Of a stretch of 64,000 bases of DNA, positions 1 to 64,000 are shown one piece after another. Position 1 is the stretch's first letter; every line of letters begins with the position of its first letter. The stretch is taken from NCBI GenBank assembly GCA_000739535.1, contig DF820464.1, positions 242,717 to 306,716 of the forward strand, written 5' to 3'. Source of the DNA: Candidatus Vecturithrix granuli (GTDB lineage Bacteria > Moduliflexota > Moduliflexia > Moduliflexales > Moduliflexaceae). The notes below the pieces were generated by a model. The model searched no databases. It was not told the origin of the DNA and saw only the letters and a list, made by a program, of their open reading frames with translations. A program made the translations under genes and the position numbers.

Positions 1-112
1 CAGGGCTGTTAAGTTCTTGTAAAACATGCCCGTCTCGACTTCGCTCGACGTGCGGTATTCCGGTCATCGAGCGGAGTCGAGATGACAAACATCCGCAGAA
101 CTTAACAGCCCT
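1..112. repeat. Palindromic element, arms CAGGGCTGTTAAGTTCT, core 1
   Basis: Positions 1-17 are repeated in inverted orientation at 97-112. Inside lies a second palindrome with CTCGACTTCGCTCGA near 33 and TCGAGCGGAGTCGAG near 68. The same outer arms recur at 35102-35220 around a different core, and the same core recurs at 32488-32581 and, in variant form, inside the elements at 40460 and 56752. No reading frame is supported here. The element may extend left of the window. Confidence 0.8.
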
Positions 113-154
113 CCCCAAAGGAGAGGGGAGTCTTCACCCCTCTCCTTTGGGGAG
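111..154. repeat. Inverted repeat downstream of the sugar-binding protein gene
   Basis: An 18-base arm (CTCCCCAAAGGAGAGGGG) is followed after an 8-base loop by its exact complement. It abuts the element at 1-112 and lies beyond the stop of the minus-strand gene at 197, so it could fold in that transcript and act as a terminator. It lacks a clean T-run. Confidence 0.6.
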
Positions 155-196
155 GGGCCGGGGGTGGGGTAAATATTCCTGTCTGAGCAGATGATA

Positions 197-1216
197 TTAA
201 CGTTCGAACATCTTCTTCACAATTTCATCCGGCAGTTGTGAATTACACCAGAAACTATCAGGCAGGTCTGGTTTTACATACTGATCGAGATTTTCTGAGG
301 TAATGGTCGGAACCGGAATGATCGTTTCTTTTTCATAGGGTTTCCCGGTCAAGGCTGCCAATGCCACTTCCAGGGCTTTGGCGCTGCACCAGGTCGGCAT
401 ACTGGCAGCTATTGAGTCAAAATCGGGATACTTGCCGGAATCACGCAGTTCTTTCCAGATCTTCAGGAAGCCATTACCATCCTCACCAGTGACCGGCGGC
501 GGAACCAGTCCGCGTTCCAGATAGGCTTCAATTACCGCTTCCGACATCGCGCCGCCCTGGGACCAGACGCCATCCAGAGAAGGATAGGCAGCTAACAGCG
601 TTTCCATCGCGCGTTTGGCTTTGGCATAATCCCATTCAGCATAGACTTCTTGCACAATTTCAATCTCAGGATGTTGATCAAAGGCGCTCTTTGCGCCTTC
701 AAAACGTTCCGCTGACGTCGCTGTGCCTTTCACCCCGTTAAACGCCACGATCTTGCCTTTTCCATCCAACGCTTTGACCAGCCAATCTCCCTGAACGCGG
801 CCAAACTCTTTCTGGTCAACAATGATGTGCGCCGTAATGTCATCTGTATAGACCAGATTATCGAAATCAACAACCACGATGCCAGCCGCCATGGCTTTGC
901 TAACCACCGGAACCATCGCTTTCGGATTTACTGCGGTAATCAAGATCGCATCCACTTTTTTGGCGATTAAATCTTCAATATCAGCGATCTGCTTTGAAAT
1001 ATCCCCATCCGCTTCGGTCACGATCAGTTCTTTGACCTGATCGCTGTGCTGCGACGCGGCATATTTAGCTTCTTCAACCATCTGGACACGCCAGGAATTC
1101 CCTAAACTGAAATTGCTCAGACCGATCACAAATTGTTCTGCACCAGCATTCCCCGCTGCGACCAGTGCGCTGAACAAAAGCACAACAACGAATCCTTTCA
1201 AGATATTGCTTTTCAT
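197..1216 (-). CDS. Periplasmic sugar-binding protein of an ABC transporter (RbsB-like)
   Basis: This 339-residue protein begins with a signal peptide of about 26 residues ending near AGNAGA. It then shows the type I periplasmic-binding fold of ribose/galactose family binding proteins: FVIGLSNFSLGNSWRVQM at the mature N-terminus, ADGDISKQIADIEDLIAKKVDAILI, and the late segments GVWSQGGAMSEAVIEAYL and VTGEDGNGFL. It would capture a sugar in the periplasm and hand it to a membrane permease. The start has a good AAGGAGAA site 6 bases upstream. No ATPase or permease gene is visible; they would have to lie left of the window or elsewhere. It follows the cyclase, kinase and lyase genes on the same strand, so a sugar or sugar-derived acid is a reasonable ligand. 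The exact ligand cannot be read from sequence. Confidence 0.9.
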   Translation of the reverse strand: MKSNILKGFVVVLLFSALVAAGNAGAEQFVIGLSNFSLGNSWRVQMVEEAKYAASQHSDQVKELIVTEADGDISKQIADIEDLIAKKVDAILITAVNPKAMVPVVSKAMAAGIVVVDFDNLVYTDDITAHIIVDQKEFGRVQGDWLVKALDGKGKIVAFNGVKGTATSAERFEGAKSAFDQHPEIEIVQEVYAEWDYAKAKRAMETLLAAYPSLDGVWSQGGAMSEAVIEAYLERGLVPPPVTGEDGNGFLKIWKELRDSGKYPDFDSIAASMPTWCSAKALEVALAALTGKPYEKETIIPVPTITSENLDQYVKPDLPDSFWCNSQLPDEIVKKMFER

Positions 1217-1369
1217 GATATTCTCCTTCCATGTAAATTCCGTTCATAGTAGTCCGCTTCAGCCTGCCTGAAAAGACAGACAACCTTCTTGTGGACAATG
1301 TGGACAATATGGACATAAGCCGAAGCATTTTTTTCTCCCAGGCAATCCCCCCTTTCGCATAAGAAGCCG

Positions 1370-2038
1370 TCAGGCTAAGTATTTCACATCTGGCAGAGCA
1401 ACTGCTCTGCACGGCGCACCATCTCGTCCTTGCAATTTGAGCGGGAAGGCCCCGATCACAAAGGGTGTATTCGCAGGAAGTTGATCGAGATTCCGCAAGT
1501 TTTCAACAATCGGAATGCCTGCTCCTAAGATGAGATGATGTTCCGCGTTATCAGGCGTTTGAACCGGATCGATGGAAGTCGCATCTGTCATATAGGCTTT
1601 GATTTTCTTGCTGATCAACCATTCAGATAGATCTTTGGCTGGGGTCGGATAGAGTTCGTTGTAGTGTCTGGTTTCAGCGTAGCGTTGAATTCCGGTTTCC
1701 ATCACAAAAATCATGTTGTCGTCCAGATCAAAACCTGCGGCCTGAACTTCTTTCAGCGTGATTTCCTGGCCGTGCAATTCCTGCGTATAACGGAACAGTT
1801 TGGCCGTGCCAAATAAGCGGTCGAGCGGAATATCATCAATACAAGGGACATTATCCAAAAAATGTTTGGGGGCGTCAACATGCGTGCCGGTATGGGCAAT
1901 CATCGTAATTTTGGTGACATTGGCAACTTCTGAATTCGCCCGTTTGAGCCATTGAAAAACCGGGCGTTCAACCCCGGGATAGACCAGCATATCAGTGGTC
2001 AATGTGTATGAAAGATCGATAATACGGGTTTCGTTCAT
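1370..2038 (-). CDS. Cyclase-family metal-dependent hydrolase
   Basis: This 222-residue protein belongs to the kynurenine-formamidase-like cyclase family. The metal-binding signature HTGTHVDAPKHF is at about residues 49-60, after the typical opening RIIDLSYTLTTDMLVYPG. Family members are cytoplasmic, bind a divalent metal and hydrolyse formamides, lactones or related bonds. There is no signal peptide. The start is preceded by GGGAGAG. It sits between a PfkB kinase gene and a sugar-binding protein gene on the same strand, so hydrolysis of a sugar lactone or a related catabolic intermediate is a better guess than tryptophan degradation. That guess rests on context only. Confidence 0.85.
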   Translation of the reverse strand: MNETRIIDLSYTLTTDMLVYPGVERPVFQWLKRANSEVANVTKITMIAHTGTHVDAPKHFLDNVPCIDDIPLDRLFGTAKLFRYTQELHGQEITLKEVQAAGFDLDDNMIFVMETGIQRYAETRHYNELYPTPAKDLSEWLISKKIKAYMTDATSIDPVQTPDNAEHHLILGAGIPIVENLRNLDQLPANTPFVIGAFPLKLQGRDGAPCRAVALPDVKYLA

Positions 2039-2183
2039 AACTCTCCCTTCATGATCTATAAAGTTGAAGTCAGACTTCCTTTAACATCTCAGAAGTCCTA
2101 TAAAAAAATGAACTGTGAGAGCATGTATTCATCAAAATATTTTTCGTCAAGTATTACTTTGACTATCTTGATGATATATTTAT

Positions 2184-3164
2184 TCAAAAGCGTTTCTGGT
2201 TTGAACCCTCCAAAGATGAACGCGGGGTTTCCAGGAATGTTTGCATATCCTCTTTTGTCGGTTGTGCTCGTAGCGGCCCGACATCGCGACAGGTGAAGGC
2301 CGCAACAGCATTGGCAAACCTCCCTAATTGTTCAAATTCCATTTCTTCTAACATCCCGGCAATTACACCAGCGTCAAAGGCGTCGCCGGCCCCCACCGTA
2401 TCAACGACGTCAATCGGGCACGGCTCGATCCGTAATTCACGTGTACCCTGGCGTATATAACTGCCCCGCGCTCCCATTTTGACAGCGCACAGGTTCGGAA
2501 CGCGTGCGAGATACCGACAAAGGTTCTCAGGCTGTTCGCCCCATCCGAAGACGTTCATCTCCTCGTCCGTGATTTCAAGCAGGTCAACATATTCTTCAAT
2601 CGTATGTTTGACAATCGCTTTGGCGATGTCCGGTCTCCACAGCGGAGGACGGTAATTGACATCGTAGGAGACCAGAATATGATGCGCTTTGGCAAACTTG
2701 AGGAGATCAAAAGAAACCGCTAAAGCCTGCTGACTGATGGCCTGGCTGATGCCGCTGAGGTGCAGCACCTTCACTTCTCGCAGAAATTCCCAGTCAATAT
2801 CTTCGGAAGAGATCCAACAGGCTGCTGAGTTTTGGCGATAATAGGTGAACACATGTTTCCCGGCCTGATAGGAAATGAAATATAAGCCCGTGCGATGTTC
2901 CTGATCCACTCTGACCTGCGAAGTGTTTACGCCTGCATCCTGCCAGAGCTTGAGAAAACTTTGACCAAAGCCATCATCTCCCACTCGGCTGATATATGCG
3001 GATTGATGACCTAATTTACAGATCGCCAACGCCAGATTCGAGGTATCGCCGCCCCAGGTTTTTGAAAGCGGCACATCATCGGCAATCGAACATCCTCCTG
3101 GTGGGTAAATTCCAATCAACGGCTCGCCAAAAGACGCCACTTCAACAGTTGTGGCATGTTGCAT
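2184..3164 (-). CDS. PfkB-family sugar kinase (2-keto-3-deoxygluconate kinase or fructokinase type)
   Basis: The 326-residue product has both ribokinase-family signatures: the N-terminal glycine motif in SKTWGGDTSNLALAICKLG (about residues 34-52) and the C-terminal DTVGAGDAFDAGVIAG with the catalytic aspartate (about residues 255-270). It phosphorylates a sugar or keto-sugar acid with ATP in the cytoplasm. AGGAG lies upstream of the ATG. The lyase gene is upstream and the cyclase gene downstream on the same strand. A kinase beside a DapA-type lyase suits a 2-keto-3-deoxy acid route, but fructokinase activity cannot be excluded. Its C-terminal tail runs past the family core by a few polar residues. 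Confidence 0.88.
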   Translation of the reverse strand: MQHATTVEVASFGEPLIGIYPPGGCSIADDVPLSKTWGGDTSNLALAICKLGHQSAYISRVGDDGFGQSFLKLWQDAGVNTSQVRVDQEHRTGLYFISYQAGKHVFTYYRQNSAACWISSEDIDWEFLREVKVLHLSGISQAISQQALAVSFDLLKFAKAHHILVSYDVNYRPPLWRPDIAKAIVKHTIEEYVDLLEITDEEMNVFGWGEQPENLCRYLARVPNLCAVKMGARGSYIRQGTRELRIEPCPIDVVDTVGAGDAFDAGVIAGMLEEMEFEQLGRFANAVAAFTCRDVGPLRAQPTKEDMQTFLETPRSSLEGSNQKRF

Positions 3165-3181
3165 TCTTTTTCTCCTGTATT

Positions 3182-3240
3182 GTTCGTAGTCGCCGCTTCA
3201 GTGGCGTGATCATCACGCCGCTGAAGCGGCGACTACGAAC
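3182..3240. repeat. Near-perfect 59-base palindrome, CGCTTCAG family
   Basis: The left half (GTTCGTAGTCGCCGCTTCAG and onward) is complementary to the right half with one mismatch. It lies in the 90-base gap between the lyase and kinase genes, which read in the same direction. Relatives with the AGT-NN-CGCTTCAGCG / CGCTAAAGCG-NN-ACTA pattern occur at 10657, 32436 and 40835. Weaker forms with different inner sequence occur near 27350 and 27580. Confidence 0.8.
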
Positions 3241-3254
3241 CTGGTATGCCTGTT

Positions 3255-4154
3255 TCATAACAGATTCAGGGCTTGTAGCGCATTTTTAACTTTTTCTGTT
3301 GTCGCATCATCAATGTCAAGAAGCGGGCTTAACGGATGGCCGGCGTCAATGCCTCGCATCCTGAGAATGGCGTGCATAATCGGCACGGTGGGGGCCATTT
3401 TGGTAATGGCGCGAATTCTTAGAATCAACCGCTGTCCTTCCATTGCAGCGGTGCGATCCCCGGTGCAATAATTTTTATACATGTTTGCCAGGATTTCCGG
3501 AAAGATATTACCCATGCCGCACACCATGCCTGTGGCCCCGGCGTCAAAGGCGCCCATAAAAATCGCTTCCGTGCCAATAATCACATTAAAGTCGGGATAG
3601 TCCGCCACAGCATCCTGAAACAAAAAGAAATTGACCAGATCAAAAGAACTGTCTTTACACCCTCTCAGCCCGTAATCTGCCAGGCGTTTCAATAATTTAG
3701 GAGTAATCACATTTTGGGAATAGTGCGCATTATGATAGATATAGACCGGGAATTCTTCTTCATTCACGGCATCGATCAAACTAACAAAATGCCGAAAGAG
3801 ATTCTCTTCCGGCAAATTCGGAGCATAATACGGAGAAATCGCTCCAACGCCCGCTGCACCAGCCGCTTTGGCATGTTTGGCAAGTTCGATCATTGATTTC
3901 GTGCCGGCCGCGCCCACATGCGCGACTACCGGGACTTTGCTGTTAACTTCATCCAGGATAATTTCCAGTGTTTTCTGCCGTTCCGGGATCGACATTAAAG
4001 GACCGCAGCCATAGGTGCCAATCGGATAGTAGCCGTTCACATGGGGTAAGGTAAATTTGACAATTTCGCGTATCCCGCGTTCATAGACTTCCCCATCCTG
4101 GGTGAAGGATGATAGGAGAGGCGGAATGATGCCAATAAACTCTTGTGCTTTCAT
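3255..4154 (-). CDS. DapA/N-acetylneuraminate-lyase family aldolase
   Basis: This 299-residue class I (beta/alpha)8 lyase shows the pyruvate-binding loop region YYPIGTYGCGPLMS (about residues 41-54), the conserved tyrosine in FPVYIYHNAHYSQN, and the Schiff-base lysine in LRGCKDSS (about residues 140-147). Family members cleave or condense 2-keto acids with release or uptake of pyruvate. The usual glycine-threonine-threonine-glutamate loop of DHDPS reads GTYG here, which points to a catabolic keto-acid lyase rather than lysine biosynthesis. GGAGGG lies 13 bases before the ATG. It heads the minus-strand cluster that continues into the kinase and cyclase genes, divergent from the Ldh-type dehydrogenase. 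Confidence 0.88.
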   Translation of the reverse strand: MKAQEFIGIIPPLLSSFTQDGEVYERGIREIVKFTLPHVNGYYPIGTYGCGPLMSIPERQKTLEIILDEVNSKVPVVAHVGAAGTKSMIELAKHAKAAGAAGVGAISPYYAPNLPEENLFRHFVSLIDAVNEEEFPVYIYHNAHYSQNVITPKLLKRLADYGLRGCKDSSFDLVNFFLFQDAVADYPDFNVIIGTEAIFMGAFDAGATGMVCGMGNIFPEILANMYKNYCTGDRTAAMEGQRLILRIRAITKMAPTVPIMHAILRMRGIDAGHPLSPLLDIDDATTEKVKNALQALNLL

Positions 4155-4355
4155 ACGTGTTGCGTACCCTCCGTAATAATTGTTAGGAACTGGAGTTTTT
4201 TGGAAGACTTCAGGAGCGTCAAAACTCCAGATTATCCGATTTCGCCGGATGGCAAAGACGAGCTTGCCGCTCCTAAAAAATGTCAGTTCGTTTGATTTCA
4301 GACACAGGACTCTGTGTCAGCATGAGAAGAGAAGTCAAGAAGAAATTCTTTTAAT

Positions 4356-4488
4356 AACTTGACAATGTTTCATGAGTTGAACGATCCTTCAGCCTTACAT
4401 TTTGTCGAAAGAGGTGTTCGTGGGTTCAATAAGGACACTGCGAACTACGGGAATGCCTGTAAAATCTGAAATGTAACATTGTCGAGTT
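4356..4488. promoter_or_regulatory. Candidate operator pair in the divergent lyase/dehydrogenase promoter region
   Basis: AACTTGACAATGTT at 4356-4369 is mirrored, with one mismatch, by AACATTGTCGAGTT at 4475-4488. A related ACATT-TT-GTCGA stretch lies between them near 4395. The core CTTGACAATGT recurs in inverted form at 27556-27566 upstream of the TRAP binding-protein gene. The position between divergent catabolic genes suits a shared regulator, but part of the match could simply be a -35-like TTGACA. The rest of the 350-base gap (4155-4504) contains a smaller inverted repeat at 4186-4276 and no gene. Confidence 0.4.
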
Positions 4489-4504
4489 TATAAAGGAGTA
4501 CTGT

Positions 4505-5602
4505 ATGCCAGCAGAACAGGTCAAATTTAAACGAGAACCATTACAAATGTTTTGTCAGCAGGTCTTTCAAAAATTGGGCGTATCGGAAGAGGATGCCAGA
4601 ATTGTGGCGGATGTGCTCGTCACCGCAGATGCGATGGATATTCCCTCGCACGGCGTCATTCGCACACGACGCTATGTCGAGGGCTTGAAATCCGGGCTGA
4701 TGCTTCCGAATGCCGCAATAGAAACCCTGGTTGATTCCCCTTCTTCGCTTGTGGTGAACGCTCATGGCGCCATGGGCGCGCCCGTGAGCGCGAAAACCAT
4801 GCGCAGTATCATTCACAAAGCCAAAACCAACGGCTCAGCCTTCGGCTGCGTGCGCGATTCCAATCATTTTGGCATTGCTGGCTATTACGCTCGCATGGCC
4901 TTGCAAGAAGACATGATCGGGATTGCTATGACGAACACCGGAACGCTGGGCGTGCCAACCTTTGGCCGTCAGACCATGTATGGCACGAATCCGATTGCCT
5001 TTGCAGCCCCGGCCGGAAAAAAGCCGCCGTTTGTGCTGGATATGTCCACTACAGTAGTCACTAGAGGAAAATTGGAGTTATACGAACGCATGGGGAAAGA
5101 ACTGCCGCCGGGGTGGGCGGTGGATAAAACCGGGAAATCCGCGAATCACGCCGGGCCTGTCTTAAAAGATATGTTAGCCCATCTGGGCGGAGGAATCCTA
5201 CCGCTCGGTGGGTTCGGCAAGGAACATAGCGGACATAAAGGTTACGGCCTGGCCGTGATGGTGGACATCCTTTCCGCTGTGCTGTGCGGCGCGCCCTTTG
5301 GGAAAAATGTGTTTGATACCCCGGAATCTTACGCCCGCGTCAGTCATTTCTTCGGCGCGATCAAAATCAGTTGTTTCCGCGATCCGCAGGAATTCCGACA
5401 GGATATGGATCTCATGCTGCAAGACCTGAATGATTGTCCGGTAGCAGAAGGGGAAGATCGGGTCTGGTTCGCCGGACAGCCTGAATTTGAACAGGAAGAG
5501 GCCAGCCGGCAGCAAGGGATCCGGGTATTACAGAAAACATACAATGATTTATGTCAATTAGGGCAGGAATATGCGGTACAGGTCCCGCCGACGTTGACAT
5601 AG
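4505..5602 (+). CDS. Malate/L-lactate dehydrogenase-family (Ldh2) oxidoreductase
   Basis: This 365-residue NAD(P)-dependent dehydrogenase belongs to the YiaK/ComC/YlbC family, which is unrelated to classical lactate dehydrogenase. Diagnostic segments are ADAMDIPSHGVIRTRRYVEG (about residues 40-59, with the catalytic histidine), GCVRDSNHFGIAGYY, GTNPIAFAAP and GGFGKEHSGHKGYGLAVMVD. The family reduces 2-keto acids or oxidises 2-hydroxy acids in the cytoplasm. AAAGGAG lies 6 bases before the ATG. It is transcribed divergently from the DapA-like gene and converges on tctA, with a strong hairpin between them. Its substrate is probably the hydroxy or keto acid handled by the neighbouring lyase and kinase, but this is inferred. 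Confidence 0.9.
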   Translation: MPAEQVKFKREPLQMFCQQVFQKLGVSEEDARIVADVLVTADAMDIPSHGVIRTRRYVEGLKSGLMLPNAAIETLVDSPSSLVVNAHGAMGAPVSAKTMRSIIHKAKTNGSAFGCVRDSNHFGIAGYYARMALQEDMIGIAMTNTGTLGVPTFGRQTMYGTNPIAFAAPAGKKPPFVLDMSTTVVTRGKLELYERMGKELPPGWAVDKTGKSANHAGPVLKDMLAHLGGGILPLGGFGKEHSGHKGYGLAVMVDILSAVLCGAPFGKNVFDTPESYARVSHFFGAIKISCFRDPQEFRQDMDLMLQDLNDCPVAEGEDRVWFAGQPEFEQEEASRQQGIRVLQKTYNDLCQLGQEYAVQVPPTLT

Positions 5603-5621
5603 ATTTTTTTGAAGTGAAATG

Positions 5622-5656
5622 AAAAAACCGGGTTTCTTCGAGAAACCCGGTTTTTT
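5622..5656. terminator. Bidirectional intrinsic terminator, ACCGGGTTT hairpin family
   Basis: A-run, ACCGGGTTTC, short loop, GAAACCCGGT, T-run. It lies between the convergent stops of the dehydrogenase (5602) and tctA (5666), where a two-way terminator is expected. Seven similar hairpins occur in the window. Confidence 0.85.
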
Positions 5657-5665
5657 AGAGGCATG

Positions 5666-7153
5666 TTACCCCCGCGATTTCTGTAACACTAATTTGATGA
5701 GTTTTTTGATCGGTTCATAAGCGAAAAGAAACAGCAGCAGGCAGAAGAAAAAGAGAGAAATAGGGCGGCTGAAAAAGGGCCAGAAACTCCCGTCGCTTTT
5801 TACCAACCCGACGCGTAAATTTTCTTCGATCATTGGTCCCAGGATAAGCCCTAAAATCAACGGGGCAAGCGGAATGTCCGTTTTCTCCATAAAAAAGCCC
5901 ACTATACCGAAAACCAGCATCAACTGGACATCGAAGAGACTGTTGCGTAAGGCATAGGACCCGATCACTGAGAAAATCAAAATACCGACCAGGACAACAC
6001 TTTTGGGGAATTTAAAAATCCTGGTATAGGCTTTAATTCCTAAATATCCGATGATCAGCAGGAAAAACTGCGATACCAGCGCGATCGAGAAAATTTGATT
6101 GACAAAAAAACGATTGCCCTGAAAAATAAGCGGTCCGGGACGTAACCCATACATAAGCATCGCGCCTAAAACAATCGCGGTGATCGTATCTCCAGGGATG
6201 CCAAACACCAACGCCGGAATCCAGGTGCCGCCCAGCGCGGCATTGTTGGCGCTGGTCGGCGCAATCACGCCTTCTTCAGACCCATTGCCAAACTCCTCCG
6301 GGTGTTTGGAGGTTTTTTTGGCGGTGCCATAGGCTACCCAGGCGGCAATATCTGCGCCTGCGCCAGGCAGTGCACCAATCAGAGTTCCAATAATTGACGA
6401 TTGCAGAATCAGGCGCAGATTTCTGCGGATAATCGTCCCAATGGAATTCAGAGAAATGCTGATTTTTTCTGTAATTGCCGCCGCGTGTAAATTTTCGGCG
6501 AATAACACTGATCGAAACACTTCCGAAACGCCGAACAGACCGATCATAACCGGAATAAATCCGATGCCCCCCATGAGTTCAGCGTTGTGAAAGGTAAAAC
6601 GCGGGTAGCCAGTGGTAATATCCACGCCGATGGTGGATAACAGAATGCCAGCCGCCATGGAAATAAGTCCTTTGACATTCGAGCCTTTGGAGATGACCGC
6701 GCTCATGGAAAGCCCTAAGACGGCCAGCCAGAAATACTCAAAGTGCGTAAATTTCAAGGCAAAGGCAGCCAGAACTGGCGAAATTGTAATCAAGATGAAA
6801 ACGCCGATTAAGCCGCCGATAAATGAACAGATCAGATCCAAGGCAATCGCCACAGACCCCTTGCCCTTGCGAGTCATTTCATAGCCATCCAGCACAGCGG
6901 CCCCTGATGCCGGCGTGCCTGGCACCCGTAAAAACGTGGCCGGAATATCTCCGGCAAAGATGGAGGTAAAACTTACTCCTAAAATCATCGCCAGGCCGGC
7001 AATCGGTTCCATGTGAAACGTTAAGGGCACAATCAACGCGACGGCCATCGTCGCGGTCAACCCGGGCATTCCGCCCACAAAAATGCCCAACGCCATCGCC
7101 AGAATCCAGGGAAGCAGCACATTCAGATGAAAAATACTTGTCAAATATTCCAT
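5666..7153 (-). CDS. tctA: Tripartite tricarboxylate transporter, large permease TctA
   Basis: This 495-residue polytopic inner-membrane protein carries TctA-family signatures: FVGGMPGLTATMAVALIVPLT near the N-terminus, the GALPGAGADIAAWVAYGTAKK loop near residue 258, and AALGGTWIPALVFGIPGDTITA further on. With TctB and the periplasmic TctC it imports a carboxylate using an ion gradient. I start it at the ATG at 7153, four bases after the tctB stop. A TTG further upstream (7168) would overlap tctB and is less likely. No ion or substrate specificity can be read directly. Confidence 0.93.
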   Translation of the reverse strand: MEYLTSIFHLNVLLPWILAMALGIFVGGMPGLTATMAVALIVPLTFHMEPIAGLAMILGVSFTSIFAGDIPATFLRVPGTPASGAAVLDGYEMTRKGKGSVAIALDLICSFIGGLIGVFILITISPVLAAFALKFTHFEYFWLAVLGLSMSAVISKGSNVKGLISMAAGILLSTIGVDITTGYPRFTFHNAELMGGIGFIPVMIGLFGVSEVFRSVLFAENLHAAAITEKISISLNSIGTIIRRNLRLILQSSIIGTLIGALPGAGADIAAWVAYGTAKKTSKHPEEFGNGSEEGVIAPTSANNAALGGTWIPALVFGIPGDTITAIVLGAMLMYGLRPGPLIFQGNRFFVNQIFSIALVSQFFLLIIGYLGIKAYTRIFKFPKSVVLVGILIFSVIGSYALRNSLFDVQLMLVFGIVGFFMEKTDIPLAPLILGLILGPMIEENLRVGLVKSDGSFWPFFSRPISLFFFCLLLFLFAYEPIKKLIKLVLQKSRG

Positions 7154-7157
7154 AGTA

Positions 7158-7652
7158 TTACAATCCAAAAGATTCCAACACTCCCGAAGGAAGCGAAATG
7201 CTGAATAATCGTCCGAATATCACCAGAATAACCACAATAAAGGTCGCGGTATATGCCACGTTTTTCACTAAAGGCACGCCTAAACGATACATGAGAACAA
7301 AGAGCACGATCGCAGTGCAGAGCACAAAGCCCAGTCGTTCGAAAAATATAATGAAAAATACCAGCAACATCACAATCAAGATCACATTAATGACTTGCGG
7401 AGATTTCAGACCGATCCAGAGGTGTCTGAAAGTGACATCAATCCGTCCTTTTTCCTGAAAAAATCCCAGCGCAAACTCATAGATCCCACACAAGATAAAA
7501 ATGATTGCCAGGACATTGGGAAAAAATGCCGGACCCGTAATATTGATATTGGCGTTCCCTTTGGGAAAAGAAGCGGTGAAGAACAGAGTAATAACTCCTA
7601 TCATTATGCAAATAACGCCGATAATATGCTCCTGATTCAACTGTTTTTTCAC
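7158..7652 (-). CDS. tctB: Tripartite tricarboxylate transporter, small permease TctB
   Basis: The 164-residue protein has four predicted membrane helices (near residues 10-28, 40-62, 85-105 and 125-155) and the TctB-like opening with a SFPKGNANINITGPAFFP loop. The start codon is GTG, backed by AAAGGAGG nine bases upstream. It lies directly before tctA. A palindrome (7674-7738) and a terminator-type hairpin (7782-7814) separate it from tctC, so the permease genes may be transcribed less than the binding protein gene. Confidence 0.9.
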   Translation of the reverse strand: MKKQLNQEHIIGVICIMIGVITLFFTASFPKGNANINITGPAFFPNVLAIIFILCGIYEFALGFFQEKGRIDVTFRHLWIGLKSPQVINVILIVMLLVFFIIFFERLGFVLCTAIVLFVLMYRLGVPLVKNVAYTATFIVVILVIFGRLFSISLPSGVLESFGL

Positions 7653-7673
7653 CCGGATCTGCCTCCTTTGAAA

Positions 7674-7738
7674 ATGTAGCGCGAAACTCCAGTTTCGCGT
7701 ATCGTTGACAGCCGCGAAACTGGAGTTTCGCGGTACAT
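7674..7738. repeat. Palindromic element, GCGAAACTCC family
   Basis: ATGTAGCGCGAAACTCC is mirrored by GGAGTTTCGCGGTACAT, with inner pairing of CAGTTTCGCG and CGCGAAACTG. It sits between tctB and tctC. A close relative is at 42849-42915 and shorter relatives are near 27303 and 49564. Confidence 0.8.
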
Positions 7739-7781
7739 CTGATTTTCATCATGCTGATGGACGAGCGCCTCCGATGGAAAG

Positions 7782-7814
7782 AAAAACCGAGTTTTTTGAA
7801 AAAACTCGGTTTTT
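7782..7814. terminator. Terminator-type hairpin between tctC and tctB
   Basis: AAAAACCGAGTTTTTT, a minimal loop, then AAAAAACTCGGTTTTT. It lies 19 bases past the tctC stop. It belongs to the same family as the hairpin at 5622-5656 and would cut most transcription after tctC, leaving the binding protein in excess over the permease. Confidence 0.75.
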
Positions 7815-7832
7815 CGAGTTGCGTTCCGTTCC

Positions 7833-8810
7833 TTATTGCTGCCCGTAGCCAGCGAGTTTAATGATCTCATCCAATCCGTTGAATTGATCCATCATAAACT
7901 GCATAAATTCGTCGCCGACTCGAACTTTGATGCCAAACCCATTTTTCGCCATGAACGCTTTAAATTCCTCTGAAGCGACGATATCCTGGAACGCCTCAAT
8001 CAGCACTTTGGCTGCATCTGCATCCGCGTTTTTCGGCAGCGCAAATCCGCGCCAGGTACCATAACTGAAATCAATTCCCTGTTCCTTCAAAGTCGGGATC
8101 TGATCAAACTGTGGATTCCGTTCATCCGCCATCACCGCCAGAGCTTTCAGCGCACCAGCCTCAACCTGCGAAGCGGCTTCAGGATAACTACATGTAATGA
8201 CATCTATATGTTTCCCAAGCAATTCGGTAATGGCCGGAGCCGCTCCTTGCGAAGGGACATATTTGACCTTATTCAGGTCAACCCCATAGCCGGTGAGCAT
8301 GCCGACGCGCGCCAGATCCCACACGCTGCCAATCGAACTCCCGGAAAAGGTGAACGTACCTTCGGGTTTAGCTTTAATATCTTCCAGTAAGTCTTTGACG
8401 GTTGCATACGCGGACTCCGCATGAACGATCACGGCTGAGGCGTCTTCATTGAATTGAATGATAGGCGTATAATCTTGAGGGGTCAGATCCGAATAACCCA
8501 GATATTTGAGGGTATTGATTTCGAAGGTGAGATTGGTCAGCGTATAGCCATCAGCTTTGGCCGTTGCGCCCGCGGAAAAGCCGACCGCGCCGGCCCCCCC
8601 GGTTTTATTGATCACATTGACCGGCTGCCCTAATCTGGCTGACAATTGTTCTGCGATAAAACGCGCGGTTCTATCCGTACCGCCGCCTGCCGCCCAGGGA
8701 CAGACAATCGAAATCGGTTTCGTGGGGAAATCCTTCGCCTGCACCAGCCCTGTGAAGCTGAAACTAAGGGTCAGTAAACATACCAGCATGACAAGTAGAG
8801 ATTTTTTCAT
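7833..8810 (-). CDS. tctC: Tripartite tricarboxylate transporter, periplasmic binding protein TctC
   Basis: The 325-residue product has a signal peptide ending near LVQAKDFPTKPISIVCPWAAGGG, the classical opening of the TctC/Bug family. Further family segments are NVINKTGGAGAVGFSAGATAKADGY and ITELLGKHIDVITCSYPEA. Bug proteins bind carboxylates or other small solutes in the periplasm and deliver them to TctAB. AGGAGATG lies before the ATG. It is the first gene of the tctCBA unit. Bug ligands vary widely, so the substrate is unknown. Confidence 0.92.
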   Translation of the reverse strand: MKKSLLVMLVCLLTLSFSFTGLVQAKDFPTKPISIVCPWAAGGGTDRTARFIAEQLSARLGQPVNVINKTGGAGAVGFSAGATAKADGYTLTNLTFEINTLKYLGYSDLTPQDYTPIIQFNEDASAVIVHAESAYATVKDLLEDIKAKPEGTFTFSGSSIGSVWDLARVGMLTGYGVDLNKVKYVPSQGAAPAITELLGKHIDVITCSYPEAASQVEAGALKALAVMADERNPQFDQIPTLKEQGIDFSYGTWRGFALPKNADADAAKVLIEAFQDIVASEEFKAFMAKNGFGIKVRVGDEFMQFMMDQFNGLDEIIKLAGYGQQ

Positions 8811-8948
8811 ACGATCATCTCCTGATATTCATGCCCTGAAATCGGATACTTTACAACGTGTACTCAACTCAGGGCAGCTAAATGAATAGAAAACCTAAAA
8901 AACTTCATCATAACACCCTCGCTATAAAGAAAACAGATACTCCTGTCA

Positions 8949-8972
8949 AGCACAAAAAAATTTTTTTGTGCT
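8949..8972. other. Perfect 24-base A/T-rich palindrome upstream of tctC
   Basis: AGCACAAAAAAA is followed immediately by its exact complement TTTTTTTGTGCT. It lies about 140 bases upstream of the tctC start. It could be an operator or a terminator remnant. With no loop it would cruciform or hairpin poorly, so an operator is slightly favoured. Confidence 0.4.
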
Positions 8973-8994
8973 GAGTACATATAAATCTCTGAGA

Positions 8995-9044
8995 CTGTTG
9001 TTTCGGGAAATCCGCTTTGTTCCATTCCCGAAATAACAAATCAG
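8995..9044. repeat. Imperfect inverted repeat, TTGTTTCGGGAA family
   Basis: CTGTTGTTTCGGGAA is followed after a short spacer by TTCCCGAAATAACA. A more perfect copy of the same arms lies at 20475-20529, just upstream of the caspase-like gene. The rest of the gap between 9045 and 9244 shows no gene. Confidence 0.55.
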
Positions 9045-9244
9045 AACCTGCATTTGCTCTTGCTCATCCCTTTCCTGCGCTAGCAGAAATAATTTCTCTG
9101 TTTATTTTCTTGCAAATATTCCAACAAAAAAAGTAAGATGTTGACTTTGAGTATTTGCATAATCCAGCAATAGCACACTCATTCTGATGACATCAGTAAC
9201 ACAGGCATCATAAGAAAATGTGTGTTTTTATGAGTGAAATCACC

Positions 9245-9429
9245 GGTAGTGGTTAAATAATAAGTGATGACGCATGCGTCACGATGCGGTCAGGAGTGCG
9301 ACGAGGTCGTCGCAACGGCATCAGCGATGCCGCGCCTGTCAGGGCGTTGCCCTGAGGCGATGACCGCATCGCCCTCCTGTCTGTTGAGCAGTGTTCCGGG
9401 TCCCCACCACTTACAATTTAACCACTGCC
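9245..9429. repeat. MITE-like element, arms GGTAGTGGTTAAAT, core 2
   Basis: Terminal arms GGTAGTGGTTAAAT...TAAGTGAT and CACTTAC-A-ATTTAACCACTGCC bound a 185-base unit. Copies with the same arms but another core are at 40460-40573 and 56752-56864. The core here (CAGGAGTGCGACG, GGTCGTCGCA) matches the core of the element at 35102-35220. It reads open on the plus strand and would lengthen the downstream gene by 60 codons, which I reject as repeat-derived. Confidence 0.8.
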
Positions 9430-9443
9430 GTGGATTAAACGGT

Positions 9444-10661
9444 ATGTTAAAATATCGGTTTGAAAATTTTGGCGGCATCGTCGCCAGCGAAGATCCTCCG
9501 TTTCTGGCCTTTGTGGACCGGGATTACATGCGGGAACTCGGCTGCGGGGAATCGCCGTTGTGGGCAAATGCGGACACCTCTATCGGCAGATTGTCCGCAC
9601 CCACAGAAGTGCACTTTGCGGTTACGAACACCTGCTCGGCCGGCTGCGCGCATTGTTATATGGATGGCGGCCGACCTGACGAGGGCGAATTGGACACGGC
9701 TGCCCTGAAACGGGCGTTGGATGTGTTGGCCGATCTGAAAGTGTTTCATGTGGCGATGGGCGGAGGCGAGCTGTTTGAACGTCCGGACTGGCTGGAAATT
9801 GCCGAATATGCCCGGAGCGTCGGATTAGTGCCGAATTTAACCACCTCCGGTCGAGGATTCACGCCGGAGATCGCGCAGAAGCTCAAGATTTTCGGACAGG
9901 TGAACGTATCGGTTGATGGCGTCGGTGCGTATGCCGAAGTCTTTCGTGGTCAGGGGATGTTTGTTATCGCCGACCGCGCATTGGACATCTTGATTCAGGC
10001 CGGAGTATCAACCGGAATCAACTGCGTGATCGGGCGCAGGAATTTCGAAGGCATCCCGCAACTGTTTGAATACGCCCGAACGAAACGCCTGAAAGAAATC
10101 GAATTCCTCCGATTTAAACCGTCAGGACGTGGGAAAACCACCTACTTTAAGGAATGTACCACTTACGAGCAAAATAGAACGCTGGCCCCGTTGTTAGCCA
10201 GATTATCTGCCCAATACCAGATCACGGCCAAAATAGACTGCTCGTTTGTCCCGATGTTATGTTATCACAAACCGCCTGTTGACACCCTGGAAGCGATTGC
10301 CACGTATGGCTGCGAGGCCGGCAATGTGCTCTTGGGCATTCGCAGTAATGGCAGGGTCAGCGGCTGTTCGTTTTTAGAATGCTCCGGCGGCTCTGTGTTT
10401 GATCTTCCGCAGATTCTCGGAGAGGAAGGAGCTTTTCAAACCCTCACAACCTGGACGGAACGCGCGCCGGAGCCCTGCCGTTCGTGCGCGTATCTCAACA
10501 TCTGTAAAGGCGGATGTCACGGAGTAGCTGAATTTCTTACGGGTGATCCTGATCAACCGGATCCCGACTGCCCCTTTGTGGTTGAATATCAAAGGGATAA
10601 AGAACTACAGATTGTACAAAGGTCTCAAATTTTATTAAGAACTATCGAACCTGTTTCGTAG
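9444..10661 (+). CDS. Radical SAM protein with C-terminal SPASM domain
   Basis: From the ATG at 9444 the product is 405 residues. The radical SAM cluster motif CSAGCAHC is at residues 64-71 (CX3CX2C), followed by the GGGELF strand. A cysteine-rich SPASM region near the C-terminus (YGCEAGN, SGCSFLEC, CRSCAYLNICKGGCHG, PDCPF) would bind one or two auxiliary Fe-S clusters. Such proteins modify peptides or act in cofactor maturation. The N-terminus (FENFGGIVASEDPPFLAFVD) looks like a small peptide- or partner-handling module. I place the start after the repeat at 9245-9429 because the upstream frame is repeat sequence. No Shine-Dalgarno is obvious. The stop TAG lies within the next repeat. No precursor peptide gene is visible nearby. 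Confidence 0.82.
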   Translation: MLKYRFENFGGIVASEDPPFLAFVDRDYMRELGCGESPLWANADTSIGRLSAPTEVHFAVTNTCSAGCAHCYMDGGRPDEGELDTAALKRALDVLADLKVFHVAMGGGELFERPDWLEIAEYARSVGLVPNLTTSGRGFTPEIAQKLKIFGQVNVSVDGVGAYAEVFRGQGMFVIADRALDILIQAGVSTGINCVIGRRNFEGIPQLFEYARTKRLKEIEFLRFKPSGRGKTTYFKECTTYEQNRTLAPLLARLSAQYQITAKIDCSFVPMLCYHKPPVDTLEAIATYGCEAGNVLLGIRSNGRVSGCSFLECSGGSVFDLPQILGEEGAFQTLTTWTERAPEPCRSCAYLNICKGGCHGVAEFLTGDPDQPDPDCPFVVEYQRDKELQIVQRSQILLRTIEPVS

Positions 10662-10717
10662 TGAACGCTTCAGCGTTCTTGAAAATACTTGAAACAACGC
10701 TAAAGCGTTGACTACAA
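10657..10717. repeat. Palindromic element, CGCTTCAGCG family, carrying a gene's stop codon
   Basis: CGTAGTGAACGCTTCAGCGTT is mirrored by AACGCTAAAGCGTTGACTA. The radical SAM gene's TAG (10659-10661) is inside the left arm, so the element was either inserted at the gene end or has replaced the original terminus. Confidence 0.75.
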
Positions 10718-10730
10718 GCCAGAATGTTCA

Positions 10731-11387
10731 ATGATGCTAAACCAGACTCACTCCCCAAAACACCTCAGTATCGCCGGCGTCCTTTTAACCATTGGGGTCA
10801 CAATCGGATTTCTGTGGACGGCCTGGCAATGGCATCAACGCGACAACTGGCCTCCGAAATTAAGCGTCAGGGCGATCCAGGCCAACGAAGCGCAGACCTT
10901 TCGACACCTGCAGCAGTTTGCTCAGGCTCAAAAACTCTACAAAGAGGCTGACTGGGATCAAGATGGCAGAAAAACGTACGCCAAATTTCCCGCGCACCTC
11001 TGGATGTCTGTTGATAAGCACAATCAACAGGTTCCCGTCAATCTTGTTCCCCGCGAACTCGGGTTTGCCATGGGCGCAGATACGGCTGTCAACGGCTATT
11101 ATTTTCGCAACTTTGACGCACAAGAAGCCCCGGAAACGACATCCATCAAGAAAATTGATTACGCCAGCGAATGGGCGATGGCCGCGATTCCTGCTATCTA
11201 CCGTAAAACAGGACTGCTCATGTTCCTCAGTGATTCTTCCGGAGAGATTTTTGTCAAGGATACCAGAAATATCCCGCTGTTTTACCCCGCTAATCCCCAG
11301 TCCGACGAATGGAAGAGGATTGACACGCTTGAACAGCTACAACAACTTCAACGCACAATGGAGTACGGATCCCCAGATCCAACGTAA
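10731..11387 (+). CDS. Membrane-anchored DUF2950/pseudopilin-like protein
   Basis: The 218-residue product has one N-terminal membrane helix (about residues 14-32), then a periplasmic or external domain. The segment IQANEAQTFRHLQQFAQAQ (about residues 49-67), followed by DGRKTYAKFPAHLW and the late GYYFRNF, resembles proteins of the DUF2950 or major-pseudopilin-like type, in which an alanine-rich helix follows the membrane segment. The classical prepilin cleavage site is absent, so assembly into a pilus is not supported. Its role is unknown. It follows the radical SAM gene on the same strand across a repeat, and nothing shows they work together. Confidence 0.65.
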   Translation: MMLNQTHSPKHLSIAGVLLTIGVTIGFLWTAWQWHQRDNWPPKLSVRAIQANEAQTFRHLQQFAQAQKLYKEADWDQDGRKTYAKFPAHLWMSVDKHNQQVPVNLVPRELGFAMGADTAVNGYYFRNFDAQEAPETTSIKKIDYASEWAMAAIPAIYRKTGLLMFLSDSSGEIFVKDTRNIPLFYPANPQSDEWKRIDTLEQLQQLQRTMEYGSPDPT

Positions 11388-11582
11388 CACCGGCCAGGTG
11401 TTCCCGTGTTCTCTTCAGGTGGTTTCACGTCATCGTTCGGTATCTGTTCAGGCGAATACCGATGTCAAACATGACAACGAATTTGAGAAATCATCAAATT
11501 TGACGAAGAAATCCGGTATATTCTTGAATTCGTTATTTCTGAATTCGTCGTCATTTGGTGTTTTGAACGCCTCTCGCCTGAG

Positions 11583-12545
11583 TTATCCGCGTTGAATCAG
11601 GTAGCCGATGTAGGTGGCGTACACCAGAATAAACCCCATTCCTTTCCAGCGATTAATGGTGTATTTCTTCCCGACTGCCAGCCCTAAGAGCAGCAGAGTA
11701 CTGGCGAAAATAACCATGAGAATATCGGTATTATTTAACACGTCAAAGGCAAGCGGACGGATCAGTGAGCTGAGACCTAAAATCCATAAAATATTGAATA
11801 TATTCGAGCCAATCACGTTGCCGACCGCAATATCCGTGTTTTTGCGGTAGGCGGCCATGGCTGAGGTGACCAATTCCGGCAGCGAGGTGCCGACCGCCAC
11901 AATCGTCAACCCGATTAACGATTGGCTGACGCCAAAGGCGGTCGCGATCTTGACCGCGCCATTGACTACCCATTGACCGCCCAGAAAAAGGCCAATGACT
12001 CCGCCGAGTACGTACAGACCCGCATTCCTGAGCGTGAGCGGGCGTTCAGAGGTGTCAATTTCCTCAGGAACCGAATCTTGCAAGGCTAAACGATAAATGT
12101 AGGCCATGAACAATGAGAAGAAGAACAGCAAGAGCAGGCCGTCAATGCGGCTCAGCATAAGCTGCGGCGTATCTGCTAATAGGGCGGCGTTCGCCAGGAA
12201 GCCCAATAAGAGCACGGCAGTCAACGAGAATGGGATTTCAATCAGCATGGTATTTTCTTTAATCGGCAGGGAATAAAACAGGGCTGAGACGCCCAGAATG
12301 AGCAGAATATTCGCCACATTACTGCCCAGCACATTCCCAATCGCCAGATCCGCGCTGCCCTTAAAAGCGGACACCACGCTGACAATCAATTCCGGCAAGG
12401 ACGTGCCGAAGGAGACAATGGTTAACCCGATCACTATATCGGAAATATGATAGTACCTGGCAATCGCCGAGGCGCCGATCACCAGAATATCCGCGCCTTT
12501 AATTAACAACACAAAACCAACAAGAAATAAGAGATAGGTTAGCAT
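11583..12545 (-). CDS. Calcium/sodium antiporter of the CaCA family (YrbG-like)
   Basis: This 320-residue protein has about ten membrane helices arranged as two inverted halves. Each half has the alpha-repeat signatures: SFGTSLPELIVS with IGNVLGSNVANILLILG in the first, and AVGTSLPELVTS with VGNVIGSNIFNILWILG in the second. The family exchanges Ca2+ for Na+ or H+ across the inner membrane. The start lacks a clear ribosome-binding site. The 195-base gap before it (11388-11582) contains several imperfect inverted repeats and no gene. Confidence 0.93.
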   Translation of the reverse strand: MLTYLLFLVGFVLLIKGADILVIGASAIARYYHISDIVIGLTIVSFGTSLPELIVSVVSAFKGSADLAIGNVLGSNVANILLILGVSALFYSLPIKENTMLIEIPFSLTAVLLLGFLANAALLADTPQLMLSRIDGLLLLFFFSLFMAYIYRLALQDSVPEEIDTSERPLTLRNAGLYVLGGVIGLFLGGQWVVNGAVKIATAFGVSQSLIGLTIVAVGTSLPELVTSAMAAYRKNTDIAVGNVIGSNIFNILWILGLSSLIRPLAFDVLNNTDILMVIFASTLLLLGLAVGKKYTINRWKGMGFILVYATYIGYLIQRG

Positions 12546-12615
12546 AGCATCGTCAGGAGACGAAAAGCCAGGCGTTTACTCTAAACGCCCTACTTTTGTC
12601 CGCCTATGAAAAGAA

Positions 12616-13668
12616 TTATGAGGTTTCTTCAATTAAGGGTATCCATTGTGCCTCAGCATGACCCAGCAATCTGGCAAAATCTTGTGATAGTTTAGCTTCT
12701 AATGAGGCAATTTCGGTTTCTGATAGCGCATTCAACTCAATTTTCCCTCCGGCAAACATATCATGTCCGCCAGCGTTATTCGAATCAGGTACCAACTTTT
12801 TAATCAATTTTCCGGCATGGGCTTTAGTATTCGTTGACCGGATGGAGAGATACAACGTGTGACCAAAGCGTCCGGTACACAACACCCAACTGATGTGTTC
12901 CTGGCGCATCAATAAATCCGCCATTTCTGCGACCACTTCAGGCATCGTAATCTCTCCTAAATGCGCGCACGAAAGGTGCCGGAATATCCGGGTTTTTTGC
13001 AGCACGTTGGCTAATGTCGCAAAATAAGAACGCGAGAGCCTGGGGCGGCTGATACGAGCTAATTTCCGCATTGATGCTCTGGAATAGACAAAAAAATGCG
13101 CTTTCACATCCTTTGACGTGGCGTCGCGGCCTAAATCTTGCGTTTCGGAACGAATGGCATAGGTTAAGGCGGTCGCAACATCAGGAGGGATGGGTAAACA
13201 ACTGATTTCCAGCAAAAGGGTTAAAAGCGTGGCAGTCGCCCCAATATCCGGTTCGATAATGGTTAATTGGCTATTCAGACCCCGGCGCTGCAGATGATGA
13301 TCGATGACAAGATGGCAGCGTAAATCAGCCGGAATCGCGGTATTACCAGCGCCGGGCTGCGTATCAAGCACGGCAATACGGTCGTAGTGTCTATAGTTGA
13401 TTTGGTGCAGTTTTTTTAAGGGGATTTTTAGTTCCCTCACCATGGCGCGATTCTCAGCTCGACCGACCCAGCCGGTATAGGCAATCGTACTCTTGACATG
13501 GGCAATTTTCTGCGCCAGGTACCGTAACGCCATCGCACTGGCAAGCGCATCGGGATCAGGATTATGGTGCAGCAGAATCAATAATTTCTGCTGGCCTTGC
13601 AACAATTTTTCAAGCTGCCCAAAACAGGCATCGAGATCATTATCGAATTTCATCTCATCCAAGCTCAT
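12616..13668 (-). CDS. DHH/DHHA1 phosphoesterase (NrnA-type oligoribonuclease or cyclic-dinucleotide phosphodiesterase)
   Basis: The 350-residue product has a DHH domain (HHNPDPDALASAMALRYL near residue 35, VLDTQPGAG, and the signature DHHLQ near residue 125) and a C-terminal DHHA1 domain ending with AGGHDMFAGGKI. Family members hydrolyse short RNAs, pAp or linear or cyclic dinucleotides using Mn2+ in the cytoplasm. The start ATG at 13668 overlaps the end of the upstream CDF gene by 14 bases. An ATG at 13653 is an alternative. The overlap suggests translational coupling. Confidence 0.88.
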   Translation of the reverse strand: MSLDEMKFDNDLDACFGQLEKLLQGQQKLLILLHHNPDPDALASAMALRYLAQKIAHVKSTIAYTGWVGRAENRAMVRELKIPLKKLHQINYRHYDRIAVLDTQPGAGNTAIPADLRCHLVIDHHLQRRGLNSQLTIIEPDIGATATLLTLLLEISCLPIPPDVATALTYAIRSETQDLGRDATSKDVKAHFFVYSRASMRKLARISRPRLSRSYFATLANVLQKTRIFRHLSCAHLGEITMPEVVAEMADLLMRQEHISWVLCTGRFGHTLYLSIRSTNTKAHAGKLIKKLVPDSNNAGGHDMFAGGKIELNALSETEIASLEAKLSQDFARLLGHAEAQWIPLIEETS

Positions 13669-14560
13669 TGTTCTTTTCGAAATATGGTTCGATATGAATG
13701 AGCACATCAATCATTCCAATGTCAGAATTCAGCACAACATTTTTGACGGATGTGGCGATATTGTGACCTTCTTCGACATCGAGATGAGGATTCACCTGGA
13801 CATGGAAATCAACAAAATAGACTGAAGAAATTGATCGGCTTCTGATTTTGTGAACGCCTTGCACTCCCGGGACAGAATCGGACAATTCTTCAATACGCTT
13901 GACAACGGTTTCATCTGTTCCTCTTTCTGATAAATCGTGAATCGGTTGAGACACAATCATCCAGGCCGCCTGGAGAATGAATAAGGAGACCGCCACCGTC
14001 GCCACATGATCAAGAAACGACCACGCCGGCAAAAAATATGAGGCGGCAACGGCAACGGCAACAGGGATTGAGGAAAACGCATCCGACCGGTGATGCCAGG
14101 CGTTTGCAATCACCGCAGAGGACTTGACTTTTTTGCCGACTTTTATCGTCCAATGATAAAGCCATTCTTTGACGACAATTGAAATAATAGCGGAGACAAA
14201 GGCAATCAAGGCTGGAGGATTCTCGTGGTGTTTGTTGAGGGTTATAATGGAACTATATCCTAGGCCAAGCCCCACGAGGCCAAGGGCGCCCCCAATAATG
14301 ATTGTCACAATGGCTTCGATTTTTCGATGACCGTAGGGATGCTCAACATCTGGCGCTTTGCCCCAAAATCGAGCGCCAACTAAGACGACAATGTCTGTTG
14401 CAGAATCAGAGAGGCTATGCACCCCATCTGCAAGCACAGCCTGACTATGTCCATACCATCCAGCGAACACTTTAAACGTTGCGAGAGAGAGATTGATCAG
14501 CATGCCAATTATTGTTATTCGATTGACTTCACGTACACTTTCATCAAGCTTATGGGCCAT
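13655..14560 (-). CDS. Cation diffusion facilitator (CDF) family metal exporter
   Basis: The 301-residue product has six membrane helices and a cytoplasmic C-terminal domain. The metal-site motifs are HSLSDSATDIVVL (about residues 47-59) and HHRSDAFSSIPVA (about residues 156-168), with the HPYGHRKIEA loop between them. CDF proteins expel Zn2+, Mn2+, Fe2+ or Co2+ in exchange for protons. AGGAGG precedes the ATG. It overlaps the DHH gene downstream and follows marC with a 37-base gap, forming a likely three-gene unit. Confidence 0.93.
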   Translation of the reverse strand: MAHKLDESVREVNRITIIGMLINLSLATFKVFAGWYGHSQAVLADGVHSLSDSATDIVVLVGARFWGKAPDVEHPYGHRKIEAIVTIIIGGALGLVGLGLGYSSIITLNKHHENPPALIAFVSAIISIVVKEWLYHWTIKVGKKVKSSAVIANAWHHRSDAFSSIPVAVAVAASYFLPAWSFLDHVATVAVSLFILQAAWMIVSQPIHDLSERGTDETVVKRIEELSDSVPGVQGVHKIRSRSISSVYFVDFHVQVNPHLDVEEGHNIATSVKNVVLNSDIGMIDVLIHIEPYFEKNNELG

Positions 14561-14597
14561 TTCCCCCTCCTGAGACTGAGATCATCGCTTCATAGGT

Positions 14598-15242
14598 CTA
14601 TTGAATGCTTATCAATTCGTTGATGACGTTGATGACGCCGGTAATAATGAACTGCACGCTCATGCAGAGCAGCAAAAATCCCATCATGCGTTCCACAATA
14701 TTCATGCCTGTGACTCCTAAGAATGTTGATATTTTGGCTGATGCATGCAAAATCAGCCAGGTGCTCAAAGTGACAATTGCAATGGCGATAAGAATCGCAG
14801 CATAATCGTACCAATGATGTACTAACGATGTCAAGCCTAAAGTGACAGCAATTGCACCGGGGCCGCTTAACAGAGGCATGGCAAGCGGCGTAAACGAAAC
14901 ATCCGGCTTATTAACGGATTCCGTTTGTTCTTCCTGGGTTTGTTTGTACTTTGGCTGTGCTTGCAACATATCCCGGGCCATCTGAAAAAGAATTAACCCT
15001 CCTGCAATGCGAATGCCGGGGATGGAAATTCCGAAAAAGCGCATAATCGTATTCCCGCCGATCAGAAACAGACTGAGCAGGATAAATACATACACACAGG
15101 CTTTTTTGAGTTGTTGACGCAGGCGTGGTTCGGAATCCCCTTCGGTAATCACGACAAACATTGGGATAGCGCCAATTGGATCCACGATCGGAAAGAGCGC
15201 GATCAACGCGGAGAGAATAATTTGTGCCCATGCGAACAGCAT
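14598..15242 (-). CDS. MarC-family integral membrane protein
   Basis: This 214-residue, six-helix protein starts with FPIVDPIGAIPMFVVIT and contains PLLSGPGAIAVTLGL, both typical of MarC/UPF0056. The molecular function of the family is unresolved; despite the name it is not shown to mediate multiple antibiotic resistance. A hydrophilic loop of about 30 residues between helices 3 and 4 (AQPKYKQTQEEQTESVNKPD) is longer than in many relatives. AAGGAGG lies before the ATG. It heads the marC-CDF-DHH run. Confidence 0.9.
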   Translation of the reverse strand: MLFAWAQIILSALIALFPIVDPIGAIPMFVVITEGDSEPRLRQQLKKACVYVFILLSLFLIGGNTIMRFFGISIPGIRIAGGLILFQMARDMLQAQPKYKQTQEEQTESVNKPDVSFTPLAMPLLSGPGAIAVTLGLTSLVHHWYDYAAILIAIAIVTLSTWLILHASAKISTFLGVTGMNIVERMMGFLLLCMSVQFIITGVINVINELISIQ

Positions 15243-15263
15243 CTTTGACCTCCTTTTGAATAA

Positions 15264-15296
15264 AAAAACCAGGTTTCTTGAAGAAACCTGGTTTTT
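15264..15296. terminator. Intrinsic terminator after the aminomutase/ligase operon
   Basis: AAAAACCAGGTTTCTT and its complement AAGAAACCTGGTTTTT with a one-base loop. It lies 36 bases past the stop of the ATP-grasp gene (minus strand) and before marC. Confidence 0.8.
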
Positions 15297-15331
15297 CTCA
15301 TAACATCAAGCTTTCTTTGTAAATGTCTTGC

Positions 15332-16342
15332 TCAGGCCGCCTGTTCGAGATATTCCTGCACTACCGCCGCATCGACCCGGGTCAACGCGGAACGCATGAT
15401 ACTATCAATCAATTCTCGATAAGAGATACCCATCAGGGTGCAGAGAATCGGTAGGTCAGAATGTTCGGGATGAATGCCGGCCAATGGATTCACTTCGATA
15501 AAGTTCGGCATGCCATTGGCGTCTGCCCGCAGGTCAAGGCGCCCGGCGTCACGGCAGCCTAAGCCGCGCCAGGCAGCCAGGGCGACCTCACTGGCTTTTT
15601 GCGCCATCGCATCGGTTGCCAGCTGATATTCAACCAACCCTTCCCAGTGCTCCTTATTGGCATAAGAATACACATCCTGTTCGGCCTGATCGTTCAGGAT
15701 GACTTCCATCACTCCGATCACACGCGCCTCCTTGCCAGTTCCAAGAACACCTACAGTAAACTCCCGTCCCGGCAAAAAGGTTTCAATCAGCACGGGCTGA
15801 TGATAGTTTGCTAACAGCTTCAGGCAGATGTGGTGCAATTCATGCTGATTGCGAATCTTTGAGGCTGCAGTCACACCCTTACCCGTGCCTTCGGCAACAG
15901 GCTTGGCAAAGAGCGGAAACGGCAATGAGATGTTCTCAATGTCTGCTTCTGAACTCACGACAGCGAAATCGGGCGTCGGAATGCCCATATCGCGAATCAC
16001 ATGCTTGGTCATCCCTTTGTGTAGCGTAAGAGCCAGCACCAGTGAATCCGAAAACACACAAGGAATCTGATGGGCTTCTAACAGAGCAGGAACCAGGGAC
16101 TCTCTGCCAAAACCATACATGCCCTCAGCAATGTTAAACACCAGATCCCAGCGTTCGCCCAGGGCCAGGCGTTTCATTAAGTTCCTGGCATGGCCAATCC
16201 GGCTCGTCTGATACCCTAAGGCTTGTAATGTGCGCTCAATGGCGTCAATGGTACTGCATCGATCAAATTCCGCCGTCTCTTCCTCGCCATAGCCTTCAGC
16301 AAGATAATCATCTCGCAAATCATACGTTAACCCAATATTCAT
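15332..16342 (-). CDS. D-Ala-D-Ala ligase-like ATP-grasp enzyme
   Basis: From the ATG at 16342 the protein has 336 residues. It shows the ATP-grasp ligase layout of the Ddl family: NIGLTYDLRDDYL N-terminus, FNIAEGMYGFGRES (about residues 70-83, the Ddl-like serine region), SLVLALTLHKGMTK, FPLFAKPVAEGTGKGV (ATP-binding lysine), LIETFLPGREFTVGVLG and the metal-binding FIEVNPLAGIHPEHSDLP. It should join two amino acids, or an amino acid and another carboxylate, with ATP. The ATG overlaps the stop of the upstream aminomutase gene as ATGA, so the two are translationally coupled. I therefore doubt a cell-wall role; a substrate related to beta-lysine is plausible but inferred. Confidence 0.85.
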   Translation of the reverse strand: MNIGLTYDLRDDYLAEGYGEEETAEFDRCSTIDAIERTLQALGYQTSRIGHARNLMKRLALGERWDLVFNIAEGMYGFGRESLVPALLEAHQIPCVFSDSLVLALTLHKGMTKHVIRDMGIPTPDFAVVSSEADIENISLPFPLFAKPVAEGTGKGVTAASKIRNQHELHHICLKLLANYHQPVLIETFLPGREFTVGVLGTGKEARVIGVMEVILNDQAEQDVYSYANKEHWEGLVEYQLATDAMAQKASEVALAAWRGLGCRDAGRLDLRADANGMPNFIEVNPLAGIHPEHSDLPILCTLMGISYRELIDSIMRSALTRVDAAVVQEYLEQAA

Positions 16343-17697
16343 GAAAGGTTCCCTCCCTGGCACGATGACTGATGATATGCCGGATAACGATAGGTATTGC
16401 CTTCGTAATTTCTCAGCACGAGATCCTGTCCATCTCGTCCTACCACATATTCAGGCAGCAGAGGAATTTTTCCGCCGCCTCCAGGTGCATCAATCACATA
16501 CGTGGGGATGGCATAGCCAGTGGTATGTCCCCGCAAGCCTTGAATAATTTCTAATCCTTTTTCCACGGGCGTACGAAAATGGCCTGAGCCGGAAATCGGA
16601 TCGCACTGATACAAGTAGTACGGTCTGACCCGAATTTTGAGTAAGCCGTGCATCAGGCGTTTCATCGTATCCACCTGATCATTGACCCCGGCCAATAACA
16701 CGGTCTGGCTGCCCATCGGAATTCCGGCATCTGCCAGCCGATTACACGCTTGCGCTGTTTCTGGTGTTAGTTCTTCCGGATGAGTAAAGTGAATACTCAC
16801 CCACAACGGATGATAGCGTTTTAACATGCGCGTCAGCGCAGGCGTAATGCGCTGCGGTAACACGACCGGAACTTTGGTGCCGATGCGAAGCAATTCAACG
16901 TGTGGAATACGCCGCAGCCGGGATAAGAGCCACTCCAGGCGATCATCAGACAGGGTAAGCGGGTCGCCTCCGGAAATGAGCACATCGCGGATGACCGGAT
17001 GAGCTTCAATGTAGGCAATCGCCTGTTCCCACTGTTGACGGTCGCAGCTATGCGATTTGGCGTCGCCCACCATCCGCGAACGCGTACAATAACGGCAATA
17101 GGTAGAACAAAAATCTGTAACCAGAAACAAAACCCGATCCGGATAACGATGCACTAAACCGGGCACCGGGCTGGTATGCTCTTCGCCAAGCGGATCGCCA
17201 GATTCTTCAGGCGCAATCCGGAATTCCGCCGTCACCGGAACAACTGAGCGACGTACCGGATGTTGCGGATCAATCCGATCCAAAAGACTCAGATAGTATG
17301 GAGTGATACTTAACGGCAAACTGCCGCGATGCGCTGCAAGGGCAGCCTGTTCCTCGGTCGAGAGATCAAGGATGTTGGCAAGCGTTTGCACATCACGAAC
17401 ACGGTTGCGAATTTGCCAATGCCAGTCATTCCATTGCATTTCAGTTGCCTCAGGAAAAAACTGGGTCCGAAACGCTGCTGAGCGCTCGCTCTGGACAAAT
17501 TTCGGTTTTCCCCCATGTAAAACGCGAATGTGGGGGCGATTGTCGGCTTGAGGTTGTGTAAGAAGTGATAATGATGGATGCTTCAGGGGATCGACATACT
17601 CGTCGTTTTCCCCGATTAAGGAGGCAGATGATGGTGGAGGTTCTAACGTTTCTGTCGAGGATTCCGAACTGCGGGAGAGAAGCACTGTCTTTTTCAT
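16339..17697 (-). CDS. kamA: KamA-family radical SAM aminomutase (lysine 2,3-aminomutase-like)
   Basis: The 452-residue product carries the radical SAM motif CSTYCRYC at residues 197-204, RSRMVGD just after it, DVLISGGDPLTLSD (about residues 239-252), and the late PLYVIDAPGGGGKIPL-like segment that contains PLP-associated residues of lysine 2,3-aminomutases. These enzymes convert L-lysine to L-beta-lysine using S-adenosylmethionine, PLP and a [4Fe-4S] cluster. The N-terminus has about 70 extra polar residues compared with short KamA/EpmB proteins. GAGGAC lies 6 bases before the ATG. It is coupled by ATGA to an ATP-grasp ligase gene and is divergent from a sigma-54 activator gene. Glutamate 2,3-aminomutase activity is an alternative. 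Confidence 0.87.
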   Translation of the reverse strand: MKKTVLLSRSSESSTETLEPPPSSASLIGENDEYVDPLKHPSLSLLTQPQADNRPHIRVLHGGKPKFVQSERSAAFRTQFFPEATEMQWNDWHWQIRNRVRDVQTLANILDLSTEEQAALAAHRGSLPLSITPYYLSLLDRIDPQHPVRRSVVPVTAEFRIAPEESGDPLGEEHTSPVPGLVHRYPDRVLFLVTDFCSTYCRYCTRSRMVGDAKSHSCDRQQWEQAIAYIEAHPVIRDVLISGGDPLTLSDDRLEWLLSRLRRIPHVELLRIGTKVPVVLPQRITPALTRMLKRYHPLWVSIHFTHPEELTPETAQACNRLADAGIPMGSQTVLLAGVNDQVDTMKRLMHGLLKIRVRPYYLYQCDPISGSGHFRTPVEKGLEIIQGLRGHTTGYAIPTYVIDAPGGGGKIPLLPEYVVGRDGQDLVLRNYEGNTYRYPAYHQSSCQGGNLS

Positions 17698-18303
17698 ATA
17701 TGTCCTCAGTTTCTACTTTCGAAAAACGATTGATCGTTATCGTTCTCGCAAGCGGAGACAAAAAAGAAAATGTTATGTTGTTTTCCGACGAATTTCTTCT
17801 TGCTCATGCCCTACGCCTGACGCTTCTCGCAAAATATCAGAAGCATCAAACACAATTTTATGGCAGCAAAACACATTTTACCATCCATAAAAAACTTCAG
17901 CGCCAACGGGATCATGAACTTTTCCATTGAGCATGTTTTGCAGAAAATATGCCACACGATGTGTAGAGGTCAGGGTGTTTTCTGCTTGCTTGCATTGCGG
18001 GCACTATACGTCCATTTCCCTCGAAAGCATGGCAGAGGAGAAAACATCAAGTGTAACAGAATGACACATATCATAGCATGGAATCTGCGATAAAATGGGG
18101 ATAGACAGGAATAAACCTTCTGTGCCAAAAACGGTCAATCTGTGTCAGACGATCCCAAATTGCCTGAGAGAGCTTTCGAAAAATATCATGAGAAAATATT
18201 TGACAGGAAATTTTATAAAAAAAATATTTCTTTGTGTCTCATGAGTACCTACAAAAATGAAGAAGAAGCAAGAATTTGTTGGATTTATACTTACTGAACT
18301 GGG
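17698..18303. other. Divergent intergenic region between kamA and a sigma-54 activator gene
   Basis: About 600 bases without a convincing protein-coding gene. A 121-codon plus-strand frame (17565-17930) is largely antisense to kamA and has no family resemblance. The stretch holds the sigma-54-like site at 17940-17954 and an inverted TGACACA/TGTGTCA pair. Two very short frames (18241-18297 and 18257-18346) precede or overlap the hairpin at 18304; I cannot show that either is translated. Confidence 0.5.
17940..17954 (-). promoter_or_regulatory. Candidate sigma-54 promoter for the kamA operon
   Basis: On the minus strand the sequence reads TGGCAT-ATTTT-CTGC, with GG and GC at the required 10-base spacing; the consensus is TGGCAC/T-N5-TTGC. 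The predicted start lies about 230 bases before kamA. The gene on the other side encodes a sigma-54 activator. Between them, TGACACA at 18062 and TGTGTCA at 18141 form an inverted pair that could be an activator site. Confidence 0.5.
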
Positions 18304-18334
18304 AAAAAGGGAGATTGCTCCCTTTTTCTTCTTT
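18304..18334 (+). terminator. Strong intrinsic terminator 22 bases before the sigma-54 activator gene
   Basis: AAAAAGGGAG, a four-base ATTG loop and CTCCCTTTTT, followed by CTTCTTT. It sits in the leader of the gene at 18356. It may end an upstream short transcript or attenuate expression of the activator. Confidence 0.7.
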
Positions 18335-18355
18335 ATGGTGTCGTAACAATACATA

Positions 18356-20365
18356 ATGGATAAGATTGCCGAATTCCAGCGTAAAGCCCAGGGAAATGTC
18401 AACGTCATCGCAGAAATGATCGAGGAGATGTCGAATCAGGAAATTTCGCATCTCATCCACGAACTGTGGGTCCATCAGATTCAGCTCGAATCTCAGAATG
18501 ACGAATTGCACAAACAACAGAGACAACTTGAAACTTCTCGAAGCCACTTTCACGATCTTTATATGTATGCGCCGATCGGTTGTTGCATGTTCGATAAAGA
18601 AGGGTTGATTCGAGAGGCTAATGAGACTATTGCAGCGCAATTAGGGATTGAACGTGAACATCTGTTGAACGCCAGATTTGCAGGGTTTCTTGTTGAAGAA
18701 GATCAAGAGATTTTTTTCAGACATCTCAAGGCCGCATTTACCACAAAATGCCGACAAATGGATTTTGTAAGACTAACAGGTAAACGTCATCAGCCGCTCG
18801 ATGTTCGCCTTGACAGCATTCCTGGAATCAATGCGGATGAATATGGAGAACAGTGTTGGACGGCAATTATTGACATCAGCGAGCGCAAACAACTGGAGAA
18901 ATTAATCAAGGAACGAACCATTAAACTCGCGCAAACTACCCGGCAGCTTGAGCAAGCAGCGGCGGAATGTAAACACATGGATGAAGCGCTCCGCATCAGT
19001 GAACAGCAGTATCGTCTCCTGGCCGAACATGTGTCAGATGGCATTGCCATGCTGCGCAACGGCGAAGTGTTGTTTGCGAATAAAACCTTTCTTGCGCTCT
19101 TTGGATATGCAGATGCGCCAATTTTCCCGATCGCCTTATCAATGTTGATGCGCGAAGATGCTCGAAAACGCTTTGAAGATACACTGATCGAGATCGACAA
19201 AGGTCTGCTGAAGCCGCGTTTTGAAATGTCTTCTATGACTCGTGATGGACGAGATATCTGGCTTCAAGGCGCCCACCGCCCGATTGAATGGCAGGGGATG
19301 GCGGCGATTTTACTGACCATGCGTGACATTACCGACACGAAACGTCTGGAATTGACTCTGGAACAGGAGAAAAAGCGTTTACAGAAAGAAATTATCACGC
19401 TCAAATCCTCGCTGAAAGACCGCTATAAAGTTGGCGAGATTATTGGTAAAAGCGCCGTGATGCAAGCAATGTATGAACAGATTTTCAAAGCGGCGACCTC
19501 TGACGCCAGCGTCTTTATTTATGGAGAATCGGGAACAGGCAAGGAACTGATTGCCCGTACCATTCATAAAATGAGTAAACGCCGGGAGCAACGCTTTATC
19601 CCGGTCAACTGCGGCGCTATTCCTGAAACCTTATTTGAAAGTGAATTTTTTGGACACCGCAAAGGTTCGTTTACCGGCGCATTTCGGGATAAACAGGGAT
19701 TTTTCAGTGCGGCGCACAAGGGCACTTTATTTTTGGATGAATTAGGCGAATTAACCCCTGCCATGCAAGTCAAATTGCTGAGAGTCCTGGACGATGGCGA
19801 ATACATGCCGGTCGGAGAAACGACGCTCAAAAAAGTTGATGTACGCATCATTACCGCTACGAATAGAAACCTTGATGAGTTACGCAAACGCGGCCTTATT
19901 CGCGAGGATTTTTTCTTCAGAATTCATGTGTTTACGATTACGATTCCCCCCTTGCGTGACCGTAAAGACGATATTCCTCTGTTAGTCGATCATTTCCTCC
20001 ATCGCTATCGTGCTGATGATGAACCCCTGCCAACCATCCCCGCATATATTATGGAAATGTTCTACACCTATGACTGGCCGGGCAATGTGCGCGAATTTCA
20101 GAACGCCATCCAACGCTATTTAAGTGGACAACCCTTGAACTTCCTTGAAACGACCCAGGAAGAATCGTTAAAAGCGAACGCCCTTTCCCCCTCCAAAGGC
20201 TCTCAGGACCATCGGGAATTTCAAGCCGTTATGGATGAGTTCGAAAAGAAACTCATTCTGAACGTTCTGGAACAGCAGCGCTGGAACAAAAGCAAGACCG
20301 CCGCCGTCCTGGGAATTCCTCGCAGAACCTTGTATCGCAAGATGGAGCGCTATGGTATTGTATGA
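18356..20365 (+). CDS. Sigma-54-dependent activator with two PAS domains
   Basis: The 669-residue protein begins with a coiled coil (about residues 1-60), then two PAS domains (about 68-185 and 215-330), a short coiled coil, a central AAA+ domain (about 355-595) and a Fis-type helix-turn-helix at the C-terminus ([19 protein letters not shown]). Walker A is GESGTGKE (about residue 389), Walker [10 protein letters not shown], and the sigma-54 contact loop reads GSFTGA, a functional variant of GAFTGA. It has no receiver or phosphorelay domain, so it probably senses a ligand or redox state through PAS. It is divergent from kamA and upstream of the caspase-like gene; either could be its target. 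The ribosome-binding site is weak. Confidence 0.92.
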
Positions 20366-20474
20366 GCAATTTAAGATAATATATTTTAAAGAAAAGAAAC
20401 TGTTTGATTCCTTGACTTCTTGGTTAAATTCTTTACATTAGAATTGCGATTATATTTATGTTATAGTTTGGGCA

Positions 20475-20529
20475 TTCTTCACGTTGTTTCGGGAATGAGT
20501 TTTCGAAATTCCCGAAACAACATGAAGAA
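20475..20529. repeat. Long hairpin in the leader of the caspase-like gene
   Basis: TTCTTCA-C-GTTGTTTCGGGAAT is mirrored by ATTCCCGAAACAAC-A-TGAAGAA, giving about 21 paired bases around a 10-base loop with one mismatch. It ends 11 bases before the GGGAG at 20541 that serves the ATG at 20558. A second, weaker copy of the arms is at 8995-9044. It lacks a T-run, so an RNA structure or a protein-binding palindrome is more likely than a terminator. Confidence 0.6.
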
Positions 20530-20557
20530 GGATATATTGAGGGAGATGTGATGTATA

Positions 20558-22657
20558 ATGTGGAGACAACGAGTTAAAATAGTATGCACTCTTCTGGTGT
20601 ATATGCTTGTTCATCCCTTTTGTTCCGCCTTTGCGGAAAGCTGGTATGACTATTATGAGCAGGCTCAACACGCATTCCAGAACAAAGAGTGGAAAACGGC
20701 GATTACCCTCTATCAGAGAGCCATCGCCGCCGATCCGGAACCAGATAGTCGGAAAAAATATGGCGGTCGTACAGTAGCCTATTACCCGTATTTTGAGTTA
20801 GGTTTGGCGTATCTGGCGACAGGGAATTTTGAAGCCGCTTATCAGTCTTGCCAGCAAGCCAAAGAACGAGGTGTTGCTCCTCAAGACTTGGTGGAAGGGA
20901 AATGTCTCAAGATTATAGCCAATGTTTTTGAGAAACTTCAGAGACCCCTGCCCCCGTCGCCGTCGCTTCCTCAACAACAGCAGGCTCCGCACATCCAGAT
21001 CCTTTCCGAAGTTCCACCGCTCACAGATCAAATAGCTGTAATTATCGAGGGGATGGCTTCCTCTGAACTCGGGATCAAAGAAATTCAATTGAGCGTAGAA
21101 AATTTAGGGGTGACAGGTACTACCACATTTGTGATGCCTGGCAGAAAGGAAGAATCCTTTAATATTCACGTGCCCTTAGAGCCAGGACGCAGCGTTATTA
21201 CTCTGTCTGCTTTCGATGGGCAGAGTAATGCGACAGCGCAAAAATTTGTTGTTGTTCGGCAAACAACGGCTGTTGCCGGTGCACCTGCAACAGTGCAGCC
21301 AATACAACCGACGCCGACGCCAATCCCTGCACATATTCCTCAGGATACCCGTCCAATCATTACACTGCTTTCAGACGTTCCCGCTACAACCAATGAGGTG
21401 AAGCTTCTCATCAAAGGGATCGTGATCGATGATCAGGGCGTGAAGGATATTCAGGTGACTGTTCATCAACCCGGTAAAAAGGGGCTTGCCATCGAACTCC
21501 CTGCGCAAAAAATTCAGGACACCTTTCAAACTGAAATCTCGTTAGAACCCGGACAAAATGAGATTCTGATTGAAGCTATGGATACCAGTGGCCAGACGAC
21601 AACTCTGACCCTTATGGTTCTTAGAACCTCGACTTTTGCTCCAGATGCTCCTCTTGCTCAACAACCTTCGGAAGTTCCTGCAATTTCCCAACAACGTCCT
21701 GGCGATGTGTATGCGGTGATCATTGGCATCGGTGATTATCAAGACGATCGGATTCCGGATTTACAATTTACCGTGAATGATGCGCAGGGTCTATACAATG
21801 TATTAATTGATCCGGAATTCGGAGGCGTGCCGAAAGACCATATTAAACTCTTGTTGAATGAGGAAGCGACCGATCGCGCTATCAAGGGGGCGATTGGCGG
21901 CTGGCTCAGCCGGCAGGCCAAAAAAGAAGACACGGTGATTATCTATTATTCTGGCCATGGCGCGCCGGAAATGCGAGATACTTACTGGGTCACCTATAAT
22001 GCGAACATCGATGATCTCTACACCACAGCGCTCAATAACAACGAGATTACTGAGATGCTTGCGCGGATTGAATCTGAACGCGTCATTACCTTTCTGGATT
22101 CCTGCTATAGCGCCGCAACAGTCAAACGTAAAGACAGAACACGAAGTATCCAGACTGAAATTCCCTGGGAAAATTTTGCCGGGAAAGGACGAGTGACAAT
22201 CAGCGCCTCTGATGGCAAACAACTCTCGCTGGAATTGAATGAATATGGACATGGCGTGTTTACCTATTATCTCTTGGAGGGGCTGAAAGGCAAGGCTGAT
22301 AAAAATCAAGATGCCATTGTGGATGTAGATGAAATTTGGAATTATGTGAAATTCCAGGTGACAGATACGGCCAGGAAAGCCGGAAATCCACAAACGCCTG
22401 TATTACAGGGGAGTATTACGGCAGGAATTCCCCTTACGTTTAATATGACCTTGCTTCGAGAACAGCAACACCAATACCAGGCGACCAAAAAACAGGAACA
22501 ACTCAAGCAGTTTCTCATGACCGGAGCGATCACGCTCGTGCAATACAACTGTGCCTACAAAATCTTGAAGACCGGAGAATCGAATATCTGGGTGGAAGGT
22601 CTTCTTTCCGGTCAACTTGACCCGGAAGTGTTCCGCGAGTCTTTTGAATGTCACTAA
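20558..22657 (+). CDS. Exported TPR, Ig-like and caspase-like (peptidase C14) protein
   Basis: The 699-residue product has a signal peptide or signal anchor (about residues 1-24), a TPR-like region (YEQAQHAFQNKEWKTAITLY and FELGLAYLATGNFEAA, about 30-115), two Ig-like repeats separated by proline-rich linkers (about 145-235 and 265-355), and a C14 caspase-like domain from about residue 382. The catalytic dyad is visible: His467 in YYSGHG and Cys516 in FLDSCYSA. Family members cleave after basic or acidic residues and occur in signalling, stress or toxin-like roles. A C-terminal segment of about 55 residues follows the domain. The promoter region has TTGACT near 20413 with a weak -10. The target and trigger are unknown. 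Confidence 0.88.
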   Translation: MWRQRVKIVCTLLVYMLVHPFCSAFAESWYDYYEQAQHAFQNKEWKTAITLYQRAIAADPEPDSRKKYGGRTVAYYPYFELGLAYLATGNFEAAYQSCQQAKERGVAPQDLVEGKCLKIIANVFEKLQRPLPPSPSLPQQQQAPHIQILSEVPPLTDQIAVIIEGMASSELGIKEIQLSVENLGVTGTTTFVMPGRKEESFNIHVPLEPGRSVITLSAFDGQSNATAQKFVVVRQTTAVAGAPATVQPIQPTPTPIPAHIPQDTRPIITLLSDVPATTNEVKLLIKGIVIDDQGVKDIQVTVHQPGKKGLAIELPAQKIQDTFQTEISLEPGQNEILIEAMDTSGQTTTLTLMVLRTSTFAPDAPLAQQPSEVPAISQQRPGDVYAVIIGIGDYQDDRIPDLQFTVNDAQGLYNVLIDPEFGGVPKDHIKLLLNEEATDRAIKGAIGGWLSRQAKKEDTVIIYYSGHGAPEMRDTYWVTYNANIDDLYTTALNNNEITEMLARIESERVITFLDSCYSAATVKRKDRTRSIQTEIPWENFAGKGRVTISASDGKQLSLELNEYGHGVFTYYLLEGLKGKADKNQDAIVDVDEIWNYVKFQVTDTARKAGNPQTPVLQGSITAGIPLTFNMTLLREQQHQYQATKKQEQLKQFLMTGAITLVQYNCAYKILKTGESNIWVEGLLSGQLDPEVFRESFECH

Positions 22658-22682
22658 TTCGACGACAAGTTCTCCTTACAGA

Positions 22683-22716
22683 AAAAACCGAGTTTTTTTC
22701 AAAAAACTCGGTTTTT
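22683..22716. terminator. Bidirectional terminator between convergent genes
   Basis: AAAAACCGAGTTTTTT, a two-base loop and AAAAAACTCGGTTTTT, between the caspase-like stop (22657) and the lipoprotein stop (22730). Same hairpin family as 5622-5656. Confidence 0.85.
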
Positions 22717-22729
22717 CACTATGCACTTG

Positions 22730-23968
22730 CTACCGAATGCTCAACGCGGCAAAATCTACGATTGATCTGCCGCTGACCCGCCCGGAACAATAGCCTCCGC
22801 TTTCATCTGTATATTCCCAACTCACTTCTACCTGTTGCGTGAAGATATTATTCGCGAATAAATCCCCTATATCGCCAACAACTCCGCTGGTAATGCGGAT
22901 ATCGCTGCTACTGTTTCCTGCAAGATCGCCATATTTCTGCGAAAGATAATAGACATCGTTCTCAGAAGTTGAGGTAAGATAATCGTTGCCATCTATTTCC
23001 ATATTATAAGGAACTTCAACCTCCAGACCTACATCTGGCGCATATAATGTCACTCGAATTGTCAGGGTGAGGTTATCAAGCAATTCTTTTGATCCGTTAA
23101 ACACCACAAGCGACCATCCGTCAATATAATCGACCGATTGCAAGAAATCGCGTTCAACATGCGCGTAATTTCCGATTGTAAAGGTGCCCGTCAACTGAGA
23201 ATCGGTCAGTTGACAGAAAACAGATTTTGTTATGGTTGTCTCAACTGAACGCTCGAGCAAACTGCTCATTGTTCCTCGAGGATACGAAGATAGTTCCTGA
23301 AAAAGAATGTCCTCATAAGAAAGCTGTTCGAATTCATCGCCATCGTCATCATCACCATCATCGTCATCTCCTGGTTCAACTGGTGAATCATCCACAATAG
23401 AAATGCGTAATATTGCTGTTCCCTTGCCATTGTACGAATGGATTTGTAAATATATCATAAAATCAGTCACATTCAGCCTCAGGTGTTCATCAACATTCCC
23501 GGTTTGGGCGCTTCGTCCATTTTCCATTTCCAGGAGATTCGCATCATAGGCAATCAGATCATAATCACTATTTCCCGGCAAATTCGTTAACTTAATCTCT
23601 AAGGTTACTGGCGATTGAGTGATTTCGATTTTATACCAGTCAATGTCGTCGGTACAATCCATGCTGATCGCCACAGGATCTCCATCAGGCATAAGGACAA
23701 TCAGATTCGGATCATCCGGCGTTTCACCATAATTATCACAGCCTTCACCTTCAGGAGTTGGTGTTGATTCCCCACCATCCGGTGTTGCCGTAGACTCTGG
23801 TTCAGGAGTTGGAGTGTCAATTGTTGGTGTTGTCGGGTTAACGTTTACTCCTTTACATCCTCCTATTCCAATGAGAACTGCTCCTACTATGCCCAACAGC
23901 AAAACAAAGGAAATTGTTTTGCTGAAAATATGCATATATAATAGTTGTCTATTGACTTGCCTTTTCAT
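22730..23968 (-). CDS. Lipoprotein with PPC-type beta domain and acidic linker
   Basis: This 412-residue protein has a lipobox (IGIGGC, Cys38) after a hydrophobic segment. A Thr/Pro-rich spacer with a repeated TPTPE theme (about 45-75) follows. A beta domain resembling bacterial pre-peptidase C-terminal domains comes next (DDIDWYKIEI, LPGNSDYDLIAYDANLL, about 90-195), then an Asp/Gly run (about 205-215) and a C-terminal beta-rich domain of about 190 residues that I do not recognise. It is probably anchored to the outer membrane. There is no catalytic motif. The start has a GGGAT-like site. It converges on the caspase-like gene. Confidence 0.7.
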   Translation of the reverse strand: MKRQVNRQLLYMHIFSKTISFVLLLGIVGAVLIGIGGCKGVNVNPTTPTIDTPTPEPESTATPDGGESTPTPEGEGCDNYGETPDDPNLIVLMPDGDPVAISMDCTDDIDWYKIEITQSPVTLEIKLTNLPGNSDYDLIAYDANLLEMENGRSAQTGNVDEHLRLNVTDFMIYLQIHSYNGKGTAILRISIVDDSPVEPGDDDDGDDDDGDEFEQLSYEDILFQELSSYPRGTMSSLLERSVETTITKSVFCQLTDSQLTGTFTIGNYAHVERDFLQSVDYIDGWSLVVFNGSKELLDNLTLTIRVTLYAPDVGLEVEVPYNMEIDGNDYLTSTSENDVYYLSQKYGDLAGNSSSDIRITSGVVGDIGDLFANNIFTQQVEVSWEYTDESGGYCSGRVSGRSIVDFAALSIR

Positions 23969-24293
23969 GTTTTATCCCTACCCAACTAGCATCATCGCTA
24001 TATGATGCGTTATGGGCATCCATATTCTCTATTTCAGTAATAATGCTTTCCATTGTTAAAATTTTGAGTATAACATGATCTCGTAAGAGGAGTTTTGTCA
24101 AGAACTCTATAAAGTTATTTCGGGTTTTTTTGCATTCGTCAAAATGAGCGATCGCACAGAAATTTTGTCGAAGATACAAATTTCTTATTTCACGCAATAA
24201 AGAGTATTTTTCGGGAAGAGTGACCAACGAGGAGGCCGCTTCGAAGTAACTTCAAAGGGGCCGGCCTCCACGAAGAATGTCATCATGATTTCC
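23969..24293. other. Intergenic region upstream of the lipoprotein gene
   Basis: A 92-codon minus-strand frame (23949-24227) starts with TTG, overlaps the lipoprotein start and resembles nothing I know, so I do not call it a gene. The GGCCGGCCTCC-type inverted repeat near 24230-24270 lies just past the dctM stop and may end that transcript. Nothing else is recognised. Confidence 0.4.
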
Positions 24294-25580
24294 TTATTTG
24301 AGTAAGCGTAAAAGCCCCAGGGATATGGCGGGGAAATTACTGACGATGAAAATATCGATGATCTCGATCAGCAGGAAACTTAGCACATATTTCGTAATCC
24401 GTTCAATCGTCACATTATACTGTTTTACCAGGCTTGAAGCCACAAATAGATTCACGGCCATTGGCGGCGTAATCATGCCGACGGAGGTATTCACGACCAT
24501 GATAATGCCGAGCAAGAGTGGGTTCATGCCAAAGCCTGTCACAATCGGCAGCATAATCGGGGCCACAAGTAAGATAATGGCCTGAGTTTCCAAAAATATT
24601 CCCAAAAAGAGGAGCAGCAGATTGATTAAGGTGACAATCACAAAGGGGTTTTGCGAAAGAGCCAACATGCTTTCCGTAATGGCTTGCGATACCCTCCCCA
24701 CGGTGATCAGCCAGGAGAACGATTGGGAGGTAGCGATCACAAAAAAAACGACGGATGTGCTAATGCCGGCTTTCAGAATAATTGTGCGCAATTTTTGCAA
24801 CGACATTTCTCGATAAATAAAGGTGCTGACGATCAAACTATACACAGCCGCCACAGCCCCGGCTTCCGTCGGCGTAAAAACCCCGCCATAAATTCCGCCT
24901 AAAATGATCACCGGCATGATAATGGCGAGAATCGACTCGCGTAAGGCAGTCAAAAATTCCGCAAAACTGCTGCGCGACTCTTTGGGAATATCTAATTTGG
25001 CCGAGACAATCACCACTACGATCCCCAAGGAAATTGCCATCAGAATGCCGGGGACGATGCCGCAGATAAAAAGATCGCCGATGGACACGCCGGCGACGAC
25101 CCCAAAGGTAATCATCGGGATCGACGGCGGAATAACGACGCCCAGGGTTCCAGCAGCAGCAGCAATTGCCGCGGCAAAGGCGGGGGTATAGCCTTTTTTG
25201 ATCATAGCCGGCACCATAATGCCTCCGATTGCAGCAACTGTCGCAGGATTTGATCCACTGATCGCACCAAAAAACGCTGAAGCCAGAATCGTGATCAGTC
25301 CCAACCCTCCGCGCAAACTCCCGACGATTGCTGAAGCCAGGTAAACCAGGCGTTTTGAAATACCGCCGTATTCCATTAATCCACCGGCGAGCATAAAGAA
25401 CGGAATCGCCATGAACGGGAACGAATCCACGGACGTAAACATACGTTGAGCCACAACCACCTGATTCAAGGGAAGACTACTGAACGTGATTCCGGCAATT
25501 GCGGCAATACCGATACTGACGGCGACCGGAATATTGATTAAAATAAACCCGATGAGAATACCAAACATAATAAGTGCCAT
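24294..25580 (-). CDS. dctM: TRAP transporter large permease DctM
   Basis: The 428-residue protein has about twelve membrane helices and DctM signatures: GGLMEYGGISKRLV, GSNPATVAAIGGIMVPAM, GTLGVVIPPSIPMI and GGVFTPTEAGAVAAVYSL. It is the main channel of a Na+-driven tripartite ATP-independent periplasmic transporter, working with DctQ and the periplasmic DctP. GGGAGAA lies before the ATG. The dctP, dctQ and dctM genes run in this order on the minus strand, separated by 113 and 99 bases, each gap holding a terminator-type hairpin. Confidence 0.94.
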   Translation of the reverse strand: MALIMFGILIGFILINIPVAVSIGIAAIAGITFSSLPLNQVVVAQRMFTSVDSFPFMAIPFFMLAGGLMEYGGISKRLVYLASAIVGSLRGGLGLITILASAFFGAISGSNPATVAAIGGIMVPAMIKKGYTPAFAAAIAAAAGTLGVVIPPSIPMITFGVVAGVSIGDLFICGIVPGILMAISLGIVVVIVSAKLDIPKESRSSFAEFLTALRESILAIIMPVIILGGIYGGVFTPTEAGAVAAVYSLIVSTFIYREMSLQKLRTIILKAGISTSVVFFVIATSQSFSWLITVGRVSQAITESMLALSQNPFVIVTLINLLLLFLGIFLETQAIILLVAPIMLPIVTGFGMNPLLLGIIMVVNTSVGMITPPMAVNLFVASSLVKQYNVTIERITKYVLSFLLIEIIDIFIVSNFPAISLGLLRLLK

Positions 25581-25623
25581 GCTTATTCTCCCATGTGAAT
25601 GAAATGTTCATTTGTCGGTATAA

Positions 25624-25653
25624 GAAACCGGGTTTTTCGAAAAAACTCGGTTT
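25624..25653. terminator. Hairpin of the ACCGGGTTT family between dctQ and dctM
   Basis: GAAACCGGGTTTTTCGAAAAAACTCGGTTTC-type stem with one mismatched step and a weaker T-run than its relatives. It lies inside the transporter operon. Confidence 0.55.
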
Positions 25654-25679
25654 CCGTGCCCGACTTCCTTATCTGCTGC

Positions 25680-26189
25680 TCATTTTCCAGGTTCAACGGT
25701 TTTTTCAGGAGTTCCGGTTGAAAGAGAAGCTCTCCAAAAGGCCTGAATGGCTCGGATGCTGATCAGAATCATCCCCAACGGAACAGCGGTGTATGGAACC
25801 CACATCGGCATAAATAAGGCCGGAGTGGTTTGAATTTTAAAAATCGGCGAAGTGATAATCTGAAAAATATAATAGATGATAATGCCGCAAAAAAACAAAA
25901 TAATCCCCAGACGCAGCCCATCAAATATTCTCCGTATCGTCGGGTTTTTGATGGACTCAACTAAAAAACTGACGCCCACATGCGCACCATTTTTCATCGC
26001 CAATCCCGCTCCGATATAGGCCATATAGACCATGATATAGCGCGCCACTTCTTCGCCCCAAAACATGGGGAAGAGGTTAAAATAGCGGGCAAGGGTTGCC
26101 ACAAACACCACCACCACCATCAGGGGGAATAATAGGAGTAACGCATATTCCTCAAAATGATCAAAAAAGTGCAAGATATTCCTTTTCAT
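25680..26189 (-). CDS. dctQ: TRAP transporter small permease DctQ
   Basis: The 169-residue protein has four membrane helices (about residues 14-34, 46-66, 88-110 and 130-150) with the DctQ-like motif FWGEEVARYIMVYMAYIGAG and KNGAHVGV. It pairs with DctM in the inner membrane. The Shine-Dalgarno is poor. A hydrophilic tail of about 15 residues follows the last helix. Confidence 0.9.
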   Translation of the reverse strand: MKRNILHFFDHFEEYALLLLFPLMVVVVFVATLARYFNLFPMFWGEEVARYIMVYMAYIGAGLAMKNGAHVGVSFLVESIKNPTIRRIFDGLRLGIILFFCGIIIYYIFQIITSPIFKIQTTPALFMPMWVPYTAVPLGMILISIRAIQAFWRASLSTGTPEKTVEPGK

Positions 26190-26230
26190 AACAAGCGGCC
26201 GAAAGCTATCAGGCCATTCAGTGCAGAGTT

Positions 26231-26263
26231 AAAAACCGGGTTTTTTGAAAAAACCCGGTTTTT
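26231..26263. terminator. Hairpin of the ACCGGGTTT family between dctP and dctQ
   Basis: AAAAACCGGGTTTTTT and AAAAAACCCGGTTTTT with a one-base loop, 40 bases past the dctP stop. It would give more binding protein than permease. Confidence 0.75.
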
Positions 26264-26302
26264 GCGAAATTTCAACACTCAAATGCCCTTGCCCCTCGCC
26301 TT

Positions 26303-27283
26303 TTAATTCTGAGCGTTGACAAGACTTTCAATGATCTCTTTGCCAATTTGGTCTTCAAATTGCTGATAAATCGGTTTAGTCGCCTCAATCCATTTATCCT
26401 TATCCGGCTCAATGACTTCCATCCCGGCTTCTTTCAATTTCGCGGCCAGTTCTTGTTCGCCTTTCATACTGAATTGTCGTTCCCAGGTTTTAGCTTCCTG
26501 TTCACACTCTTTGAAAATCTTGCGTTGTTCTTCAGTCAGCGTATTTTCCCAGAACGCCTTATTGATCAATAACACCGCCGGGGCGTAAAAATGGCCGGTC
26601 AGCGAAACATATTTCTGGACTTCGTAGAATTTAGAGGTATAAATAATAACCATCGGATTTTCTTGCCCATCAACCACCCCTTGTTGTAAGGCGGTGAATA
26701 ACTCCCCAAACGGCATCGGTACAGGATACGCCCCCAGGGATTTAAAGGTCGCTACATGAATCGGGTTCTCCATCAACCGGATTTTTAACCCCTTCACATC
26801 TTCAGGATTTTTGACGGCAACTTTCGAATTGGTCAGGTTGCGGTATCCATTTTCCCAGATTCCAAGCCCCATAAGATTCTGTTCAAGCAGTGAATCCAGG
26901 ATACTTTGTCCTTCCGGGCCATCCAGCCAGGCGTAAGTTTTTTCACGGTCACGCACGATGAACGGCAGATCAAAGAGCATGAACTTATTCGTGAAATTGG
27001 CTAATGGCGCGGAAGAAATCAGAGTCATTTCTAATGTCCCCATGGCAACCCCTTCCACTGCATCACGTTCGGAGCCTAATTGAGCCGAATGATAAATTTC
27101 CAATTCAATTTCTCCATTCGTACGCTCTTTGAGCAGTTTATCCAGATACAATAACCCCTGATTATAATGAGAGTCCGGAGCAATCGTATGCGCCACTCTG
27201 ATTACCGTTTTAGCCGAAGCTATCTGTACCATACTTACACACAAGGCAATACCTAACATCAACATTCCAACTTTCTTCAACAT
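26303..27283 (-). CDS. dctP: TRAP transporter periplasmic solute-binding protein DctP
   Basis: The 326-residue product has a signal peptide ending near IASAKTV and then the DctP opening IRVAHTIAPDSHYNQGLLYL. Family hallmarks follow: GEIELEIYHSAQLGSERDAVEGV, GLKIRLMENPIHVATFKSLGA with the ligand-carboxylate-binding arginine, and PMPFGELFTALQQGVVDGQENP. It binds an acidic ligand and delivers it to DctQM. AGGAGG precedes the ATG. Its neighbours are a PdxA2-type dehydrogenase and a DUF1537 kinase, so a C4 sugar acid such as D-threonate is the likely ligand (inferred). Confidence 0.92.
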   Translation of the reverse strand: MLKKVGMLMLGIALCVSMVQIASAKTVIRVAHTIAPDSHYNQGLLYLDKLLKERTNGEIELEIYHSAQLGSERDAVEGVAMGTLEMTLISSAPLANFTNKFMLFDLPFIVRDREKTYAWLDGPEGQSILDSLLEQNLMGLGIWENGYRNLTNSKVAVKNPEDVKGLKIRLMENPIHVATFKSLGAYPVPMPFGELFTALQQGVVDGQENPMVIIYTSKFYEVQKYVSLTGHFYAPAVLLINKAFWENTLTEEQRKIFKECEQEAKTWERQFSMKGEQELAAKLKEAGMEVIEPDKDKWIEATKPIYQQFEDQIGKEIIESLVNAQN

Positions 27284-27691
27284 ACCTATATCCTCCTATT
27301 GACATGTAGCACGAAATGACAATTTCGCGCATAAATTTTTCTGATTTGTAGTTCCGGATTCAGGCGGAACTACTTACTACAGTGAGAACCACGAACGAAA
27401 CAGGAGAACTCGCTAAAACGAGAGCTATGAACGCAGATTTTTTTTATTCTTTCCAGACATCCCCCCTTCCCCAAAATACAAGATGAAGCCAATAATTCCA
27501 TTCTTTCGTCGAATACGTCAATCTGCGGATGGTCTCTGATCTCATGTAATGCAGTACATTGTCAAGATTTATCTGATAGATTCGTAGTTCCGCCTTCAAG
27601 CGCAAGAATTGGCTCAAGCGAGAACTACGAACTCTTAAGAATTCCTGTCCCAGGGCAGTAGTAGTTACTTTTTTGAGACATGTGAAAAAGA
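27284..27691. other. 408-base gap upstream of dctP with repeat fragments
   Basis: It holds short relatives of the GCGAAA family (27303-27332) and of the GTAGTTCCG type (27349-27380 and 27580-27633), and a TACATTGTCAAG motif at 27555-27566 shared with the operator pair at 4356-4488. No gene is supported; a minus-strand frame at 27444-27695 is repeat-laden. No sigma-54 promoter is visible here. Confidence 0.5.
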
Positions 27692-28735
27692 TCAAGAGAA
27701 TTTTTTTGATGTTGACGCTAATTGCGCTGCAATTTCAATGGCCTGAATCATGCTTTCCGGGTTAGCGCGGCCTTCGCCGGATTTGTCAAAGGCGGTGCCA
27801 TGATCCACTGACACGCGAATAATCGGCAGGCCGCAGGTAATATTCACGCCTGAGATCGAACCCCAGGTGTCGGTTTTTTGATCATACTGAAACCCTTTCA
27901 ATTTGGTCGGAATATGCCCCTGATCGTGATACATGACCACCACAATGTCATATTGCCCGCCGGCCATTTTAGAAAATACGGTGTCGGCCGGAATCGGGCC
28001 TTCGACTGTCAACCCTTCCTGAAGCGCCTGCTGGATCGCGGGAATAATTTCGTCAATCTCTTCCCGGCCAAATAAGCCATTTTCTCCGGCATGCGGATTC
28101 AACCCGGCCACCGCAATTCTCGGCGCGGCAATTCCTAAAGAGCGAAGGGTGTCGTGGGCCAATCGAATCACACGGTGAACCCGTTCTTTTTTGACGCGAT
28201 TACAGGCTTCTCGTAAAGCGACATGCGTGGAGACGTGGATCACCCGGAACTGTTCGTGCATCAACATCATAGCGTAATCTTTGGTATTCGTCAATTTGGC
28301 GTAGATTTCTGTGTGTCCGGCGTAATGAAATCCGGCGCGATTAATCGCCTCTTTATTAATCGGCCCGGTCACGGTGGCATCAATTTCTTTGGCCAGGGCC
28401 AGTTCAATCACTTTTTTGACATATTCGAAGGAGGCTCGTCCGCATTCAGTTGAGATCTGTTGATAAACGATCGCTGCACCATCAATATTTTTTAAATCCA
28501 GTACATCAAGCGTCCCAACTTCATAACGCCCTTCCTGCGGCGAATTCACCGGATGAATGTTCAGGGTCAACCCTGAGAATTTGACTGCCGCCCGCATCAT
28601 TTCAGTTTCTGCCACCGCCAGGGGGCGGCAAATTTCATAAATCTCAGGCAAAACCAGAGCTTTGGCCGTAATTTCCGGCCCCACGCCGGCCGGGTCACCT
28701 ACGCTGATTCCAAGTAACGGTCGTTGTTGTTTCAT
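27692..28735 (-). CDS. pdxA2: PdxA2-type 4-phosphate dehydrogenase (D-threonate 4-phosphate dehydrogenase)
   Basis: The 347-residue product is a PdxA-family dehydrogenase: LGISVGDPAGVGPEITAKAL at the N-terminus, ATVTGPINKEAINRAG, FHYAGHTEIYAKLT, the metal-site regions GLNPHAGENGLFGREE and MYHDQGHIPTKLKGF, and RVSVDHGTAFD. Housekeeping PdxA makes a pyridoxal precursor, whereas PdxA2 paralogues next to DUF1537 kinases oxidatively decarboxylate D-threonate or D-erythronate 4-phosphate to dihydroxyacetone phosphate. The genomic partner favours the second role. GGGAGAA lies before the ATG. Confidence 0.88.
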   Translation of the reverse strand: MKQQRPLLGISVGDPAGVGPEITAKALVLPEIYEICRPLAVAETEMMRAAVKFSGLTLNIHPVNSPQEGRYEVGTLDVLDLKNIDGAAIVYQQISTECGRASFEYVKKVIELALAKEIDATVTGPINKEAINRAGFHYAGHTEIYAKLTNTKDYAMMLMHEQFRVIHVSTHVALREACNRVKKERVHRVIRLAHDTLRSLGIAAPRIAVAGLNPHAGENGLFGREEIDEIIPAIQQALQEGLTVEGPIPADTVFSKMAGGQYDIVVVMYHDQGHIPTKLKGFQYDQKTDTWGSISGVNITCGLPIIRVSVDHGTAFDKSGEGRANPESMIQAIEIAAQLASTSKKFS

Positions 28736-28750
28736 GCTGTGTGTTCTCCC

Positions 28751-28838
28751 ATGAAACTACACGGATTGTATGTAGGGAGGATTGCATAGCGATACACCTC
28801 AAATCTATCCTCCCTACATGAAATCCATGTAGTTTTAT
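28751..28838. repeat. Palindromic element, GAAACTACA-GGATT family
   Basis: ATGAAACTACACGGATT and TGTAGGGAGGAT are mirrored by ATCCTCCCTACA and AATCCATGTAGTTTTAT. It separates the kinase and pdxA2 genes. A second copy is at 46771-46882. Confidence 0.8.
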
Positions 28839-28859
28839 TATTTCAACCGATTTAAATTT

Positions 28860-30182
28860 TTATGCTGAAGGCACAAGATGTTGAATTAATTTATACAAAG
28901 TCTCTTCATCGCCAAAGCCGCCGGCTTTGGTGACGATGTTCAACTCGAAACTCCCCCGATATTGTCCGACTGACAATGGAATGCCCGGCAGCAGTTCGGC
29001 AACGATGTTGAGATGATCGATCTGTAAAGCAGAACAGACGCCGATGGCGGTATCGCCGCCGGTCAAAATCAAATTTTTAATAGGGTGAATATCCATGATA
29101 CGGGCTATCAATTCACCGAAAAATGTTCTGATGCTTACTTCCAGGGTGCGAAAATCTCCTGACATTTGGGCAAGTAACGCCTGTATCGCCTGTGTGGTGT
29201 GATAGCGCGGGTCAGGATACAACAGGGTATGATTTCCCTGTTGAAGCGCACGAACAACGTCAACCGTCGTTTGTTCTAAGAGAGCCTCGCGTTGACTGAA
29301 AATTCGGGCAACATCAATCACACATGCATAGACTTCCAGATTTCTTTGTAAATAGGCGATTTGCTGTTGCACGATTGAGCGCCGGGTTCCGCTGACAATA
29401 CAGACTGGCGCTGAAAACTTTTGCGCTGGCGGATGCAGGCGGCGATGACCATTGTACATAGTTGAAAGGGAGTTCGCCAGTCCGGCCGAACCAGCATAGA
29501 GAATGGATCCTTCATACTTGAAACTGCCCGCCAAGATGTCTTGCAATTGAGCATCATTCAGCGCATCAATCACCAAGATCTTTTTTTCGGTGTTCGCAGC
29601 TTCGCGGATGTTGTCCAGAATAGCCTGTCGCCCCTTAATTACTTCCCGCAAATCAATTCTGGCGATCGGAAATGTCGTATCAGTCTGAAGTGAGGATGGG
29701 ATAAATGAGGCATCTTCCGGGGTCAAATTACCGCTGTAATACTCACTTAATCCGAGAGGTTGATCCTGCACGATCAGATAGCCGCCGACAGTGATTCGTC
29801 TGGCCTGGGGAAAGGAGGGGGTAAACACGCACACATCCTTGTGCAGCAGACGCATGCATTCATCCAATTCCACTCCGATCCGGCCGCGTAAGGTCGAATC
29901 AACTTTTTTATACACAAGATCCTCAGGTTTGGGACGAAGCGATTCTAATACAGAACGAATACGAATACGGGCGGTGGCGTCGTCAGCCTCACGAGTTTCC
30001 GTATCAATCACCAGGACATCAATCGCCCCTTGCTGCAGGGTGTTCGCTAATTCTTTTAAGTCTGCGGGATGCTGAAATTGGGTTTCAGATAGAATGACGA
30101 CATGTGTCGTATAACCTTGTTTGGAAAATTGCACGCCCGTATCGTTCGCGCCGGTTAAATCATCTGCAATCACGTAAATCAC
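28860..30182 (-). CDS. dtnK: DUF1537 four-carbon acid sugar kinase
   Basis: The 440-residue protein opens with the substrate-binding signature IADDLTGANDTGVQF (about residues 5-19) and contains KVDSTLRGRIGVELD, CVFTPSFPQARR, LYAGSAGLANSL, VSGTRRS and the nucleotide-binding GGDTAIGV and KAGGFGDEETL of DUF1537 (SBD_N plus NBD_C). These kinases phosphorylate D-threonate, D-erythronate or L-threonate at O-4. With PdxA2 beside it, D-threonate is the best match (DtnK). Translation starts at GTG with AGAGGAG eleven bases upstream. A sigma-54 promoter lies 74-90 bases before the start. Confidence 0.88.
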   Translation of the reverse strand: MIYVIADDLTGANDTGVQFSKQGYTTHVVILSETQFQHPADLKELANTLQQGAIDVLVIDTETREADDATARIRIRSVLESLRPKPEDLVYKKVDSTLRGRIGVELDECMRLLHKDVCVFTPSFPQARRITVGGYLIVQDQPLGLSEYYSGNLTPEDASFIPSSLQTDTTFPIARIDLREVIKGRQAILDNIREAANTEKKILVIDALNDAQLQDILAGSFKYEGSILYAGSAGLANSLSTMYNGHRRLHPPAQKFSAPVCIVSGTRRSIVQQQIAYLQRNLEVYACVIDVARIFSQREALLEQTTVDVVRALQQGNHTLLYPDPRYHTTQAIQALLAQMSGDFRTLEVSIRTFFGELIARIMDIHPIKNLILTGGDTAIGVCSALQIDHLNIVAELLPGIPLSVGQYRGSFELNIVTKAGGFGDEETLYKLIQHLVPSA

Positions 30183-30255
30183 GGGGACTTTGCTCCTCTC
30201 GCCTGAAGCGGAAGTTGTCGTTACGAACTTACAGCATTATTCATTAACATTTTAT

Positions 30256-30272
30256 AGCATATTCTATGCCAA
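30256..30272 (-). promoter_or_regulatory. Sigma-54 promoter of the threonate operon
   Basis: On the minus strand the site reads TTGGCAT-AGAAT-ATGCT, matching TGGCAC/T-N5-TTGC in all four invariant bases and their spacing. The predicted transcript begins about 60 bases before the kinase GTG. The upstream gene encodes a GAFTGA-type sigma-54 activator. Confidence 0.8.
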
Positions 30273-30371
30273 TGTTGCTTCCAAAAGAGGATGCGGCTGG
30301 ATTGGCAGGGAAAAAGCGGCATCAGGCGCAGAAAATCTTCTGAAAAGGCGGACAGAGGTGTTATTTATCTG

Positions 30372-30427
30372 TTTCAATTTGAAATATCAACATGGGACTG
30401 CAATGCTTTAATATGAAACATGTTTCA
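30372..30427. promoter_or_regulatory. Two palindromic upstream activator sites
   Basis: TTTCAA-T-TTGAAA (30372-30384) and TGAAACATGTTTCA (30414-30427) are both perfect inverted repeats built from the same TGAAA half. Their centres are about 42 bases apart, close to four helical turns, so both face one side of the DNA. They lie roughly 100-150 bases upstream of the -24/-12 promoter, the usual position for activator binding. Confidence 0.7.
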
Positions 30428-30467
30428 ATATAAACCTGAAGGTCATCATTTTAAAGTAAAAATCAGC

Positions 30468-32408
30468 TCAATCTTTCAACTTGCGCCAGAGAGTCGTTCG
30501 ACCGATATGCAGGCGGGCGGCCGCGGCAAGCTTATTGCCGGCTTCTTCCTCAAGCACCTGTTGCAGAATCATTTTTTCAATCTCTTTCAGGCTGGTCTGA
30601 GGCGGAATGGAAAGTGTCCTGTTTTGAGAAAAGCCTGCCTGAAAAACCGGCGCAGATGGTATTTCAGGCAGATAACCCCGTAAGGATTGCATCACGTCCT
30701 GAATTAAGCCTGGCAGAATGTAGCGTTCGCGGGTTCTGACCATCAGACGTTCAACCACATTTTCCAATTGACGAATATTCCCGGGCCAGCTATAATGCTT
30801 CAGCATCTCGATGCCTTCCTGAGAAATGCCTTTGACAATATGATTTACTTTCTGCGAATATTTTTGAATGAAGAAATTGACCAACAAAGGGATGTCTTCA
30901 CGACGATCTCGAAGAGGCGGAAGGTGAATATTGAGGACGTTAATGCGATAATACAGGTCTTCGCGAAAAATTTTGTCATCCACTGACTGCGAAAGATTTT
31001 GATTGGTCGCCACGATGATACGCACATCAACGGGTGTGATGCGGTCGTCGCCTAATTTACGAATTTTCTTTTCCTGAAGCACCCGCAGCAGTTTGGCCTG
31101 AATGCCTTTTGGAATTTCACCGATTTCATCCAAAAAAATCGTGCCGCCATGTGCCTGTTCGAATAATCCGGCGCGTCCTTGTTTTCTTGCGCCGGTAAAC
31201 GCGCCTTCCACGTAGCCAAACAACTCGCTTTCCAATAAATTCTCCGGCAAGGTGGCGCAGTTGAACGCCACAAAGGGACGATTGCGGCGAGGGCTGGCGT
31301 TGTGAATCGCCTGGGCAAACAGTTCTTTGCCAGTGCCGGTTTCGCCGGAAATCAGAATCGGCAGGTCAATTTGCGCGTAATCTCTGGCTTCTTCTTTCAC
31401 CGGGGTGATCGCAGCGCTTTGCCCCACAATATCCTCAAAGCTATTTTCAGCCGTATAACCTTTGAGCAGCAATTCTTCCCGAATTCTCTGCTCCAAACGC
31501 TGGATTTGCGAGACTTTTTGAAAAGTGACGACAACCTGCACCACCTCATCATTAATCGTAATCGGAATGATATTGGCGAGAATACTGATTTCCCCGACTT
31601 TCACAACCGCCTCACGCCGCTGAATGCCGCTGTGCAGGGTTTCGAGCAAATTCATGCTCGGAAAAATCTGCTGAATCGGGCGTCCGATCACTTTATACGC
31701 TTTCAGACCAAAAATTTCTTCAGCTTTCGGATTAAACGTGTCAATAATTCCATCCCGGTCAATGCTGATAATACCCTCATACGCCAGATCGATCAGGCTT
31801 TTCATGCGTTTGGCCTTTTCCATTTCCTGATGCCGTACCTGGGCCACGCGCTCGGCCTCGAAAATCGCCTGCATCACCGCTTCTTTGCCGGATTTGATCA
31901 GAAAGCCCGCCATGCCTGACTCCTGCGCAATTTTCACCGAAATATGATCCCCGACGACGCAGGTATAACCTTGTCGCTGCAAGACGCGTAATTTTTCCTC
32001 AATTATCTGATGTTGGTCGTGCCATTCTTTCTTGAGCGTGATCATTCCCAGATTCAGGCCTAAAATATCGCCTAAGCCTTCCAGTCCATAGGTGAACGGT
32101 TCGAATCCCGCAATGGCGATGCGTGTCGCCGTTTGTTTGGCCTGGTGCAGGGTGCGGATCACATCGAACCCGCTGATCTGGACTTCAACGACCGGAATGT
32201 CCGTGATTTTTTCCTTGATAGCAATCGCAGTGCCACCACGACTGATCAGCACGTCAAAACCCTGTTCTTCCAGAGCGGCGGCCTGGCGCGCGCCTTCTTC
32301 CAAATCGCCGATGCGAATCGTCAGTTTTTTCCCTGATTCCTGGCAGACCTGGGAAAAGAGATCTCCTAATTCCTGATACGGTGCAATACATCCGATTGAA
32401 TATGACAT
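30468..32408 (-). CDS. PrpR-like sigma-54-dependent activator
   Basis: From the ATG at 32408 the protein has 646 residues. An N-terminal PrpR_N ligand-sensing domain (about 1-175, with DVLISRGGTAIAI and VVEVQISGFDVIRTL) is followed by a PAS domain (about 205-310), an AAA+ domain with GETGTGKE, an intact GAFTGA loop and IFLDEIGEIP (about 330-560), and a Fis-type helix-turn-helix (LAAAARLHIGRTTLWRKLKD) at the end. The same layout as propionate regulator PrpR suggests it senses a small catabolic acid. It is upstream of the kinase, dehydrogenase and TRAP genes and is very probably their activator. The longer frame to 32468 runs into a repeat and is rejected. Confidence 0.92.
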   Translation of the reverse strand: MSYSIGCIAPYQELGDLFSQVCQESGKKLTIRIGDLEEGARQAAALEEQGFDVLISRGGTAIAIKEKITDIPVVEVQISGFDVIRTLHQAKQTATRIAIAGFEPFTYGLEGLGDILGLNLGMITLKKEWHDQHQIIEEKLRVLQRQGYTCVVGDHISVKIAQESGMAGFLIKSGKEAVMQAIFEAERVAQVRHQEMEKAKRMKSLIDLAYEGIISIDRDGIIDTFNPKAEEIFGLKAYKVIGRPIQQIFPSMNLLETLHSGIQRREAVVKVGEISILANIIPITINDEVVQVVVTFQKVSQIQRLEQRIREELLLKGYTAENSFEDIVGQSAAITPVKEEARDYAQIDLPILISGETGTGKELFAQAIHNASPRRNRPFVAFNCATLPENLLESELFGYVEGAFTGARKQGRAGLFEQAHGGTIFLDEIGEIPKGIQAKLLRVLQEKKIRKLGDDRITPVDVRIIVATNQNLSQSVDDKIFREDLYYRINVLNIHLPPLRDRREDIPLLVNFFIQKYSQKVNHIVKGISQEGIEMLKHYSWPGNIRQLENVVERLMVRTRERYILPGLIQDVMQSLRGYLPEIPSAPVFQAGFSQNRTLSIPPQTSLKEIEKMILQQVLEEEAGNKLAAAARLHIGRTTLWRKLKD

Positions 32409-32435
32409 GGCAACTCTACTTCTCGGTAAATCTAC

Positions 32436-32487
32436 GTTCGTAGTTGCCGCTTCAGCGGCGTCATACAACGCTAAAGCGTTTACTACA
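32436..32487. repeat. Palindromic element, CGCTTCAGCG family
   Basis: ACGTTCGTAGTTGCCGCTTCAGCG pairs imperfectly with CGCTAAAGCGTTTACTAC. It is followed directly by another palindrome. Confidence 0.7.
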
Positions 32488-32581
32488 GCAATCCTAAATC
32501 ATTTGTAACATGTCACTTCGACTCCGCTCAGTGACCGGACGGCTGTCGAGCGGAGTCGAGACACAACTAATTTAGGATCGC
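32488..32581. repeat. Palindromic element, arms GCAATCCTAAAT, core 1
   Basis: GCAATCCTAAAT and ATTTAGGATCGC form the outer arms; the inside carries TCGACTCCGCTC and GAGCGGAGTCGA, the core also seen at 1-112. It lies between the PrpR-like gene and the htrA stop. Confidence 0.75.
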
Positions 32582-32598
32582 TATACAAGCCTTTCGGC

Positions 32599-33981
32599 CT
32601 ACTGTCGTTCAAGCGTAATGTAATACCCGCGAGTGCGGCGCTGAATCAGAAAGACCACGCTTGATTTTTGTGCGAGTTTCATCATGGCGTCCTGAAAATC
32701 GTTGAGCGTGTCAATTTGCGCGCCCTCCACCTGACGAATAATATCGCCTGGTTCAATGCCAACGTTTGCGGCAGGGCTATTGGGACGAACTTTGGTGATG
32801 ACCACGCCTTGCTGGGTGCGCAGACGATATTGATAGATGAGATCCTGGCTTATTTCTTCAACGGAAAAGCCAAAATCCTTGTTCGCCATGTTCACCGCCT
32901 GCTCTGCGGAGAAGGCTTCGGCCTGCACCTTGATCGTCAGGGGTTTACCATCGCGCACAAGCGCAAACTTGAGGGCGTCTCTCGCGGTGTATTCCTCGAT
33001 GATGGTGTTATACTCGGCCTGATCGCGTACAGGCTGACCATTGATTTCAACAATAATGTCGCCTTGTTTCAAGCCAGCTTTTTCTGCGGAACTGTCGGGC
33101 AATACCTGCGCAATCAACACACCTTCCGCGGATTGATAATGAAAGTATTGCGCAATCGCCGGGGTAATGTCCTGCACATTGACGCCGATCCACGCGCTGC
33201 GCACCTGTCCGTATTCGATCAAATCATCAATAATTCGGTTGACTTTATCAATCGGAATCGCAAAGCCGATCCCCTGGGCATTGCCATAAATGGCCGTATT
33301 GATACCGATCACTTGCCCCAGGATATTGATCAGCGGCCCACCGCTGTTGCCAGGGTTAATCGGAGCGTCAGTTTGGATAAAGCCTCGGAAAATGCGATCT
33401 TCGTCCACACGAATGGAACGGTCAAGCGCGCTAATCACGCCAGTTGTAATGGTATGCGACAGGCCAAAGGGATTGCCAATTGCAATCACCGGTTCGCCAA
33501 TCATCAGGTCGTCGGAACGCCCTAATTCTGCAATTGGCAGATTTTCAGCAGACGAGATTTTGACCACCGCCAGATCAAAACGCACGTCATCGCCGATAAG
33601 TTCGGCTTCAAATTCACGATTGTCCGTGAGCGTGATCGTAATTTTCGAGGCACGTTGGATGACGTGATGGTTGGTGAGCACGTAACCGCGTTTATCGAAA
33701 ATCACGCCGGACCCTAAGCTATTTTGCTTATACTGACGGCGCGGAAAAGGATCGAGAAAATCGCGAAAGAACTGGTCAAAAAAAGGATCGCCAGAGAACC
33801 CAAGCGAACTCCTGGACTGCACAATTTTTTCGGTACTGATATTGACAACGGCCGGACTAATTTTTTCCACCGCAATGACGGTGGGAGTCCGGCGTAATGA
33901 CGACGTTTCCGCATACACAACGGCAATTGTACACATCGCTATCAGACAACTGATACCAAGACTTTTGCTGAATGTCTTCAT
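32599..33981 (-). CDS. degP: Periplasmic serine protease of the Do/HtrA family
   Basis: From the ATG at 33981 (GGAGGAAAAAGT upstream) the product has 460 residues: a signal peptide, a trypsin-like protease domain with His106 in LTNHHVI, Asp136 in RFDLAVVKI and Ser213 in NPGNSGGPL, then two PDZ domains (about 255-345 and 365-455). It degrades or refolds damaged envelope proteins. A PRRQY-type loop replaces the long Q-linker of E. coli DegP. A frame extending to 34005 exists but has no ribosome-binding site. DUF4416 and YhbY genes lie upstream on the same strand. Confidence 0.94.
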   Translation of the reverse strand: MKTFSKSLGISCLIAMCTIAVVYAETSSLRRTPTVIAVEKISPAVVNISTEKIVQSRSSLGFSGDPFFDQFFRDFLDPFPRRQYKQNSLGSGVIFDKRGYVLTNHHVIQRASKITITLTDNREFEAELIGDDVRFDLAVVKISSAENLPIAELGRSDDLMIGEPVIAIGNPFGLSHTITTGVISALDRSIRVDEDRIFRGFIQTDAPINPGNSGGPLINILGQVIGINTAIYGNAQGIGFAIPIDKVNRIIDDLIEYGQVRSAWIGVNVQDITPAIAQYFHYQSAEGVLIAQVLPDSSAEKAGLKQGDIIVEINGQPVRDQAEYNTIIEEYTARDALKFALVRDGKPLTIKVQAEAFSAEQAVNMANKDFGFSVEEISQDLIYQYRLRTQQGVVITKVRPNSPAANVGIEPGDIIRQVEGAQIDTLNDFQDAMMKLAQKSSVVFLIQRRTRGYYITLERQ

Positions 33982-34049
33982 ACTTTTTCCTCCATTTGTA
34001 AACACTCAAACACTTACACCTTTTTCGTACCTTCGTGACTATGAATTAC

Positions 34050-34601
34050 TCAGATTTTAGACTCTCTCCTCGCGCGCATCTCTTGCAGATACAAGGCGCG
34101 CACCTGTTCGAAAAACCTGATGGCAAAGGGCTGCCGGTAATCAGGATAAGTCCATGCCATAGGATAAAAATTCTTCCCTTTGCAGAGATACGTCAACTCG
34201 GCGTGAATGCCGTTTCCCAGATAAATGCGATGGGAATAGGGTTTGGTGGTCGCCAGCACCATTTGCGCATGGGTGACGTACCCGGGATCAATATTAATCC
34301 GCCGCTGCTCGTTGACCGCATATTCGGCTTCAATCGCGTTTGTTCTGTGTTTGATGTCCGGCAGGGTTTCAACCTGAATCATATCGGCAAAACTGATGAA
34401 TTTCTTTTGCAGCCTTGTTCCCATTTCCCGCTCATAATACGCGCTAAACGCATCAAAGGAGTACAATTCACCGGTCAACTCGCAAGGGCCAAAAATCTGC
34501 CCAAGCCGCTGCTCCACCTCCTGTAACAAATCAAGCTCCGAACTCATCAACGCGGCAATCAATTTCCCTTCTCTGAGAAGCTTTTGCGGATCGAGTCTCA
34601 C
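34050..34601 (-). CDS. DUF4416 family protein
   Basis: This 183-residue protein matches the DUF4416 pattern: KLIAALMSSE at the start, FGPCELTGELYSFD, YYEREMG, RRINIDPGYVTHAQMVLATTK and LCKGKNFYPMAWTYPDYRQP. Its function is unknown. It has no membrane segment. The start is GTG and shares GTGA with the stop of yhbY, so the two are translationally coupled, hinting at a ribosome- or RNA-related process. The family is common in deltaproteobacteria and related lineages. Confidence 0.85.
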   Translation of the reverse strand: MRLDPQKLLREGKLIAALMSSELDLLQEVEQRLGQIFGPCELTGELYSFDAFSAYYEREMGTRLQKKFISFADMIQVETLPDIKHRTNAIEAEYAVNEQRRINIDPGYVTHAQMVLATTKPYSHRIYLGNGIHAELTYLCKGKNFYPMAWTYPDYRQPFAIRFFEQVRALYLQEMRARRESKI

Positions 34602-34921
34602 GCCGCCTCCTCTTGCGAACGCTTCGGCAGTTGAATGCTGCGTTTTTTCGGATCCGGCTGCTGACGGTAAAACATGGCGATGTGCCCGATCATGCCGACC
34701 ATTTCACTCTGCGTGCGCTCTTCGATTTCCTGCGCCAATGCTTTTTTCTGCTCTTTGAAACTGTTAAATTTGACTTTAATCAATTCATGTAAATCCAGGG
34801 CCTCATTGGTCGCCTGAATCAGTTTATCCGTAATGCCTTGTTCTCCGACAATCACGACCGGTTTAAGATGGTGCGCCAGTCCGCGCAGATATGTTCGTTC
34901 TGATCCTTTTAATTGTTTCAT
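34598..34921 (-). CDS. yhbY: YhbY/CRM-domain RNA-binding protein
   Basis: The 107-residue protein is a single CRM domain: LKGSERTYLRGLAHHLKPVV, VIVGEQGITDKLI with the GxxG-like loop, HELIKVKFNSF and an IGHIAMFYR strand. CRM proteins associate with pre-50S ribosomal particles. A lysine-rich tail (DPKKRSIQLPKRS) follows. It is the first gene of a coupled yhbY-DUF4416 pair. Confidence 0.9.
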   Translation of the reverse strand: MKQLKGSERTYLRGLAHHLKPVVIVGEQGITDKLIQATNEALDLHELIKVKFNSFKEQKKALAQEIEERTQSEMVGMIGHIAMFYRQQPDPKKRSIQLPKRSQEEAA

Positions 34922-35074
34922 TTTTCCTTTTTATACAATGTGTATATTAAAACTTCAGTTTTGACACCATTACTTACAACGATTTTATGCAAGAAAATCA
35001 AATCCGTGCCTCCATTTCTTGTCAAGTTCATTCTATCTGAATCTGTGATCAATAGTTCGAACAGTTTTGCACTC

Positions 35075-35303
35075 ACCCCCTCAATCCCCCCGGCAAGCGG
35101 GCAGGGCTGTTAAGTTCTCTCAGGAGTGTGACGTGGTCGTCGCAGCGGCATTTCTGATGCGACGACCACGTCGCACTCCTGGCTGCATGGTGAAAAATTC
35201 TTGAGAACTTCACAGCCCTGCCGCAAGCGGGGGGAAGTCCAGAGAACGGGCATACCGCCAGCTTCCCCTCGCTTGCGGGGGGATAAAGGGGGGAAATACG
35301 GAA
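35075..35303. repeat. Triple-nested palindrome, including arms CAGGGCTGTTAAGTTCTC with core 2
   Basis: The outermost layer pairs CCCCGGCAAGCGGG-type sequence near 35085 with GCTTGCGGGGGGATAAAG near 35271. Next come CAGGGCTGTTAAGTTCTC (35102) and GAGAACTTCACAGCCCTG (to 35220). Innermost, AGGAGTGTGACGTGGTCGTC (35122) pairs with GACGACCACGTCGCACTCCT (to 35180). The middle layer matches 1-112 and the innermost layer matches the core of 9245-9429. The 410-base gap 34922-35331 contains no gene. Confidence 0.8.
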
Positions 35304-35331
35304 AATGTCCAAGCTATTGTGTGATGGCATC

Positions 35332-36021
35332 CTACAAAAAGTCTCGTTCAACGGTTGCGAGCAAATCCTGTTTGAATCGGTACAGGTGGGGCGGACGCCC
35401 ACCTTTTTCAGTCGGCGCTTCAGTTAACACTTTGAAAAGTTCGATCAAGTCAAGTTTGAGCAGTTTTATGCGGAAATTCGCCAGATTCAGTTCATGTCCC
35501 AGGATCGTTTCATAGACCTTATGTAATTCGTCAATGCGAAAAGTTTCCGGCAGAAAGGCCTGTGCGATATTGGTGTAACGGATCTTGCCTTGCAGGCGCG
35601 TGATGGCTGTGGCGACAATCTCCGTATGATCAAAAGGAAGCGCCTCGGACGCAACCTGTATGGCTGATTTCCACTGGATGTCCTGGGGAGGCATTTCCGG
35701 CTGTTGGTGAATCAAGGCCAGATAGGCCACGCTGACCGTTCGGCCGCGCGGGTCGCGGAATATGGCGTCAAACGCCGCGAGCTGTTCGAAATACACACAT
35801 TTCAACAGGCCTTCAGGCCACCCAATTTTTTCAGACAGGGCGCGCTGCGCCGCCTTTGCCAGCGTTTCATCCACCCGCACAGCCACGCCGGGCAGCGCAA
35901 AAATCCCCTGATAGGGTTCTTCCCTGCGGCGATGCAGAAGCACCTCAAGGCGTTCCTGATGAACCCGGAAAACGACCACATCAACGGCGACAATCGGATG
36001 CTCAAGCGCATAAGCTGCCAT
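35332..36021 (-). CDS. NrtR-like regulator with degenerate Nudix domain
   Basis: From the ATG at 36021 (AAGGAG seven bases upstream) the protein has 229 residues. The N-terminal half is a Nudix fold (VDVVVFRVHQERLEVLLHRR, then FALPGVAVRVDETLAKAAQR). The Nudix box is eroded: RE is RA and EE is EK, so hydrolysis is unlikely. The C-terminal half (LPETFRIDELHKVYETILGH, NFRIKLLKLDLI, PPHLYRFKQD) is a winged helix as in NrtR, which represses NAD or pentose genes and responds to ADP-ribose-like ligands. It stands alone here, so its target is unknown. Confidence 0.83.
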   Translation of the reverse strand: MAAYALEHPIVAVDVVVFRVHQERLEVLLHRRREEPYQGIFALPGVAVRVDETLAKAAQRALSEKIGWPEGLLKCVYFEQLAAFDAIFRDPRGRTVSVAYLALIHQQPEMPPQDIQWKSAIQVASEALPFDHTEIVATAITRLQGKIRYTNIAQAFLPETFRIDELHKVYETILGHELNLANFRIKLLKLDLIELFKVLTEAPTEKGGRPPHLYRFKQDLLATVERDFL

Positions 36022-36047
36022 ATATTTCTCCTTTTGATATGGGGTAA

Positions 36048-36078
36048 GAAACCAGGTTTTTGTCAAAAACCTGATTTC
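36048..36078. terminator. Hairpin upstream of the NrtR-like gene, ACCGGGTTT-type
   Basis: GAAACCAGGTTTTTGTCAAAAACCTGATTTC, an imperfect member of the hairpin family. It lies in the leader of the minus-strand gene and ahead of the AT-rich region, so its role as a terminator is doubtful. Confidence 0.5.
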
Positions 36079-36357
36079 TCTGTCTGCTTTCTTGTATAAT
36101 TTATTTTTAATTATACTATTCTTAACCTTCTATGTCGTCAAGTTTTAATTATTTTTTTATGTAATTAGCTGATAATAAATAGCTTATACAACACACGATA
36201 AATTCTAAAAAGAAAAAATGTAAAATTTTTATTATTTTACTTGCAATTTTCTATTAGTTTTATTATTTTTAAATTAAACTAAAAAATAAATATATATGAT
36301 TGACTGTAAATTATGACTTTCAGGTTAAATTGAAAATTAATTAAAAGGAGAATATTT
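36079..36357. other. Very AT-rich leader before the radical SAM pair
   Basis: About 280 bases with long A/T runs, in sharp contrast to the flanking coding DNA. I find only frames of ten codons or fewer, so no precursor peptide is hidden here. It probably holds the promoter (several TATAAT-like and TTGACT-like blocks near 36240-36310) and ends with AAAAGGAG, eight bases before the ATG at 36358. Confidence 0.6.
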
Positions 36358-37842
36358 ATGAAGACAACAACAACTTTTCAAGTAAAATCATCTTACATCA
36401 CGCACATCCGCTGCCATGTTCCGTTTTCACAGAAAAACGACGTCTCCTCGCAGGGGTATGCGAAAAAATTGACCTGGGCCGAAGAACCGCAGACCGCGCT
36501 AATTGAGCCGCAAGCGATTTTTGAGGCCGGGCTTCGCCAGCATCATCTGGCCAATACGGCTTATCCGATTGCACACCGCAAGACGATCTGGGATTATCGC
36601 CAGCCAGCCGAACGTCATACGCCCTTACTCAAAGATGCGTTTGCTACCAGTGATTCTATGTGTCTGTACGCGCATATTCCGTTTTGCGAACGGCGCTGCG
36701 CGTTTTGTGAATATACGGTGTTGGATGCCTACGATGAAGAGCGCGAAGCCGTATATCATCAGGCACTCTTGCAAGAATTGGATCATTATTTAGCACTTCT
36801 TGGGCGCGGCGTAAAACAATTGCGCGGCTTCGATATTGGCGGCGGCACACCATCGCTGATTCAGGCGGCGCGCATTGGCGCACTGGTTGAACGCGTGACG
36901 CAGGGCTTCCGGCTGAGTTCCGATTTCGACATCAGCATTGAAACCACGCCGAAAATTGCTGCTCTTCAACCGGAAAAACTCGCGGCCTACCGCTCCTTCG
37001 GTATTGAACGCATCAGCATGGGTTTGCAGATGGTCAATCCGAAATTGCTACACGATTATGGCCGCGATCTCAATAAAATCGGCTATAATCACCTGGCGGT
37101 CGAAAACATTCGCCGCGCCGGTTTTCAACGCTTCAACATTGACGTGATGTATGGCTTTGCCAGGCAAACCCTGGAAGATTTTCGCCAGACTCTTGATTAC
37201 ACTATTCGCTTAGATCCCGAATACCTCACACTCTATCGTATGCGCTACAAAGGGACGAGCATTTCCGGCGAAGCTGACAAGATCGAATTGACGCGCGTGA
37301 TCGCAATGTACACGCTGGCGAAGCAAATGCTGACTGAAGCGGGTTATCAGGCTAATCCCGGCAAAAATGGCTTCAGCCGGGTTGCAGGCGATCCGGGAAC
37401 CAGCGCATATCTGACGGAGCGGGTGGTGTGGAGCACAGCGTATCTGGGGCTAGGGCTGGGAGCGCAAACCTTTACAAATAACCTGCTGGCCTATAATCAT
37501 GGTGCGGCCACCAAACGCATGGAACACTATCTTCAGACGATTCAGGCGGGCGAGCTTCCGATTCAGGATTTGTATCATCTTCCGCTGAGTGAGGCCATGG
37601 CGAAAATGCTCTCGGTGTCTTTTTATTTCGGAGAAATCCATTTAGGCGCGTTTCGAAAGCGTTTTGGCCTGGAATTGGAACAACGCTTCCCGGATGAAAT
37701 CGCTTTTGTGCTGGAACGCGGCTTAATGGAATATTATGGACAGACCTTGCGCCTCACAAGCAATGGAGCTAATGTCATTAACGGTGTGATCGCCCTGTTT
37801 TACTCCAATCGTGTGAAAGAGCATTTATTAGCATTGCAGTAA
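36358..37842 (+). CDS. HemN-like radical SAM protein
   Basis: The 494-residue protein has a 100-residue N-terminal extension, then the HemN/HemW-type radical SAM core: CERRCAFC at residues 110-117 (CX3CX2C), RGFDIGGGTPSLIQ, FDISIETTPKIA, RISMGLQMVNPKLL and FNIDVMYGFARQTLEDF, and a C-terminal HemN-like domain. True HemN makes protoporphyrinogen, while relatives are heme chaperones, methyltransferases or cyclopropanases. The motif after the third cysteine (EYTV) and the extension differ from HemN. It is followed by a second radical SAM gene on the same strand, so a specialised biosynthetic or modification step is possible. Confidence 0.85.
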   Translation: MKTTTTFQVKSSYITHIRCHVPFSQKNDVSSQGYAKKLTWAEEPQTALIEPQAIFEAGLRQHHLANTAYPIAHRKTIWDYRQPAERHTPLLKDAFATSDSMCLYAHIPFCERRCAFCEYTVLDAYDEEREAVYHQALLQELDHYLALLGRGVKQLRGFDIGGGTPSLIQAARIGALVERVTQGFRLSSDFDISIETTPKIAALQPEKLAAYRSFGIERISMGLQMVNPKLLHDYGRDLNKIGYNHLAVENIRRAGFQRFNIDVMYGFARQTLEDFRQTLDYTIRLDPEYLTLYRMRYKGTSISGEADKIELTRVIAMYTLAKQMLTEAGYQANPGKNGFSRVAGDPGTSAYLTERVVWSTAYLGLGLGAQTFTNNLLAYNHGAATKRMEHYLQTIQAGELPIQDLYHLPLSEAMAKMLSVSFYFGEIHLGAFRKRFGLELEQRFPDEIAFVLERGLMEYYGQTLRLTSNGANVINGVIALFYSNRVKEHLLALQ

Positions 37843-37847
37843 AGGAC

Positions 37848-37886
37848 CTGCCGGACATTGTCGGATAGGTCTGAATTGTCCGACAG
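37848..37886. repeat. Palindrome, CCGGACA/TGTCCG family
   Basis: CTGCCGGACA and TGTCCGACAG arms surround a short inner ATTGTCGG/CTGAATTG pairing. It separates the two radical SAM genes. Related TCCGACAA-type palindromes are at 58326-58387. Confidence 0.6.
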
Positions 37887-37924
37887 AGTAGCCTATTCAA
37901 GGGTTTCCAAAGAGGTAAAAACTT

Positions 37925-38671
37925 ATGAAATCATACACTTTTGCCAATATTCTTTTCAGCGGCCGCTGTAACCTGCGTTGTTCCTATTGCATCGGACACA
38001 ATCAGGCATTACAGACCATGCCGGAAAATTTGCACATTTTCCCGCTCAAAGGGCTGGATCGTTTTGTCGAGCAACTGCGGGAACATGGCATCACACAGAT
38101 TTCATTGACCGGCACAAATACAGACCCACAGCTCTATGCTTACGAGCCTGAACTCCTGGCCACACTTCGCGAACGGATTCCCGATGTCAAGATTGCGCTG
38201 CATACCAACGGATTGTTGGCCTTACACAAAATTGAGGTATTCAATCAATATGATCGCGCGACGATTTCGCTGCCGTCGTTTCAGCCGGGAACCTATCGTC
38301 AATTGACCGGACGCTCGCAGGTGCTTGATCTGGCCGCAATCGTGCAGGTATCAACCATTCCCTTGAAAATTTCGACCATCATTACGGAGCACAATATCAA
38401 TGAAATTCCTGAGATCGTTAGTCGTTGCCGCGACCTGGGAATTTCCAGAATAGTGTTGCGCAAACAATATGGCGATACCCGTAATTGGCCGCTTTTTCCG
38501 CAGTATAAACCCATTCGGTTTTTTGGCGGGAATCCAGTGTATGATCTTGACGGAATGGAAGTCACGATCTGGGATTTTTCGCGCTCCGCAGTACGTTGTC
38601 TGAATTTATTCAGCGATGGATCGGTCAGCGCGGAATATCAATTAACCAGAAGTCATATAGAGTACAATTAA
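37925..38671 (+). CDS. Small radical SAM protein (MoaA/PqqE-like core)
   Basis: The 248-residue product starts almost at the Fe-S motif, CNLRCSYC at residues 15-22, within FSGRCNLRCSYCIGHNQ. Further core pieces are QISLTGTNTDPQLYAYEPEL (in place of the GGEP strand), IALHTNGLL, ISLPSFQPGTYRQLTG and VVLRKQYG-like SRIVLRKQYG. A lone late cysteine (VRCLNLFSDGS) could be a remnant of an auxiliary cluster site. It has no SPASM domain. It lies 82 bases after the HemN-like gene with AGAGGT before its ATG. Substrate unknown. Confidence 0.82.
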   Translation: MKSYTFANILFSGRCNLRCSYCIGHNQALQTMPENLHIFPLKGLDRFVEQLREHGITQISLTGTNTDPQLYAYEPELLATLRERIPDVKIALHTNGLLALHKIEVFNQYDRATISLPSFQPGTYRQLTGRSQVLDLAAIVQVSTIPLKISTIITEHNINEIPEIVSRCRDLGISRIVLRKQYGDTRNWPLFPQYKPIRFFGGNPVYDLDGMEVTIWDFSRSAVRCLNLFSDGSVSAEYQLTRSHIEYN

Positions 38672-38799
38672 AGTTTCGACGCATAAAAAGCTTGACGTGT
38701 CTCTCTATCCATGCAAGAAAATCATTCTGTTGTAGCAAAAAAATTTTGATAGTTACTTATGTGAAGCAGGAAATTATATTCAAGGAGGAACCTATACGT

Positions 38800-40350
38800 A
38801 TGAAGAATTTACGATTATGGACGCTTGGAGTGATATTGCTCGGAGGAATGATTTTTCTGGGATTTTCAACACACACCATGGCTGCAGAACAGGTGTTGAC
38901 CATTGCCCTGGATACGAACCCTACCAATCTTGATCCACGTTTAGCGACAGATCTGAATTCTGCCCGCGTGTATCAAATTGTGACAAACGGCCTGGTCAAA
39001 AAGGATCCGCAACTAAATCTTGTTCCGGATTTGGCGGAACGTTGGGAAAATCCCGATGACAAAACCTATGTATTTTACCTGCGCAAAGGGGTTAAGTTTC
39101 ATGACGGCTCGGAATTTACGGCTGAAGACGTCAAATATACTTTTGAGAGTATCCTTGATCCGGAGATGAAGTCGCCCCATGCGGCTGTGTATCAAAAGAT
39201 TGACAGCATCGAAATTGTTGATCCTTACACGATCAAATTTGTCATGAAAGAGGTTTTTTCCCCATTTTTGATTGAAATGATCATGCCGATTGTTCCGAAA
39301 AACACGCTCGAAGCGTTGGAGGGGAAAGCATTTACAACTACCCTGGTCGGTACTGGACCATTTAAGCTCGTGGAATGGACGCCAGATGAACAACTGGTAT
39401 TTGAAGCTAATCCTGACTATTTTGAAGGCGCGCCGAAACTTGCAAAAGTGATCTATCGAATTATCCCTGATGAAACCGTGCGCTTTCTGGAGTTGAAGCA
39501 AGGCGGTATTGATTTTGTGCAGAACGCGATTGCGCCGGATTTGGTGCCGGTCGCCCAACAAACTCCGGGCTTGACCGTGTTGGCTAAAGAGAGCGTGGTG
39601 ATTAACTATCTGGGCTTTAATTTGAAAGATCCGGTGCTCTCCAATGTCAAGGTGCGGCAGGCCATGGCCTATGCAATTGACCGGCAGGCGATGATTGACT
39701 ATCTGCTGAAAGGACAGGCTACCCCGGCGACCGGCTTGCTTTCTCCGGCAAACTGGGCTTATGAGCCTGATGTGCAGATGTATCCCTATGATGTCGAAAA
39801 AGCCAAAGCGTTACTTGATGAAGCCGGTTATCCGGATCCGGATGGTGACGGACCACAATCGCGATTGAAAATCTCCTATAAAACTTCTACCGGTGACCTC
39901 AATATTCGTATTGGTGAAGTCTTGCAAGATCAATTAAAAAAGGTCGGGATCGAAGTGAGCGAAATTCAGAGTTTTGAATGGGCCAAGTTTTATAATGATG
40001 TGATTGCCGGAAATTTCCAGATTTACACCTTACGCTGGGTCGGTATTACCGAACCGGACATCCTGCATTCCATTTTTCATTCCAGCATGATCCCGCCCAA
40101 CGGTCGGAATCGCGGATATTACGCCAATCCGCGCATTGATGAACTCACGGAGCAGGCGCGTCTGGTGATTGACGTGCAGGAACGCAAAAAAATTTATAGT
40201 GAGATCCAAAAAATCCTGGCTGAAGATCTGCCCTATATTTTCCTCTGGTATCCGCATAACATTGTCGTGATGAATGCGAAGGTCAAAGACTTTGTGCTCT
40301 ACCCTGAGGGCAACTTCGCCTCGTTCAAAGATATGTGGATTGAGGAATAA
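38800..40350 (+). CDS. Peptide/nickel-type ABC binding protein (SBP family 5)
   Basis: From the ATG at 38800 (AAGGAGGAA upstream) the protein has 516 residues. A signal peptide ends near THTMAAEQ, then the family 5 core follows: LTIALDTNPTNLDPRLATDLNS, LVPDLAERWENPDDKTYVFYLRKGVKFHDG, LVGTGPFKLVEW, VRQAMAYAIDRQAMIDYLLKG and a C-terminal IFHSSMIPPNGRNRGYY region. Such proteins bind oligopeptides, heme, nickel chelates or sugars. No cognate permease or ATPase is in the window. It follows the two radical SAM genes by 128 bases, so transport of their substrate or product is possible. Confidence 0.88.
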   Translation: MKNLRLWTLGVILLGGMIFLGFSTHTMAAEQVLTIALDTNPTNLDPRLATDLNSARVYQIVTNGLVKKDPQLNLVPDLAERWENPDDKTYVFYLRKGVKFHDGSEFTAEDVKYTFESILDPEMKSPHAAVYQKIDSIEIVDPYTIKFVMKEVFSPFLIEMIMPIVPKNTLEALEGKAFTTTLVGTGPFKLVEWTPDEQLVFEANPDYFEGAPKLAKVIYRIIPDETVRFLELKQGGIDFVQNAIAPDLVPVAQQTPGLTVLAKESVVINYLGFNLKDPVLSNVKVRQAMAYAIDRQAMIDYLLKGQATPATGLLSPANWAYEPDVQMYPYDVEKAKALLDEAGYPDPDGDGPQSRLKISYKTSTGDLNIRIGEVLQDQLKKVGIEVSEIQSFEWAKFYNDVIAGNFQIYTLRWVGITEPDILHSIFHSSMIPPNGRNRGYYANPRIDELTEQARLVIDVQERKKIYSEIQKILAEDLPYIFLWYPHNIVVMNAKVKDFVLYPEGNFASFKDMWIEE

Positions 40351-40459
40351 AGAGACGTTTATCCATTAAAAACAGAACCGGGCGTCACCTGAGCAGATGA
40401 TGCCCGGTATGATTCGGGGAGGCCTTCTACTTCAGGTTTAGGCCGTTAGTATTATTTTT

Positions 40460-40573
40460 GGTAGTGGTTAAATGGTAAGTGATACGTTCCCTGAGCGAAG
40501 TCGAAGGGAACGGTGATCGGCTCGTTTCGACTTCGCTCAACGAGCGGACATCACTTACTATTTAACCACTGCC
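40460..40573. repeat. MITE-like element, arms GGTAGTGGTTAAAT, core 1-type
   Basis: GGTAGTGGTTAAAT-GGTAAGTGAT at the left and ATCACTTAC-T-ATTTAACCACTGCC at the right, enclosing GAGCGAAGTCGAA and TTCGACTTCGCTC. Same arms as 9245-9429 and 56752-56864. A GC hairpin (ACCGGGCGTCA ... TGATGCCCGGT) just before it, at 40377-40408, may end the binding-protein transcript. Confidence 0.8.
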
Positions 40574-40577
40574 AACA

Positions 40578-40823
40578 TCACGTATCAAGGTGACGAAATT
40601 TCTTTTTTAGATCAAGATCATCAGCAACCACAATATCTTCCAGGGTTTGTACCCGTTCCTGGAGGGCTTTCATCGGCTCACGAGCTTCCAATTCCTGAAT
40701 ACGGCGTTCCAATTCTTGAAGTTTTGCTGCATTGCCGCCCTGTTTCGCTTTTGTCCATGTCGAAAAACATCTGGTAATTATCCATCCCGAAATTCCCAGT
40801 GCTGCGACTTCAAAGGGTCCCAT
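40578..40823 (-). CDS. Small membrane-anchored coiled-coil protein (PspB-like)
   Basis: The 81-residue protein has a hydrophobic N-terminus (GPFEVAALGISGWIITRCF) and then a heptad-like helix (LQELERRIQELEAREPMKALQERVQTLEDIV). The RVQTLEDIV ... D-D tail resembles phage-shock protein B and related small envelope-stress proteins. The start has no clear Shine-Dalgarno, and no pspA or pspC is nearby, so the assignment is tentative. It lies between two repeats. Confidence 0.6.
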   Translation of the reverse strand: MGPFEVAALGISGWIITRCFSTWTKAKQGGNAAKLQELERRIQELEAREPMKALQERVQTLEDIVVADDLDLKKKFRHLDT

Positions 40824-40834
40824 ATTTTGTTCAT

Positions 40835-40888
40835 TCGTTTGTAATAAACGCTTCAGCCTCTACAAACGCTAAAGCGTTTACTACGAAC
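40835..40888. repeat. Palindromic element, CGCTTCAGCG family
   Basis: TCGTTTGTAATAAACGCTTCAG pairs with CTAAAGCGTTTACTACGA. It sits between the coiled-coil gene and leuC. Confidence 0.7.
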
Positions 40889-40901
40889 CTTCTGCAACAG
40901 T

Positions 40902-42245
40902 TTACGACAGGTATTTTCGTGGATCTGCAATGCGGCCTTCAATCGCGCTGGCGGCCACGGTGGCCGGGCTGGCCAGAAAAATTTGCGCCTCCGGCGAACC
41001 CATGCGCCCCTGATAATTGCGGTTGCTGGAACTGATCATACGGGCTTTGCGGGAAAGTACGCCCATGTGACTGCCGAAACAAGGGCCGCAGTTGGGGGAT
41101 TCCACATTGGCCCCAGCTTTGATAAATACTTCCAATATGCCTTCGTCCAGCGCGCGTTCATATACCTTGCGACTGGCAGGAATCACGATCAAATTGACCT
41201 CCGGGTGCACCTTGTTGCCGCGTAACACCGCTGCCCCGGCCACTAAATCTTCATAACGGCCATTGGTACACGCGCCGAGAAAGGCGTCAGTAATTTTATC
41301 GCTCTCCACCACACAGAAATCCGACGTCGGAGCTTCCTGGCTGCGGGCGATCATCTCCTGCACCCGGGAAATCGGCGTGACATTGGCTGGTTTGTGCGGA
41401 AATGCCACGCAGGGTTCCAATGCGCTCAAATCAACGGTCATGGTGTTAGCATACACCGCATCAGGATCGCTGTCAATCGGCTCCACCGGCCATTGCGCCC
41501 GATCCTTCAAATAGGCTGTCAGATTGTCATCACAGGCCATAATTCCGGTGCGGCCGCTCATCTCTACCGCCATATTACAGATTGTGGTACGAGCATCCAT
41601 GCTCAGTCCGCGTAAACCTTCGCCCGTGAATTCGGCCACGCGCTTTGAACATCCGCCGGCCCCCACTTTCCCAATAATGTAGAGAATAATATCCTTTGAA
41701 TACACGCCCTTTGGCAGTCTTCCGACGAGTTCAAATTTGTTCGATTCCGGCACCACAAAATCGTAAATGTGGCCGGTCGCCATGGCGTAAAATCCATCGG
41801 TAGTGCCCACACCAAAAGCCAATGCGCCCATTGCGCCGTTGGTATCGGTATGTGAGTCTGTACCCAGCACAATGTCCCAGGGCACAATCTGTCCGTCTTC
41901 AATCAAGACCACGTGTTCAATGCCATCCCCTTCTTTGTATGCCTTGATGCCCCTGGGTTTGGCGAATTCTTCCATCAGGTCAATCCCTTCGGCCACCGGC
42001 ACGGAATAAGCCGGCACCGAATGATCGGGCAGAAAAAAGATCCGTTTCGGATCAAAGACTTGCGGGAATTTGTTGTGTTTTTCAAAAATATCGCGAAAGT
42101 TTTCCAGAAACCCTTGAATGGCCGGCGGCCCAATCACATCGTTAAAAAACAATTTGGTAATCGGCAGCCGTTCGATTTTTTCTCCAGCAATGACAGGGCG
42201 TCCTACCTGTCTGGACACAATTTTTTCGACTATCGTCTGTCCCAT
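40902..42245 (-). CDS. leuC: 3-isopropylmalate dehydratase/homoaconitase large subunit
   Basis: The 447-residue product is an aconitase-superfamily large subunit: LGTDSHTDTNGAMGALAFG (about residues 122-140), DAFLGACTNGRYEDL and NCGPCFGSHMGVLS, which supply the three cysteines for the [4Fe-4S] cluster, plus SSSNRNYQGRMG. It is shorter than the 465-residue LeuC type and fits the LeuC2/homoaconitase-like subgroup, which serves leucine, lysine or other 2-hydroxy acid isomerisations. LeuD follows in tandem upstream (minus strand). No leuA or leuB is in the window. Confidence 0.9.
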   Translation of the reverse strand: MGQTIVEKIVSRQVGRPVIAGEKIERLPITKLFFNDVIGPPAIQGFLENFRDIFEKHNKFPQVFDPKRIFFLPDHSVPAYSVPVAEGIDLMEEFAKPRGIKAYKEGDGIEHVVLIEDGQIVPWDIVLGTDSHTDTNGAMGALAFGVGTTDGFYAMATGHIYDFVVPESNKFELVGRLPKGVYSKDIILYIIGKVGAGGCSKRVAEFTGEGLRGLSMDARTTICNMAVEMSGRTGIMACDDNLTAYLKDRAQWPVEPIDSDPDAVYANTMTVDLSALEPCVAFPHKPANVTPISRVQEMIARSQEAPTSDFCVVESDKITDAFLGACTNGRYEDLVAGAAVLRGNKVHPEVNLIVIPASRKVYERALDEGILEVFIKAGANVESPNCGPCFGSHMGVLSRKARMISSSNRNYQGRMGSPEAQIFLASPATVAASAIEGRIADPRKYLS

Positions 42246-42321
42246 ATTCTTCTCCTGTGGAAATCCGGAGTGTCAAAGCTTTGCTTTGACGCGCAAAAGT
42301 AGAGCTTTTGCACTCCAGGTT

Positions 42322-42834
42322 TTATGCTCCTGATAAAAGTTCTTCCAAATGCGCCCGGACGCGGCCAATCATGCCGCCTTGTTGAAAGGTGCGTTTATCG
42401 TCGGGGTGCATGGCAAACGCGACCTGTGTGTCTTGCGTGACATTGTGAATGATGCCGGCGTCCAGATCAATACGCAGTTCGTCCCCTTGCCGAAAGCCGG
42501 AGGTATCTTTCAGAGTAATTAAGACCAACCCGTTACTCAGCGAATTCCGGTAAAAAATATCAGGATACGATTGAGCCAGCACGCAGACCACGTGATTATC
42601 TTTAATGGCATATACGGCCTGTTCGCGGCTTGACCCGCAGCCAAAATTGCTGCCTGCCACAATAATGTTCGCAGAAGTTTGCTGACAACGTGTCCGAAAC
42701 TCAGGATCAAATTTGTCAAAAGCAAACGCTTTGAAGTACGCTCGATCCGTACTTTGCTGCAAATACAGGGCCGGAATAATATCATCGGTGTTAATATCCG
42801 ACCCATACACTGAGGTAATTGTTCCTTGAATCAT
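42322..42834 (-). CDS. leuD: 3-isopropylmalate dehydratase/homoaconitase small subunit
   Basis: The 170-residue swivel-domain subunit has SVYGSDINTDDIIPALYLQ at the N-terminus, VAGSNFGCGSSREQAVYAIK (the substrate-binding serine-rich loop) and YRNSLSNGLVLI. It forms the active enzyme with the large subunit encoded 76 bases downstream. A short hairpin (GGAGTGTCAAAGC ... GCTTTTGCACTCC type) lies in the gap between them. Confidence 0.9.
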   Translation of the reverse strand: MIQGTITSVYGSDINTDDIIPALYLQQSTDRAYFKAFAFDKFDPEFRTRCQQTSANIIVAGSNFGCGSSREQAVYAIKDNHVVCVLAQSYPDIFYRNSLSNGLVLITLKDTSGFRQGDELRIDLDAGIIHNVTQDTQVAFAMHPDDKRTFQQGGMIGRVRAHLEELLSGA

Positions 42835-42848
42835 TGGCCTCCTATGAA

Positions 42849-42915
42849 CATGTACCGCGAAACTCCGGTTTCGCGGCTGTCAATGATACGCGAAATCGGA
42901 GTTTCGCGGTACATG
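42849..42915. repeat. Palindromic element, GCGAAACTCC family
   Basis: CATGTACCGCGAAACTCC pairs with GGAGTTTCGCGGTACATG, plus an inner GGTTTCGCG/CGCGAAAT pairing. Close relative of 7674-7738. Confidence 0.8.
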
Positions 42916-42937
42916 CCTGTTTGATTGACGGTTAGAG

Positions 42938-45142
42938 TTAGATGACCTGATCGTGTACCAGGATTTTGTAGCCTGATGGAAAGAGCACTTCGATTTTGTT
43001 GTCCGGCTGAATCGCCGTAACCACGCCATGTCCGAAGTTTTCGTGCCAGATCAAATCCTGTTCACTGAACACATCATACATTGAATACGATTTCGCGGCC
43101 TCGAGGTCTTTGCCTTCAACCGCTTTTTCCCAATCAGAATTTGGCTTGAACATAACCTGTCTTTCCTCTTGATATACTGGTGACGCCAGAGTTTCGGCAG
43201 CTGCCGGCGGCGAAGCCTGCTCAGGTTCGCCGCGTAGCGGAATTGTCACCTGCTCAAGATCGCGCACGATCGGGAACCGGGGCAGGCTTTCCAGAAAGAC
43301 CCGGCCATATTGTTTGGTTAACAGCCGGCTGTCGAGAATACACAGGATGCCCTGATCCTGCTTGCTGCGAATCAGCCGCCCTAATCCCTGTTTGAGCGTA
43401 ATAATTGCCGCAGGCACCTGATATGACATAAAGGGATTTTCACGCCGGTTATTCAAATCTTCAATGCGGGCTTCTACAATCGGCTCTGAGGGTGAGGCAA
43501 AGGGTAGTTTATCAATAATCACGCAGCTCAACGCCTCGCCTTGTACATCAACGCCCTGCCAAAAACTGCTGGTGCCAAACAACACTGAATGCACATCCCG
43601 TTTAAACTCCTCAAGCAGGGCGCTGCGATTCTTCTGCCCTTGTTTTAAGAGCTTATACGGTAAGGCATGTTTCAGTCGCTCATATACGTCATCCATATTT
43701 TTATAACTGGTAAATAACACGAACGCCCGTCCCTGCGATTTTTCCAGGATCTTTTTGATTTCGGAAGCCGCAAACTCAACAAAATCGCGGCTATTCGGTT
43801 CGGGCATCCATTGGGGTAAATACAGCACGGCCTGACGTTCATAATCAAACGGCGATTCGACGATCAATTCCACCGGACGATCAAGCCCTAAACGTTCTTT
43901 GACAAACTGAAAGTTATTGCCGGTCGAAAGCGTGGCCGATGTCAATACAATGCGGGGAAACTGCTGAAAAATATTGCGGCGCATTTCCTGTGAAATATCA
44001 ATGGGCGAAGCGTGTAAAAATACGCCGCGTCCCTGGATTTCACACCAATACACATATCCGGGTTCGCTCATATTCAAAATGAGCTCCAGCCCTTGTTTGG
44101 TTTGCTCGACTCTGTCGGCAATAAAGCGCAGTTCTTCAGTGCTGTCTTTTAAACCGCGCAACTGCGAGGAAAGCATCAGTAGCGTATTGGCAGTATCCGG
44201 GGCGACTTTATAGGCTTCCGCTTTCATGGTGTGTTCACGCAATCGGTAGCGACTCTCAGCGGTTTCAAAACAGCGAAACAGCTTCTGTGAGGTTTGCTGC
44301 AAATTCTGCAAAGTTTTTAAAATCGTGTCATTCTTTATTTTCGCATTCGCAAGTTCTCTGACAACGTTTTGCGTGATTTCTTCGGCCTGATAGCTATTGA
44401 CGCTGATGCTGAAGTAAGACGTGGCAATATTTTCCAGTAAGTGCGCTTCATCAAAAATGAGGGCCTCGTATTCCGGAATCACTTCGCCTAATCCTAATCC
44501 TTTAATCGCCAAATCAGCAAACAGCAGGTGATGGTTCACGATAATCAGGTTCGCCTCTTCTGCCTCCCGTTTCATTTTATACAGAAAACAGTGTCCATAG
44601 CATTCACATTGTTGGCTGTTGCAAGTTTCACGGGTGCAGCACACCTCGCGCCAGGGGCCGTAATTTTCCGGCACGCCGTCCAGTTCAGCGCGGTCACCTG
44701 ATTTAGTGGTTGTCGTCCATTTTTGAATCTTTTGAAAAATTTTTGCCTCATCCGTATCATGAAACAAGGCTTGCTGGCGAAACAGATTCAGTCGTTTCAA
44801 ACAGAGATAGTTGGCGCGGCCCTTCATATACACGGCGTGAAAATCGTTAGACACATATTTGCGCAAGTAGGGAATATCTTTGAAAAACAGTTGCTCCTGG
44901 AGGTTTTTGGTGCCGGTCGAGACAACCGTTTTGACCTTGCTGAATATGGCAGGAATCAGATAAGCCAGGGTTTTGCCCACGCCTGTTCCAGCCTCGACAA
45001 TTAAATGCTGATGGCGTCGAAACGCCTCGGCCACCGCCTGACTCATTTCCACCTGTCCCCGGCGATATTCATAATAGGGCAGAGTTTTGGCTAACAAGCC
45101 ATCTTGCGTGAAAATTGTATGAACATTAGCTAATGACTTCAT
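42938..45142 (-). CDS. DinG/YoaA-type superfamily 2 helicase with C-terminal Tudor-like module
   Basis: The 734-residue protein has Walker A AGTGVGKT (about residues 51-58), XPD-type Fe-S cysteines (Cys114 in NYLC, then CCTRETCNSQQCECYGHC at about 168-185), the DEAH box IFDEAHLL, and the helicase motifs SATLS and GLGRLIRS. It should unwind DNA or DNA:RNA hybrids 5' to 3' during repair. After the helicase a linker of about 90 residues ends in HENFGHGVVTAIQPDNKI and a short beta stretch. This resembles the Tudor-like C-terminal module by which UvrD/PcrA contacts RNA polymerase, which is unusual for a DinG-type protein. The start lacks a strong ribosome-binding site. Confidence 0.88.
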   Translation of the reverse strand: MKSLANVHTIFTQDGLLAKTLPYYEYRRGQVEMSQAVAEAFRRHQHLIVEAGTGVGKTLAYLIPAIFSKVKTVVSTGTKNLQEQLFFKDIPYLRKYVSNDFHAVYMKGRANYLCLKRLNLFRQQALFHDTDEAKIFQKIQKWTTTTKSGDRAELDGVPENYGPWREVCCTRETCNSQQCECYGHCFLYKMKREAEEANLIIVNHHLLFADLAIKGLGLGEVIPEYEALIFDEAHLLENIATSYFSISVNSYQAEEITQNVVRELANAKIKNDTILKTLQNLQQTSQKLFRCFETAESRYRLREHTMKAEAYKVAPDTANTLLMLSSQLRGLKDSTEELRFIADRVEQTKQGLELILNMSEPGYVYWCEIQGRGVFLHASPIDISQEMRRNIFQQFPRIVLTSATLSTGNNFQFVKERLGLDRPVELIVESPFDYERQAVLYLPQWMPEPNSRDFVEFAASEIKKILEKSQGRAFVLFTSYKNMDDVYERLKHALPYKLLKQGQKNRSALLEEFKRDVHSVLFGTSSFWQGVDVQGEALSCVIIDKLPFASPSEPIVEARIEDLNNRRENPFMSYQVPAAIITLKQGLGRLIRSKQDQGILCILDSRLLTKQYGRVFLESLPRFPIVRDLEQVTIPLRGEPEQASPPAAAETLASPVYQEERQVMFKPNSDWEKAVEGKDLEAAKSYSMYDVFSEQDLIWHENFGHGVVTAIQPDNKIEVLFPSGYKILVHDQVI

Positions 45143-45184
45143 CGTATCAATTTGGATTTTTAGGCGCTATGCACTTGTCCATCT

Positions 45185-45217
45185 AAAGACCGAGTTTTTT
45201 GAAAAACTCGGTCTTTT
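45185..45217. terminator. Intrinsic terminator, ACCGAGTTT hairpin family
   Basis: AAAGACCGAGTTTTTT, one-base loop, AAAAACTCGGTCTTTT. It lies upstream of the helicase gene and past the stop of the RNA-ligase-like gene on the same strand. The rest of 45143-45381 shows no gene. Confidence 0.8.
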
Positions 45218-45381
45218 CTGTTCATAAAATGACAACTGAACCTCACATATACAATCCTTTTGAACCTGTCAACCTATAAGTAACTACAAGGAGATTTTTT
45301 GTAAGCAAGGATTCCAGGAGCTTTGCTTGATACAGGCGGTTTTTGCCAAATAAAAGTCAAAAGAAATTATGAATAAATAAA

Positions 45382-45900
45382 TTATTCTCCTAATTGGACT
45401 TTCTCGCCAACCCTGAAAATGTCATCCGGCGGTTGATTCCGACAAATCAGGTTGACTTCTTTCACTGTCCAGGTCAAGGGCTGCCATTGAGATTGAAGAT
45501 GATCGCGTAGTTGTTCCATCTCTGCCTTTCCGCCTACCTGCCCAATGCTCAGATGCGGCGTGAAACCGCGCTTGAAACTACGAGTCGCATTGCAATCCGG
45601 CGTAACCTGCCACAATGCAGTTTGCAACGCCATCAGCGGCTCATCAGTTTCTGGTGCGATCCAGAGGGTGTATTGCTGGCGTCCATGATGAAAAAATCGC
45701 AGTCGGAGCAATTGAATCTCAAATGGCTCGATAGCTTGGCAGACTTTCAGAAACGATTCTGCTAATGTCGCAAAGAATTCTTTGGGACGAAACGGATAGA
45801 TCATCGTGATATGCGGCATCCAGCGGCGGACATGGCGGTCATGTTCGCGCCGGATCGCCTGAATCGGCGGCCAGAGGTCTTGCGGCGGAATCAACACCAC
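45382..45900 (-). CDS. 2'-5' RNA ligase/phosphoesterase family protein
   Basis: The 172-residue product has the two HxT/S motifs of the 2H phosphoesterase superfamily, HITMIYPF (about residues 26-33) and HLSIGQVGG (about 115-123). Members ligate or hydrolyse 2'-5' or cyclic phosphodiesters in RNA and nucleotides. The frame starts with GTG and has no ribosome-binding site. Just upstream the DNA switches to the remnant of a nucleotidyltransferase gene in another frame, so the 5' end may have been disturbed. The start could be a few codons upstream (LTDQILKTHKTAVV) if a rare start codon is used. Confidence 0.78.
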   Translation of the reverse strand: MVLIPPQDLWPPIQAIRREHDRHVRRWMPHITMIYPFRPKEFFATLAESFLKVCQAIEPFEIQLLRLRFFHHGRQQYTLWIAPETDEPLMALQTALWQVTPDCNATRSFKRGFTPHLSIGQVGGKAEMEQLRDHLQSQWQPLTWTVKEVNLICRNQPPDDIFRVGEKVQLGE

Positions 45901-45928
45901 CGCAGTTTTGTGAGTTTTCAGTATCTGA

Positions 45929-46081
45929 TCGGTCAGTAAACTTGTAGGGCCTTATCACCGAGCCGAACACGATCGCTTCGTCAAAGGTGACATGCTCCTC
46001 AGTGAGGCGTTCCAATGTACGCCAAACCTTATAAAGCATTCTTTTTCTTAGTGCTTTATCAACAAGTGTTCCGTATTGCAT
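45929..46081 (-). pseudogene. Remnant of a nucleotidyltransferase-domain gene
   Basis: About 50 codons encode MLYKVWRTLERLTEEHVTF and then EAIVFGSVIRP with a following RSD, which matches the start of small antitoxin-type nucleotidyltransferases (GSxxR...SDxD). After that the frame loses similarity (SDTENSQN) where the RNA-ligase-like frame begins. It looks like a 5' fragment left by a deletion. Confidence 0.55.
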
Positions 46082-46220
46082 AGTTGTTGATGTAAAATTG
46101 TTTCCCTCGTTATTGCACGAAGTAGTGTAGCGTCAGGTCGGACAAATTGTCAATGTTTTTGTTCGGTTGCTCAAGATCCAAAGAGCCAGACTTTGATATG
46201 ACATAAATGTTACCAAGAAA

Positions 46221-46352
46221 ATGATCGAGATCTCACGCAGCTTTATCTATGTGGATGAAATTGCTGAAGCCTTTCTCTACCTGGCTACTGCGAATGCTAC
46301 CACCGGCGAAGTGCTTGTTGTTGATGGTGGCTTTACCCTGAAACAGGCATGA
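46221..46352 (+). pseudogene. 3' remnant of a short-chain dehydrogenase gene
   Basis: 43 codons encode a typical SDR C-terminus: VDEIAEAFLYLATANATTGE, VLVVDGGFTL. The N-terminal NAD-binding and catalytic parts are absent upstream. It ends with TGA at 46350-46352 and runs in the same frame as the next remnant. Confidence 0.7.
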
Positions 46353-46760
46353 CGTGTTCTATCAAGGAATCGTGATGTTTGTGGTTCTGCCTTTAGGCTG
46401 CTCGCTAATGAAACGACAGGAATAGTTTGCTTTTATCGCTATCTCTATGATTTCCTGGACCCGGAACAGGCCAGGGTTTATCCGGAGTTCCCAACCGGCA
46501 ACGGCAAAATTGACCTGATTATCACCTATCATGTCACACGCTATGGCCTGGAACTGAAAAGTTACAGCAATGAACGCGAATATCATGAAGCCCTGGAGCA
46601 GGCGGCAACATACGTAAAGCAACTGCACCTGTCGGAAATCTCCTTGATCTCCTTTGTCGAATATGTGGATGAACAGACCCGGCAGAAATATGAAGTGGAA
46701 TATCTTGACAACGCGACCGGCGTGAAAGTCGTCCCCATATTTGTTGAGACGGGAAGGTGA
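46353..46760 (+). pseudogene. 3' remnant of an AAA-ATPase/PD-(D/E)XK nuclease-like gene
   Basis: The plus-strand frame encodes VYPEFPTGNGKIDLIITYH, RYGLELKSYSNE and EALEQAATYVKQLHLSEISL, the nuclease core (GKIDLI ... ELK) found at the C-terminus of large AAA-ATPase-like proteins. There is no start codon and the ATPase part is missing. It lies directly after the SDR remnant, so this patch has suffered several deletions. Confidence 0.65.
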
Positions 46761-46770
46761 GGAATCTCCT

Positions 46771-46882
46771 GTGAAACTACAAGGATTTTGTGTAGGAAGG
46801 ATTCTCAGGGGCAGAGTTCGGTGTCATGCCGACCAATTCGCCGCCAGGAATCCTCCCTACACAAAATCCTTGTAGTTTCATC
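46771..46882. repeat. Palindromic element, GAAACTACA-GGATT family
   Basis: GTGAAACTACAAGGATTTTG and TGTAGG-AGGATTC are mirrored by GAATCCTCCCTACA and CAAAATCCTTGTAGTTTCA. Sister of 28751-28838. It ends at the stop of the MBL-fold gene. Confidence 0.85.
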
Positions 46883-47918
46883 ATGCCGGGCGAGCGTAAG
46901 CTCTTATGAATTCCCTTGAAACTCCAGGAATGAGGAATAAGCAAGAATTGCTCCGGCGACAATTCTTGCTTAGATACCATTCTCGTAGTTTCATTTTTGA
47001 GACTGGAACGAATCCCCTCACATCCGTTCCAGTCTCAATTCCTCGTTTCTTCCAGAATGCCTGTTCAGGGCAAATCCTCCAATGTGATGGCTGTGCCGAC
47101 GCCACAGGGATAAAATTGGAGTGATAGGCCTCTTTGAATAGCTGTCTTGCAGTATCTCCTGAACAATGGCAGGGACCGACATAGCGGACCCCTAACTGCT
47201 GAAAATCTGAGACAATCTGTTCGACAGTGGTACGACTTTCACTACTTAAATGGAATCCTCCCATGACGAGCAGCACGTCATCGTGCAACAGCTCTTTGGC
47301 GTTCTGAACAATCGAGACGATCCCAGGATGGGCGCATCCGGTGATGACGATCACCCCCTTGTCCGTTTGCAGAATCAACGCTTGTTCCTTTATCCATTCA
47401 CCCAGCTCGCCAGAGGAATAGGCATGATCACAAATCTTCAGTGAGTCTTGAATCTCGATGACGTCCGTTCCATAACTCTTCACCTTGTCTTTAAAACCTG
47501 GTAAAAACGAATTCAGAAGATACACCGTCACATTGGGATTCACTTTCAGAACGTCCGGTAAGCCCTCCACGTGATCACTGTGATGATGTGAAAGCATGAC
47601 CACATCGATATCGTGAGGATCGAACCCCAATTTCTGCATATTTGACAACAGGATCACTCCTTCTCCCCCTGTATCAAACAGGATCGTGCGCTCCAGTCCC
47701 TGGATCAGGCAGGAAAAGCCATTCCTGGCTTCTAAACCTTCCTTACCAGGATTATGATCGAACAGCACGGTCATCGTGAGATGCTGTAAAGCCTGAGTCG
47801 CTGGCGACTGCTGCGCCATACCGACAGCCGGAGCTAAAAGACTGACAAGGATGGTCAACGCCATCCAGAGAACGAGACAATGATTCTTACGAACGCTAAA
47901 TACTGTGCGTGTACTCAT
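46881..47918 (-). CDS. Exported MBL-fold metallohydrolase
   Basis: The 345-residue product has a signal peptide (about 1-36, ending AVGMAQQ), then a metallo-beta-lactamase fold with the metal motif MLSHHHSDHVEGL (about residues 106-118), DTGGEGVILLSN before it, VIVITGCAHPGIVSIV and a late HCSGD. The closest family is the Mbl proteins related to the 7,8-dihydropterin-6-methyl aminobenzene phosphate synthase group, but here it is exported, so a periplasmic hydrolase of unknown substrate is likelier. The last 30 residues (from about KMKLREWYL) are encoded inside a palindrome and are not family sequence. AAGGAGGAAG precedes the ATG. Confidence 0.82.
   Translation of the reverse strand: MSTRTVFSVRKNHCLVLWMALTILVSLLAPAVGMAQQSPATQALQHLTMTVLFDHNPGKEGLEARNGFSCLIQGLERTILFDTGGEGVILLSNMQKLGFDPHDIDVVMLSHHHSDHVEGLPDVLKVNPNVTVYLLNSFLPGFKDKVKSYGTDVIEIQDSLKICDHAYSSGELGEWIKEQALILQTDKGVIVITGCAHPGIVSIVQNAKELLHDDVLLVMGGFHLSSESRTTVEQIVSDFQQLGVRYVGPCHCSGDTARQLFKEAYHSNFIPVASAQPSHWRICPEQAFWKKRGIETGTDVRGFVPVSKMKLREWYLSKNCRRSNSCLFLIPGVSREFIRAYARPA
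46912..47013. repeat. Palindrome inside the 3' end of the MBL-fold gene
   Basis: GAAACTCCAGGAAT at the left and ATTCTCGTAGTTTCA at the right, around AATAAGCAAGAATTG and CAATTCTTGCTTA, a perfect inner hairpin. The last 30 or so codons of the MBL-fold frame are read from it. Confidence 0.7.
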
Positions 47919-47943
47919 ACAGTCTTCCTCCTTAATTTTGATG

Positions 47944-48248
47944 ACACGCCATCGCCCATCAGAGGGCGGAGGTGCTCCATACGCACCACGCTCACGATTT
48001 TCGTCCTGGAAGGACGACTGACACTAGCCCACCGTTTCAACGGTGGGGGAGGCATGACAGTGCATTGAGTCCCGGAGGGACGACTGACGGCAAAACTCAG
48101 TCGTCCCTCCGGGACGCTCTCTCGAGGGATCTCCCTTCCCCACCGTTGAAACGGTGGGCTATTCTCACCTGTCCCTCCGGGACAAAGAACGTGAACTTGC
48201 TGCGCATGGGATGGACTCTCCGCTGCCCTGATGGAGAGACGACATGTC
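47944..48248. repeat. Large multi-layer palindrome of about 300 bases
   Basis: The layers, from outside in, are CCATCAGAGGGCGGAGG with its partner near 48220, CATACGCACCACGCTCACG with its partner near 48190, TAGCCCACCGTTTCAACGGTGGGG (48025) with its complement near 48140, and a centre built on GTCCCGGAGGGACGACTGA. It fills the gap between the MBL-fold gene and the esterase gene, with no gene inside. Plus- and minus-strand frames here are shadows. Confidence 0.8.
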
Positions 48249-48376
48249 CCATATATTTTCTTCATTTCCCGTGCGTATACGCTCACGGCGCGGTTCACTT
48301 GCCCTGCCTGATCTGGTTGAATAACCAGGTAAACAACGCCGGATCATCGTACACGCGCCAATTCAGATCGTGCCCT

Positions 48377-49456
48377 CTACTTTCCCTCAAATACCAGCTT
48401 GTCCGACATGTACTTCAATAAGGGTTCCTCCCACCCAGAGTCGCAGTGCCCAGATTTCTCTTCCACGTATTCGTGCTCAATCCCCAGCTCGGTGAGCACT
48501 TGCACAAAGCTGTGAACCGACAAAATCGGTATTTCATGATCATACGCCCCGTACCGAAGGAGAATTCCTCGCAGTCGGACCGGCTGCTGCACATAGCGAC
48601 GCGCTTCATGGGCGGCATCAATTTCGAATTCGAAAATCCTGGCAAGGACCTCCGGAACGAATTCAGCCCGCCCGTCAACAGTGCGGAACGGCATTTCACA
48701 ATAGAAGGGTGGGTTGTCCGGGTTGGGCGCGGCTGCCGCGGCCATAAGAAGATACCACCTAATCATCCCCGTCTCCCCTATATGAAGATCACTGAGATTC
48801 CTGGGCAACTCCTTCAACTGGTGTAAGGGTTCCACGTCGGACGGCCATAGCTCCGGGGAATAATCCCACGCACCGCCCGTCGCTGCCACCACGCTGAAGA
48901 CGGTCGGATACTTGAACCCTAGACGCATCGAGGTCGTGCCCCCGTTGGAGCAGCCCGCCAGACCGCGGCTGTCTCGCGTCGCAAGCGTGCGATAGTGGGT
49001 GTCCACATAGGCGACCACTTCCTGGGTGGCGTAGGTTTCGTAATCGCCGAGCGTCGAGGAACTCATGAGAAGCCCCATCCCAAACTTGTTGGTCCCATCC
49101 GGGACGACAATGATCATCTCCTCGATCTCACCGTCGCGCAGGAGTGTTTCCATCGTCCACTTGAACCCTTGCGCGTTCTCACTCGGCTCACCACGGCCCC
49201 AGGGCATCACGTAAACCACGGGATAGCGGCGATCACTCGCAGCGTATCCCGGCGGCAGCAGGATGTAAACCGTGCGTTCGGCCGGATCGCCAAACAGATT
49301 GCCGGTGAGCGCCTGGCTGGTAATTGTTTCAAGCTTCATTTCAACCGTCGGTCGCGGCGTCGGTGTTGCCGACTGTGGCGCTGCTGGAACGGCAGTCAGG
49401 GTCATCACGGCGAGAATCGTTATCAGGGTTATACATTTCCAAATTCGCGTATTCAT
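48377..49456 (-). CDS. Exported esterase D/Fes-like alpha/beta hydrolase
   Basis: The 359-residue protein has a signal peptide (about 1-27) and an alpha/beta-hydrolase core: YILLPPGYAASDRRYPVVYVMP, LLRDGEIEEMIIVVPDGTN, the nucleophile elbow GLAGCSNGGTTSMRLG (Ser in GCSNGG), and a late histidine in KSGHCDSGWEEPL. It belongs to the enterochelin-esterase/feruloyl-esterase (COG2382 or esterase D) group and probably cleaves esters in the periplasm. GGGGG lies before the ATG. It stands alone; its natural ester is unknown. The gap 49457-49739 holds a GCGAAATTCC-type repeat near 49564 and no gene. Confidence 0.88.
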   Translation of the reverse strand: MNTRIWKCITLITILAVMTLTAVPAAPQSATPTPRPTVEMKLETITSQALTGNLFGDPAERTVYILLPPGYAASDRRYPVVYVMPWGRGEPSENAQGFKWTMETLLRDGEIEEMIIVVPDGTNKFGMGLLMSSSTLGDYETYATQEVVAYVDTHYRTLATRDSRGLAGCSNGGTTSMRLGFKYPTVFSVVAATGGAWDYSPELWPSDVEPLHQLKELPRNLSDLHIGETGMIRWYLLMAAAAAPNPDNPPFYCEMPFRTVDGRAEFVPEVLARIFEFEIDAAHEARRYVQQPVRLRGILLRYGAYDHEIPILSVHSFVQVLTELGIEHEYVEEKSGHCDSGWEEPLLKYMSDKLVFEGK

Positions 49457-49739
49457 AGAAACCCCCTTTTGCTTGTGGGGAGCGCCTTTCCACTCCCCGG
49501 TTATATGACTGGATTATTAACATAGCGTGGCTGCACCCATAGTGGGTCCTCCTTCAATAATAATGCAGCGCGAAATTCCAATTTCGCCGCTATAGCTCAT
49601 TCAGGTCGTTGACAGGTTCAGAGGGTTGTAACATCACGGCTTCAATTGAGTGAGCGGTTTCGCACAGGCGTTGGATGTCCTGCTCTGCAAACCCGTGCTC
49701 TTGCGTTTTTTCAATCCCAAGATATCCAATCGGTATCTC

Positions 49740-50270
49740 TTACTCATCATACAGTTCCATGCCATAGGTTTTGGGTAACTGATCTTCAAAAAGCCAACTT
49801 GCTCCACGAGTGTAGTCTTCGGCCTGTAACCAATGTAACCGCGAAAGCCCTTCCCAATGTTGAAGCGTTGGCGCAACCCCTGTCTTTGTCACTTCAAAAA
49901 TTCGGATAATCTGCTGCTCTTTCCAGATTGCATTCGTCGCAGCAAGATCGCTGTACACAACGACATACGTGCGAACTGTCTGAAGATCGCTTCGTAATCC
50001 TCTGAGAGCAGCCCTCATCGCCCGTTCACGCGCGGCAGTTTCATGCGCATACTGTGGATCAGCAAATCGAGAGAGGCGAATTCCGGCCTCAGGCGCGCCG
50101 CTGAATTGAAACACTCCCACGCGGCTTGATTGAAGACTCAAGGCATGTCCCACGCCCAGAATGATGATGATTGTCAGAATCAACGTTGCGATTGCATGGT
50201 GCTCAATCGCCATGCGACTACGTTCAAATATGTGTAAATCGTGTACATGCTGAAATGAATGTACGTGCAT
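49740..50270 (-). CDS. Unknown single-pass membrane protein under a sigma-54 promoter
   Basis: From the ATG at 50270 (GGAGG eight bases upstream) the product has 176 residues. A His-rich cytoplasmic N-terminus (HVHSFQHVHDLHIFERSR, about 1-18) leads to a hydrophobic helix (AIATLILTIIIILGVGHAL, about 25-45), then a soluble C-terminal domain containing ARERAMRAALRGLRSDLQ, TYVVVYSDLAATN and a Trp-rich tail (QHWEGLSRLHWLQAEDYTRG). I do not recognise a family. The alternation suggests a periplasmic sensor or partner of an envelope process. Its only strong context clue is the sigma-54 site 130 bases upstream and the adjacent sigma-54 response regulator gene. Confidence 0.75.
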   Translation of the reverse strand: MHVHSFQHVHDLHIFERSRMAIEHHAIATLILTIIIILGVGHALSLQSSRVGVFQFSGAPEAGIRLSRFADPQYAHETAARERAMRAALRGLRSDLQTVRTYVVVYSDLAATNAIWKEQQIIRIFEVTKTGVAPTLQHWEGLSRLHWLQAEDYTRGASWLFEDQLPKTYGMELYDE

Positions 50271-50394
50271 ATTCATCACCTCCTTATCCACTCAAGGCTT
50301 TGAGTCTTCGTGACTTCGTGGCGTGAATAATTCAGGTTATGGGTGTGAACAGCATTTTTTCGCCGCAGGCGATTCACGCCTGATAAATACATTA

Positions 50395-50411
50395 AGCAAA
50401 AACGATGCCAG
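50395..50411 (-). promoter_or_regulatory. Sigma-54 promoter of the unknown gene at 49740-50270
   Basis: On the minus strand it reads TGGCAT-CGTTT-TTGC, an exact match to the invariant bases and spacing of a -24/-12 promoter. The predicted transcript has a leader of about 115 bases. Confidence 0.75.
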
Positions 50412-50488
50412 AAGCTATTTTGAACAATAAATTATTGTATTTATTGGAGTTGTACATTGAGAACACGATCCCGATCACAGATAAAATG

Positions 50489-50596
50489 AGACAGAAATGT
50501 CTGAGATCTGGTGCGAAAAATACAGGGAACTTCTTGAAAAATAAGGAGAAACCTGCGTATAAGTCAAAAATGGCGCATAAGACAGCATTGGCGCAT
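50489..50596. promoter_or_regulatory. Candidate upstream activator sites
   Basis: AGACAGAAATGTCT (50489-50502) is a near-perfect inverted repeat, and TGGCGCAT occurs twice at 50571 and 50589, 18 bases apart, with TGCGTAT and ACGCAT variants beside them. They lie 80-200 bases upstream of the sigma-54 promoter at 50395-50411. A 68-codon frame at 50405-50611 covers the same stretch and I do not treat it as a gene. Confidence 0.4.
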
Positions 50597-50612
50597 TGTT
50601 TTACGCATTGAT

Positions 50613-52355
50613 TCAGCTTATCCCGTATTTTTGCATTTTTCGGTTCAGGGTGCGGCGAGGGAGGCCGAGGGTTTGGGCGGTCTTGCCGCGATGTCCGTGA
50701 TTGCGCTGTAAGGTGCTGAGGATGTAGTCTTTCTCGCAGATTTCCAGCACCTCGTGGAGTTTCGCTGTAGTGTTGAGAGGGAAAAGCGGTCTCGTCAGGG
50801 GCGCGTCGAGTTGGGTATTACCGATGAATTCGAGTTTCTGATGGGCCAGATAGCGTTGGAGTTCATTCTGGAGTTCGCGTACGTTGCCAGGCCAATTGTA
50901 TGTGCATAACATATTGTGAATATGACCGGGCAGCGAAGCATAAGGAGTCTCTTTGTCGTATTGTTCAAGGAAATACTCGATCAACAGGGGAATATCGTCT
51001 TTCCGATTGCGTAACGGCGGCAGTTCGATCACGATCACGCGGATGCGCCAGTAAAAATCTTCGCGGATGACGCCCTCTTGCAGCAAAAGTTTCAAATCTT
51101 TATTGGCGGCCGCAATAATGCGTATATCCGCTTTTTGACTGTGTGTGTCGCCCAGAGGTGTATATTCGTGCTCTTGCAGTGCGCGTAAGAGTTTGACCTG
51201 TAAGAACGCGGGCAATTCGCCAATTTCATCCAGAAACAGCGTGCCTTTGTGCGCCTGAGCCAGGTAGCCAGGTTGATCCATCGTCGCACTGGTGAACGTT
51301 CCCCTGCGATGTCCGAAAAATTCGCGTTCGAATAAATTTTCAGGAATGGCGCCGCAATTGACAGCCACAAAATGTTCCTTCTTGCGCGCGCTCAATTCAT
51401 GGATTGTGCGGGCTGCCAGTTCTTTACCACTGCCGGATTCTCCGCAGATCACCACATTCGCCTCTGAAGCTGCGGCATTCACAATCGCCTGATAGACCGT
51501 TTGCATGGCCTGGCTTTTGCCGATCATGCCGCCCAATTTATAGCGTTCCCCCAGGCTGGAGCGTAAGGAGACATTTTCCTCTTGCAGCAAGGCTTTTTCA
51601 GCTTCCAACTGCTTATGCCGGCTCAGGTCGCGCATGGCAACGATTCTGATATTCCGGCCGTGATACGGCATGGTTCGCCCGTGAAATTCGACTGGAAAGC
51701 TCGATCCGTCTCGTCGAACGCCGGCGGCTTCATAGGGGCCATCTTCTGCCAGACGGAGGTTCTCGGCCACGATCATCCGTGATTCCGGCGTCACAAATTC
51801 CAGCACATGACGGCCCAGCACCTCTGTCCGTTGATACCCGAACATCTGCTCCATGGTCTGATTGATCTCTAAGATTTTGCCCTGATCGTGCATCAAAATG
51901 CCTTCAAACGTGGCTTCTGAGAGGGTCCGAAAGCGTTCACTTTGTTCCTCAAGCTGCTGTTGCAGCCGGCGCATTGCCAGGTGCGCGTTGATGCGCGCCA
52001 GTACTTCCTGATAATCCACCGGTTTCGTGATATAGTCCACTCCGCCGACCTCAAAGCCTTTGATTTTTTCGATCAGGTCGGAAATGCCGGTCAGAAAAAT
52101 AACCGGAATCTCGCGCAGCGACTCCTGCGCCTTCAAGCGTTGACAGGTCTCAAAGCCATCCATCTGCGGCATCAGCACATCGAGCAGGATTAGATCGGGA
52201 AGGGCCTGCTGCGCCCGTTGGATCGCTGTTTCACCGCTTTGAGCCACAATAATGCGAAAGCCGGATTGTTCTAAAAAGTCAATCAAGGCTTTCAGATTGT
52301 CAGGAATATCATCAACAAGTAAAATGGTCGCTTGCTCTGAGTTTTTAGAGGGCAT
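50613..52355 (-). CDS. Response regulator with PAS and sigma-54 AAA+ domains, altered GAFTGA loop
   Basis: The 580-residue protein has a CheY receiver domain (ILLVDDIPDN, phospho-Asp in LILLDVLMPQMDG, about 10-125), a PAS domain (about 145-250), a sigma-54 type AAA+ domain (GESGSGKE, LFLDEIGELP, about 275-510) and a Fis-type helix-turn-helix (GKTAQTLGLPRRTLNRKM) at the end. The sigma-54 contact loop reads GTFTSA instead of GAFTGA, so the conserved glycine is a serine. No histidine kinase gene is adjacent. GGGAG precedes the ATG. The neighbouring gene has a sigma-54 promoter, which makes it the obvious regulator despite the odd loop. Confidence 0.9.
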   Translation of the reverse strand: MPSKNSEQATILLVDDIPDNLKALIDFLEQSGFRIIVAQSGETAIQRAQQALPDLILLDVLMPQMDGFETCQRLKAQESLREIPVIFLTGISDLIEKIKGFEVGGVDYITKPVDYQEVLARINAHLAMRRLQQQLEEQSERFRTLSEATFEGILMHDQGKILEINQTMEQMFGYQRTEVLGRHVLEFVTPESRMIVAENLRLAEDGPYEAAGVRRDGSSFPVEFHGRTMPYHGRNIRIVAMRDLSRHKQLEAEKALLQEENVSLRSSLGERYKLGGMIGKSQAMQTVYQAIVNAAASEANVVICGESGSGKELAARTIHELSARKKEHFVAVNCGAIPENLFEREFFGHRRGTFTSATMDQPGYLAQAHKGTLFLDEIGELPAFLQVKLLRALQEHEYTPLGDTHSQKADIRIIAAANKDLKLLLQEGVIREDFYWRIRVIVIELPPLRNRKDDIPLLIEYFLEQYDKETPYASLPGHIHNMLCTYNWPGNVRELQNELQRYLAHQKLEFIGNTQLDAPLTRPLFPLNTTAKLHEVLEICEKDYILSTLQRNHGHRGKTAQTLGLPRRTLNRKMQKYGIS

Positions 52356-52489
52356 CTTTCATAACTCCCTGACCCCCAAACGTTTTTCAAGGAAATTATT
52401 TATAGTTGTAAGATAAGGTGTGGGCGTGCTTTTTTCAACAAAAAAATCATCTTATTGCAAGAATCTCTGCCCGGGCGCTGTTATTTCTC

Positions 52490-54232
52490 TCACAGGATGA
52501 AAGCCATGAACAGAATGAGCACAAGAAAGGAAATGACCATCTGAATCGAAACGCTCAGGGAACGATCCTGGATGTTCTCCAGCTTGAGGCAAAGCGCAAA
52601 TAGCCCGCGGGCCAGGGAATTATACAAGCTATCCACGCTGAAATAGCTTACAATACGCCTCTGTTTTGAAACTTCAGTCTGAGGATGATGGAAGCCAAAG
52701 ACTCCCATTCGCAATAAAAAGGCATACAGAGCAACACCGATCCCCAGACTCACAAACGCTTCAGCGAGATGCGCAAGGGTCCAGAGACGAGGCTGCGGCG
52801 CAAACCGGCTCAACATTACCTTCAGCACAAAGCCCGGGAATATCCCTACCATGAAGGACCCTAAAGAGAGGAAGAGCATGGGAATATACATTGACGCTGG
52901 AACCTCTTGCACGTTCAAGAGCACAGAATTTGGCGGCCCGAAGAAGGTATGCCTGACCAGTTTAAGGAAGGAGGCGCAGGTTCCGGCTGAGGTCAAAATA
53001 AAAATGATCTCTAAAGGCAGATTGCCTTCCAGACCCGCAAAAATAATGCCTTTACTGGCGTATCCGCTGGTGAGTGGCACGCCTGAGATAGAGAGTGCCG
53101 CGATCAGGCACGTGAGCGTTGTCACTGGCATCTTGCGCCATAAGCCGCCTAACATCTCAATTTTGCGCGTTCCGGTTCTGAAAATCACTGCTCCGACCGC
53201 CAAAAACAACAGTCCCTTGAAGATGGCATGACTCAGTATGTGCAGCATTCCTCCGGCCAGGCCATATTTTCCGATTCCTATGCCTAACAGGATATACCCT
53301 ATTTGACTGACGCTGTGGTAGGCTAACAGCTTTTTTAAATCCTTTTGAAGCAGGGCCAGGGAAACGCCGATGACCATCGAGAGAACGCCTGTACCCATCA
53401 CCAGCAAAGCGGGACTGACCAGCCATTGGTCTATGTTAGCTGCTCCTTGCGATAAACTTCTCAGGGATTCAAAGGAGAACACGCGGCTGCCTTCTGATGT
53501 TGTTCCGAAAAAATCGGGAGAAAAAAAGGCGCGTATCAGACCGTACGCGCCCACTTTGATCATGACGCCCGAAAGAAGAGCGCTAATCGGGGAAGGCGCG
53601 GCAGGATGGGCGTCAGGCAGCCAGGTATGAAACGGAAACGCGCCTGCTTTCAGCAAACAGCCGATGGAAAAGCTGATGCCCGCCAGACGCCCCAGGTATT
53701 CCTTGTCCAGCGGGACGATGAAGAGCACCAGGATGGCGGTCAGAATGAACAGCCCGCCCACAAGCATCATGACGATATATTTGTAGCCCGCGTCTAAAGC
53801 TGCCTTCTCCCGCGAGTGGATGATGAGAAAGTACGCGGAGATTGATACGGTTTCGAAAAAAATATAAAACCCCAGAAGTCCCTGAGAGAAGATAAGCCCC
53901 AACAGGCTGCCAAAATTCAGGGTGAGCAGAACGTAATATTTCAGGCGATGATCTGTGACATAGTCCGCAGAATAGATCATCACAAGCAGATACAACGCGG
54001 AGACCAGTACGCCAAACCCCAGGCTCAGTCTATCCACGCAGAAATATAGCTCGAAATTGCCCATCAGAGGAAAAGAACGGAATTCAAGCATTTTATCCAG
54101 AGCAATCTGCGGATAGACGCTGAGTAAGCATAGCAGCGCTGTCAGAGGAAATACACAGGGGATCATAGAGATAAGGTTGAAACGAAGAGATGTTAATTTT
54201 GGCTCTAAAGGAGTTTGTTTCATATTAAGCAT
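52490..54232 (-). CDS. MrpD/NuoM-like proton-conducting antiporter subunit (second copy)
   Basis: The 580-residue membrane protein has about 14 helices with FVFETVSISAYFLIIHS-like and AGAFPFHTWLPDAHPAAPSP segments, ISALLSGVMIKVGAYGLIR and LLAYHSVSQIGYILLG, all typical of the Mrp/Mbh/complex I proton-channel subunits. Its long C-terminal amphipathic stretch (about 490-580) resembles the lateral helix of NuoL-type subunits. In the absence of a full MrpA it may supply that function. Two possible starts (54232 and 54223) share an AAAGGGGAG site. It is last in the mrp operon, beyond a large palindrome. Confidence 0.85.
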   Translation of the reverse strand: MLNMKQTPLEPKLTSLRFNLISMIPCVFPLTALLCLLSVYPQIALDKMLEFRSFPLMGNFELYFCVDRLSLGFGVLVSALYLLVMIYSADYVTDHRLKYYVLLTLNFGSLLGLIFSQGLLGFYIFFETVSISAYFLIIHSREKAALDAGYKYIVMMLVGGLFILTAILVLFIVPLDKEYLGRLAGISFSIGCLLKAGAFPFHTWLPDAHPAAPSPISALLSGVMIKVGAYGLIRAFFSPDFFGTTSEGSRVFSFESLRSLSQGAANIDQWLVSPALLVMGTGVLSMVIGVSLALLQKDLKKLLAYHSVSQIGYILLGIGIGKYGLAGGMLHILSHAIFKGLLFLAVGAVIFRTGTRKIEMLGGLWRKMPVTTLTCLIAALSISGVPLTSGYASKGIIFAGLEGNLPLEIIFILTSAGTCASFLKLVRHTFFGPPNSVLLNVQEVPASMYIPMLFLSLGSFMVGIFPGFVLKVMLSRFAPQPRLWTLAHLAEAFVSLGIGVALYAFLLRMGVFGFHHPQTEVSKQRRIVSYFSVDSLYNSLARGLFALCLKLENIQDRSLSVSIQMVISFLVLILFMAFIL

Positions 54233-54319
54233 ATTCTCCCCTTTCCTCGCTTCTATGGGAGAGGATCCGGGGTGGAGAAACGTTTACCACATTCCCTATG
54301 GTTGCTATTTAGTTCATCT

Positions 54320-54501
54320 TTTCGCCGTAGGCGATACAGTATTGTAGCAACGAGGAAACCCCCATCCTTTTTTCGCCGTAGGCGATCTACAACTGTTGCG
54401 CCGAAGGACAATCATTGGCTTTTTGTAGATCGCCTACGGCGAATTCAAAGCAAGAAGGGCACTATTTGTTGTTACAATACTGTATCGCCTACGGCGAAAA
54501 A
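54320..54501. repeat. Two-layer palindrome, CGCCGTAGGCGAT family
   Basis: TTCGCCGTAGGCGATACAGT pairs with ACTGTATCGCCTACGGCGAA, and inside it TTCGCCGTAGGCGATCTACA pairs with TGTAGATCGCCTACGGCGAA. It lies between the two proton-channel genes. A single related arm is near 50361. Confidence 0.85.
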
Positions 54502-54521
54502 GCCTGGTAAATAATTACTTC

Positions 54522-55964
54522 TTACGGCACGGCGGTAACGCTCAGTATATTTTCTCCTGCCCCGGGAAATACAACCACGACAAAAATCCCTGATACCAGA
54601 AGAATCAGGGAAAGATAAACAAGAGCAGAACATTTCTTTTTGCTGATAATATACCCCTCTTCGCCTTGAAAGAACACACCGATGCACCTCAGAAAATACG
54701 CACCTGTGATGATACTGCTGAAAAATATGATCACGGCAATGAAAGGATGACCACTTTTAGCGGAAGCAAGGCCGATCATCAGCTTACTGAAAAATCCTCC
54801 GGCCGGGGGAATGCCTATGAGAGAGAGGGAAGCCAGGATAAAGATGGCAGTCACCGCCGGCATTTCTTTGGCGACGATGCCTAACTCTGAGATTTTTCTG
54901 CGCCCGGTTTGCTCGATCACCGCACCTGCACAGAGAAACAGGCAGCTTTTGGCAAACGCATGATTCACGGTATGGAATAACGCGCCGCTTGCGCCGCTTG
55001 CGGTTCCCAGGCCGATCCCGATCAGAATATAGCCGATCTGGTTAATGCTGGAATACGCCAGCAAGCGTTTCAGGTCGCTCTGAACTAAAGCCATAATCGC
55101 TCCAAAAATCGCCGTGACTGCGCCGGTATAAACCAGAAGCGCGTACAGGCTCTCTATGAAAGGACAAAGCCTGAACATCTGGACGGTTCTGAAAAAGGCA
55201 TAGATTCCAACTTTGATGACAATGCCCGACAGCAGGGCGCTAACCGGAGAAGGGGCGATGGAATGGGCGTCAGGAAGCCAGGTGTGGAGCGGCGCCATGG
55301 CGCATTTTATGCCAAACCCGATCATAAATAAGGCCAGTGTCAAGATGAGCGCCCGGGGGGATGTGGAAAAAAACTCAGGAATTTTCTCGCTGATCTCAAT
55401 CATATTGAGTGTGCCGATATAGCGGTATAAGACGCCAATCCCAAACAGAAAGAAGATCAGCCCGATGCTGCTGATGAGCAGGTAGTTGATGCCTGCCAGG
55501 AACGACCCCTGACTGCCATAGTGCGCTACCAGGATATAGGAAGCGATGGACAACACCTCCATGAACACAAAGAGGTTGAAAATATCTCTGGAAAGAAAGG
55601 CCCCTGAGATGGCGCTCATCATGATTAACAGCAGCGCATAAAACTTTGGCTCGTATTTTCCCTCGGCCAGAGCGTACAGGAGCACCAGCACCCCGAGAAG
55701 GTTGTTCAGCAGCACCATAAAGATGGTCAATCGATCGACCAGGAGCGAAATGCCGATAATCTGATCCCAGGATCCCAGGGTATAGACGACGCTTTCGCCG
55801 CGCAAAATTTGAGGGGTCAGGATCAGGGCCAGCCCAAACGCCGCCGCCAGGCTAAGCATCGCCAGATGTCCGCAGAAAGCTCTCCACGGCGTGAAATCCA
55901 GCAGCGTGATGACTACCGCCGTGAACATCGGAATCACGATAATGAAAATCGCTGCATTCGTCAT
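54522..55964 (-). CDS. mrpD: Mrp antiporter subunit D (MnhD)
   Basis: The 480-residue protein has about 13 helices with FVFMEVLSIASYILVAHYG, KCAMAPLHTWLPDAHSIAPSPVSALLSG-type channel segment (glutamate and lysine of the proton path), LLAYSSINQIGYILIGIGLG and SLIGIPPAGGFFSKLMIG. It is a proton-conducting subunit of the multi-subunit Na+/H+ antiporter. Its ATG follows the mrpC stop without a gap. Confidence 0.9.
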   Translation of the reverse strand: MTNAAIFIIVIPMFTAVVITLLDFTPWRAFCGHLAMLSLAAAFGLALILTPQILRGESVVYTLGSWDQIIGISLLVDRLTIFMVLLNNLLGVLVLLYALAEGKYEPKFYALLLIMMSAISGAFLSRDIFNLFVFMEVLSIASYILVAHYGSQGSFLAGINYLLISSIGLIFFLFGIGVLYRYIGTLNMIEISEKIPEFFSTSPRALILTLALFMIGFGIKCAMAPLHTWLPDAHSIAPSPVSALLSGIVIKVGIYAFFRTVQMFRLCPFIESLYALLVYTGAVTAIFGAIMALVQSDLKRLLAYSSINQIGYILIGIGLGTASGASGALFHTVNHAFAKSCLFLCAGAVIEQTGRRKISELGIVAKEMPAVTAIFILASLSLIGIPPAGGFFSKLMIGLASAKSGHPFIAVIIFFSSIITGAYFLRCIGVFFQGEEGYIISKKKCSALVYLSLILLVSGIFVVVVFPGAGENILSVTAVP

Positions 55965-56291
55965 CTACAAGTGCCTTTTTAATTCTTCAACATCCAGGGT
56001 GTGATAATTCTCATAGATTTTTACCGCGATAGAGAGCGCCAGGGCTGTCACGCAGATTCCGATCACGATGGCGGTCAGCATAAGCGCCTGAGGAACAGGA
56101 TCAACCACATTTTCCATTCCATGCTCCAGGATCGGAGCGTTAGCGTTTGAACGATAGCCAACGCTGATGAAATACAGGATTACACCCCCCTCCAGAATAT
56201 ACAGCCCGATGATCTTCTTGATCAGATTTCTCTTCGCCATCAGGCCGTAGAGTCCGATTAACATCAGGACAATGCTGGTATAGGTTGCCAT
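55965..56291 (-). CDS. mrpC: Mrp antiporter subunit C (NuoK-like)
   Basis: The 108-residue three-helix protein has GLYGLMAKRNLIKKIIGLYI, a glutamate-adjacent membrane segment and DPVPQALMLTAIVIGICVTA, matching MrpC/MnhC and NuoK. It is one base after the mrpB stop and directly before mrpD, with GAAGGGGA upstream. Confidence 0.92.
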   Translation of the reverse strand: MATYTSIVLMLIGLYGLMAKRNLIKKIIGLYILEGGVILYFISVGYRSNANAPILEHGMENVVDPVPQALMLTAIVIGICVTALALSIAVKIYENYHTLDVEELKRHL

Positions 56292-56292
56292 G

Positions 56293-56715
56293 TCAGTCCC
56301 CTTCCTCCCCGGCCAGCGAATAGAAAATGATACTTATTGCGGCCCCGACTTTCAGCCCGATGGCCAGATTTAAAAAGAGAATAAAGCCCGAACCGCCAAA
56401 TCGGCCGCCTTCTCCCTGGGGCAGGAAATCTTTGAGGAAATGATACCCAAAGAGAATGCCTCCCAGGCCAATGATCATAAAGACGAGCGGGCCGATACTT
56501 TCCATCAGGCCAAGGATATTTTTCTTGAACCGTTCCTCCGTTTTGGAAATTCCCTGTGACAGGGAAAGCAGGATAATTGCCGATCCAATGACAACCCCTC
56601 CTTGAAATCCTCCACCCGGCGAAAGATGGCCATAAGCAACCACATATAAGCCGAAGAGGAGGATGAACGGAAACAACTTTCGGGTCATGGTTCTGATGAT
56701 GGTTGATTCTTGCAT
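56293..56715 (-). CDS. mrpB: Mrp antiporter subunit B, C-terminal domain type (MnhB)
   Basis: The 140-residue protein has four helices with LFGLYVVAYGHLSPGGGFQGGVVIGSA and a GSGFILFLNLAIGLKVGAA segment, the hallmark of MrpB. It starts the B-C-D block. Two repeats (56752-56864 and 56888-56974) separate it from the PII-like gene upstream. Confidence 0.92.
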   Translation of the reverse strand: MQESTIIRTMTRKLFPFILLFGLYVVAYGHLSPGGGFQGGVVIGSAIILLSLSQGISKTEERFKKNILGLMESIGPLVFMIIGLGGILFGYHFLKDFLPQGEGGRFGGSGFILFLNLAIGLKVGAAISIIFYSLAGEEGD

Positions 56716-56751
56716 GGCTTATTTCGACTCCTCCTTACCTAAATATTTTTC

Positions 56752-56864
56752 GGTAGTGGTTAAATGGGAAGTGATGCCCGCTCGTTGAGCGAAGTCGAAA
56801 CGAGCCGCTCATTGTTCCCTTCGACTTCGCTCAGGGAACGCATCACTTCCCATTTAACCATTAC
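56752..56864. repeat. MITE-like element, arms GGTAGTGGTTAAAT, inside the mrp operon
   Basis: GGTAGTGGTTAAAT-GGGAAGTGAT and ATCACTTCCC-ATTTAACCATTACC enclose GAGCGAAGTCGAA and TTCGACTTCGCTC. TATTTTTC occurs on both flanks, a possible 8-base target duplication. Third copy of this family. Confidence 0.8.
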
Positions 56865-56887
56865 CTATTTTTCGTATATGAATCTGC

Positions 56888-56974
56888 TTAACCCACCCCT
56901 GGCCCCTCCCAGGAGGGGAGTTCACGGCTGCACCACAATACACCCATACCTGTCAGGGGTGAGGGGTGGGTTAA
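56888..56974. repeat. Inverted repeat AACCCACCCCT ... AGGGGTGGGTT
   Basis: TTAACCCACCCCTGGCCCC pairs with GGGGTGAGGGGTGGGTTAA around a short inner pairing. It lies next to the MITE-like element between mrpB and the PII-like gene. Confidence 0.75.
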
Positions 56975-56989
56975 AAAATGCGTCAGGCA

Positions 56990-57340
56990 CTAAACCCAAT
57001 CCTCAAATAGTCCGTACTGGCTTAAAGAGAAACTGACTGGCAGGGCGAAAATTTCCCCTATCTCAGGTTCTTGAAAATCGATCCCGATTTCCTTTAACAC
57101 GTCTATCAACCTGATCAGAGTGTCTTTATCTTTTAAGACGGCGATAATATTCTTATTGTAGGGTCTGGAGCCAGCCAGCGACTGGATTAACCCGGCGAAA
57201 ATAGGCACATCGTTGGCCAATACTCGTTCCATGCCCACGCCATCCAGGATCGTCGCTCCCGTAATTTCAAGTTCGATCATCGCGGAAAGAAGATCATCCT
57301 CGTGTTCTTCTTTGTTCAGAATAATCCATACCATTAACAT
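56990..57340 (-). CDS. PII-like signalling protein
   Basis: The 116-residue protein has the alternating beta-alpha-beta layout of PII-like (ferredoxin-fold) proteins: VWIILNKEEHEDDLLSAMIE, ELEITGATILDGVGMERVL, NIIAVLKDKDTLIRLIDVLK. It does not keep the uridylylated tyrosine loop of GlnB. Membrane-transport-associated PII-like proteins bind nucleotides and gate transporters, and its place in the mrp operon fits this. It overlaps the EIIA gene by 7 bases, so it is translationally coupled to it. Confidence 0.75.
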   Translation of the reverse strand: MLMVWIILNKEEHEDDLLSAMIELEITGATILDGVGMERVLANDVPIFAGLIQSLAGSRPYNKNIIAVLKDKDTLIRLIDVLKEIGIDFQEPEIGEIFALPVSFSLSQYGLFEDWV

Positions 57341-57804
57341 CTGGAGTGACCTTCCTCTCGCTCTTTGAGCAAATTCATCACCTTCTCAGGAGATCCGGCG
57401 TGCATGACAGCTTCTCGGAAGTCCTCCTCCCTGAAAATTCGGGCAATCTTCGCCAGGACGCTTAAATATTCTGTGTTTTTCTCCGGTGAAGACACAAGCA
57501 TAAAAATAATATGAGCTGGCTTGCCATCCAGAGCATCGTAATCAACCCCCTCCTCCGAAAGGCCAACGCTTAAAACAACCCCCTCAACATCATCGGACTT
57601 CGCATGAGCGATGGCTAAACCAAAGCCTACTCCGGTCGTTTGTATTTGTTCTCTTTGCAGGAGGCTCTTAAGAAGCTCTTCCTTATTATGAATTTTTCCT
57701 GAGGTTGCCGCAACTTCCAACAACTCTTGTAATATGCCAATTTTATCTCGGTTTTTCACCCCAACGACAATCCTATCCAGGGAGAGCACTTTACAGATTT
57801 CCAT
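57334..57804 (-). CDS. PTS EIIA-Ntr-like protein (PtsN family)
   Basis: The 156-residue product fits the fructose/nitrogen-type PTS EIIA domain: LLQREQIQTTGVGFGLAIAH with the phosphorylatable histidine in AIAHAK (about residue 66), then VVLSVGLSEEGVDYDALDGK and VHMLVS-like FMLVSSPEKNTEYLSVLAKI. PtsN proteins control K+ and ion homeostasis and report nitrogen and phosphoenolpyruvate status. It sits inside the Mrp antiporter operon beside a PII-like gene, so it probably tunes Na+/H+ or K+ balance (inferred). No ptsP or npr is in the window. Confidence 0.86.
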   Translation of the reverse strand: MEICKVLSLDRIVVGVKNRDKIGILQELLEVAATSGKIHNKEELLKSLLQREQIQTTGVGFGLAIAHAKSDDVEGVVLSVGLSEEGVDYDALDGKPAHIIFMLVSSPEKNTEYLSVLAKIARIFREEDFREAVMHAGSPEKVMNLLKEREEGHSRC

Positions 57805-57812
57805 ATTTTGAC

Positions 57813-58067
57813 CTATCCTTTTCGCTTTAAGAGCAGGAAAACACCGGTGGCTGCTGTAAAAAGCGCCATTGCTTCACCCAATGTGTCATACGCTCTATAT
57901 CCTAAATAAATAGACGTGACAATATTGACGGCGCCCGTCTCCTCACGCCCTCTGTTAATATAGTATTGGGCCGTTTCGTTATGGCCTGTTTGTTCTTCGA
58001 AGTCCAGGGAGACGACAATCAAGCACCCCAGTAGAGCAACGAGGAAGATCACTCTGATGACGCTCAT
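57813..58067 (-). CDS. Mbh/Mrp-type subunit E (MrpA C-terminal domain piece)
   Basis: The 84-residue protein has two helices with ALLGCLIVVSLDF, then INRGREETGAVNIVTSIYLG and YRAYDTLGEAMALFTAATGV, the signature of the membrane-bound hydrogenase subunit E / MrpA C-terminal domain. It overlaps the DUF4040 gene upstream as ATGA. In many bacteria this piece is fused to MrpA; here it is separate. Confidence 0.86.
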   Translation of the reverse strand: MSVIRVIFLVALLGCLIVVSLDFEEQTGHNETAQYYINRGREETGAVNIVTSIYLGYRAYDTLGEAMALFTAATGVFLLLKRKG

Positions 58068-58294
58068 GCTCGCCCTCCTCCGCTACGATGAATCGCTGCC
58101 ACAAAAATCACCGTAGATACCCCCGCACCGACCGCCGCTTCTGCCATCGCCACATCCGGGGCTTTGAGGTAATAAAAGACAATTGACATGACCAGGCTGA
58201 AGACCGCCAGCATGATCACTGCATTGATCAGGTCTTTCACCTCAAGCGCGCAGATCGCCATCAGCACCAGAATAAGCAGAAACATATTGATCAT
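58064..58294 (-). CDS. DUF4040-type subunit (MbhD-like)
   Basis: The 76-residue protein has two to three helices with MAICALEVKDLINAVIMLAVFS, YYLKAPDVAMAEAAVGAG and a short polar end. It corresponds to the DUF4040/MbhD region of MrpA. It is coupled by ATGA to the gene that follows. Confidence 0.85.
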   Translation of the reverse strand: MINMFLLILVLMAICALEVKDLINAVIMLAVFSLVMSIVFYYLKAPDVAMAEAAVGAGVSTVIFVAAIHRSGGGRA

Positions 58295-58325
58295 ATCTAC
58301 TATTTTGGGACAGCAGTGTTAAATA

Positions 58326-58387
58326 CCTCGGACAGAATTGTCCGGCGTCACATCACATGGTCGGACAAGTTTAAGTTGTCGGACAAG
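58326..58387. repeat. TCCGACA-type palindromes between mrpG and the DUF4040 gene
   Basis: CGGACAGAATTGTCCG forms a compact inner hairpin, and GTCGGACAAGTTTAAGTTGTCGGAC repeats the TCGGACAA word. They resemble the palindrome at 37848-37886. They interrupt the mrp operon. Confidence 0.6.
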
Positions 58388-58433
58388 GCTGCCCCGGGCT
58401 AAGGAGTTCAGATCGAATCATCAATTACTTTAA

Positions 58434-58751
58434 TCATTTCAGCATTTTTCTTTTGACCCACATAGTGACTTTCGAATCATGCGCTGATTTCCCTATGGCG
58501 TGGGAAGATACCGGGTTTGTCAAGAAGATAAAAAACGCGATTACGGCGATCTGAAGCGAGATGTGCGAAAATCCCTTGAAAACCATCAGGCCGAGAAAGA
58601 TCGAGATCACCCCTGTGGTGCCGCATTTTGAACTGGCATGAAGGCGTGTATAGACATCCGGAAACCTCAACACACCAATGGTACCGATGAACATAAAAAA
58701 TATGCCAAAACCCATAAAAATACTGAAAATCATTGAATATTCAATTCTCAA
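58434..58751 (-). CDS. mrpG: Mrp antiporter subunit G (MnhG)
   Basis: The 105-residue three-helix protein has MFIGTIGVLRFPDVYTRLHA followed by SSKCGTTGVISIFLG, the MrpG signature. It starts at TTG (58751) or at ATG 58733. A polar C-terminal tail (HDSKVTMWVKRKM) follows the last helix. Confidence 0.9.
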   Translation of the reverse strand: MRIEYSMIFSIFMGFGIFFMFIGTIGVLRFPDVYTRLHASSKCGTTGVISIFLGLMVFKGFSHISLQIAVIAFFIFLTNPVSSHAIGKSAHDSKVTMWVKRKMLK

Positions 58752-58759
58752 TCGTCTGG

Positions 58760-59005
58760 TTAGCCTTTTCTCGGGTATTTGGTGATCGCGATAATCCCCA
58801 CATAGCCTAAAATCGCATATACTAAGGCGACATCCAGGAAAATCTTTTGATCCCAGAGAACTGCTAACAGGACCATGACAACAGTGGTCTTCGTGGCAAT
58901 CAGATTTAATCCGACCAGTCGATCCTGGATTGTCGGCCCAAAGATCACCCGATACAGACTTAAAAGTGAGGTGATAGAGAGAAAGATCACCGTAAATCGG
59001 ATCAT
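58760..59005 (-). CDS. mrpF: Mrp antiporter subunit F (MnhF)
   Basis: The 81-residue three-helix protein carries YRVIFGPTIQDRLVGLNLIA and ILGYVGIIAITKYPRKG, typical of MrpF. It overlaps the end of mrpE by 4 bases and precedes mrpG by 8. Confidence 0.92.
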   Translation of the reverse strand: MIRFTVIFLSITSLLSLYRVIFGPTIQDRLVGLNLIATKTTVVMVLLAVLWDQKIFLDVALVYAILGYVGIIAITKYPRKG

Positions 59006-59514
59006 CTGAAGATCCTCCCCAATAAGCGTTCGAAAGTTCCTTTAATTATCTCCCCGGCATACAGGGCGCTTGTTCCTTTAGATTCCAGCCAGTGGACATA
59101 GAGATAGTCATCCCGCAGATCAATCGTCAGCGTGCCCGGAGTGATCGTAATCGAGTTGGCGAGCATAACCCGAGCAAGTTCGGATCTAAGCCGGGTTCGG
59201 ATCCTGATCTCGCCAGGATTGATCTTCATCGTCAGCACCCGATACGCGACATCAAAACTGGCAATATAGACCTTTGCAATGAGAATGATCAGGTACAGCA
59301 AGATGATATCCGGCCTGGGCACAATATCCTTAATAAACACTTCAGTTTCATCCACAAAATAATCGTAGGTGATCAGCGCAATAAAAAATGAAAAAACCAC
59401 TCCCAGCAGGAGCGACTGCGGATCGAGATTCCCGGTAAAAATCATCCACCCCAGCATCAAGAAAAAAAATGTGACGCCGATCCTGAATATCTTCCATTTT
59501 GTTTTCAGATTCAT
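59002..59514 (-). CDS. mrpE: Mrp antiporter subunit E (MnhE)
   Basis: The 170-residue protein has two to three N-terminal helices, then a cytoplasmic MrpE domain with MKINPGEIRIRTRLRSELAR and NSITITPGTLTIDL-D-DDYLYVHWLE. It begins the antiporter part of the operon. It starts 29 bases after the stop of the DUF499-type gene on the same strand, so read-through from that gene is possible. Confidence 0.92.
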   Translation of the reverse strand: MNLKTKWKIFRIGVTFFFLMLGWMIFTGNLDPQSLLLGVVFSFFIALITYDYFVDETEVFIKDIVPRPDIILLYLIILIAKVYIASFDVAYRVLTMKINPGEIRIRTRLRSELARVMLANSITITPGTLTIDLRDDYLYVHWLESKGTSALYAGEIIKGTFERLLGRIFR

Positions 59515-59543
59515 TCGTCAACTCTTCTCTAACGTTCCTGTCC

Positions 59544-62500
59544 TCAGTGTTCCTGAAGATCATCTGGTAAATTCAGTTGTTGTAACGTATTTTTCAGATA
59601 TTCAATCTGCTGTTCGGTTATCCCGTCTTGTTTTGACAGGCCAAGGCGGATGCTGAGATCTATGCCATATTCCTGGCTCAACGGTGCAAGAATTGCGTGA
59701 TAAAACTCTTGCCAGGTTTCGGCCGACAGCTTGCCGGCCCATGTCAGATGTGTCAGCAGAGGCGGTTCAGGTCGTTCTTCAGGAGGGGCAAGCTGCTGGA
59801 CGAGTTGAGCCGGGGGTTCAAGTTTTTTGGAAAGGATTGTGACTTTAACCCAGGCGCTTTTCTCGCCGGCTGTTGCCCGCACTTCGAAATCGCTGCCATC
59901 CTTTTCGCCGGCCATAAAAACGCCTTTTTCATCAATGGTCCCGCCGGTTGCTTCCCAATGCACATTGCGTTTAATCTCTTCACCGTCTTCATCCAGAGCA
60001 TGGGCAGTAAAGGTAATCTTTTCGCCGGTCATGAGATTGACTTGCGGCGGATCAATCGTTAACGAGGTTAAGGTGGGGGTTAACCCGGATAAATAGGCTT
60101 CTGCGGTTTCAGGGGTGATGATGAACATGTCATCCGAGATCTCGACCTCAGACGCCAGTAAGGTTTTTTGATAGAAAAAGACGCTGTATTTTTGCTCCAC
60201 TTTCTGGCTCACATATCCTAATAACCCGTTGCTTGCGCCTTTCGCAATGGTCTCTTTCAAGATGTCCGGGTTGAGCAGCCTGGGAAAAAGCGGGGACGTA
60301 AAAAACATCTCCCGTACGGCGCGAGTGCTCCATTCTTGCCCATGCAGTTCTCCAGGCCAGTTTCGTGTGAGAAAACGCGGGCTGACTGTATCCACAACAT
60401 AATCAAATAAGCGCAATTGGTTCAGAAGAATGAGGGGGAGTGAATTCGTTTCACCAGGCTGGAATTTGCCTAAATCAAGGAATTCGATCCGGTGTTCTTT
60501 GTTCAAGAGTGCAATCTGTTTGTAACTCTGCCATACACATTCTCGCAGTCGTGTTCTGGCCTTCTCGATATTGACTCGTATTTGCTCCGCAATATTGGCC
60601 GGATCAAAATCCAGGGTGTCCTGTAAGGAAGCCGTTTCAGCCTGCATCTCATTCTGAAGTTCTTGCCAGGTGAGGAGGACTCGCGCTTCTGCGTACATAC
60701 AGCTTTTTTCATCAGACGCGACCCAAATCACGGCGTTCCGGAAGACTCGCGGTGCATCCCCGTATCGGTCTGTCAACGCCTGGAGGAAGGGCAACGTCGT
60801 AGGGTCGCGCCGGGTATGTTCGGGCGAGAGCACTACAAGGTTTAAGACGGGTTGATCCGGGACATCCTGGGGCTCTTCGGGAAACAGGGTAACCAGTGTG
60901 GAATTGGTAAAAAGGTCTTTAATCTCGGCTCGCACACATTCTTCAATTTGTTCTTCATCAATGTGCTGACGGCGGTCAGCAAACAGTTTATTCAAGTTCG
61001 GAATCAGACGAAAACGATAGCGTTTGTTTTCGCGTGTCAGATAATAACAATGTGCAACCAGCGCCTCCAGCACTGTGTCTACATGTTCGATCTGCATGGC
61101 CGGCTCGCCTACGGCAAATCGAATTTCCGGGGCAGTTGCTTCTACGCGGGTTGTTTCAAGCATTCCACCGGTTGATTCAAAAAAGATGACCGTCGCGGTT
61201 TTTTGGTGCAAACGGTCGTGCTTAATATCAGCGGCCGCCTCATTATCCAGGCGCGGCGCAAATGCTTCACGACCGACAATATCGGTAAAAATTGGAGGTT
61301 TGAGCCGTTGATCATTCCCTAATTGTTCGCGGACAGCAGTCCGAAAATTTAAATCTTCGAGGGGGGCCGCGCCTAAACTGATCAGCGGATCGGAATAGAC
61401 TTTGCTATACCCATCTTGATGCGCGCTGGCAATCCAAAAAGCTAATAAGCGGAGCATGCCGCGCGTGTATTGGAATTGCGGAAGCACTTGCCATTTGCGC
61501 ATAAACACGGAAAAGACAGCGGGGTGAAACGGATAAGCGTCACTAAAGAGCTGTTCTGCCTGATCAAAGGGAATCCAGGCGGGCAATTGGCCACGATTGG
61601 TTCTGATCCAGTGGGAGTAGGTGGCACAGGTTTCAAGAGCTTCATTCGAGAGTATGACGTTACCCTCCGGGGAAATGACGGCGGCATCCCACTGAAACAA
61701 GCGGCGTCGAATAATTTCCGGTAATTCCTTTTCTGTGGCTAACGGCGTGGCTTTGCTTACCTGAGAGAGCAAGGATTGATATTGTTCAATCACGCTGCTT
61801 CTCTCCATCTCCGCTGTCTGGTCTTTCGCTGGAAAAGTCAGCACAATCACGACATGCTCCAGAGTTCGCGCCTGCTCCGTCAGGTGTTGGAGGAAATGAT
61901 AACATTGTTCGACCATTCCGTATATTTGCGCACGAAAGGCATACTCCATCAGATCATCAATCAGAATCAGGCAGGGGGAGGCCTGCATGAGTATATCTCT
62001 CAGCACGTCTTTTTCCGGAGCGACCATCTGTTCATCGCAGGCTGCGATCTCGGCATAAGCCTCTTTTCCCCCTAGTTGAAAGGCGATTTCTCCCCAGGGG
62101 GTTTTACGGAGCGGCTCCGTACGTTTCCCACGTCGTCCTTTCTGTACATCAAATTCCGTTCCTACAAAGGCGGCCGTATGAACTTGAGGAATAGACGAAG
62201 CTCCTGCAACGGCTAATATTTTCTGAATGCCCATCCATTTGTGAGCTTCGGCACCATGCTGCGTCAGGTGGTGCAGCAGCGTCAGCGCATGGGTTTTTCC
62301 TTCCCCCGAATGCCCGATGACATGAAAGACCGCATTGGCTTCAACCATCTCTCCTGCCAGACGCCAGATGACTTCGGATGCCAGATGGGTCAGGGAGGTG
62401 GTTAAATACGTGTGCGTAAAAAAACTGGCAGGGTTGGAATACTCCTCAAGGGCCTGCTCTTCACGGACATGCTCCAAATTCACAGTGAATTGCATCGCCT

Positions 62501-62567
62501 CAGGTAAAGTTGCACTATATAATTCGTTGCGCGGTTTGACAATATCATACCAGGGTTTGAGTAACAT
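59544..62567 (-). CDS. Large DUF499-type AAA+ ATPase with an internal Ig-like domain
   Basis: The 1007-residue protein has an N-terminal leader (LKPWYDIVKPRNELYSATL), Walker A GHSGEGKTHAL (about residues 85-95) and Walker B LILIDDLMEYA (about 200-210), followed by a long helical body. Residues about 833-916 (TSLTIDPPQVNLMTGEKITF, then HWEATGGTIDEKGVF) form a bacterial Ig-like (Big) beta domain. The last 70 residues (TWAGKLSAETWQEFYHAILA) match the conserved tail of DUF499 proteins. This family is often near methylase/helicase genes in defence-like loci, but no such partner is here; the next gene starts the mrp operon. Function unknown. GGGAGAAA precedes the ATG. Confidence 0.75.
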   Translation of the reverse strand: MLLKPWYDIVKPRNELYSATLPEAMQFTVNLEHVREEQALEEYSNPASFFTHTYLTTSLTHLASEVIWRLAGEMVEANAVFHVIGHSGEGKTHALTLLHHLTQHGAEAHKWMGIQKILAVAGASSIPQVHTAAFVGTEFDVQKGRRGKRTEPLRKTPWGEIAFQLGGKEAYAEIAACDEQMVAPEKDVLRDILMQASPCLILIDDLMEYAFRAQIYGMVEQCYHFLQHLTEQARTLEHVVIVLTFPAKDQTAEMERSSVIEQYQSLLSQVSKATPLATEKELPEIIRRRLFQWDAAVISPEGNVILSNEALETCATYSHWIRTNRGQLPAWIPFDQAEQLFSDAYPFHPAVFSVFMRKWQVLPQFQYTRGMLRLLAFWIASAHQDGYSKVYSDPLISLGAAPLEDLNFRTAVREQLGNDQRLKPPIFTDIVGREAFAPRLDNEAAADIKHDRLHQKTATVIFFESTGGMLETTRVEATAPEIRFAVGEPAMQIEHVDTVLEALVAHCYYLTRENKRYRFRLIPNLNKLFADRRQHIDEEQIEECVRAEIKDLFTNSTLVTLFPEEPQDVPDQPVLNLVVLSPEHTRRDPTTLPFLQALTDRYGDAPRVFRNAVIWVASDEKSCMYAEARVLLTWQELQNEMQAETASLQDTLDFDPANIAEQIRVNIEKARTRLRECVWQSYKQIALLNKEHRIEFLDLGKFQPGETNSLPLILLNQLRLFDYVVDTVSPRFLTRNWPGELHGQEWSTRAVREMFFTSPLFPRLLNPDILKETIAKGASNGLLGYVSQKVEQKYSVFFYQKTLLASEVEISDDMFIITPETAEAYLSGLTPTLTSLTIDPPQVNLMTGEKITFTAHALDEDGEEIKRNVHWEATGGTIDEKGVFMAGEKDGSDFEVRATAGEKSAWVKVTILSKKLEPPAQLVQQLAPPEERPEPPLLTHLTWAGKLSAETWQEFYHAILAPLSQEYGIDLSIRLGLSKQDGITEQQIEYLKNTLQQLNLPDDLQEH

Positions 62568-62793
62568 TGGTTTCTCCCTTTGATATTCAGCAAAAGTCAG
62601 AAAATTCTTGCTTCTTCTTGATTCTTGTAGTTATTCACGCTCAGGAATATCTGCAAGAAAATTGAAAAGAATGTCAAGAGGAAAAGTTTCAGGAAATAAC
62701 TTAATTCGTTCACCTTCTATTTCAGAGAAAGTCGAAAACGACTTTGTTTATTTTGCTATAGTCTAAGTGTCGCCAAAAAAGATGATATTTTTA

Positions 62794-62822
62794 TTGACAA
62801 AAAAAAACGCGAGTGTTATCCA
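62794..62822 (+). promoter_or_regulatory. Candidate sigma-70-type promoter of the LivK-like gene
   Basis: TTGACA (62794-62799), a 17-base spacer and TATCCA (62817-62822). A possible leader hairpin (AAAAACGC ... GCGTTTTT) overlaps it. The 318-base gap between divergent genes (62568-62885) contains no gene. Confidence 0.4.
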
Positions 62823-62885
62823 AAATCGTTGCGTTTTTGGAGGATAGACAACAGTAATTGCCCTAACAGTAAGGAGGCTAAGGAT

Positions 62886-64000
62886 ATGCAAAAGAGTGTT
62901 AGATGTATTATTACCGTTCTTGGCATTGTGCTGCTATTTTCATTCTGCGCTCAGGCGCAGACAATTTCGATTGGCCTTAATGTTCCGATTACGGGGGATA
63001 TTCCCAAAGTCGGCGAGGGATCGAAGTTTGCGGCTCAGATGTGGCTTGAAGACGTTGAGGCGGCTGGCGGCCTTGAGGTCGGCGGCAAAACCTACAAAGT
63101 TGAGATCATCATTGAAGACAACGAGGCCAAAGCGGAATCGGCTGTCGCCGTTGCAACTAAGCTGATTACCGAAGATGAAGTGCTGGTGCTTGTCGGCCCT
63201 CAAGCGTCAAAACAGGCGGTGCCCGCAGGCGGCGTGGCCGACAATTATAAAACGCCGATGATTAGCCCCTGGTCAACAAATCCGAATACGACCAAAGATC
63301 GCCCTTACGTGTTCCGCGGCTGTTTTCTCGATCCCTTCCAGGGCCCTGTAGTTGCGAAATTCATCTCGGAGGAATTTGGATTGACGAAAGCTGCGGTGCT
63401 CTATGATGTCGCTAGCGACTACCCCAAAGGGCTTGCCGAATTTTTTAAGCAGTCCTGGGAAGAAATGCACGGCGCAGGCACGGTTGTAGCCTATGAAAGT
63501 TTTACGACCAAAGACACGGACTTCAGTTCCCAATTGACCAAAATTATTAATTCGGGAGCTGAGGTGATCTTTACCCCGCAATATTATAATGAGGTGGCGT
63601 TGATTGTGCAACAGGCGCACCAGTTAGGCTGGGATAGACCAATCGTGGGCAGCGACAGTTGGGGATCCGTAGAAACCGTCGAACTGTGCGGCAAAGATTG
63701 CTATGGCCTCTTCTTTAGCACCCATTATGCGGCCGCCGGAGCCACTGGAGCCACAAAGGAATTCATCGACAGATACAATGCGAAATACGGGTATGTGCCG
63801 GATGATGTGGCGGCTCTGACCTGGGATGCGTTGGGTATCGTGAAACGAGCGATTCAGGATTGCGGCAAAATTACCGGCGACATCAAAGATGACCGTCAAT
63901 GCGTACGTGACGCTATGGCGAAAATTCAGGAGTTTGAAGGGATTACCGGCAAAATGACCTTCACCGAAGAGGGCGATCCGATTAAGTGTGCGGTGATTGT
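62886..64000 (+). CDS. Branched-chain amino acid-type ABC binding protein (LivK-like), cut by the window end
   Basis: The visible 371 residues start at the ATG at 62886 (AAGGAGG eight bases upstream). They begin with a signal peptide (about 1-24, ending FCAQAQ) and show the type I periplasmic-binding fold: IGLNVPITGDIPKVGEGSKFAA, EDNEAKAESAVAVATKLI, LVGPQASKQAVPAGGVADNY, ALTWDALGIVKRA and ITGKMTFTEEGDP. LivK-type proteins bind leucine, other amino acids or small amides. Permeases and ATPases would be expected to the right of the window. It is divergent from the DUF499-type gene. Confidence 0.92.
   Translation, partial: MQKSVRCIITVLGIVLLFSFCAQAQTISIGLNVPITGDIPKVGEGSKFAAQMWLEDVEAAGGLEVGGKTYKVEIIIEDNEAKAESAVAVATKLITEDEVLVLVGPQASKQAVPAGGVADNYKTPMISPWSTNPNTTKDRPYVFRGCFLDPFQGPVVAKFISEEFGLTKAAVLYDVASDYPKGLAEFFKQSWEEMHGAGTVVAYESFTTKDTDFSSQLTKIINSGAEVIFTPQYYNEVALIVQQAHQLGWDRPIVGSDSWGSVETVELCGKDCYGLFFSTHYAAAGATGATKEFIDRYNAKYGYVPDDVAALTWDALGIVKRAIQDCGKITGDIKDDRQCVRDAMAKIQEFEGITGKMTFTEEGDPIKCAVI

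Follow-up and report, generated by a model that had tools for sequence, protein, structure and literature searches.

Nested intergenic palindromes of Candidatus Vecturithrix granuli are probably composites of MITE ends and REP-type hairpin pairs

The window analysed here is a 64,000-nucleotide stretch of Candidatus Vecturithrix granuli (GCA_000739535.1 DF820464.1:242717-306716), and coordinates are counted from its start. Its repeat elements sit as inverted pairs in the gaps between long reading frames. An earlier note on this DNA had described six intergenic palindromes, and all six were verified (Table 1); the element reported at 32488-32581 gained the outermost bases of its TA-rich ends. 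The 17-nt arm CAGGGCTGTTAAGTTCT is common to 1-112 and 35102-35220, and the 14-nt arm GGTAGTGGTTAAAT to the elements at 9245, 40460, and 56752. The 12-nt core-1 loop TCGACTTCGCTC recurs in 1-112, 40460, and 56752, with the variant TCGACTCCGCTC at 32484, whereas the 13-nt core-2 word CAGGAGTGCGACG links 9245 and 35102. As a chance control, random 112-mers of the window shared 7 nt on average and 11 at most (200 trials); the shared arm and core words are far above chance, both in the window and in the genome.

The T1 element at 1-112 has the target palindrome CCCCAAAGGAGAGGG on either side, the left flank being read in L350. The intergenic elements would fold strongly if transcribed. An Rfam search of the six window elements returned no match, nor did the arm and loop sequences match anything in the literature searched. 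For the window, we reject descent of the cores from a common codon-like sequence, as the elements are intergenic and occur as inverted pairs.

Table 1. Positions of the palindromic elements and their parts in the window.
Position	Strand	Feature	Remark
1..112	.	T1 MITE, ISAs1-type terminal repeats CAGGGCTGTTAAGTTCT, core-1 REP-like pair as cargo	
1..17	+	T1 left arm / terminal inverted repeat	identical to ISAs1-family IS ends in L192 and L151
31..50	+	core-1 hairpin, stem CGTC, constant loop TCGACTTCGCTC	
63..86	-	core-1 hairpin, inverted, stem GTCATC, loop GAGCGGAGTCGA	
97..112	-	T1 right arm	
109..156	.	CCCTCCCC...GGGGAGGG palindrome, type of T1 insertion site	same type flanks T1 in Larkinella and Dysgonomonas
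7674..7738	.	GTAG/GTAC-tagged REP pair (CGCGAAACTccAGTTTCGCG), free, outside arms	related REPs flank RAYT-like gene in L042
9245..9429	.	T2 MITE, GACG-type (core 2) cargo, four hairpins	without remaining target duplication
28752..28837	.	T6 palindrome (TGAAACTACA..TGTAGTTT)	T6 family elsewhere a landing site for T2 and E elements
32484..32585	.	T3 MITE, TATAG..CTATA type ends, core-1 pair (stems GTCACT, TGTC)	
35102..35220	.	T1 MITE, GACG-type (core 2) REP pair	within CCCCGGCAAGCGGGG palindrome; flanks CGGCAAGCGGG / CCGCAAGCGGG
40460..40573	.	T2 MITE, core-1 pair, stems CGTTCCCT and GCTCGTT	
42849..42915	.	GTAC-tagged REP pair, same family as 7674..7738, free	
46772..46880	.	T6 palindrome, 109-bp form, without REP core	
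56752..56865	.	T2 MITE, core-1 pair reversed in orientation	exact 8-bp target duplication TATTTTTC

The outer arms are MITE ends, with terminal inverted repeats and target-site duplications. The elements have the size of MITEs (70-300 bp) and no coding capacity: T1 measures 98-123 bp, most T2 copies 113-185 bp, and T3 102 bp. An exact 8-bp duplication borders 30 of the 48 T2 copies; 34 of the 48 have a word of length 6 or more common to both flanks, a number that fell to about 2 after the right flanks were shuffled. For T1, shared flank words of 9-13 bp were found in 17 of 37 copies, compared with 1.2 after shuffling. As read from the flanks, T7 makes a 3-bp TNA duplication (7 of 9) and T4 (GTGAGTTCGGGATAAG) a 7-bp one (3 of 4). 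The T2, T7, and T1 data show the constant duplication length per family that is expected of MITEs. T3 lacks a long duplication, and its target is possibly a TA site.

MITEs also share their ends with an autonomous transposon, which was found for T1 in other bacteria and for T5 in this genome. Complete insertion sequences of the ISAs1 family, 1152 bp long in Pontibacter (L151) and 1290 bp long in Saprospiraceae (L192), have the T1 arm as their terminal repeat, and their ORFs match NF033564 ISAs1 at 133, 96, 85, and 126 bits. The arm is distributed over Bacteroidota, Desulfamplus and other Desulfobacterota, Ignavibacteria, cyanobacteria, and others. The target sites of T1 are CCCC-N9-GGGG palindromes, likewise in Larkinella and Dysgonomonas; the mean stem at insertion sites was 4.8 against 3.6 in shuffled sequence for T1, and 3.6 against 3.7 for T2. 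The NF033564 search found no ISAs1 transposase in the Vecturithrix genome, the assembly of which has gaps; therefore, T1 is an orphan here, or its insertion sequence lies within an assembly gap. A single resident DDE element with T1, T2, or T3 ends was not among the ten PF01609 matches. The T5 arms TAGAGTTGTTGCGCAATAA nearly equal the inverted repeats AATAGAGTTGTTGCGAAATAA of the resident DDE element L108, assigned to the IS5 type from a sub-threshold NCBIfam match together with Pfam DDE_Tnp_4. No autonomous element with T2, T3, T4, or T7 ends was identified, and two T2 ends 1581 bp apart (C13:8928-10508, the interior being an assembly gap) could belong to an autonomous T2 element. Two T1 copies lying 3 kb from each other on C10 proved to be separate MITEs with host genes between them.

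The inner cores are inverted pairs of REP-type hairpins. Core E consists of GGAG followed by a hairpin and is arranged as inverted pairs; GGAG plus TGCGAAAGCtctGCTTTCGC flanks the RAYT gene L040 on each side, and L040 matches NF047646 at 94.5 bits. Core E thus combines the tetranucleotide tag with hairpin, the inverted pairing, and the RAYT gene flanked by the same REPs that define REPs and REPINs. Of 51 E pairs in 2.46 Mb, 27 had no outer repeat at all. For the GTAGcgcgaaac pairs, the Y1 gene of L042 is flanked by GTACCGCGAACC REPs and matches NF047646 at 72.2 bits, under the cut-off of 80. The repeats around this RAYT-like gene are related to the GTAG/GTAC family, two pairs of which lie free in the window at 7674 and 42849. 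Additionally, T4 carries two-hairpin repeats resembling those arrayed beside Y1 transposases.

The earlier note had proposed two interchangeable cores; their sharing was borne out, but they are not uniform units. Core 1 is constant only in its 12-nt loop (TCGACTYCGCTC), which is combined with 30 different paired stems that vary between arm families; a stem of at least 4 bp forms in 203 of 231 hairpins, against 38 with shuffled partners. Core 2 is a family, with one hairpin pair in T1 and four hairpins in T2. Core 1 lacks the tag of REPs and REPINs, having nothing constant outside its variable stem, and it directly flanks none of 12 Y1 genes; no transposase tied to core 1 or to T2 was found. 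It also falls outside the CGTC-REP definition (CGTC/TGTC tag, 8-9 bp stem starting AT, 4-5 nt loop), with stems of 4-8 bp and a loop of 12 nt. Some core-1 copies begin with TGTCATC or CGTC, a resemblance only to the CGTC-tagged REP. Under loose arm criteria, 104 of 116 core-1 pairs lie within arms, so travel as MITE cargo may now be the only way in which core 1 moves.

The combinations of arms and cores were tabulated in 2.59 Mb of the 8.38-Mb genome (21 contigs), comprising 2.46 Mb surveyed as 20-kb stretches plus small loci. Genome-wide, the T1 13-mer had 128 occurrences and its reversed control 3; for the T2 16-mer with at most one mismatch, the corresponding numbers were 219 and 0. When both arms were required, 38 T1 (CAGGGCTGTTAAGTTCT), 49 T2 (GGTAGTGG), and 11 T3 (TATAGCAATCCTAAATCATTTGT) elements were obtained; looser criteria gave 54, 59, and 15, so that the exact table depends on the arm threshold. 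The 38 T1 elements carried core 1 (24), CCCCGCWWGCGGGG pairs (6), GACG pairs (3), and E pairs (1, or 3-4 under the looser search), with a few unclassified. T2 carried core 1 (37), GACG (10-11), and E, and one copy of 57 bp was coreless. T3 held core 1 in 10 of 11 elements and a GTCATTGCGAGG-like core in the other. At least four core families were found in T1 and at least three in T2. Conversely, core 1 occurs in T1, T2, and T3; GACG in T1, T2, and T5; and E in T1, T2, T7, and T6 as well as free. Further arms surround the same cores, namely T5 with GACG, T7 (GAAGCTGTTTTAAAAGT) with E, and the T6 palindromes.

As a result, arms and cores are not fixed pairs; fixed pairing is ruled out by the table, and the modularity noted earlier in the window holds across the survey. 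The stems of core 1 are mostly fixed within an arm family: CGTC/GTCATC in T1, GTTCCCT/GCTCGTT in T2, and GTCACT/TGTC in T3. Since they differ between families, the formation of each chimaera was a rare event followed by copying, and most of the copies present descend by simple amplification from a few chimaeras. One core variant dominates each arm family, and the observed independent assembly events are therefore few; core exchange is occasional and followed by amplification. The earlier note had set this modularity against simple copies of one MITE. This opposition to MITEs fails because the arms are MITE ends and most copies are plain amplifications.

Several elements lie inside others. At C14:182841, a T2 with an E pair occupies the centre of a T6 palindrome with the 8-bp target-site duplication AACAAATC, and C18:789571 is the uninterrupted T6 counterpart. 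At C18:147555, a single E hairpin sits flush at the T6 centre, and uninterrupted T6 copies exist. The coreless T2 at C19:168357 lies within the end of a T1 (duplication AGGACTGT), T7 with E lies inside a T3-core-1 element at C13:38902 (duplication TTA), T2 with core 1 lies within a T6 palindrome at C11:92315 (duplication GGATTTCG), and a T4 is nested in a T2-core-1 element at C20:147006. Only three relatives of the same order were available for empty sites, and none had the T2 arm; therefore, paralogous sites were used for the comparison. The nested cases with duplications, together with the uninterrupted copies, show that elements do land in each other, as the earlier note had suggested for their loops. 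The E pair beside core 1 inside a T1 at C19:48759 looks like recombination between two T1 elements, not insertion.

The same arms carry other cargo elsewhere. The cargo of T1 arms in Larkinella punicea is an inverted pair of GCCCCCAACCCCCTAAAGGGGGC, a sequence abundant in that genome (82 + 77 matches); among 30 loci read with the CCCCCTAAAGGGGG pair, 8 (4 elements) were inside T1 arms and 22 outside. The 16 copies of GTCATCCTGAGTGAAACGAAGGATCT (GTCATCCTGAG..) in Dysgonomonas hofstadii comprise 11 enclosed by T1 arms, 3 enclosed by a different pair of arms (GAGGCTGTCCCAAAAGT), and 2 free ones. The T1 arms of these two bacteria thus carry different, locally abundant REP-like pairs. For T1 MITEs of public genomes, 12 of 13 interiors fold at z -2.3 to -11.4 relative to mononucleotide shuffles.

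With a probability of roughly 0.78, we consider the nested palindromes to be composite mobile elements that two independent transposition systems have built. The outer layer would be a MITE whose two terminal inverted repeats are recognised by a DDE transposase: for T1, this would be one of the ISAs1 family, for T5 probably the resident one of IS5 type, and T2, T3, T4, and T7 would likewise depend on DDE enzymes. The MITE would move as double-stranded DNA and so produce target duplications. The inner layer would be a REPIN-like unit of two inverted REP-type hairpins, and a RAYT (HUH tyrosine) transposase would move core E. REP pairs would enter MITEs, MITEs would enter palindromes and each other, and the chimaera would then be amplified as a unit via its outer ends. 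These enzymes presumably act in trans on the present copies. A process that extends palindromes, as also suggested earlier, is not needed.

The step by which REP pairs enter MITEs allows other readings. Cores could have been swapped without transposition, by template switching or gene conversion between hairpins in replication, while the arms stay paired. We hold this as a tentative possibility. The T1 at C19:48759 has T1-E sequence on one side and T1-core-1 sequence on the other, as a crossover would yield; T1-E and T1-core-1 elements have only their arms in common, and core-1 hairpins retain the constant loop despite their many paired stems. However, E and GTAG pairs also occur free, the E hairpin sits at a T6 centre while uninterrupted T6 copies exist, and the T2 and T7 nestings bear exact target duplications. 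For the entry itself, insertion appears to fit E in T6 best and recombination C19:48759. REP pairs probably reach MITEs through RAYT activity and not through template switching or gene conversion.

It is unlikely that the MITEs formed around REPs, their ends having arisen or landed on either side because T1 targets CCCC-N9-GGGG palindromes and segments between nearby ends often hold REPs. The palindromic T1 sites (see the stem means above) agree with this, as do the Larkinella core and the CCCCGCWWGCGGGG type here, which are of the target-palindrome type; yet core 1, GACG, and the Dysgonomonas core are not T1 target palindromes and are left unexplained, and T2 has the same cores without a palindrome preference. 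Ordinary MITE families with self-complementary interiors, whose core likeness reflects convergence or a common structural RNA, would account for the predominance of one core variant per arm family and for intergenic elements with strong folding if transcribed. This is very improbable and already contradicted by the shared cores: identical 12-nt loops and 13-nt GGAGTGCGACG words cross arm families, core E occurs free and flanks RAYT, and T1 arms hold different local REP-like pairs in other bacteria.

The two-system reading can be compared with known repeats. In Anabaena variabilis (GTAG-15) and Halothiobacillus neapolitanus (CGTC-1), a longer inverted repeat regularly surrounds the REP dimers, and no REP-free palindromes were found (Di Nocera et al. 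2013, PMC3733652). In those genomes, each REP family is associated with a single palindrome, to which neither a target duplication nor a transposase was assigned (PMC3733652), whereas the present arms are ends of transposons and bear duplications, several cores recur in several arm types, and some palindromes lack a core. REP dimers in palindromes were therefore already known from two genomes in 2013 without a transposon explanation, which is added here. As in REPINs and REP-RAYT systems (PMC3116915, PMC2817692), REPs form inverted pairs, a RAYT gene is flanked by its own REPs, and a tetranucleotide (GGAG, GTAG/GTAC) precedes the hairpin; in contrast to them, REP pairs are here also cargo of MITEs with unrelated ends, and core 1 has neither a constant tag nor a RAYT. 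The elements resemble MITEs of the ISAs1 and IS5 families in being short and non-coding, with target duplications and terminal inverted repeats shared with an autonomous element. Their interior, however, consists of REP-type hairpin pairs, which vary between and within genomes, instead of a deleted transposase gene. BOX elements of Streptococcus and BIMEs are likewise modular palindromic repeats, mosaics of few modules. To our knowledge, they have not been described as two stacked mobile systems, one carrying the other.

We see an even chance that RAYT-moved REP pairs and DDE-moved MITEs form a general two-layer economy in which palindromes serve as mutual landing sites. ISAs1-type MITEs in many phyla would then routinely take up the abundant REP pair of their host, composites would be reassembled repeatedly from local parts, and REP pairs would gain a second route of spread. 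The 16-nt ISAs1 end AGGGCTGTTAAGTTCT is a testable marker for cross-phyla surveys of such composite palindromes. REP sequences are among the commonest short bacterial repeats, and the spread of CGTC REPs was left open by Di Nocera et al. (2013, PMC3733652). The status of MITE cargo would offer REPs that have no dedicated enzyme a concrete spreading route, and the two-layer reading would explain mosaic intergenic palindromes that resemble palindrome growth.

The loop of core 1, the inverted pair of REP-like hairpins, is also the building block of head-to-tail 15-bp arrays, (TCGACTCCGCTCCCT)n, one of which sits at the start of a contig. In one subfamily of the T1 elements (MITEs with ISAs1-type terminal inverted repeats), CCCCGCTTGCGGGG pairs form an interior palindrome of the same type as the insertion target. 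The 16-nt ISAs1 end itself, AGGGCTGTTAAGTTCT, was identical to the letter in several phyla (loci L143-L243) and frequently lay within roughly 100 bp of where a contig stops, a position that fits multicopy elements that break assemblies. Terminator-like hairpins of the AAAAACCGGGTTTCTTCAAGAAACCCGGTTTTT type, with variable stems, were very abundant genome-wide (for example, window 7780-7820).

Further repeat features in the window and in contigs (C) of the source genome, with loci read (L)
Feature	Sequence	Position
Double nested palindrome, separate family (TCGCCTACGGCGA)	TTTTCGCCGTAGGCGAT...	window 54319-54500
T1 subfamily	CCCCGCTTGCGGGG pairs	C11:223092 (L022); C20:136158; C17:117540
Tandem array	(TCGACTCCGCTCCCT)n	C18:1-60 and 166-260 (L043); C18:374900 (L061); C13:104459 (L088)

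In the Rfam comparison, one inverted pair in the window (47977-48209) was made of two Acido-Lenti-1 (RF01687) matches. A further match (L033:2279-2323) is separated by some 420 bp from a gene for a Y1 transposase; this gene carries arrays of two-hairpin repeats on its flanks. The Acido-Lenti-1 'sRNA' family may be a DNA repeat linked to IS200-type transposases.

Follow-up and report, generated by a model that had tools for sequence, protein, structure and literature searches.

The window, by which we mean the whole 64,000-nucleotide stretch of Candidatus Vecturithrix granuli DNA analysed here, carries on its reverse strand an open reading frame of 176 codons (50270–49740) that starts with an ATG at 50270 behind a good ribosome site (AAGGAGGTG) and ends in a premature TAA at 49742–49740. 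It is preceded on the same strand by a sigma-54 promoter, three putative enhancer dyads and the gene of a sigma-54 enhancer-binding response regulator. The organism has been described from 21 records (DF820463–DF820483) as having a genome of over 7 Mb with many response regulators (PMC4312070).

The first-pass annotation had called the promoter an exact sigma-54 promoter, and the –24/–12 element TGGCATCGTTTTTGCT (50410–50395, reverse strand), 202 bp past the stop codon of the regulator gene, does match the consensus TGGCAY-N5-TTGCW exactly, with a GG/GC spacing of 10. In its 15-base form (50410–50396) the pattern is expected 0.53 times per shuffled window; genome-wide, the exact 16-base pattern occurs at 59 sites versus 9 for a reversed control, a six-fold excess. 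Since sigma-54 itself is encoded by a single rpoN gene in this genome, the count alone gives the window site a chance of about 85% of being genuine. The presumed 5′ leader of the reading frame contains a dispersed repeat (50377–50353, reverse strand; core CGCCTGCGGCGAAAAAATG), to which about 20 further places in the genome have short matches. A PEP-CTERM box in association with sigma-54 control of exported proteins is a known kind of regulon. Several other sigma-54 promoters of the genome (at L051, L052, L058, L065, L090, L101 and L107, mostly with secreted proteins) have GTGTCGAAAAATTTTACA upstream and resemble such a PEP-CTERM-box regulon, whereas the window promoter lacks this box.

The reading frame encodes one strong membrane helix (residues 26–44) and has seven histidines among its first 25 residues. 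Both features agree with the earlier description of a 176-residue protein with a His-rich tail and a single helix, but the frame does not represent a complete protein, as two paralogues in the same genome both reach about 45–50 residues beyond its stop. The paralogue on contig C17 is full length (221 residues, 63% identical to the window copy), with its helix at residues 23–41 and the same His-rich start (MHVHSFQH; HVHSFQHxH). The copy on contig C16 no longer has its N-terminal part, which gives way to unrelated, repeat-like sequence, and retains the residues from about 87 on. Where the window copy has its stop, the paralogues carry CAT and CAA. Past the TAA, the window frame remains open and alignable for 49 codons (49739–49593, reverse strand), reading EIPIGYLGIEKTQEHGFAEQDIQRLCETAHSIEAVMLQPSEPVNDLNEL, before a TAG at 49592–49590. 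Between the window and C17 copies, dN/dS is lowest in the N-terminal and membrane part, at about 0.18, and is 0.32 in the pre-stop GAF part; the stretch behind the stop has 0.35. Because the post-stop value resembles the pre-stop value, selection acted on the last part through most of the period after these copies diverged, and the stop is either recent or peculiar to the present assembly, as an error or an allele. The two paralogues that run past the stop and the alignable, constrained DNA beyond it together indicate that the reading frame is a nonsense-truncated copy of a protein of ~225 residues, composed of a membrane (TM) helix and a GAF-like domain.

The protein had been considered family-less, which holds for the truncated form only: it gave no convincing Pfam match and nothing in NCBIfam, and a weak VWA_2 match (E 0.099) was rejected as chance. 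The full-length C17 paralogue, however, weakly matches Pfam GAF (PF01590; E 0.0028) over profile positions 3–133 of 133, at 18.6 bits against a gathering cut-off of 22.4, and the C16 copy has a GAF_2 match at its end. The C17 paralogue also has the ending typical of GAF domains, G.PVGYLGI......F...D..LL...A..I..AL. In contrast to that family, it scores below the cut-off, is fused to an N-terminal membrane helix and has no output domain, and in the window copy the last part is missing; the GAF-like assignment is probable rather than proven. An AlphaFold2 model of the C17 paralogue built from three sequences had a pLDDT of 37 and was unusable. No relatives outside its own genome were found in the genome contigs, in viral contigs, in the 59 nearest genomes or in three other genomes of the phylum, and the TM–GAF proteins appear to be a small, genome-specific family. 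The earlier suggestion of an important envelope task is weakened, since the gene is nonsense-truncated in the present assembly and has no detectable homologue elsewhere. Neither this importance nor metal binding by the N-terminal histidines gained support from the analysis; the His-rich start is kept in one paralogue, the C17 one, and no more than that.

The upstream neighbour was correctly recognized as a sigma-54 response regulator. The intact 580-residue protein (52355–50613, reverse strand) has a Rec-PAS-Sigma54_activat (AAA+)-HTH_8 architecture by Pfam (Sigma54_activat, E 4.3e-62), in which the Walker motifs and the arginine fingers are present. In an alignment of 44 regulators of the genome, it deviates at only two of 51 conserved columns, namely the second glycine of GAFTGA and T417A. 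Its sigma-54 contact loop reads GTFTSA in place of GAFTGA, retaining the phenylalanine and the threonine but replacing alanine by threonine and glycine by serine. This form is unique among the regulators of the genome, and the same glycine also varies in two others (GAFTDA). NorR with a serine at this glycine is active and partly constitutive, or signal-independent (PMC2941729), and several natural variants of the loop in Desulfovibrio vulgaris are thought to be active (PMC4641369). By analogy with these variants, the window regulator is probably functional and possibly leaky. Within a well-supported clade of 11 regulators, it is closest to L133, a regulator on C17 (support 89/93). Directly upstream of the regulator gene, across a gap of 134 bp, lie genes for an Mrp/Mnh-type antiporter (52490–59514, reverse strand), with a gene for a PTS EIIA (PtsN-like) protein among them (57334–57804); this suggests that the sigma-54 regulator is connected with ion transport and EIIA signalling.

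Between regulator gene and promoter, the inverted and direct repeats reported earlier are real, and take the form of three dyads of the type GNCA-N4-TGNC, located at –182, –164 and –91 relative to the –24 element. All are on the reverse strand: dyad 1, GCCAATGCTGTC (50592–50581), lies in an 18-bp direct repeat; dyad 2, GCCATTTTTGAC (50574–50563), is 73 bp from dyad 3, as at other promoters; and dyad 3, GACATTTCTGTC (50501–50490), is a perfect GACA-N4-TGTC. General repeat statistics for the region were weak: in the 200 bp before the promoter, perfect palindromes did not stand out from chance (8 of 60 shuffles), and raw direct repeats were modestly above it (5 of 300). This was resolved by the GNCAN4TGNC framework seen across the promoters of the clade, with which none of 20,000 shuffles of the window upstream region had three dyads and 25 had two or more. 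These shuffle figures are optimistic, as the framework was derived by comparing the window upstream region with other promoters of the clade and of the 59 sites, and hence was recognized partly with the window in view. Firmer support for the dyads comes from their genome-wide excess and common spacing. The 260-bp regions upstream of the 59 sites contain 19 GNCAN4TGNC motifs, compared to a shuffled mean of 2.7 and a maximum of 7. Pairs of dyads 70–73 bp apart, with no more than one mismatch in a pair, are present at the window promoter and at five others (C17:458154, C20:588250, C20:609554, C20:611905 and C20:636183), with one further pair, at C10:213415, positioned further upstream. A pattern taken from the tandem 18-bp direct repeat, which holds two of the dyads, has its exact genome match at the window only and thus fits a private target. 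The dyads are most likely binding sites for the window regulator, as predicted from these patterns.

The arrangement of regulator and promoter recurs in the genome. A perfect sigma-54 site lies within 1.2 kb of 16 of the 46 regulators listed, ten times downstream on the same strand and six times divergently, and it is often found about 190–240 bp from the end of the regulator gene, a range that includes the 202 bp of the window. The full-length TM–GAF gene on contig C17 belongs to an operon (VWA – CHAT – VWA/FGE – TM-GAF) that begins at a perfect sigma-54 site. The motif TTGC-N8-GCAA occurs upstream of only three of the 59 sites, namely the promoter beside L133, C17:322815 and the promoter of this operon. 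The full-length TM–GAF gene therefore probably belongs to the regulon of L133, and each of the two sister regulators would be linked to a TM–GAF gene. Homologues had been expected to keep the promoter and the regulator as neighbour, and they do so in part: the C17 operon has its perfect site and enhancer motifs in common with the sister-regulator promoter, but the C17 paralogue itself lacks a promoter of its own and the C16 copy has none of the 59 perfect sites beside it. The C16 copy (L005, G000:C16, 8411–10509) lies divergently to a regulator, which is followed by phage-tail-like genes, and a one-mismatch sigma-54 site occurs 320 bp past this regulator. In another genus of the same family, the regulator most similar to that of the window (47%) has a perfect site 183 bp past its stop, which precedes an unrelated 139-residue membrane protein; the geometry of regulator and promoter is kept there, with a different target. 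Together, the dyads, the layout elsewhere in the genome and the parallel sister regulon argue for the dedicated adjacent regulator proposed in the first-pass annotation.

The promoter, the recurrent dyads, the paralogues, the intactness of the regulator and the truncation of the reading frame can be read directly from the DNA, and we consider it likely that the locus is a self-contained sigma-54 module with a probable dedicated activator and a nonsense-truncated target. The NtrC-type regulator encoded just upstream would bind the three dyads about 90–180 bp before the –24/–12 promoter, and sigma-54 RNA polymerase would transcribe the gene, which starts about 114 nt past the presumed start site. 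The original product of ~225 residues would have joined the GAF-like domain to one membrane helix and a short N-terminal tail rich in histidine, and may have served as a membrane sensor or in signalling. In the present assembly, a recent stop at position 177 removes the end of the GAF-like domain, and the product is probably truncated and probably non-functional.

The stop itself could be an assembly error or a strain variant, or be read through, in which case a full-length TM–GAF protein like the C17 paralogue would be made. The assembly looks metagenome-derived (21 contigs, 8.4 Mb, 10.75% estimated contamination), the stop differs by a single base from the CAA of the C16 copy, and the 49 intact codons after it are as constrained as those before it; a recent genuine mutation would, however, give the same pattern, and we regard an unreal stop as a serious but distinctly less probable account. 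Alternatively, the 176-residue form may itself be the functional product, crossing the membrane once and carrying part of a sensor domain. The intact promoter, ribosome site and regulator are consistent with this, as is the N-terminal and membrane part being the most conserved, at the dN/dS of about 0.18. Retention of the missing part in both paralogues, and selection on the corresponding window DNA until recently, nevertheless make a functional truncated form improbable.

Two further alternatives concern the regulator. The whole module may be decaying, as the target is truncated, the third copy on C16 lacks its N-terminus and the sigma-54 loop of the regulator is altered to a sequence found in no other regulator of the genome. 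Against such decay, every other conserved regulator residue except T417A is kept, the promoter and dyads are undamaged, and the same loop glycine is also replaced in two other regulators of the genome and in NorR variants that are active; we therefore judge decay of the module to be unlikely, and slightly more so than an unreal stop. It is also conceivable that the regulator mainly controls other promoters, with the site beside the reading frame a by-stander, since one response regulator often governs several operons and no cognate kinase is adjacent. Yet the exact 18-bp repeat pattern is found only at the window, and no long upstream match beyond background connects the window with other promoters among the 59, so that a by-stander site appears as improbable as a functional truncated protein.

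In the reading that we prefer, a truncated target under a dedicated activator, the promoter and regulator part is sound and is an instance of a recurrent and already known kind of arrangement. Like the NtrC/AtoC/ZraR-type regulators of D. vulgaris, in which co-localization of regulator and promoter is a common pattern (PMC4641369), the window regulator has a Rec-AAA+-Fis-type HTH organization, a –24/–12 promoter beside its gene and dyads upstream of that promoter. It differs in the PAS domain between Rec and AAA+ and in its GTFTSA loop, and here a whole clade in one genome has one dyad framework with fixed spacing. More tentatively, the clade may have spread as a standard cassette, consisting of a regulator, a stretch of about 200 bp that carries two or three dyads of the GNCAN4TGNC type 70–73 bp apart, a perfect –24/–12 promoter and an exchangeable target under private control, with TM–GAF as one cargo linked to two sister regulators. 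If so, any gene landing downstream would come under private control. We found no published description of sigma-54 regulation in this lineage. Taken by itself, the gene is modest and probably broken; its context is more useful, as it predicts which promoters are under which regulators in a signalling-rich lineage of large genomes, and suggests that units of regulator and promoter retain their geometry as target genes change.

Elsewhere in the genome, at L060 (G000:C11), a perfect sigma-54 site (236516–236501, reverse strand) lies beside a regulator with a GAFSGA loop. It is followed by a gene for a peptide of 97 residues that has a GG and a Cys-rich tail (CIAYATCPSKSCSIQACP...) and then by genes for what is likely a radical SAM protein and for peptidases; the group looks like a sigma-54-controlled RiPP cluster. 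Within the window, several GTCGTCCCTCCGGGA and CCCACCGTTGAAACGGTGGG repeats occur between two genes at 47980–48180.
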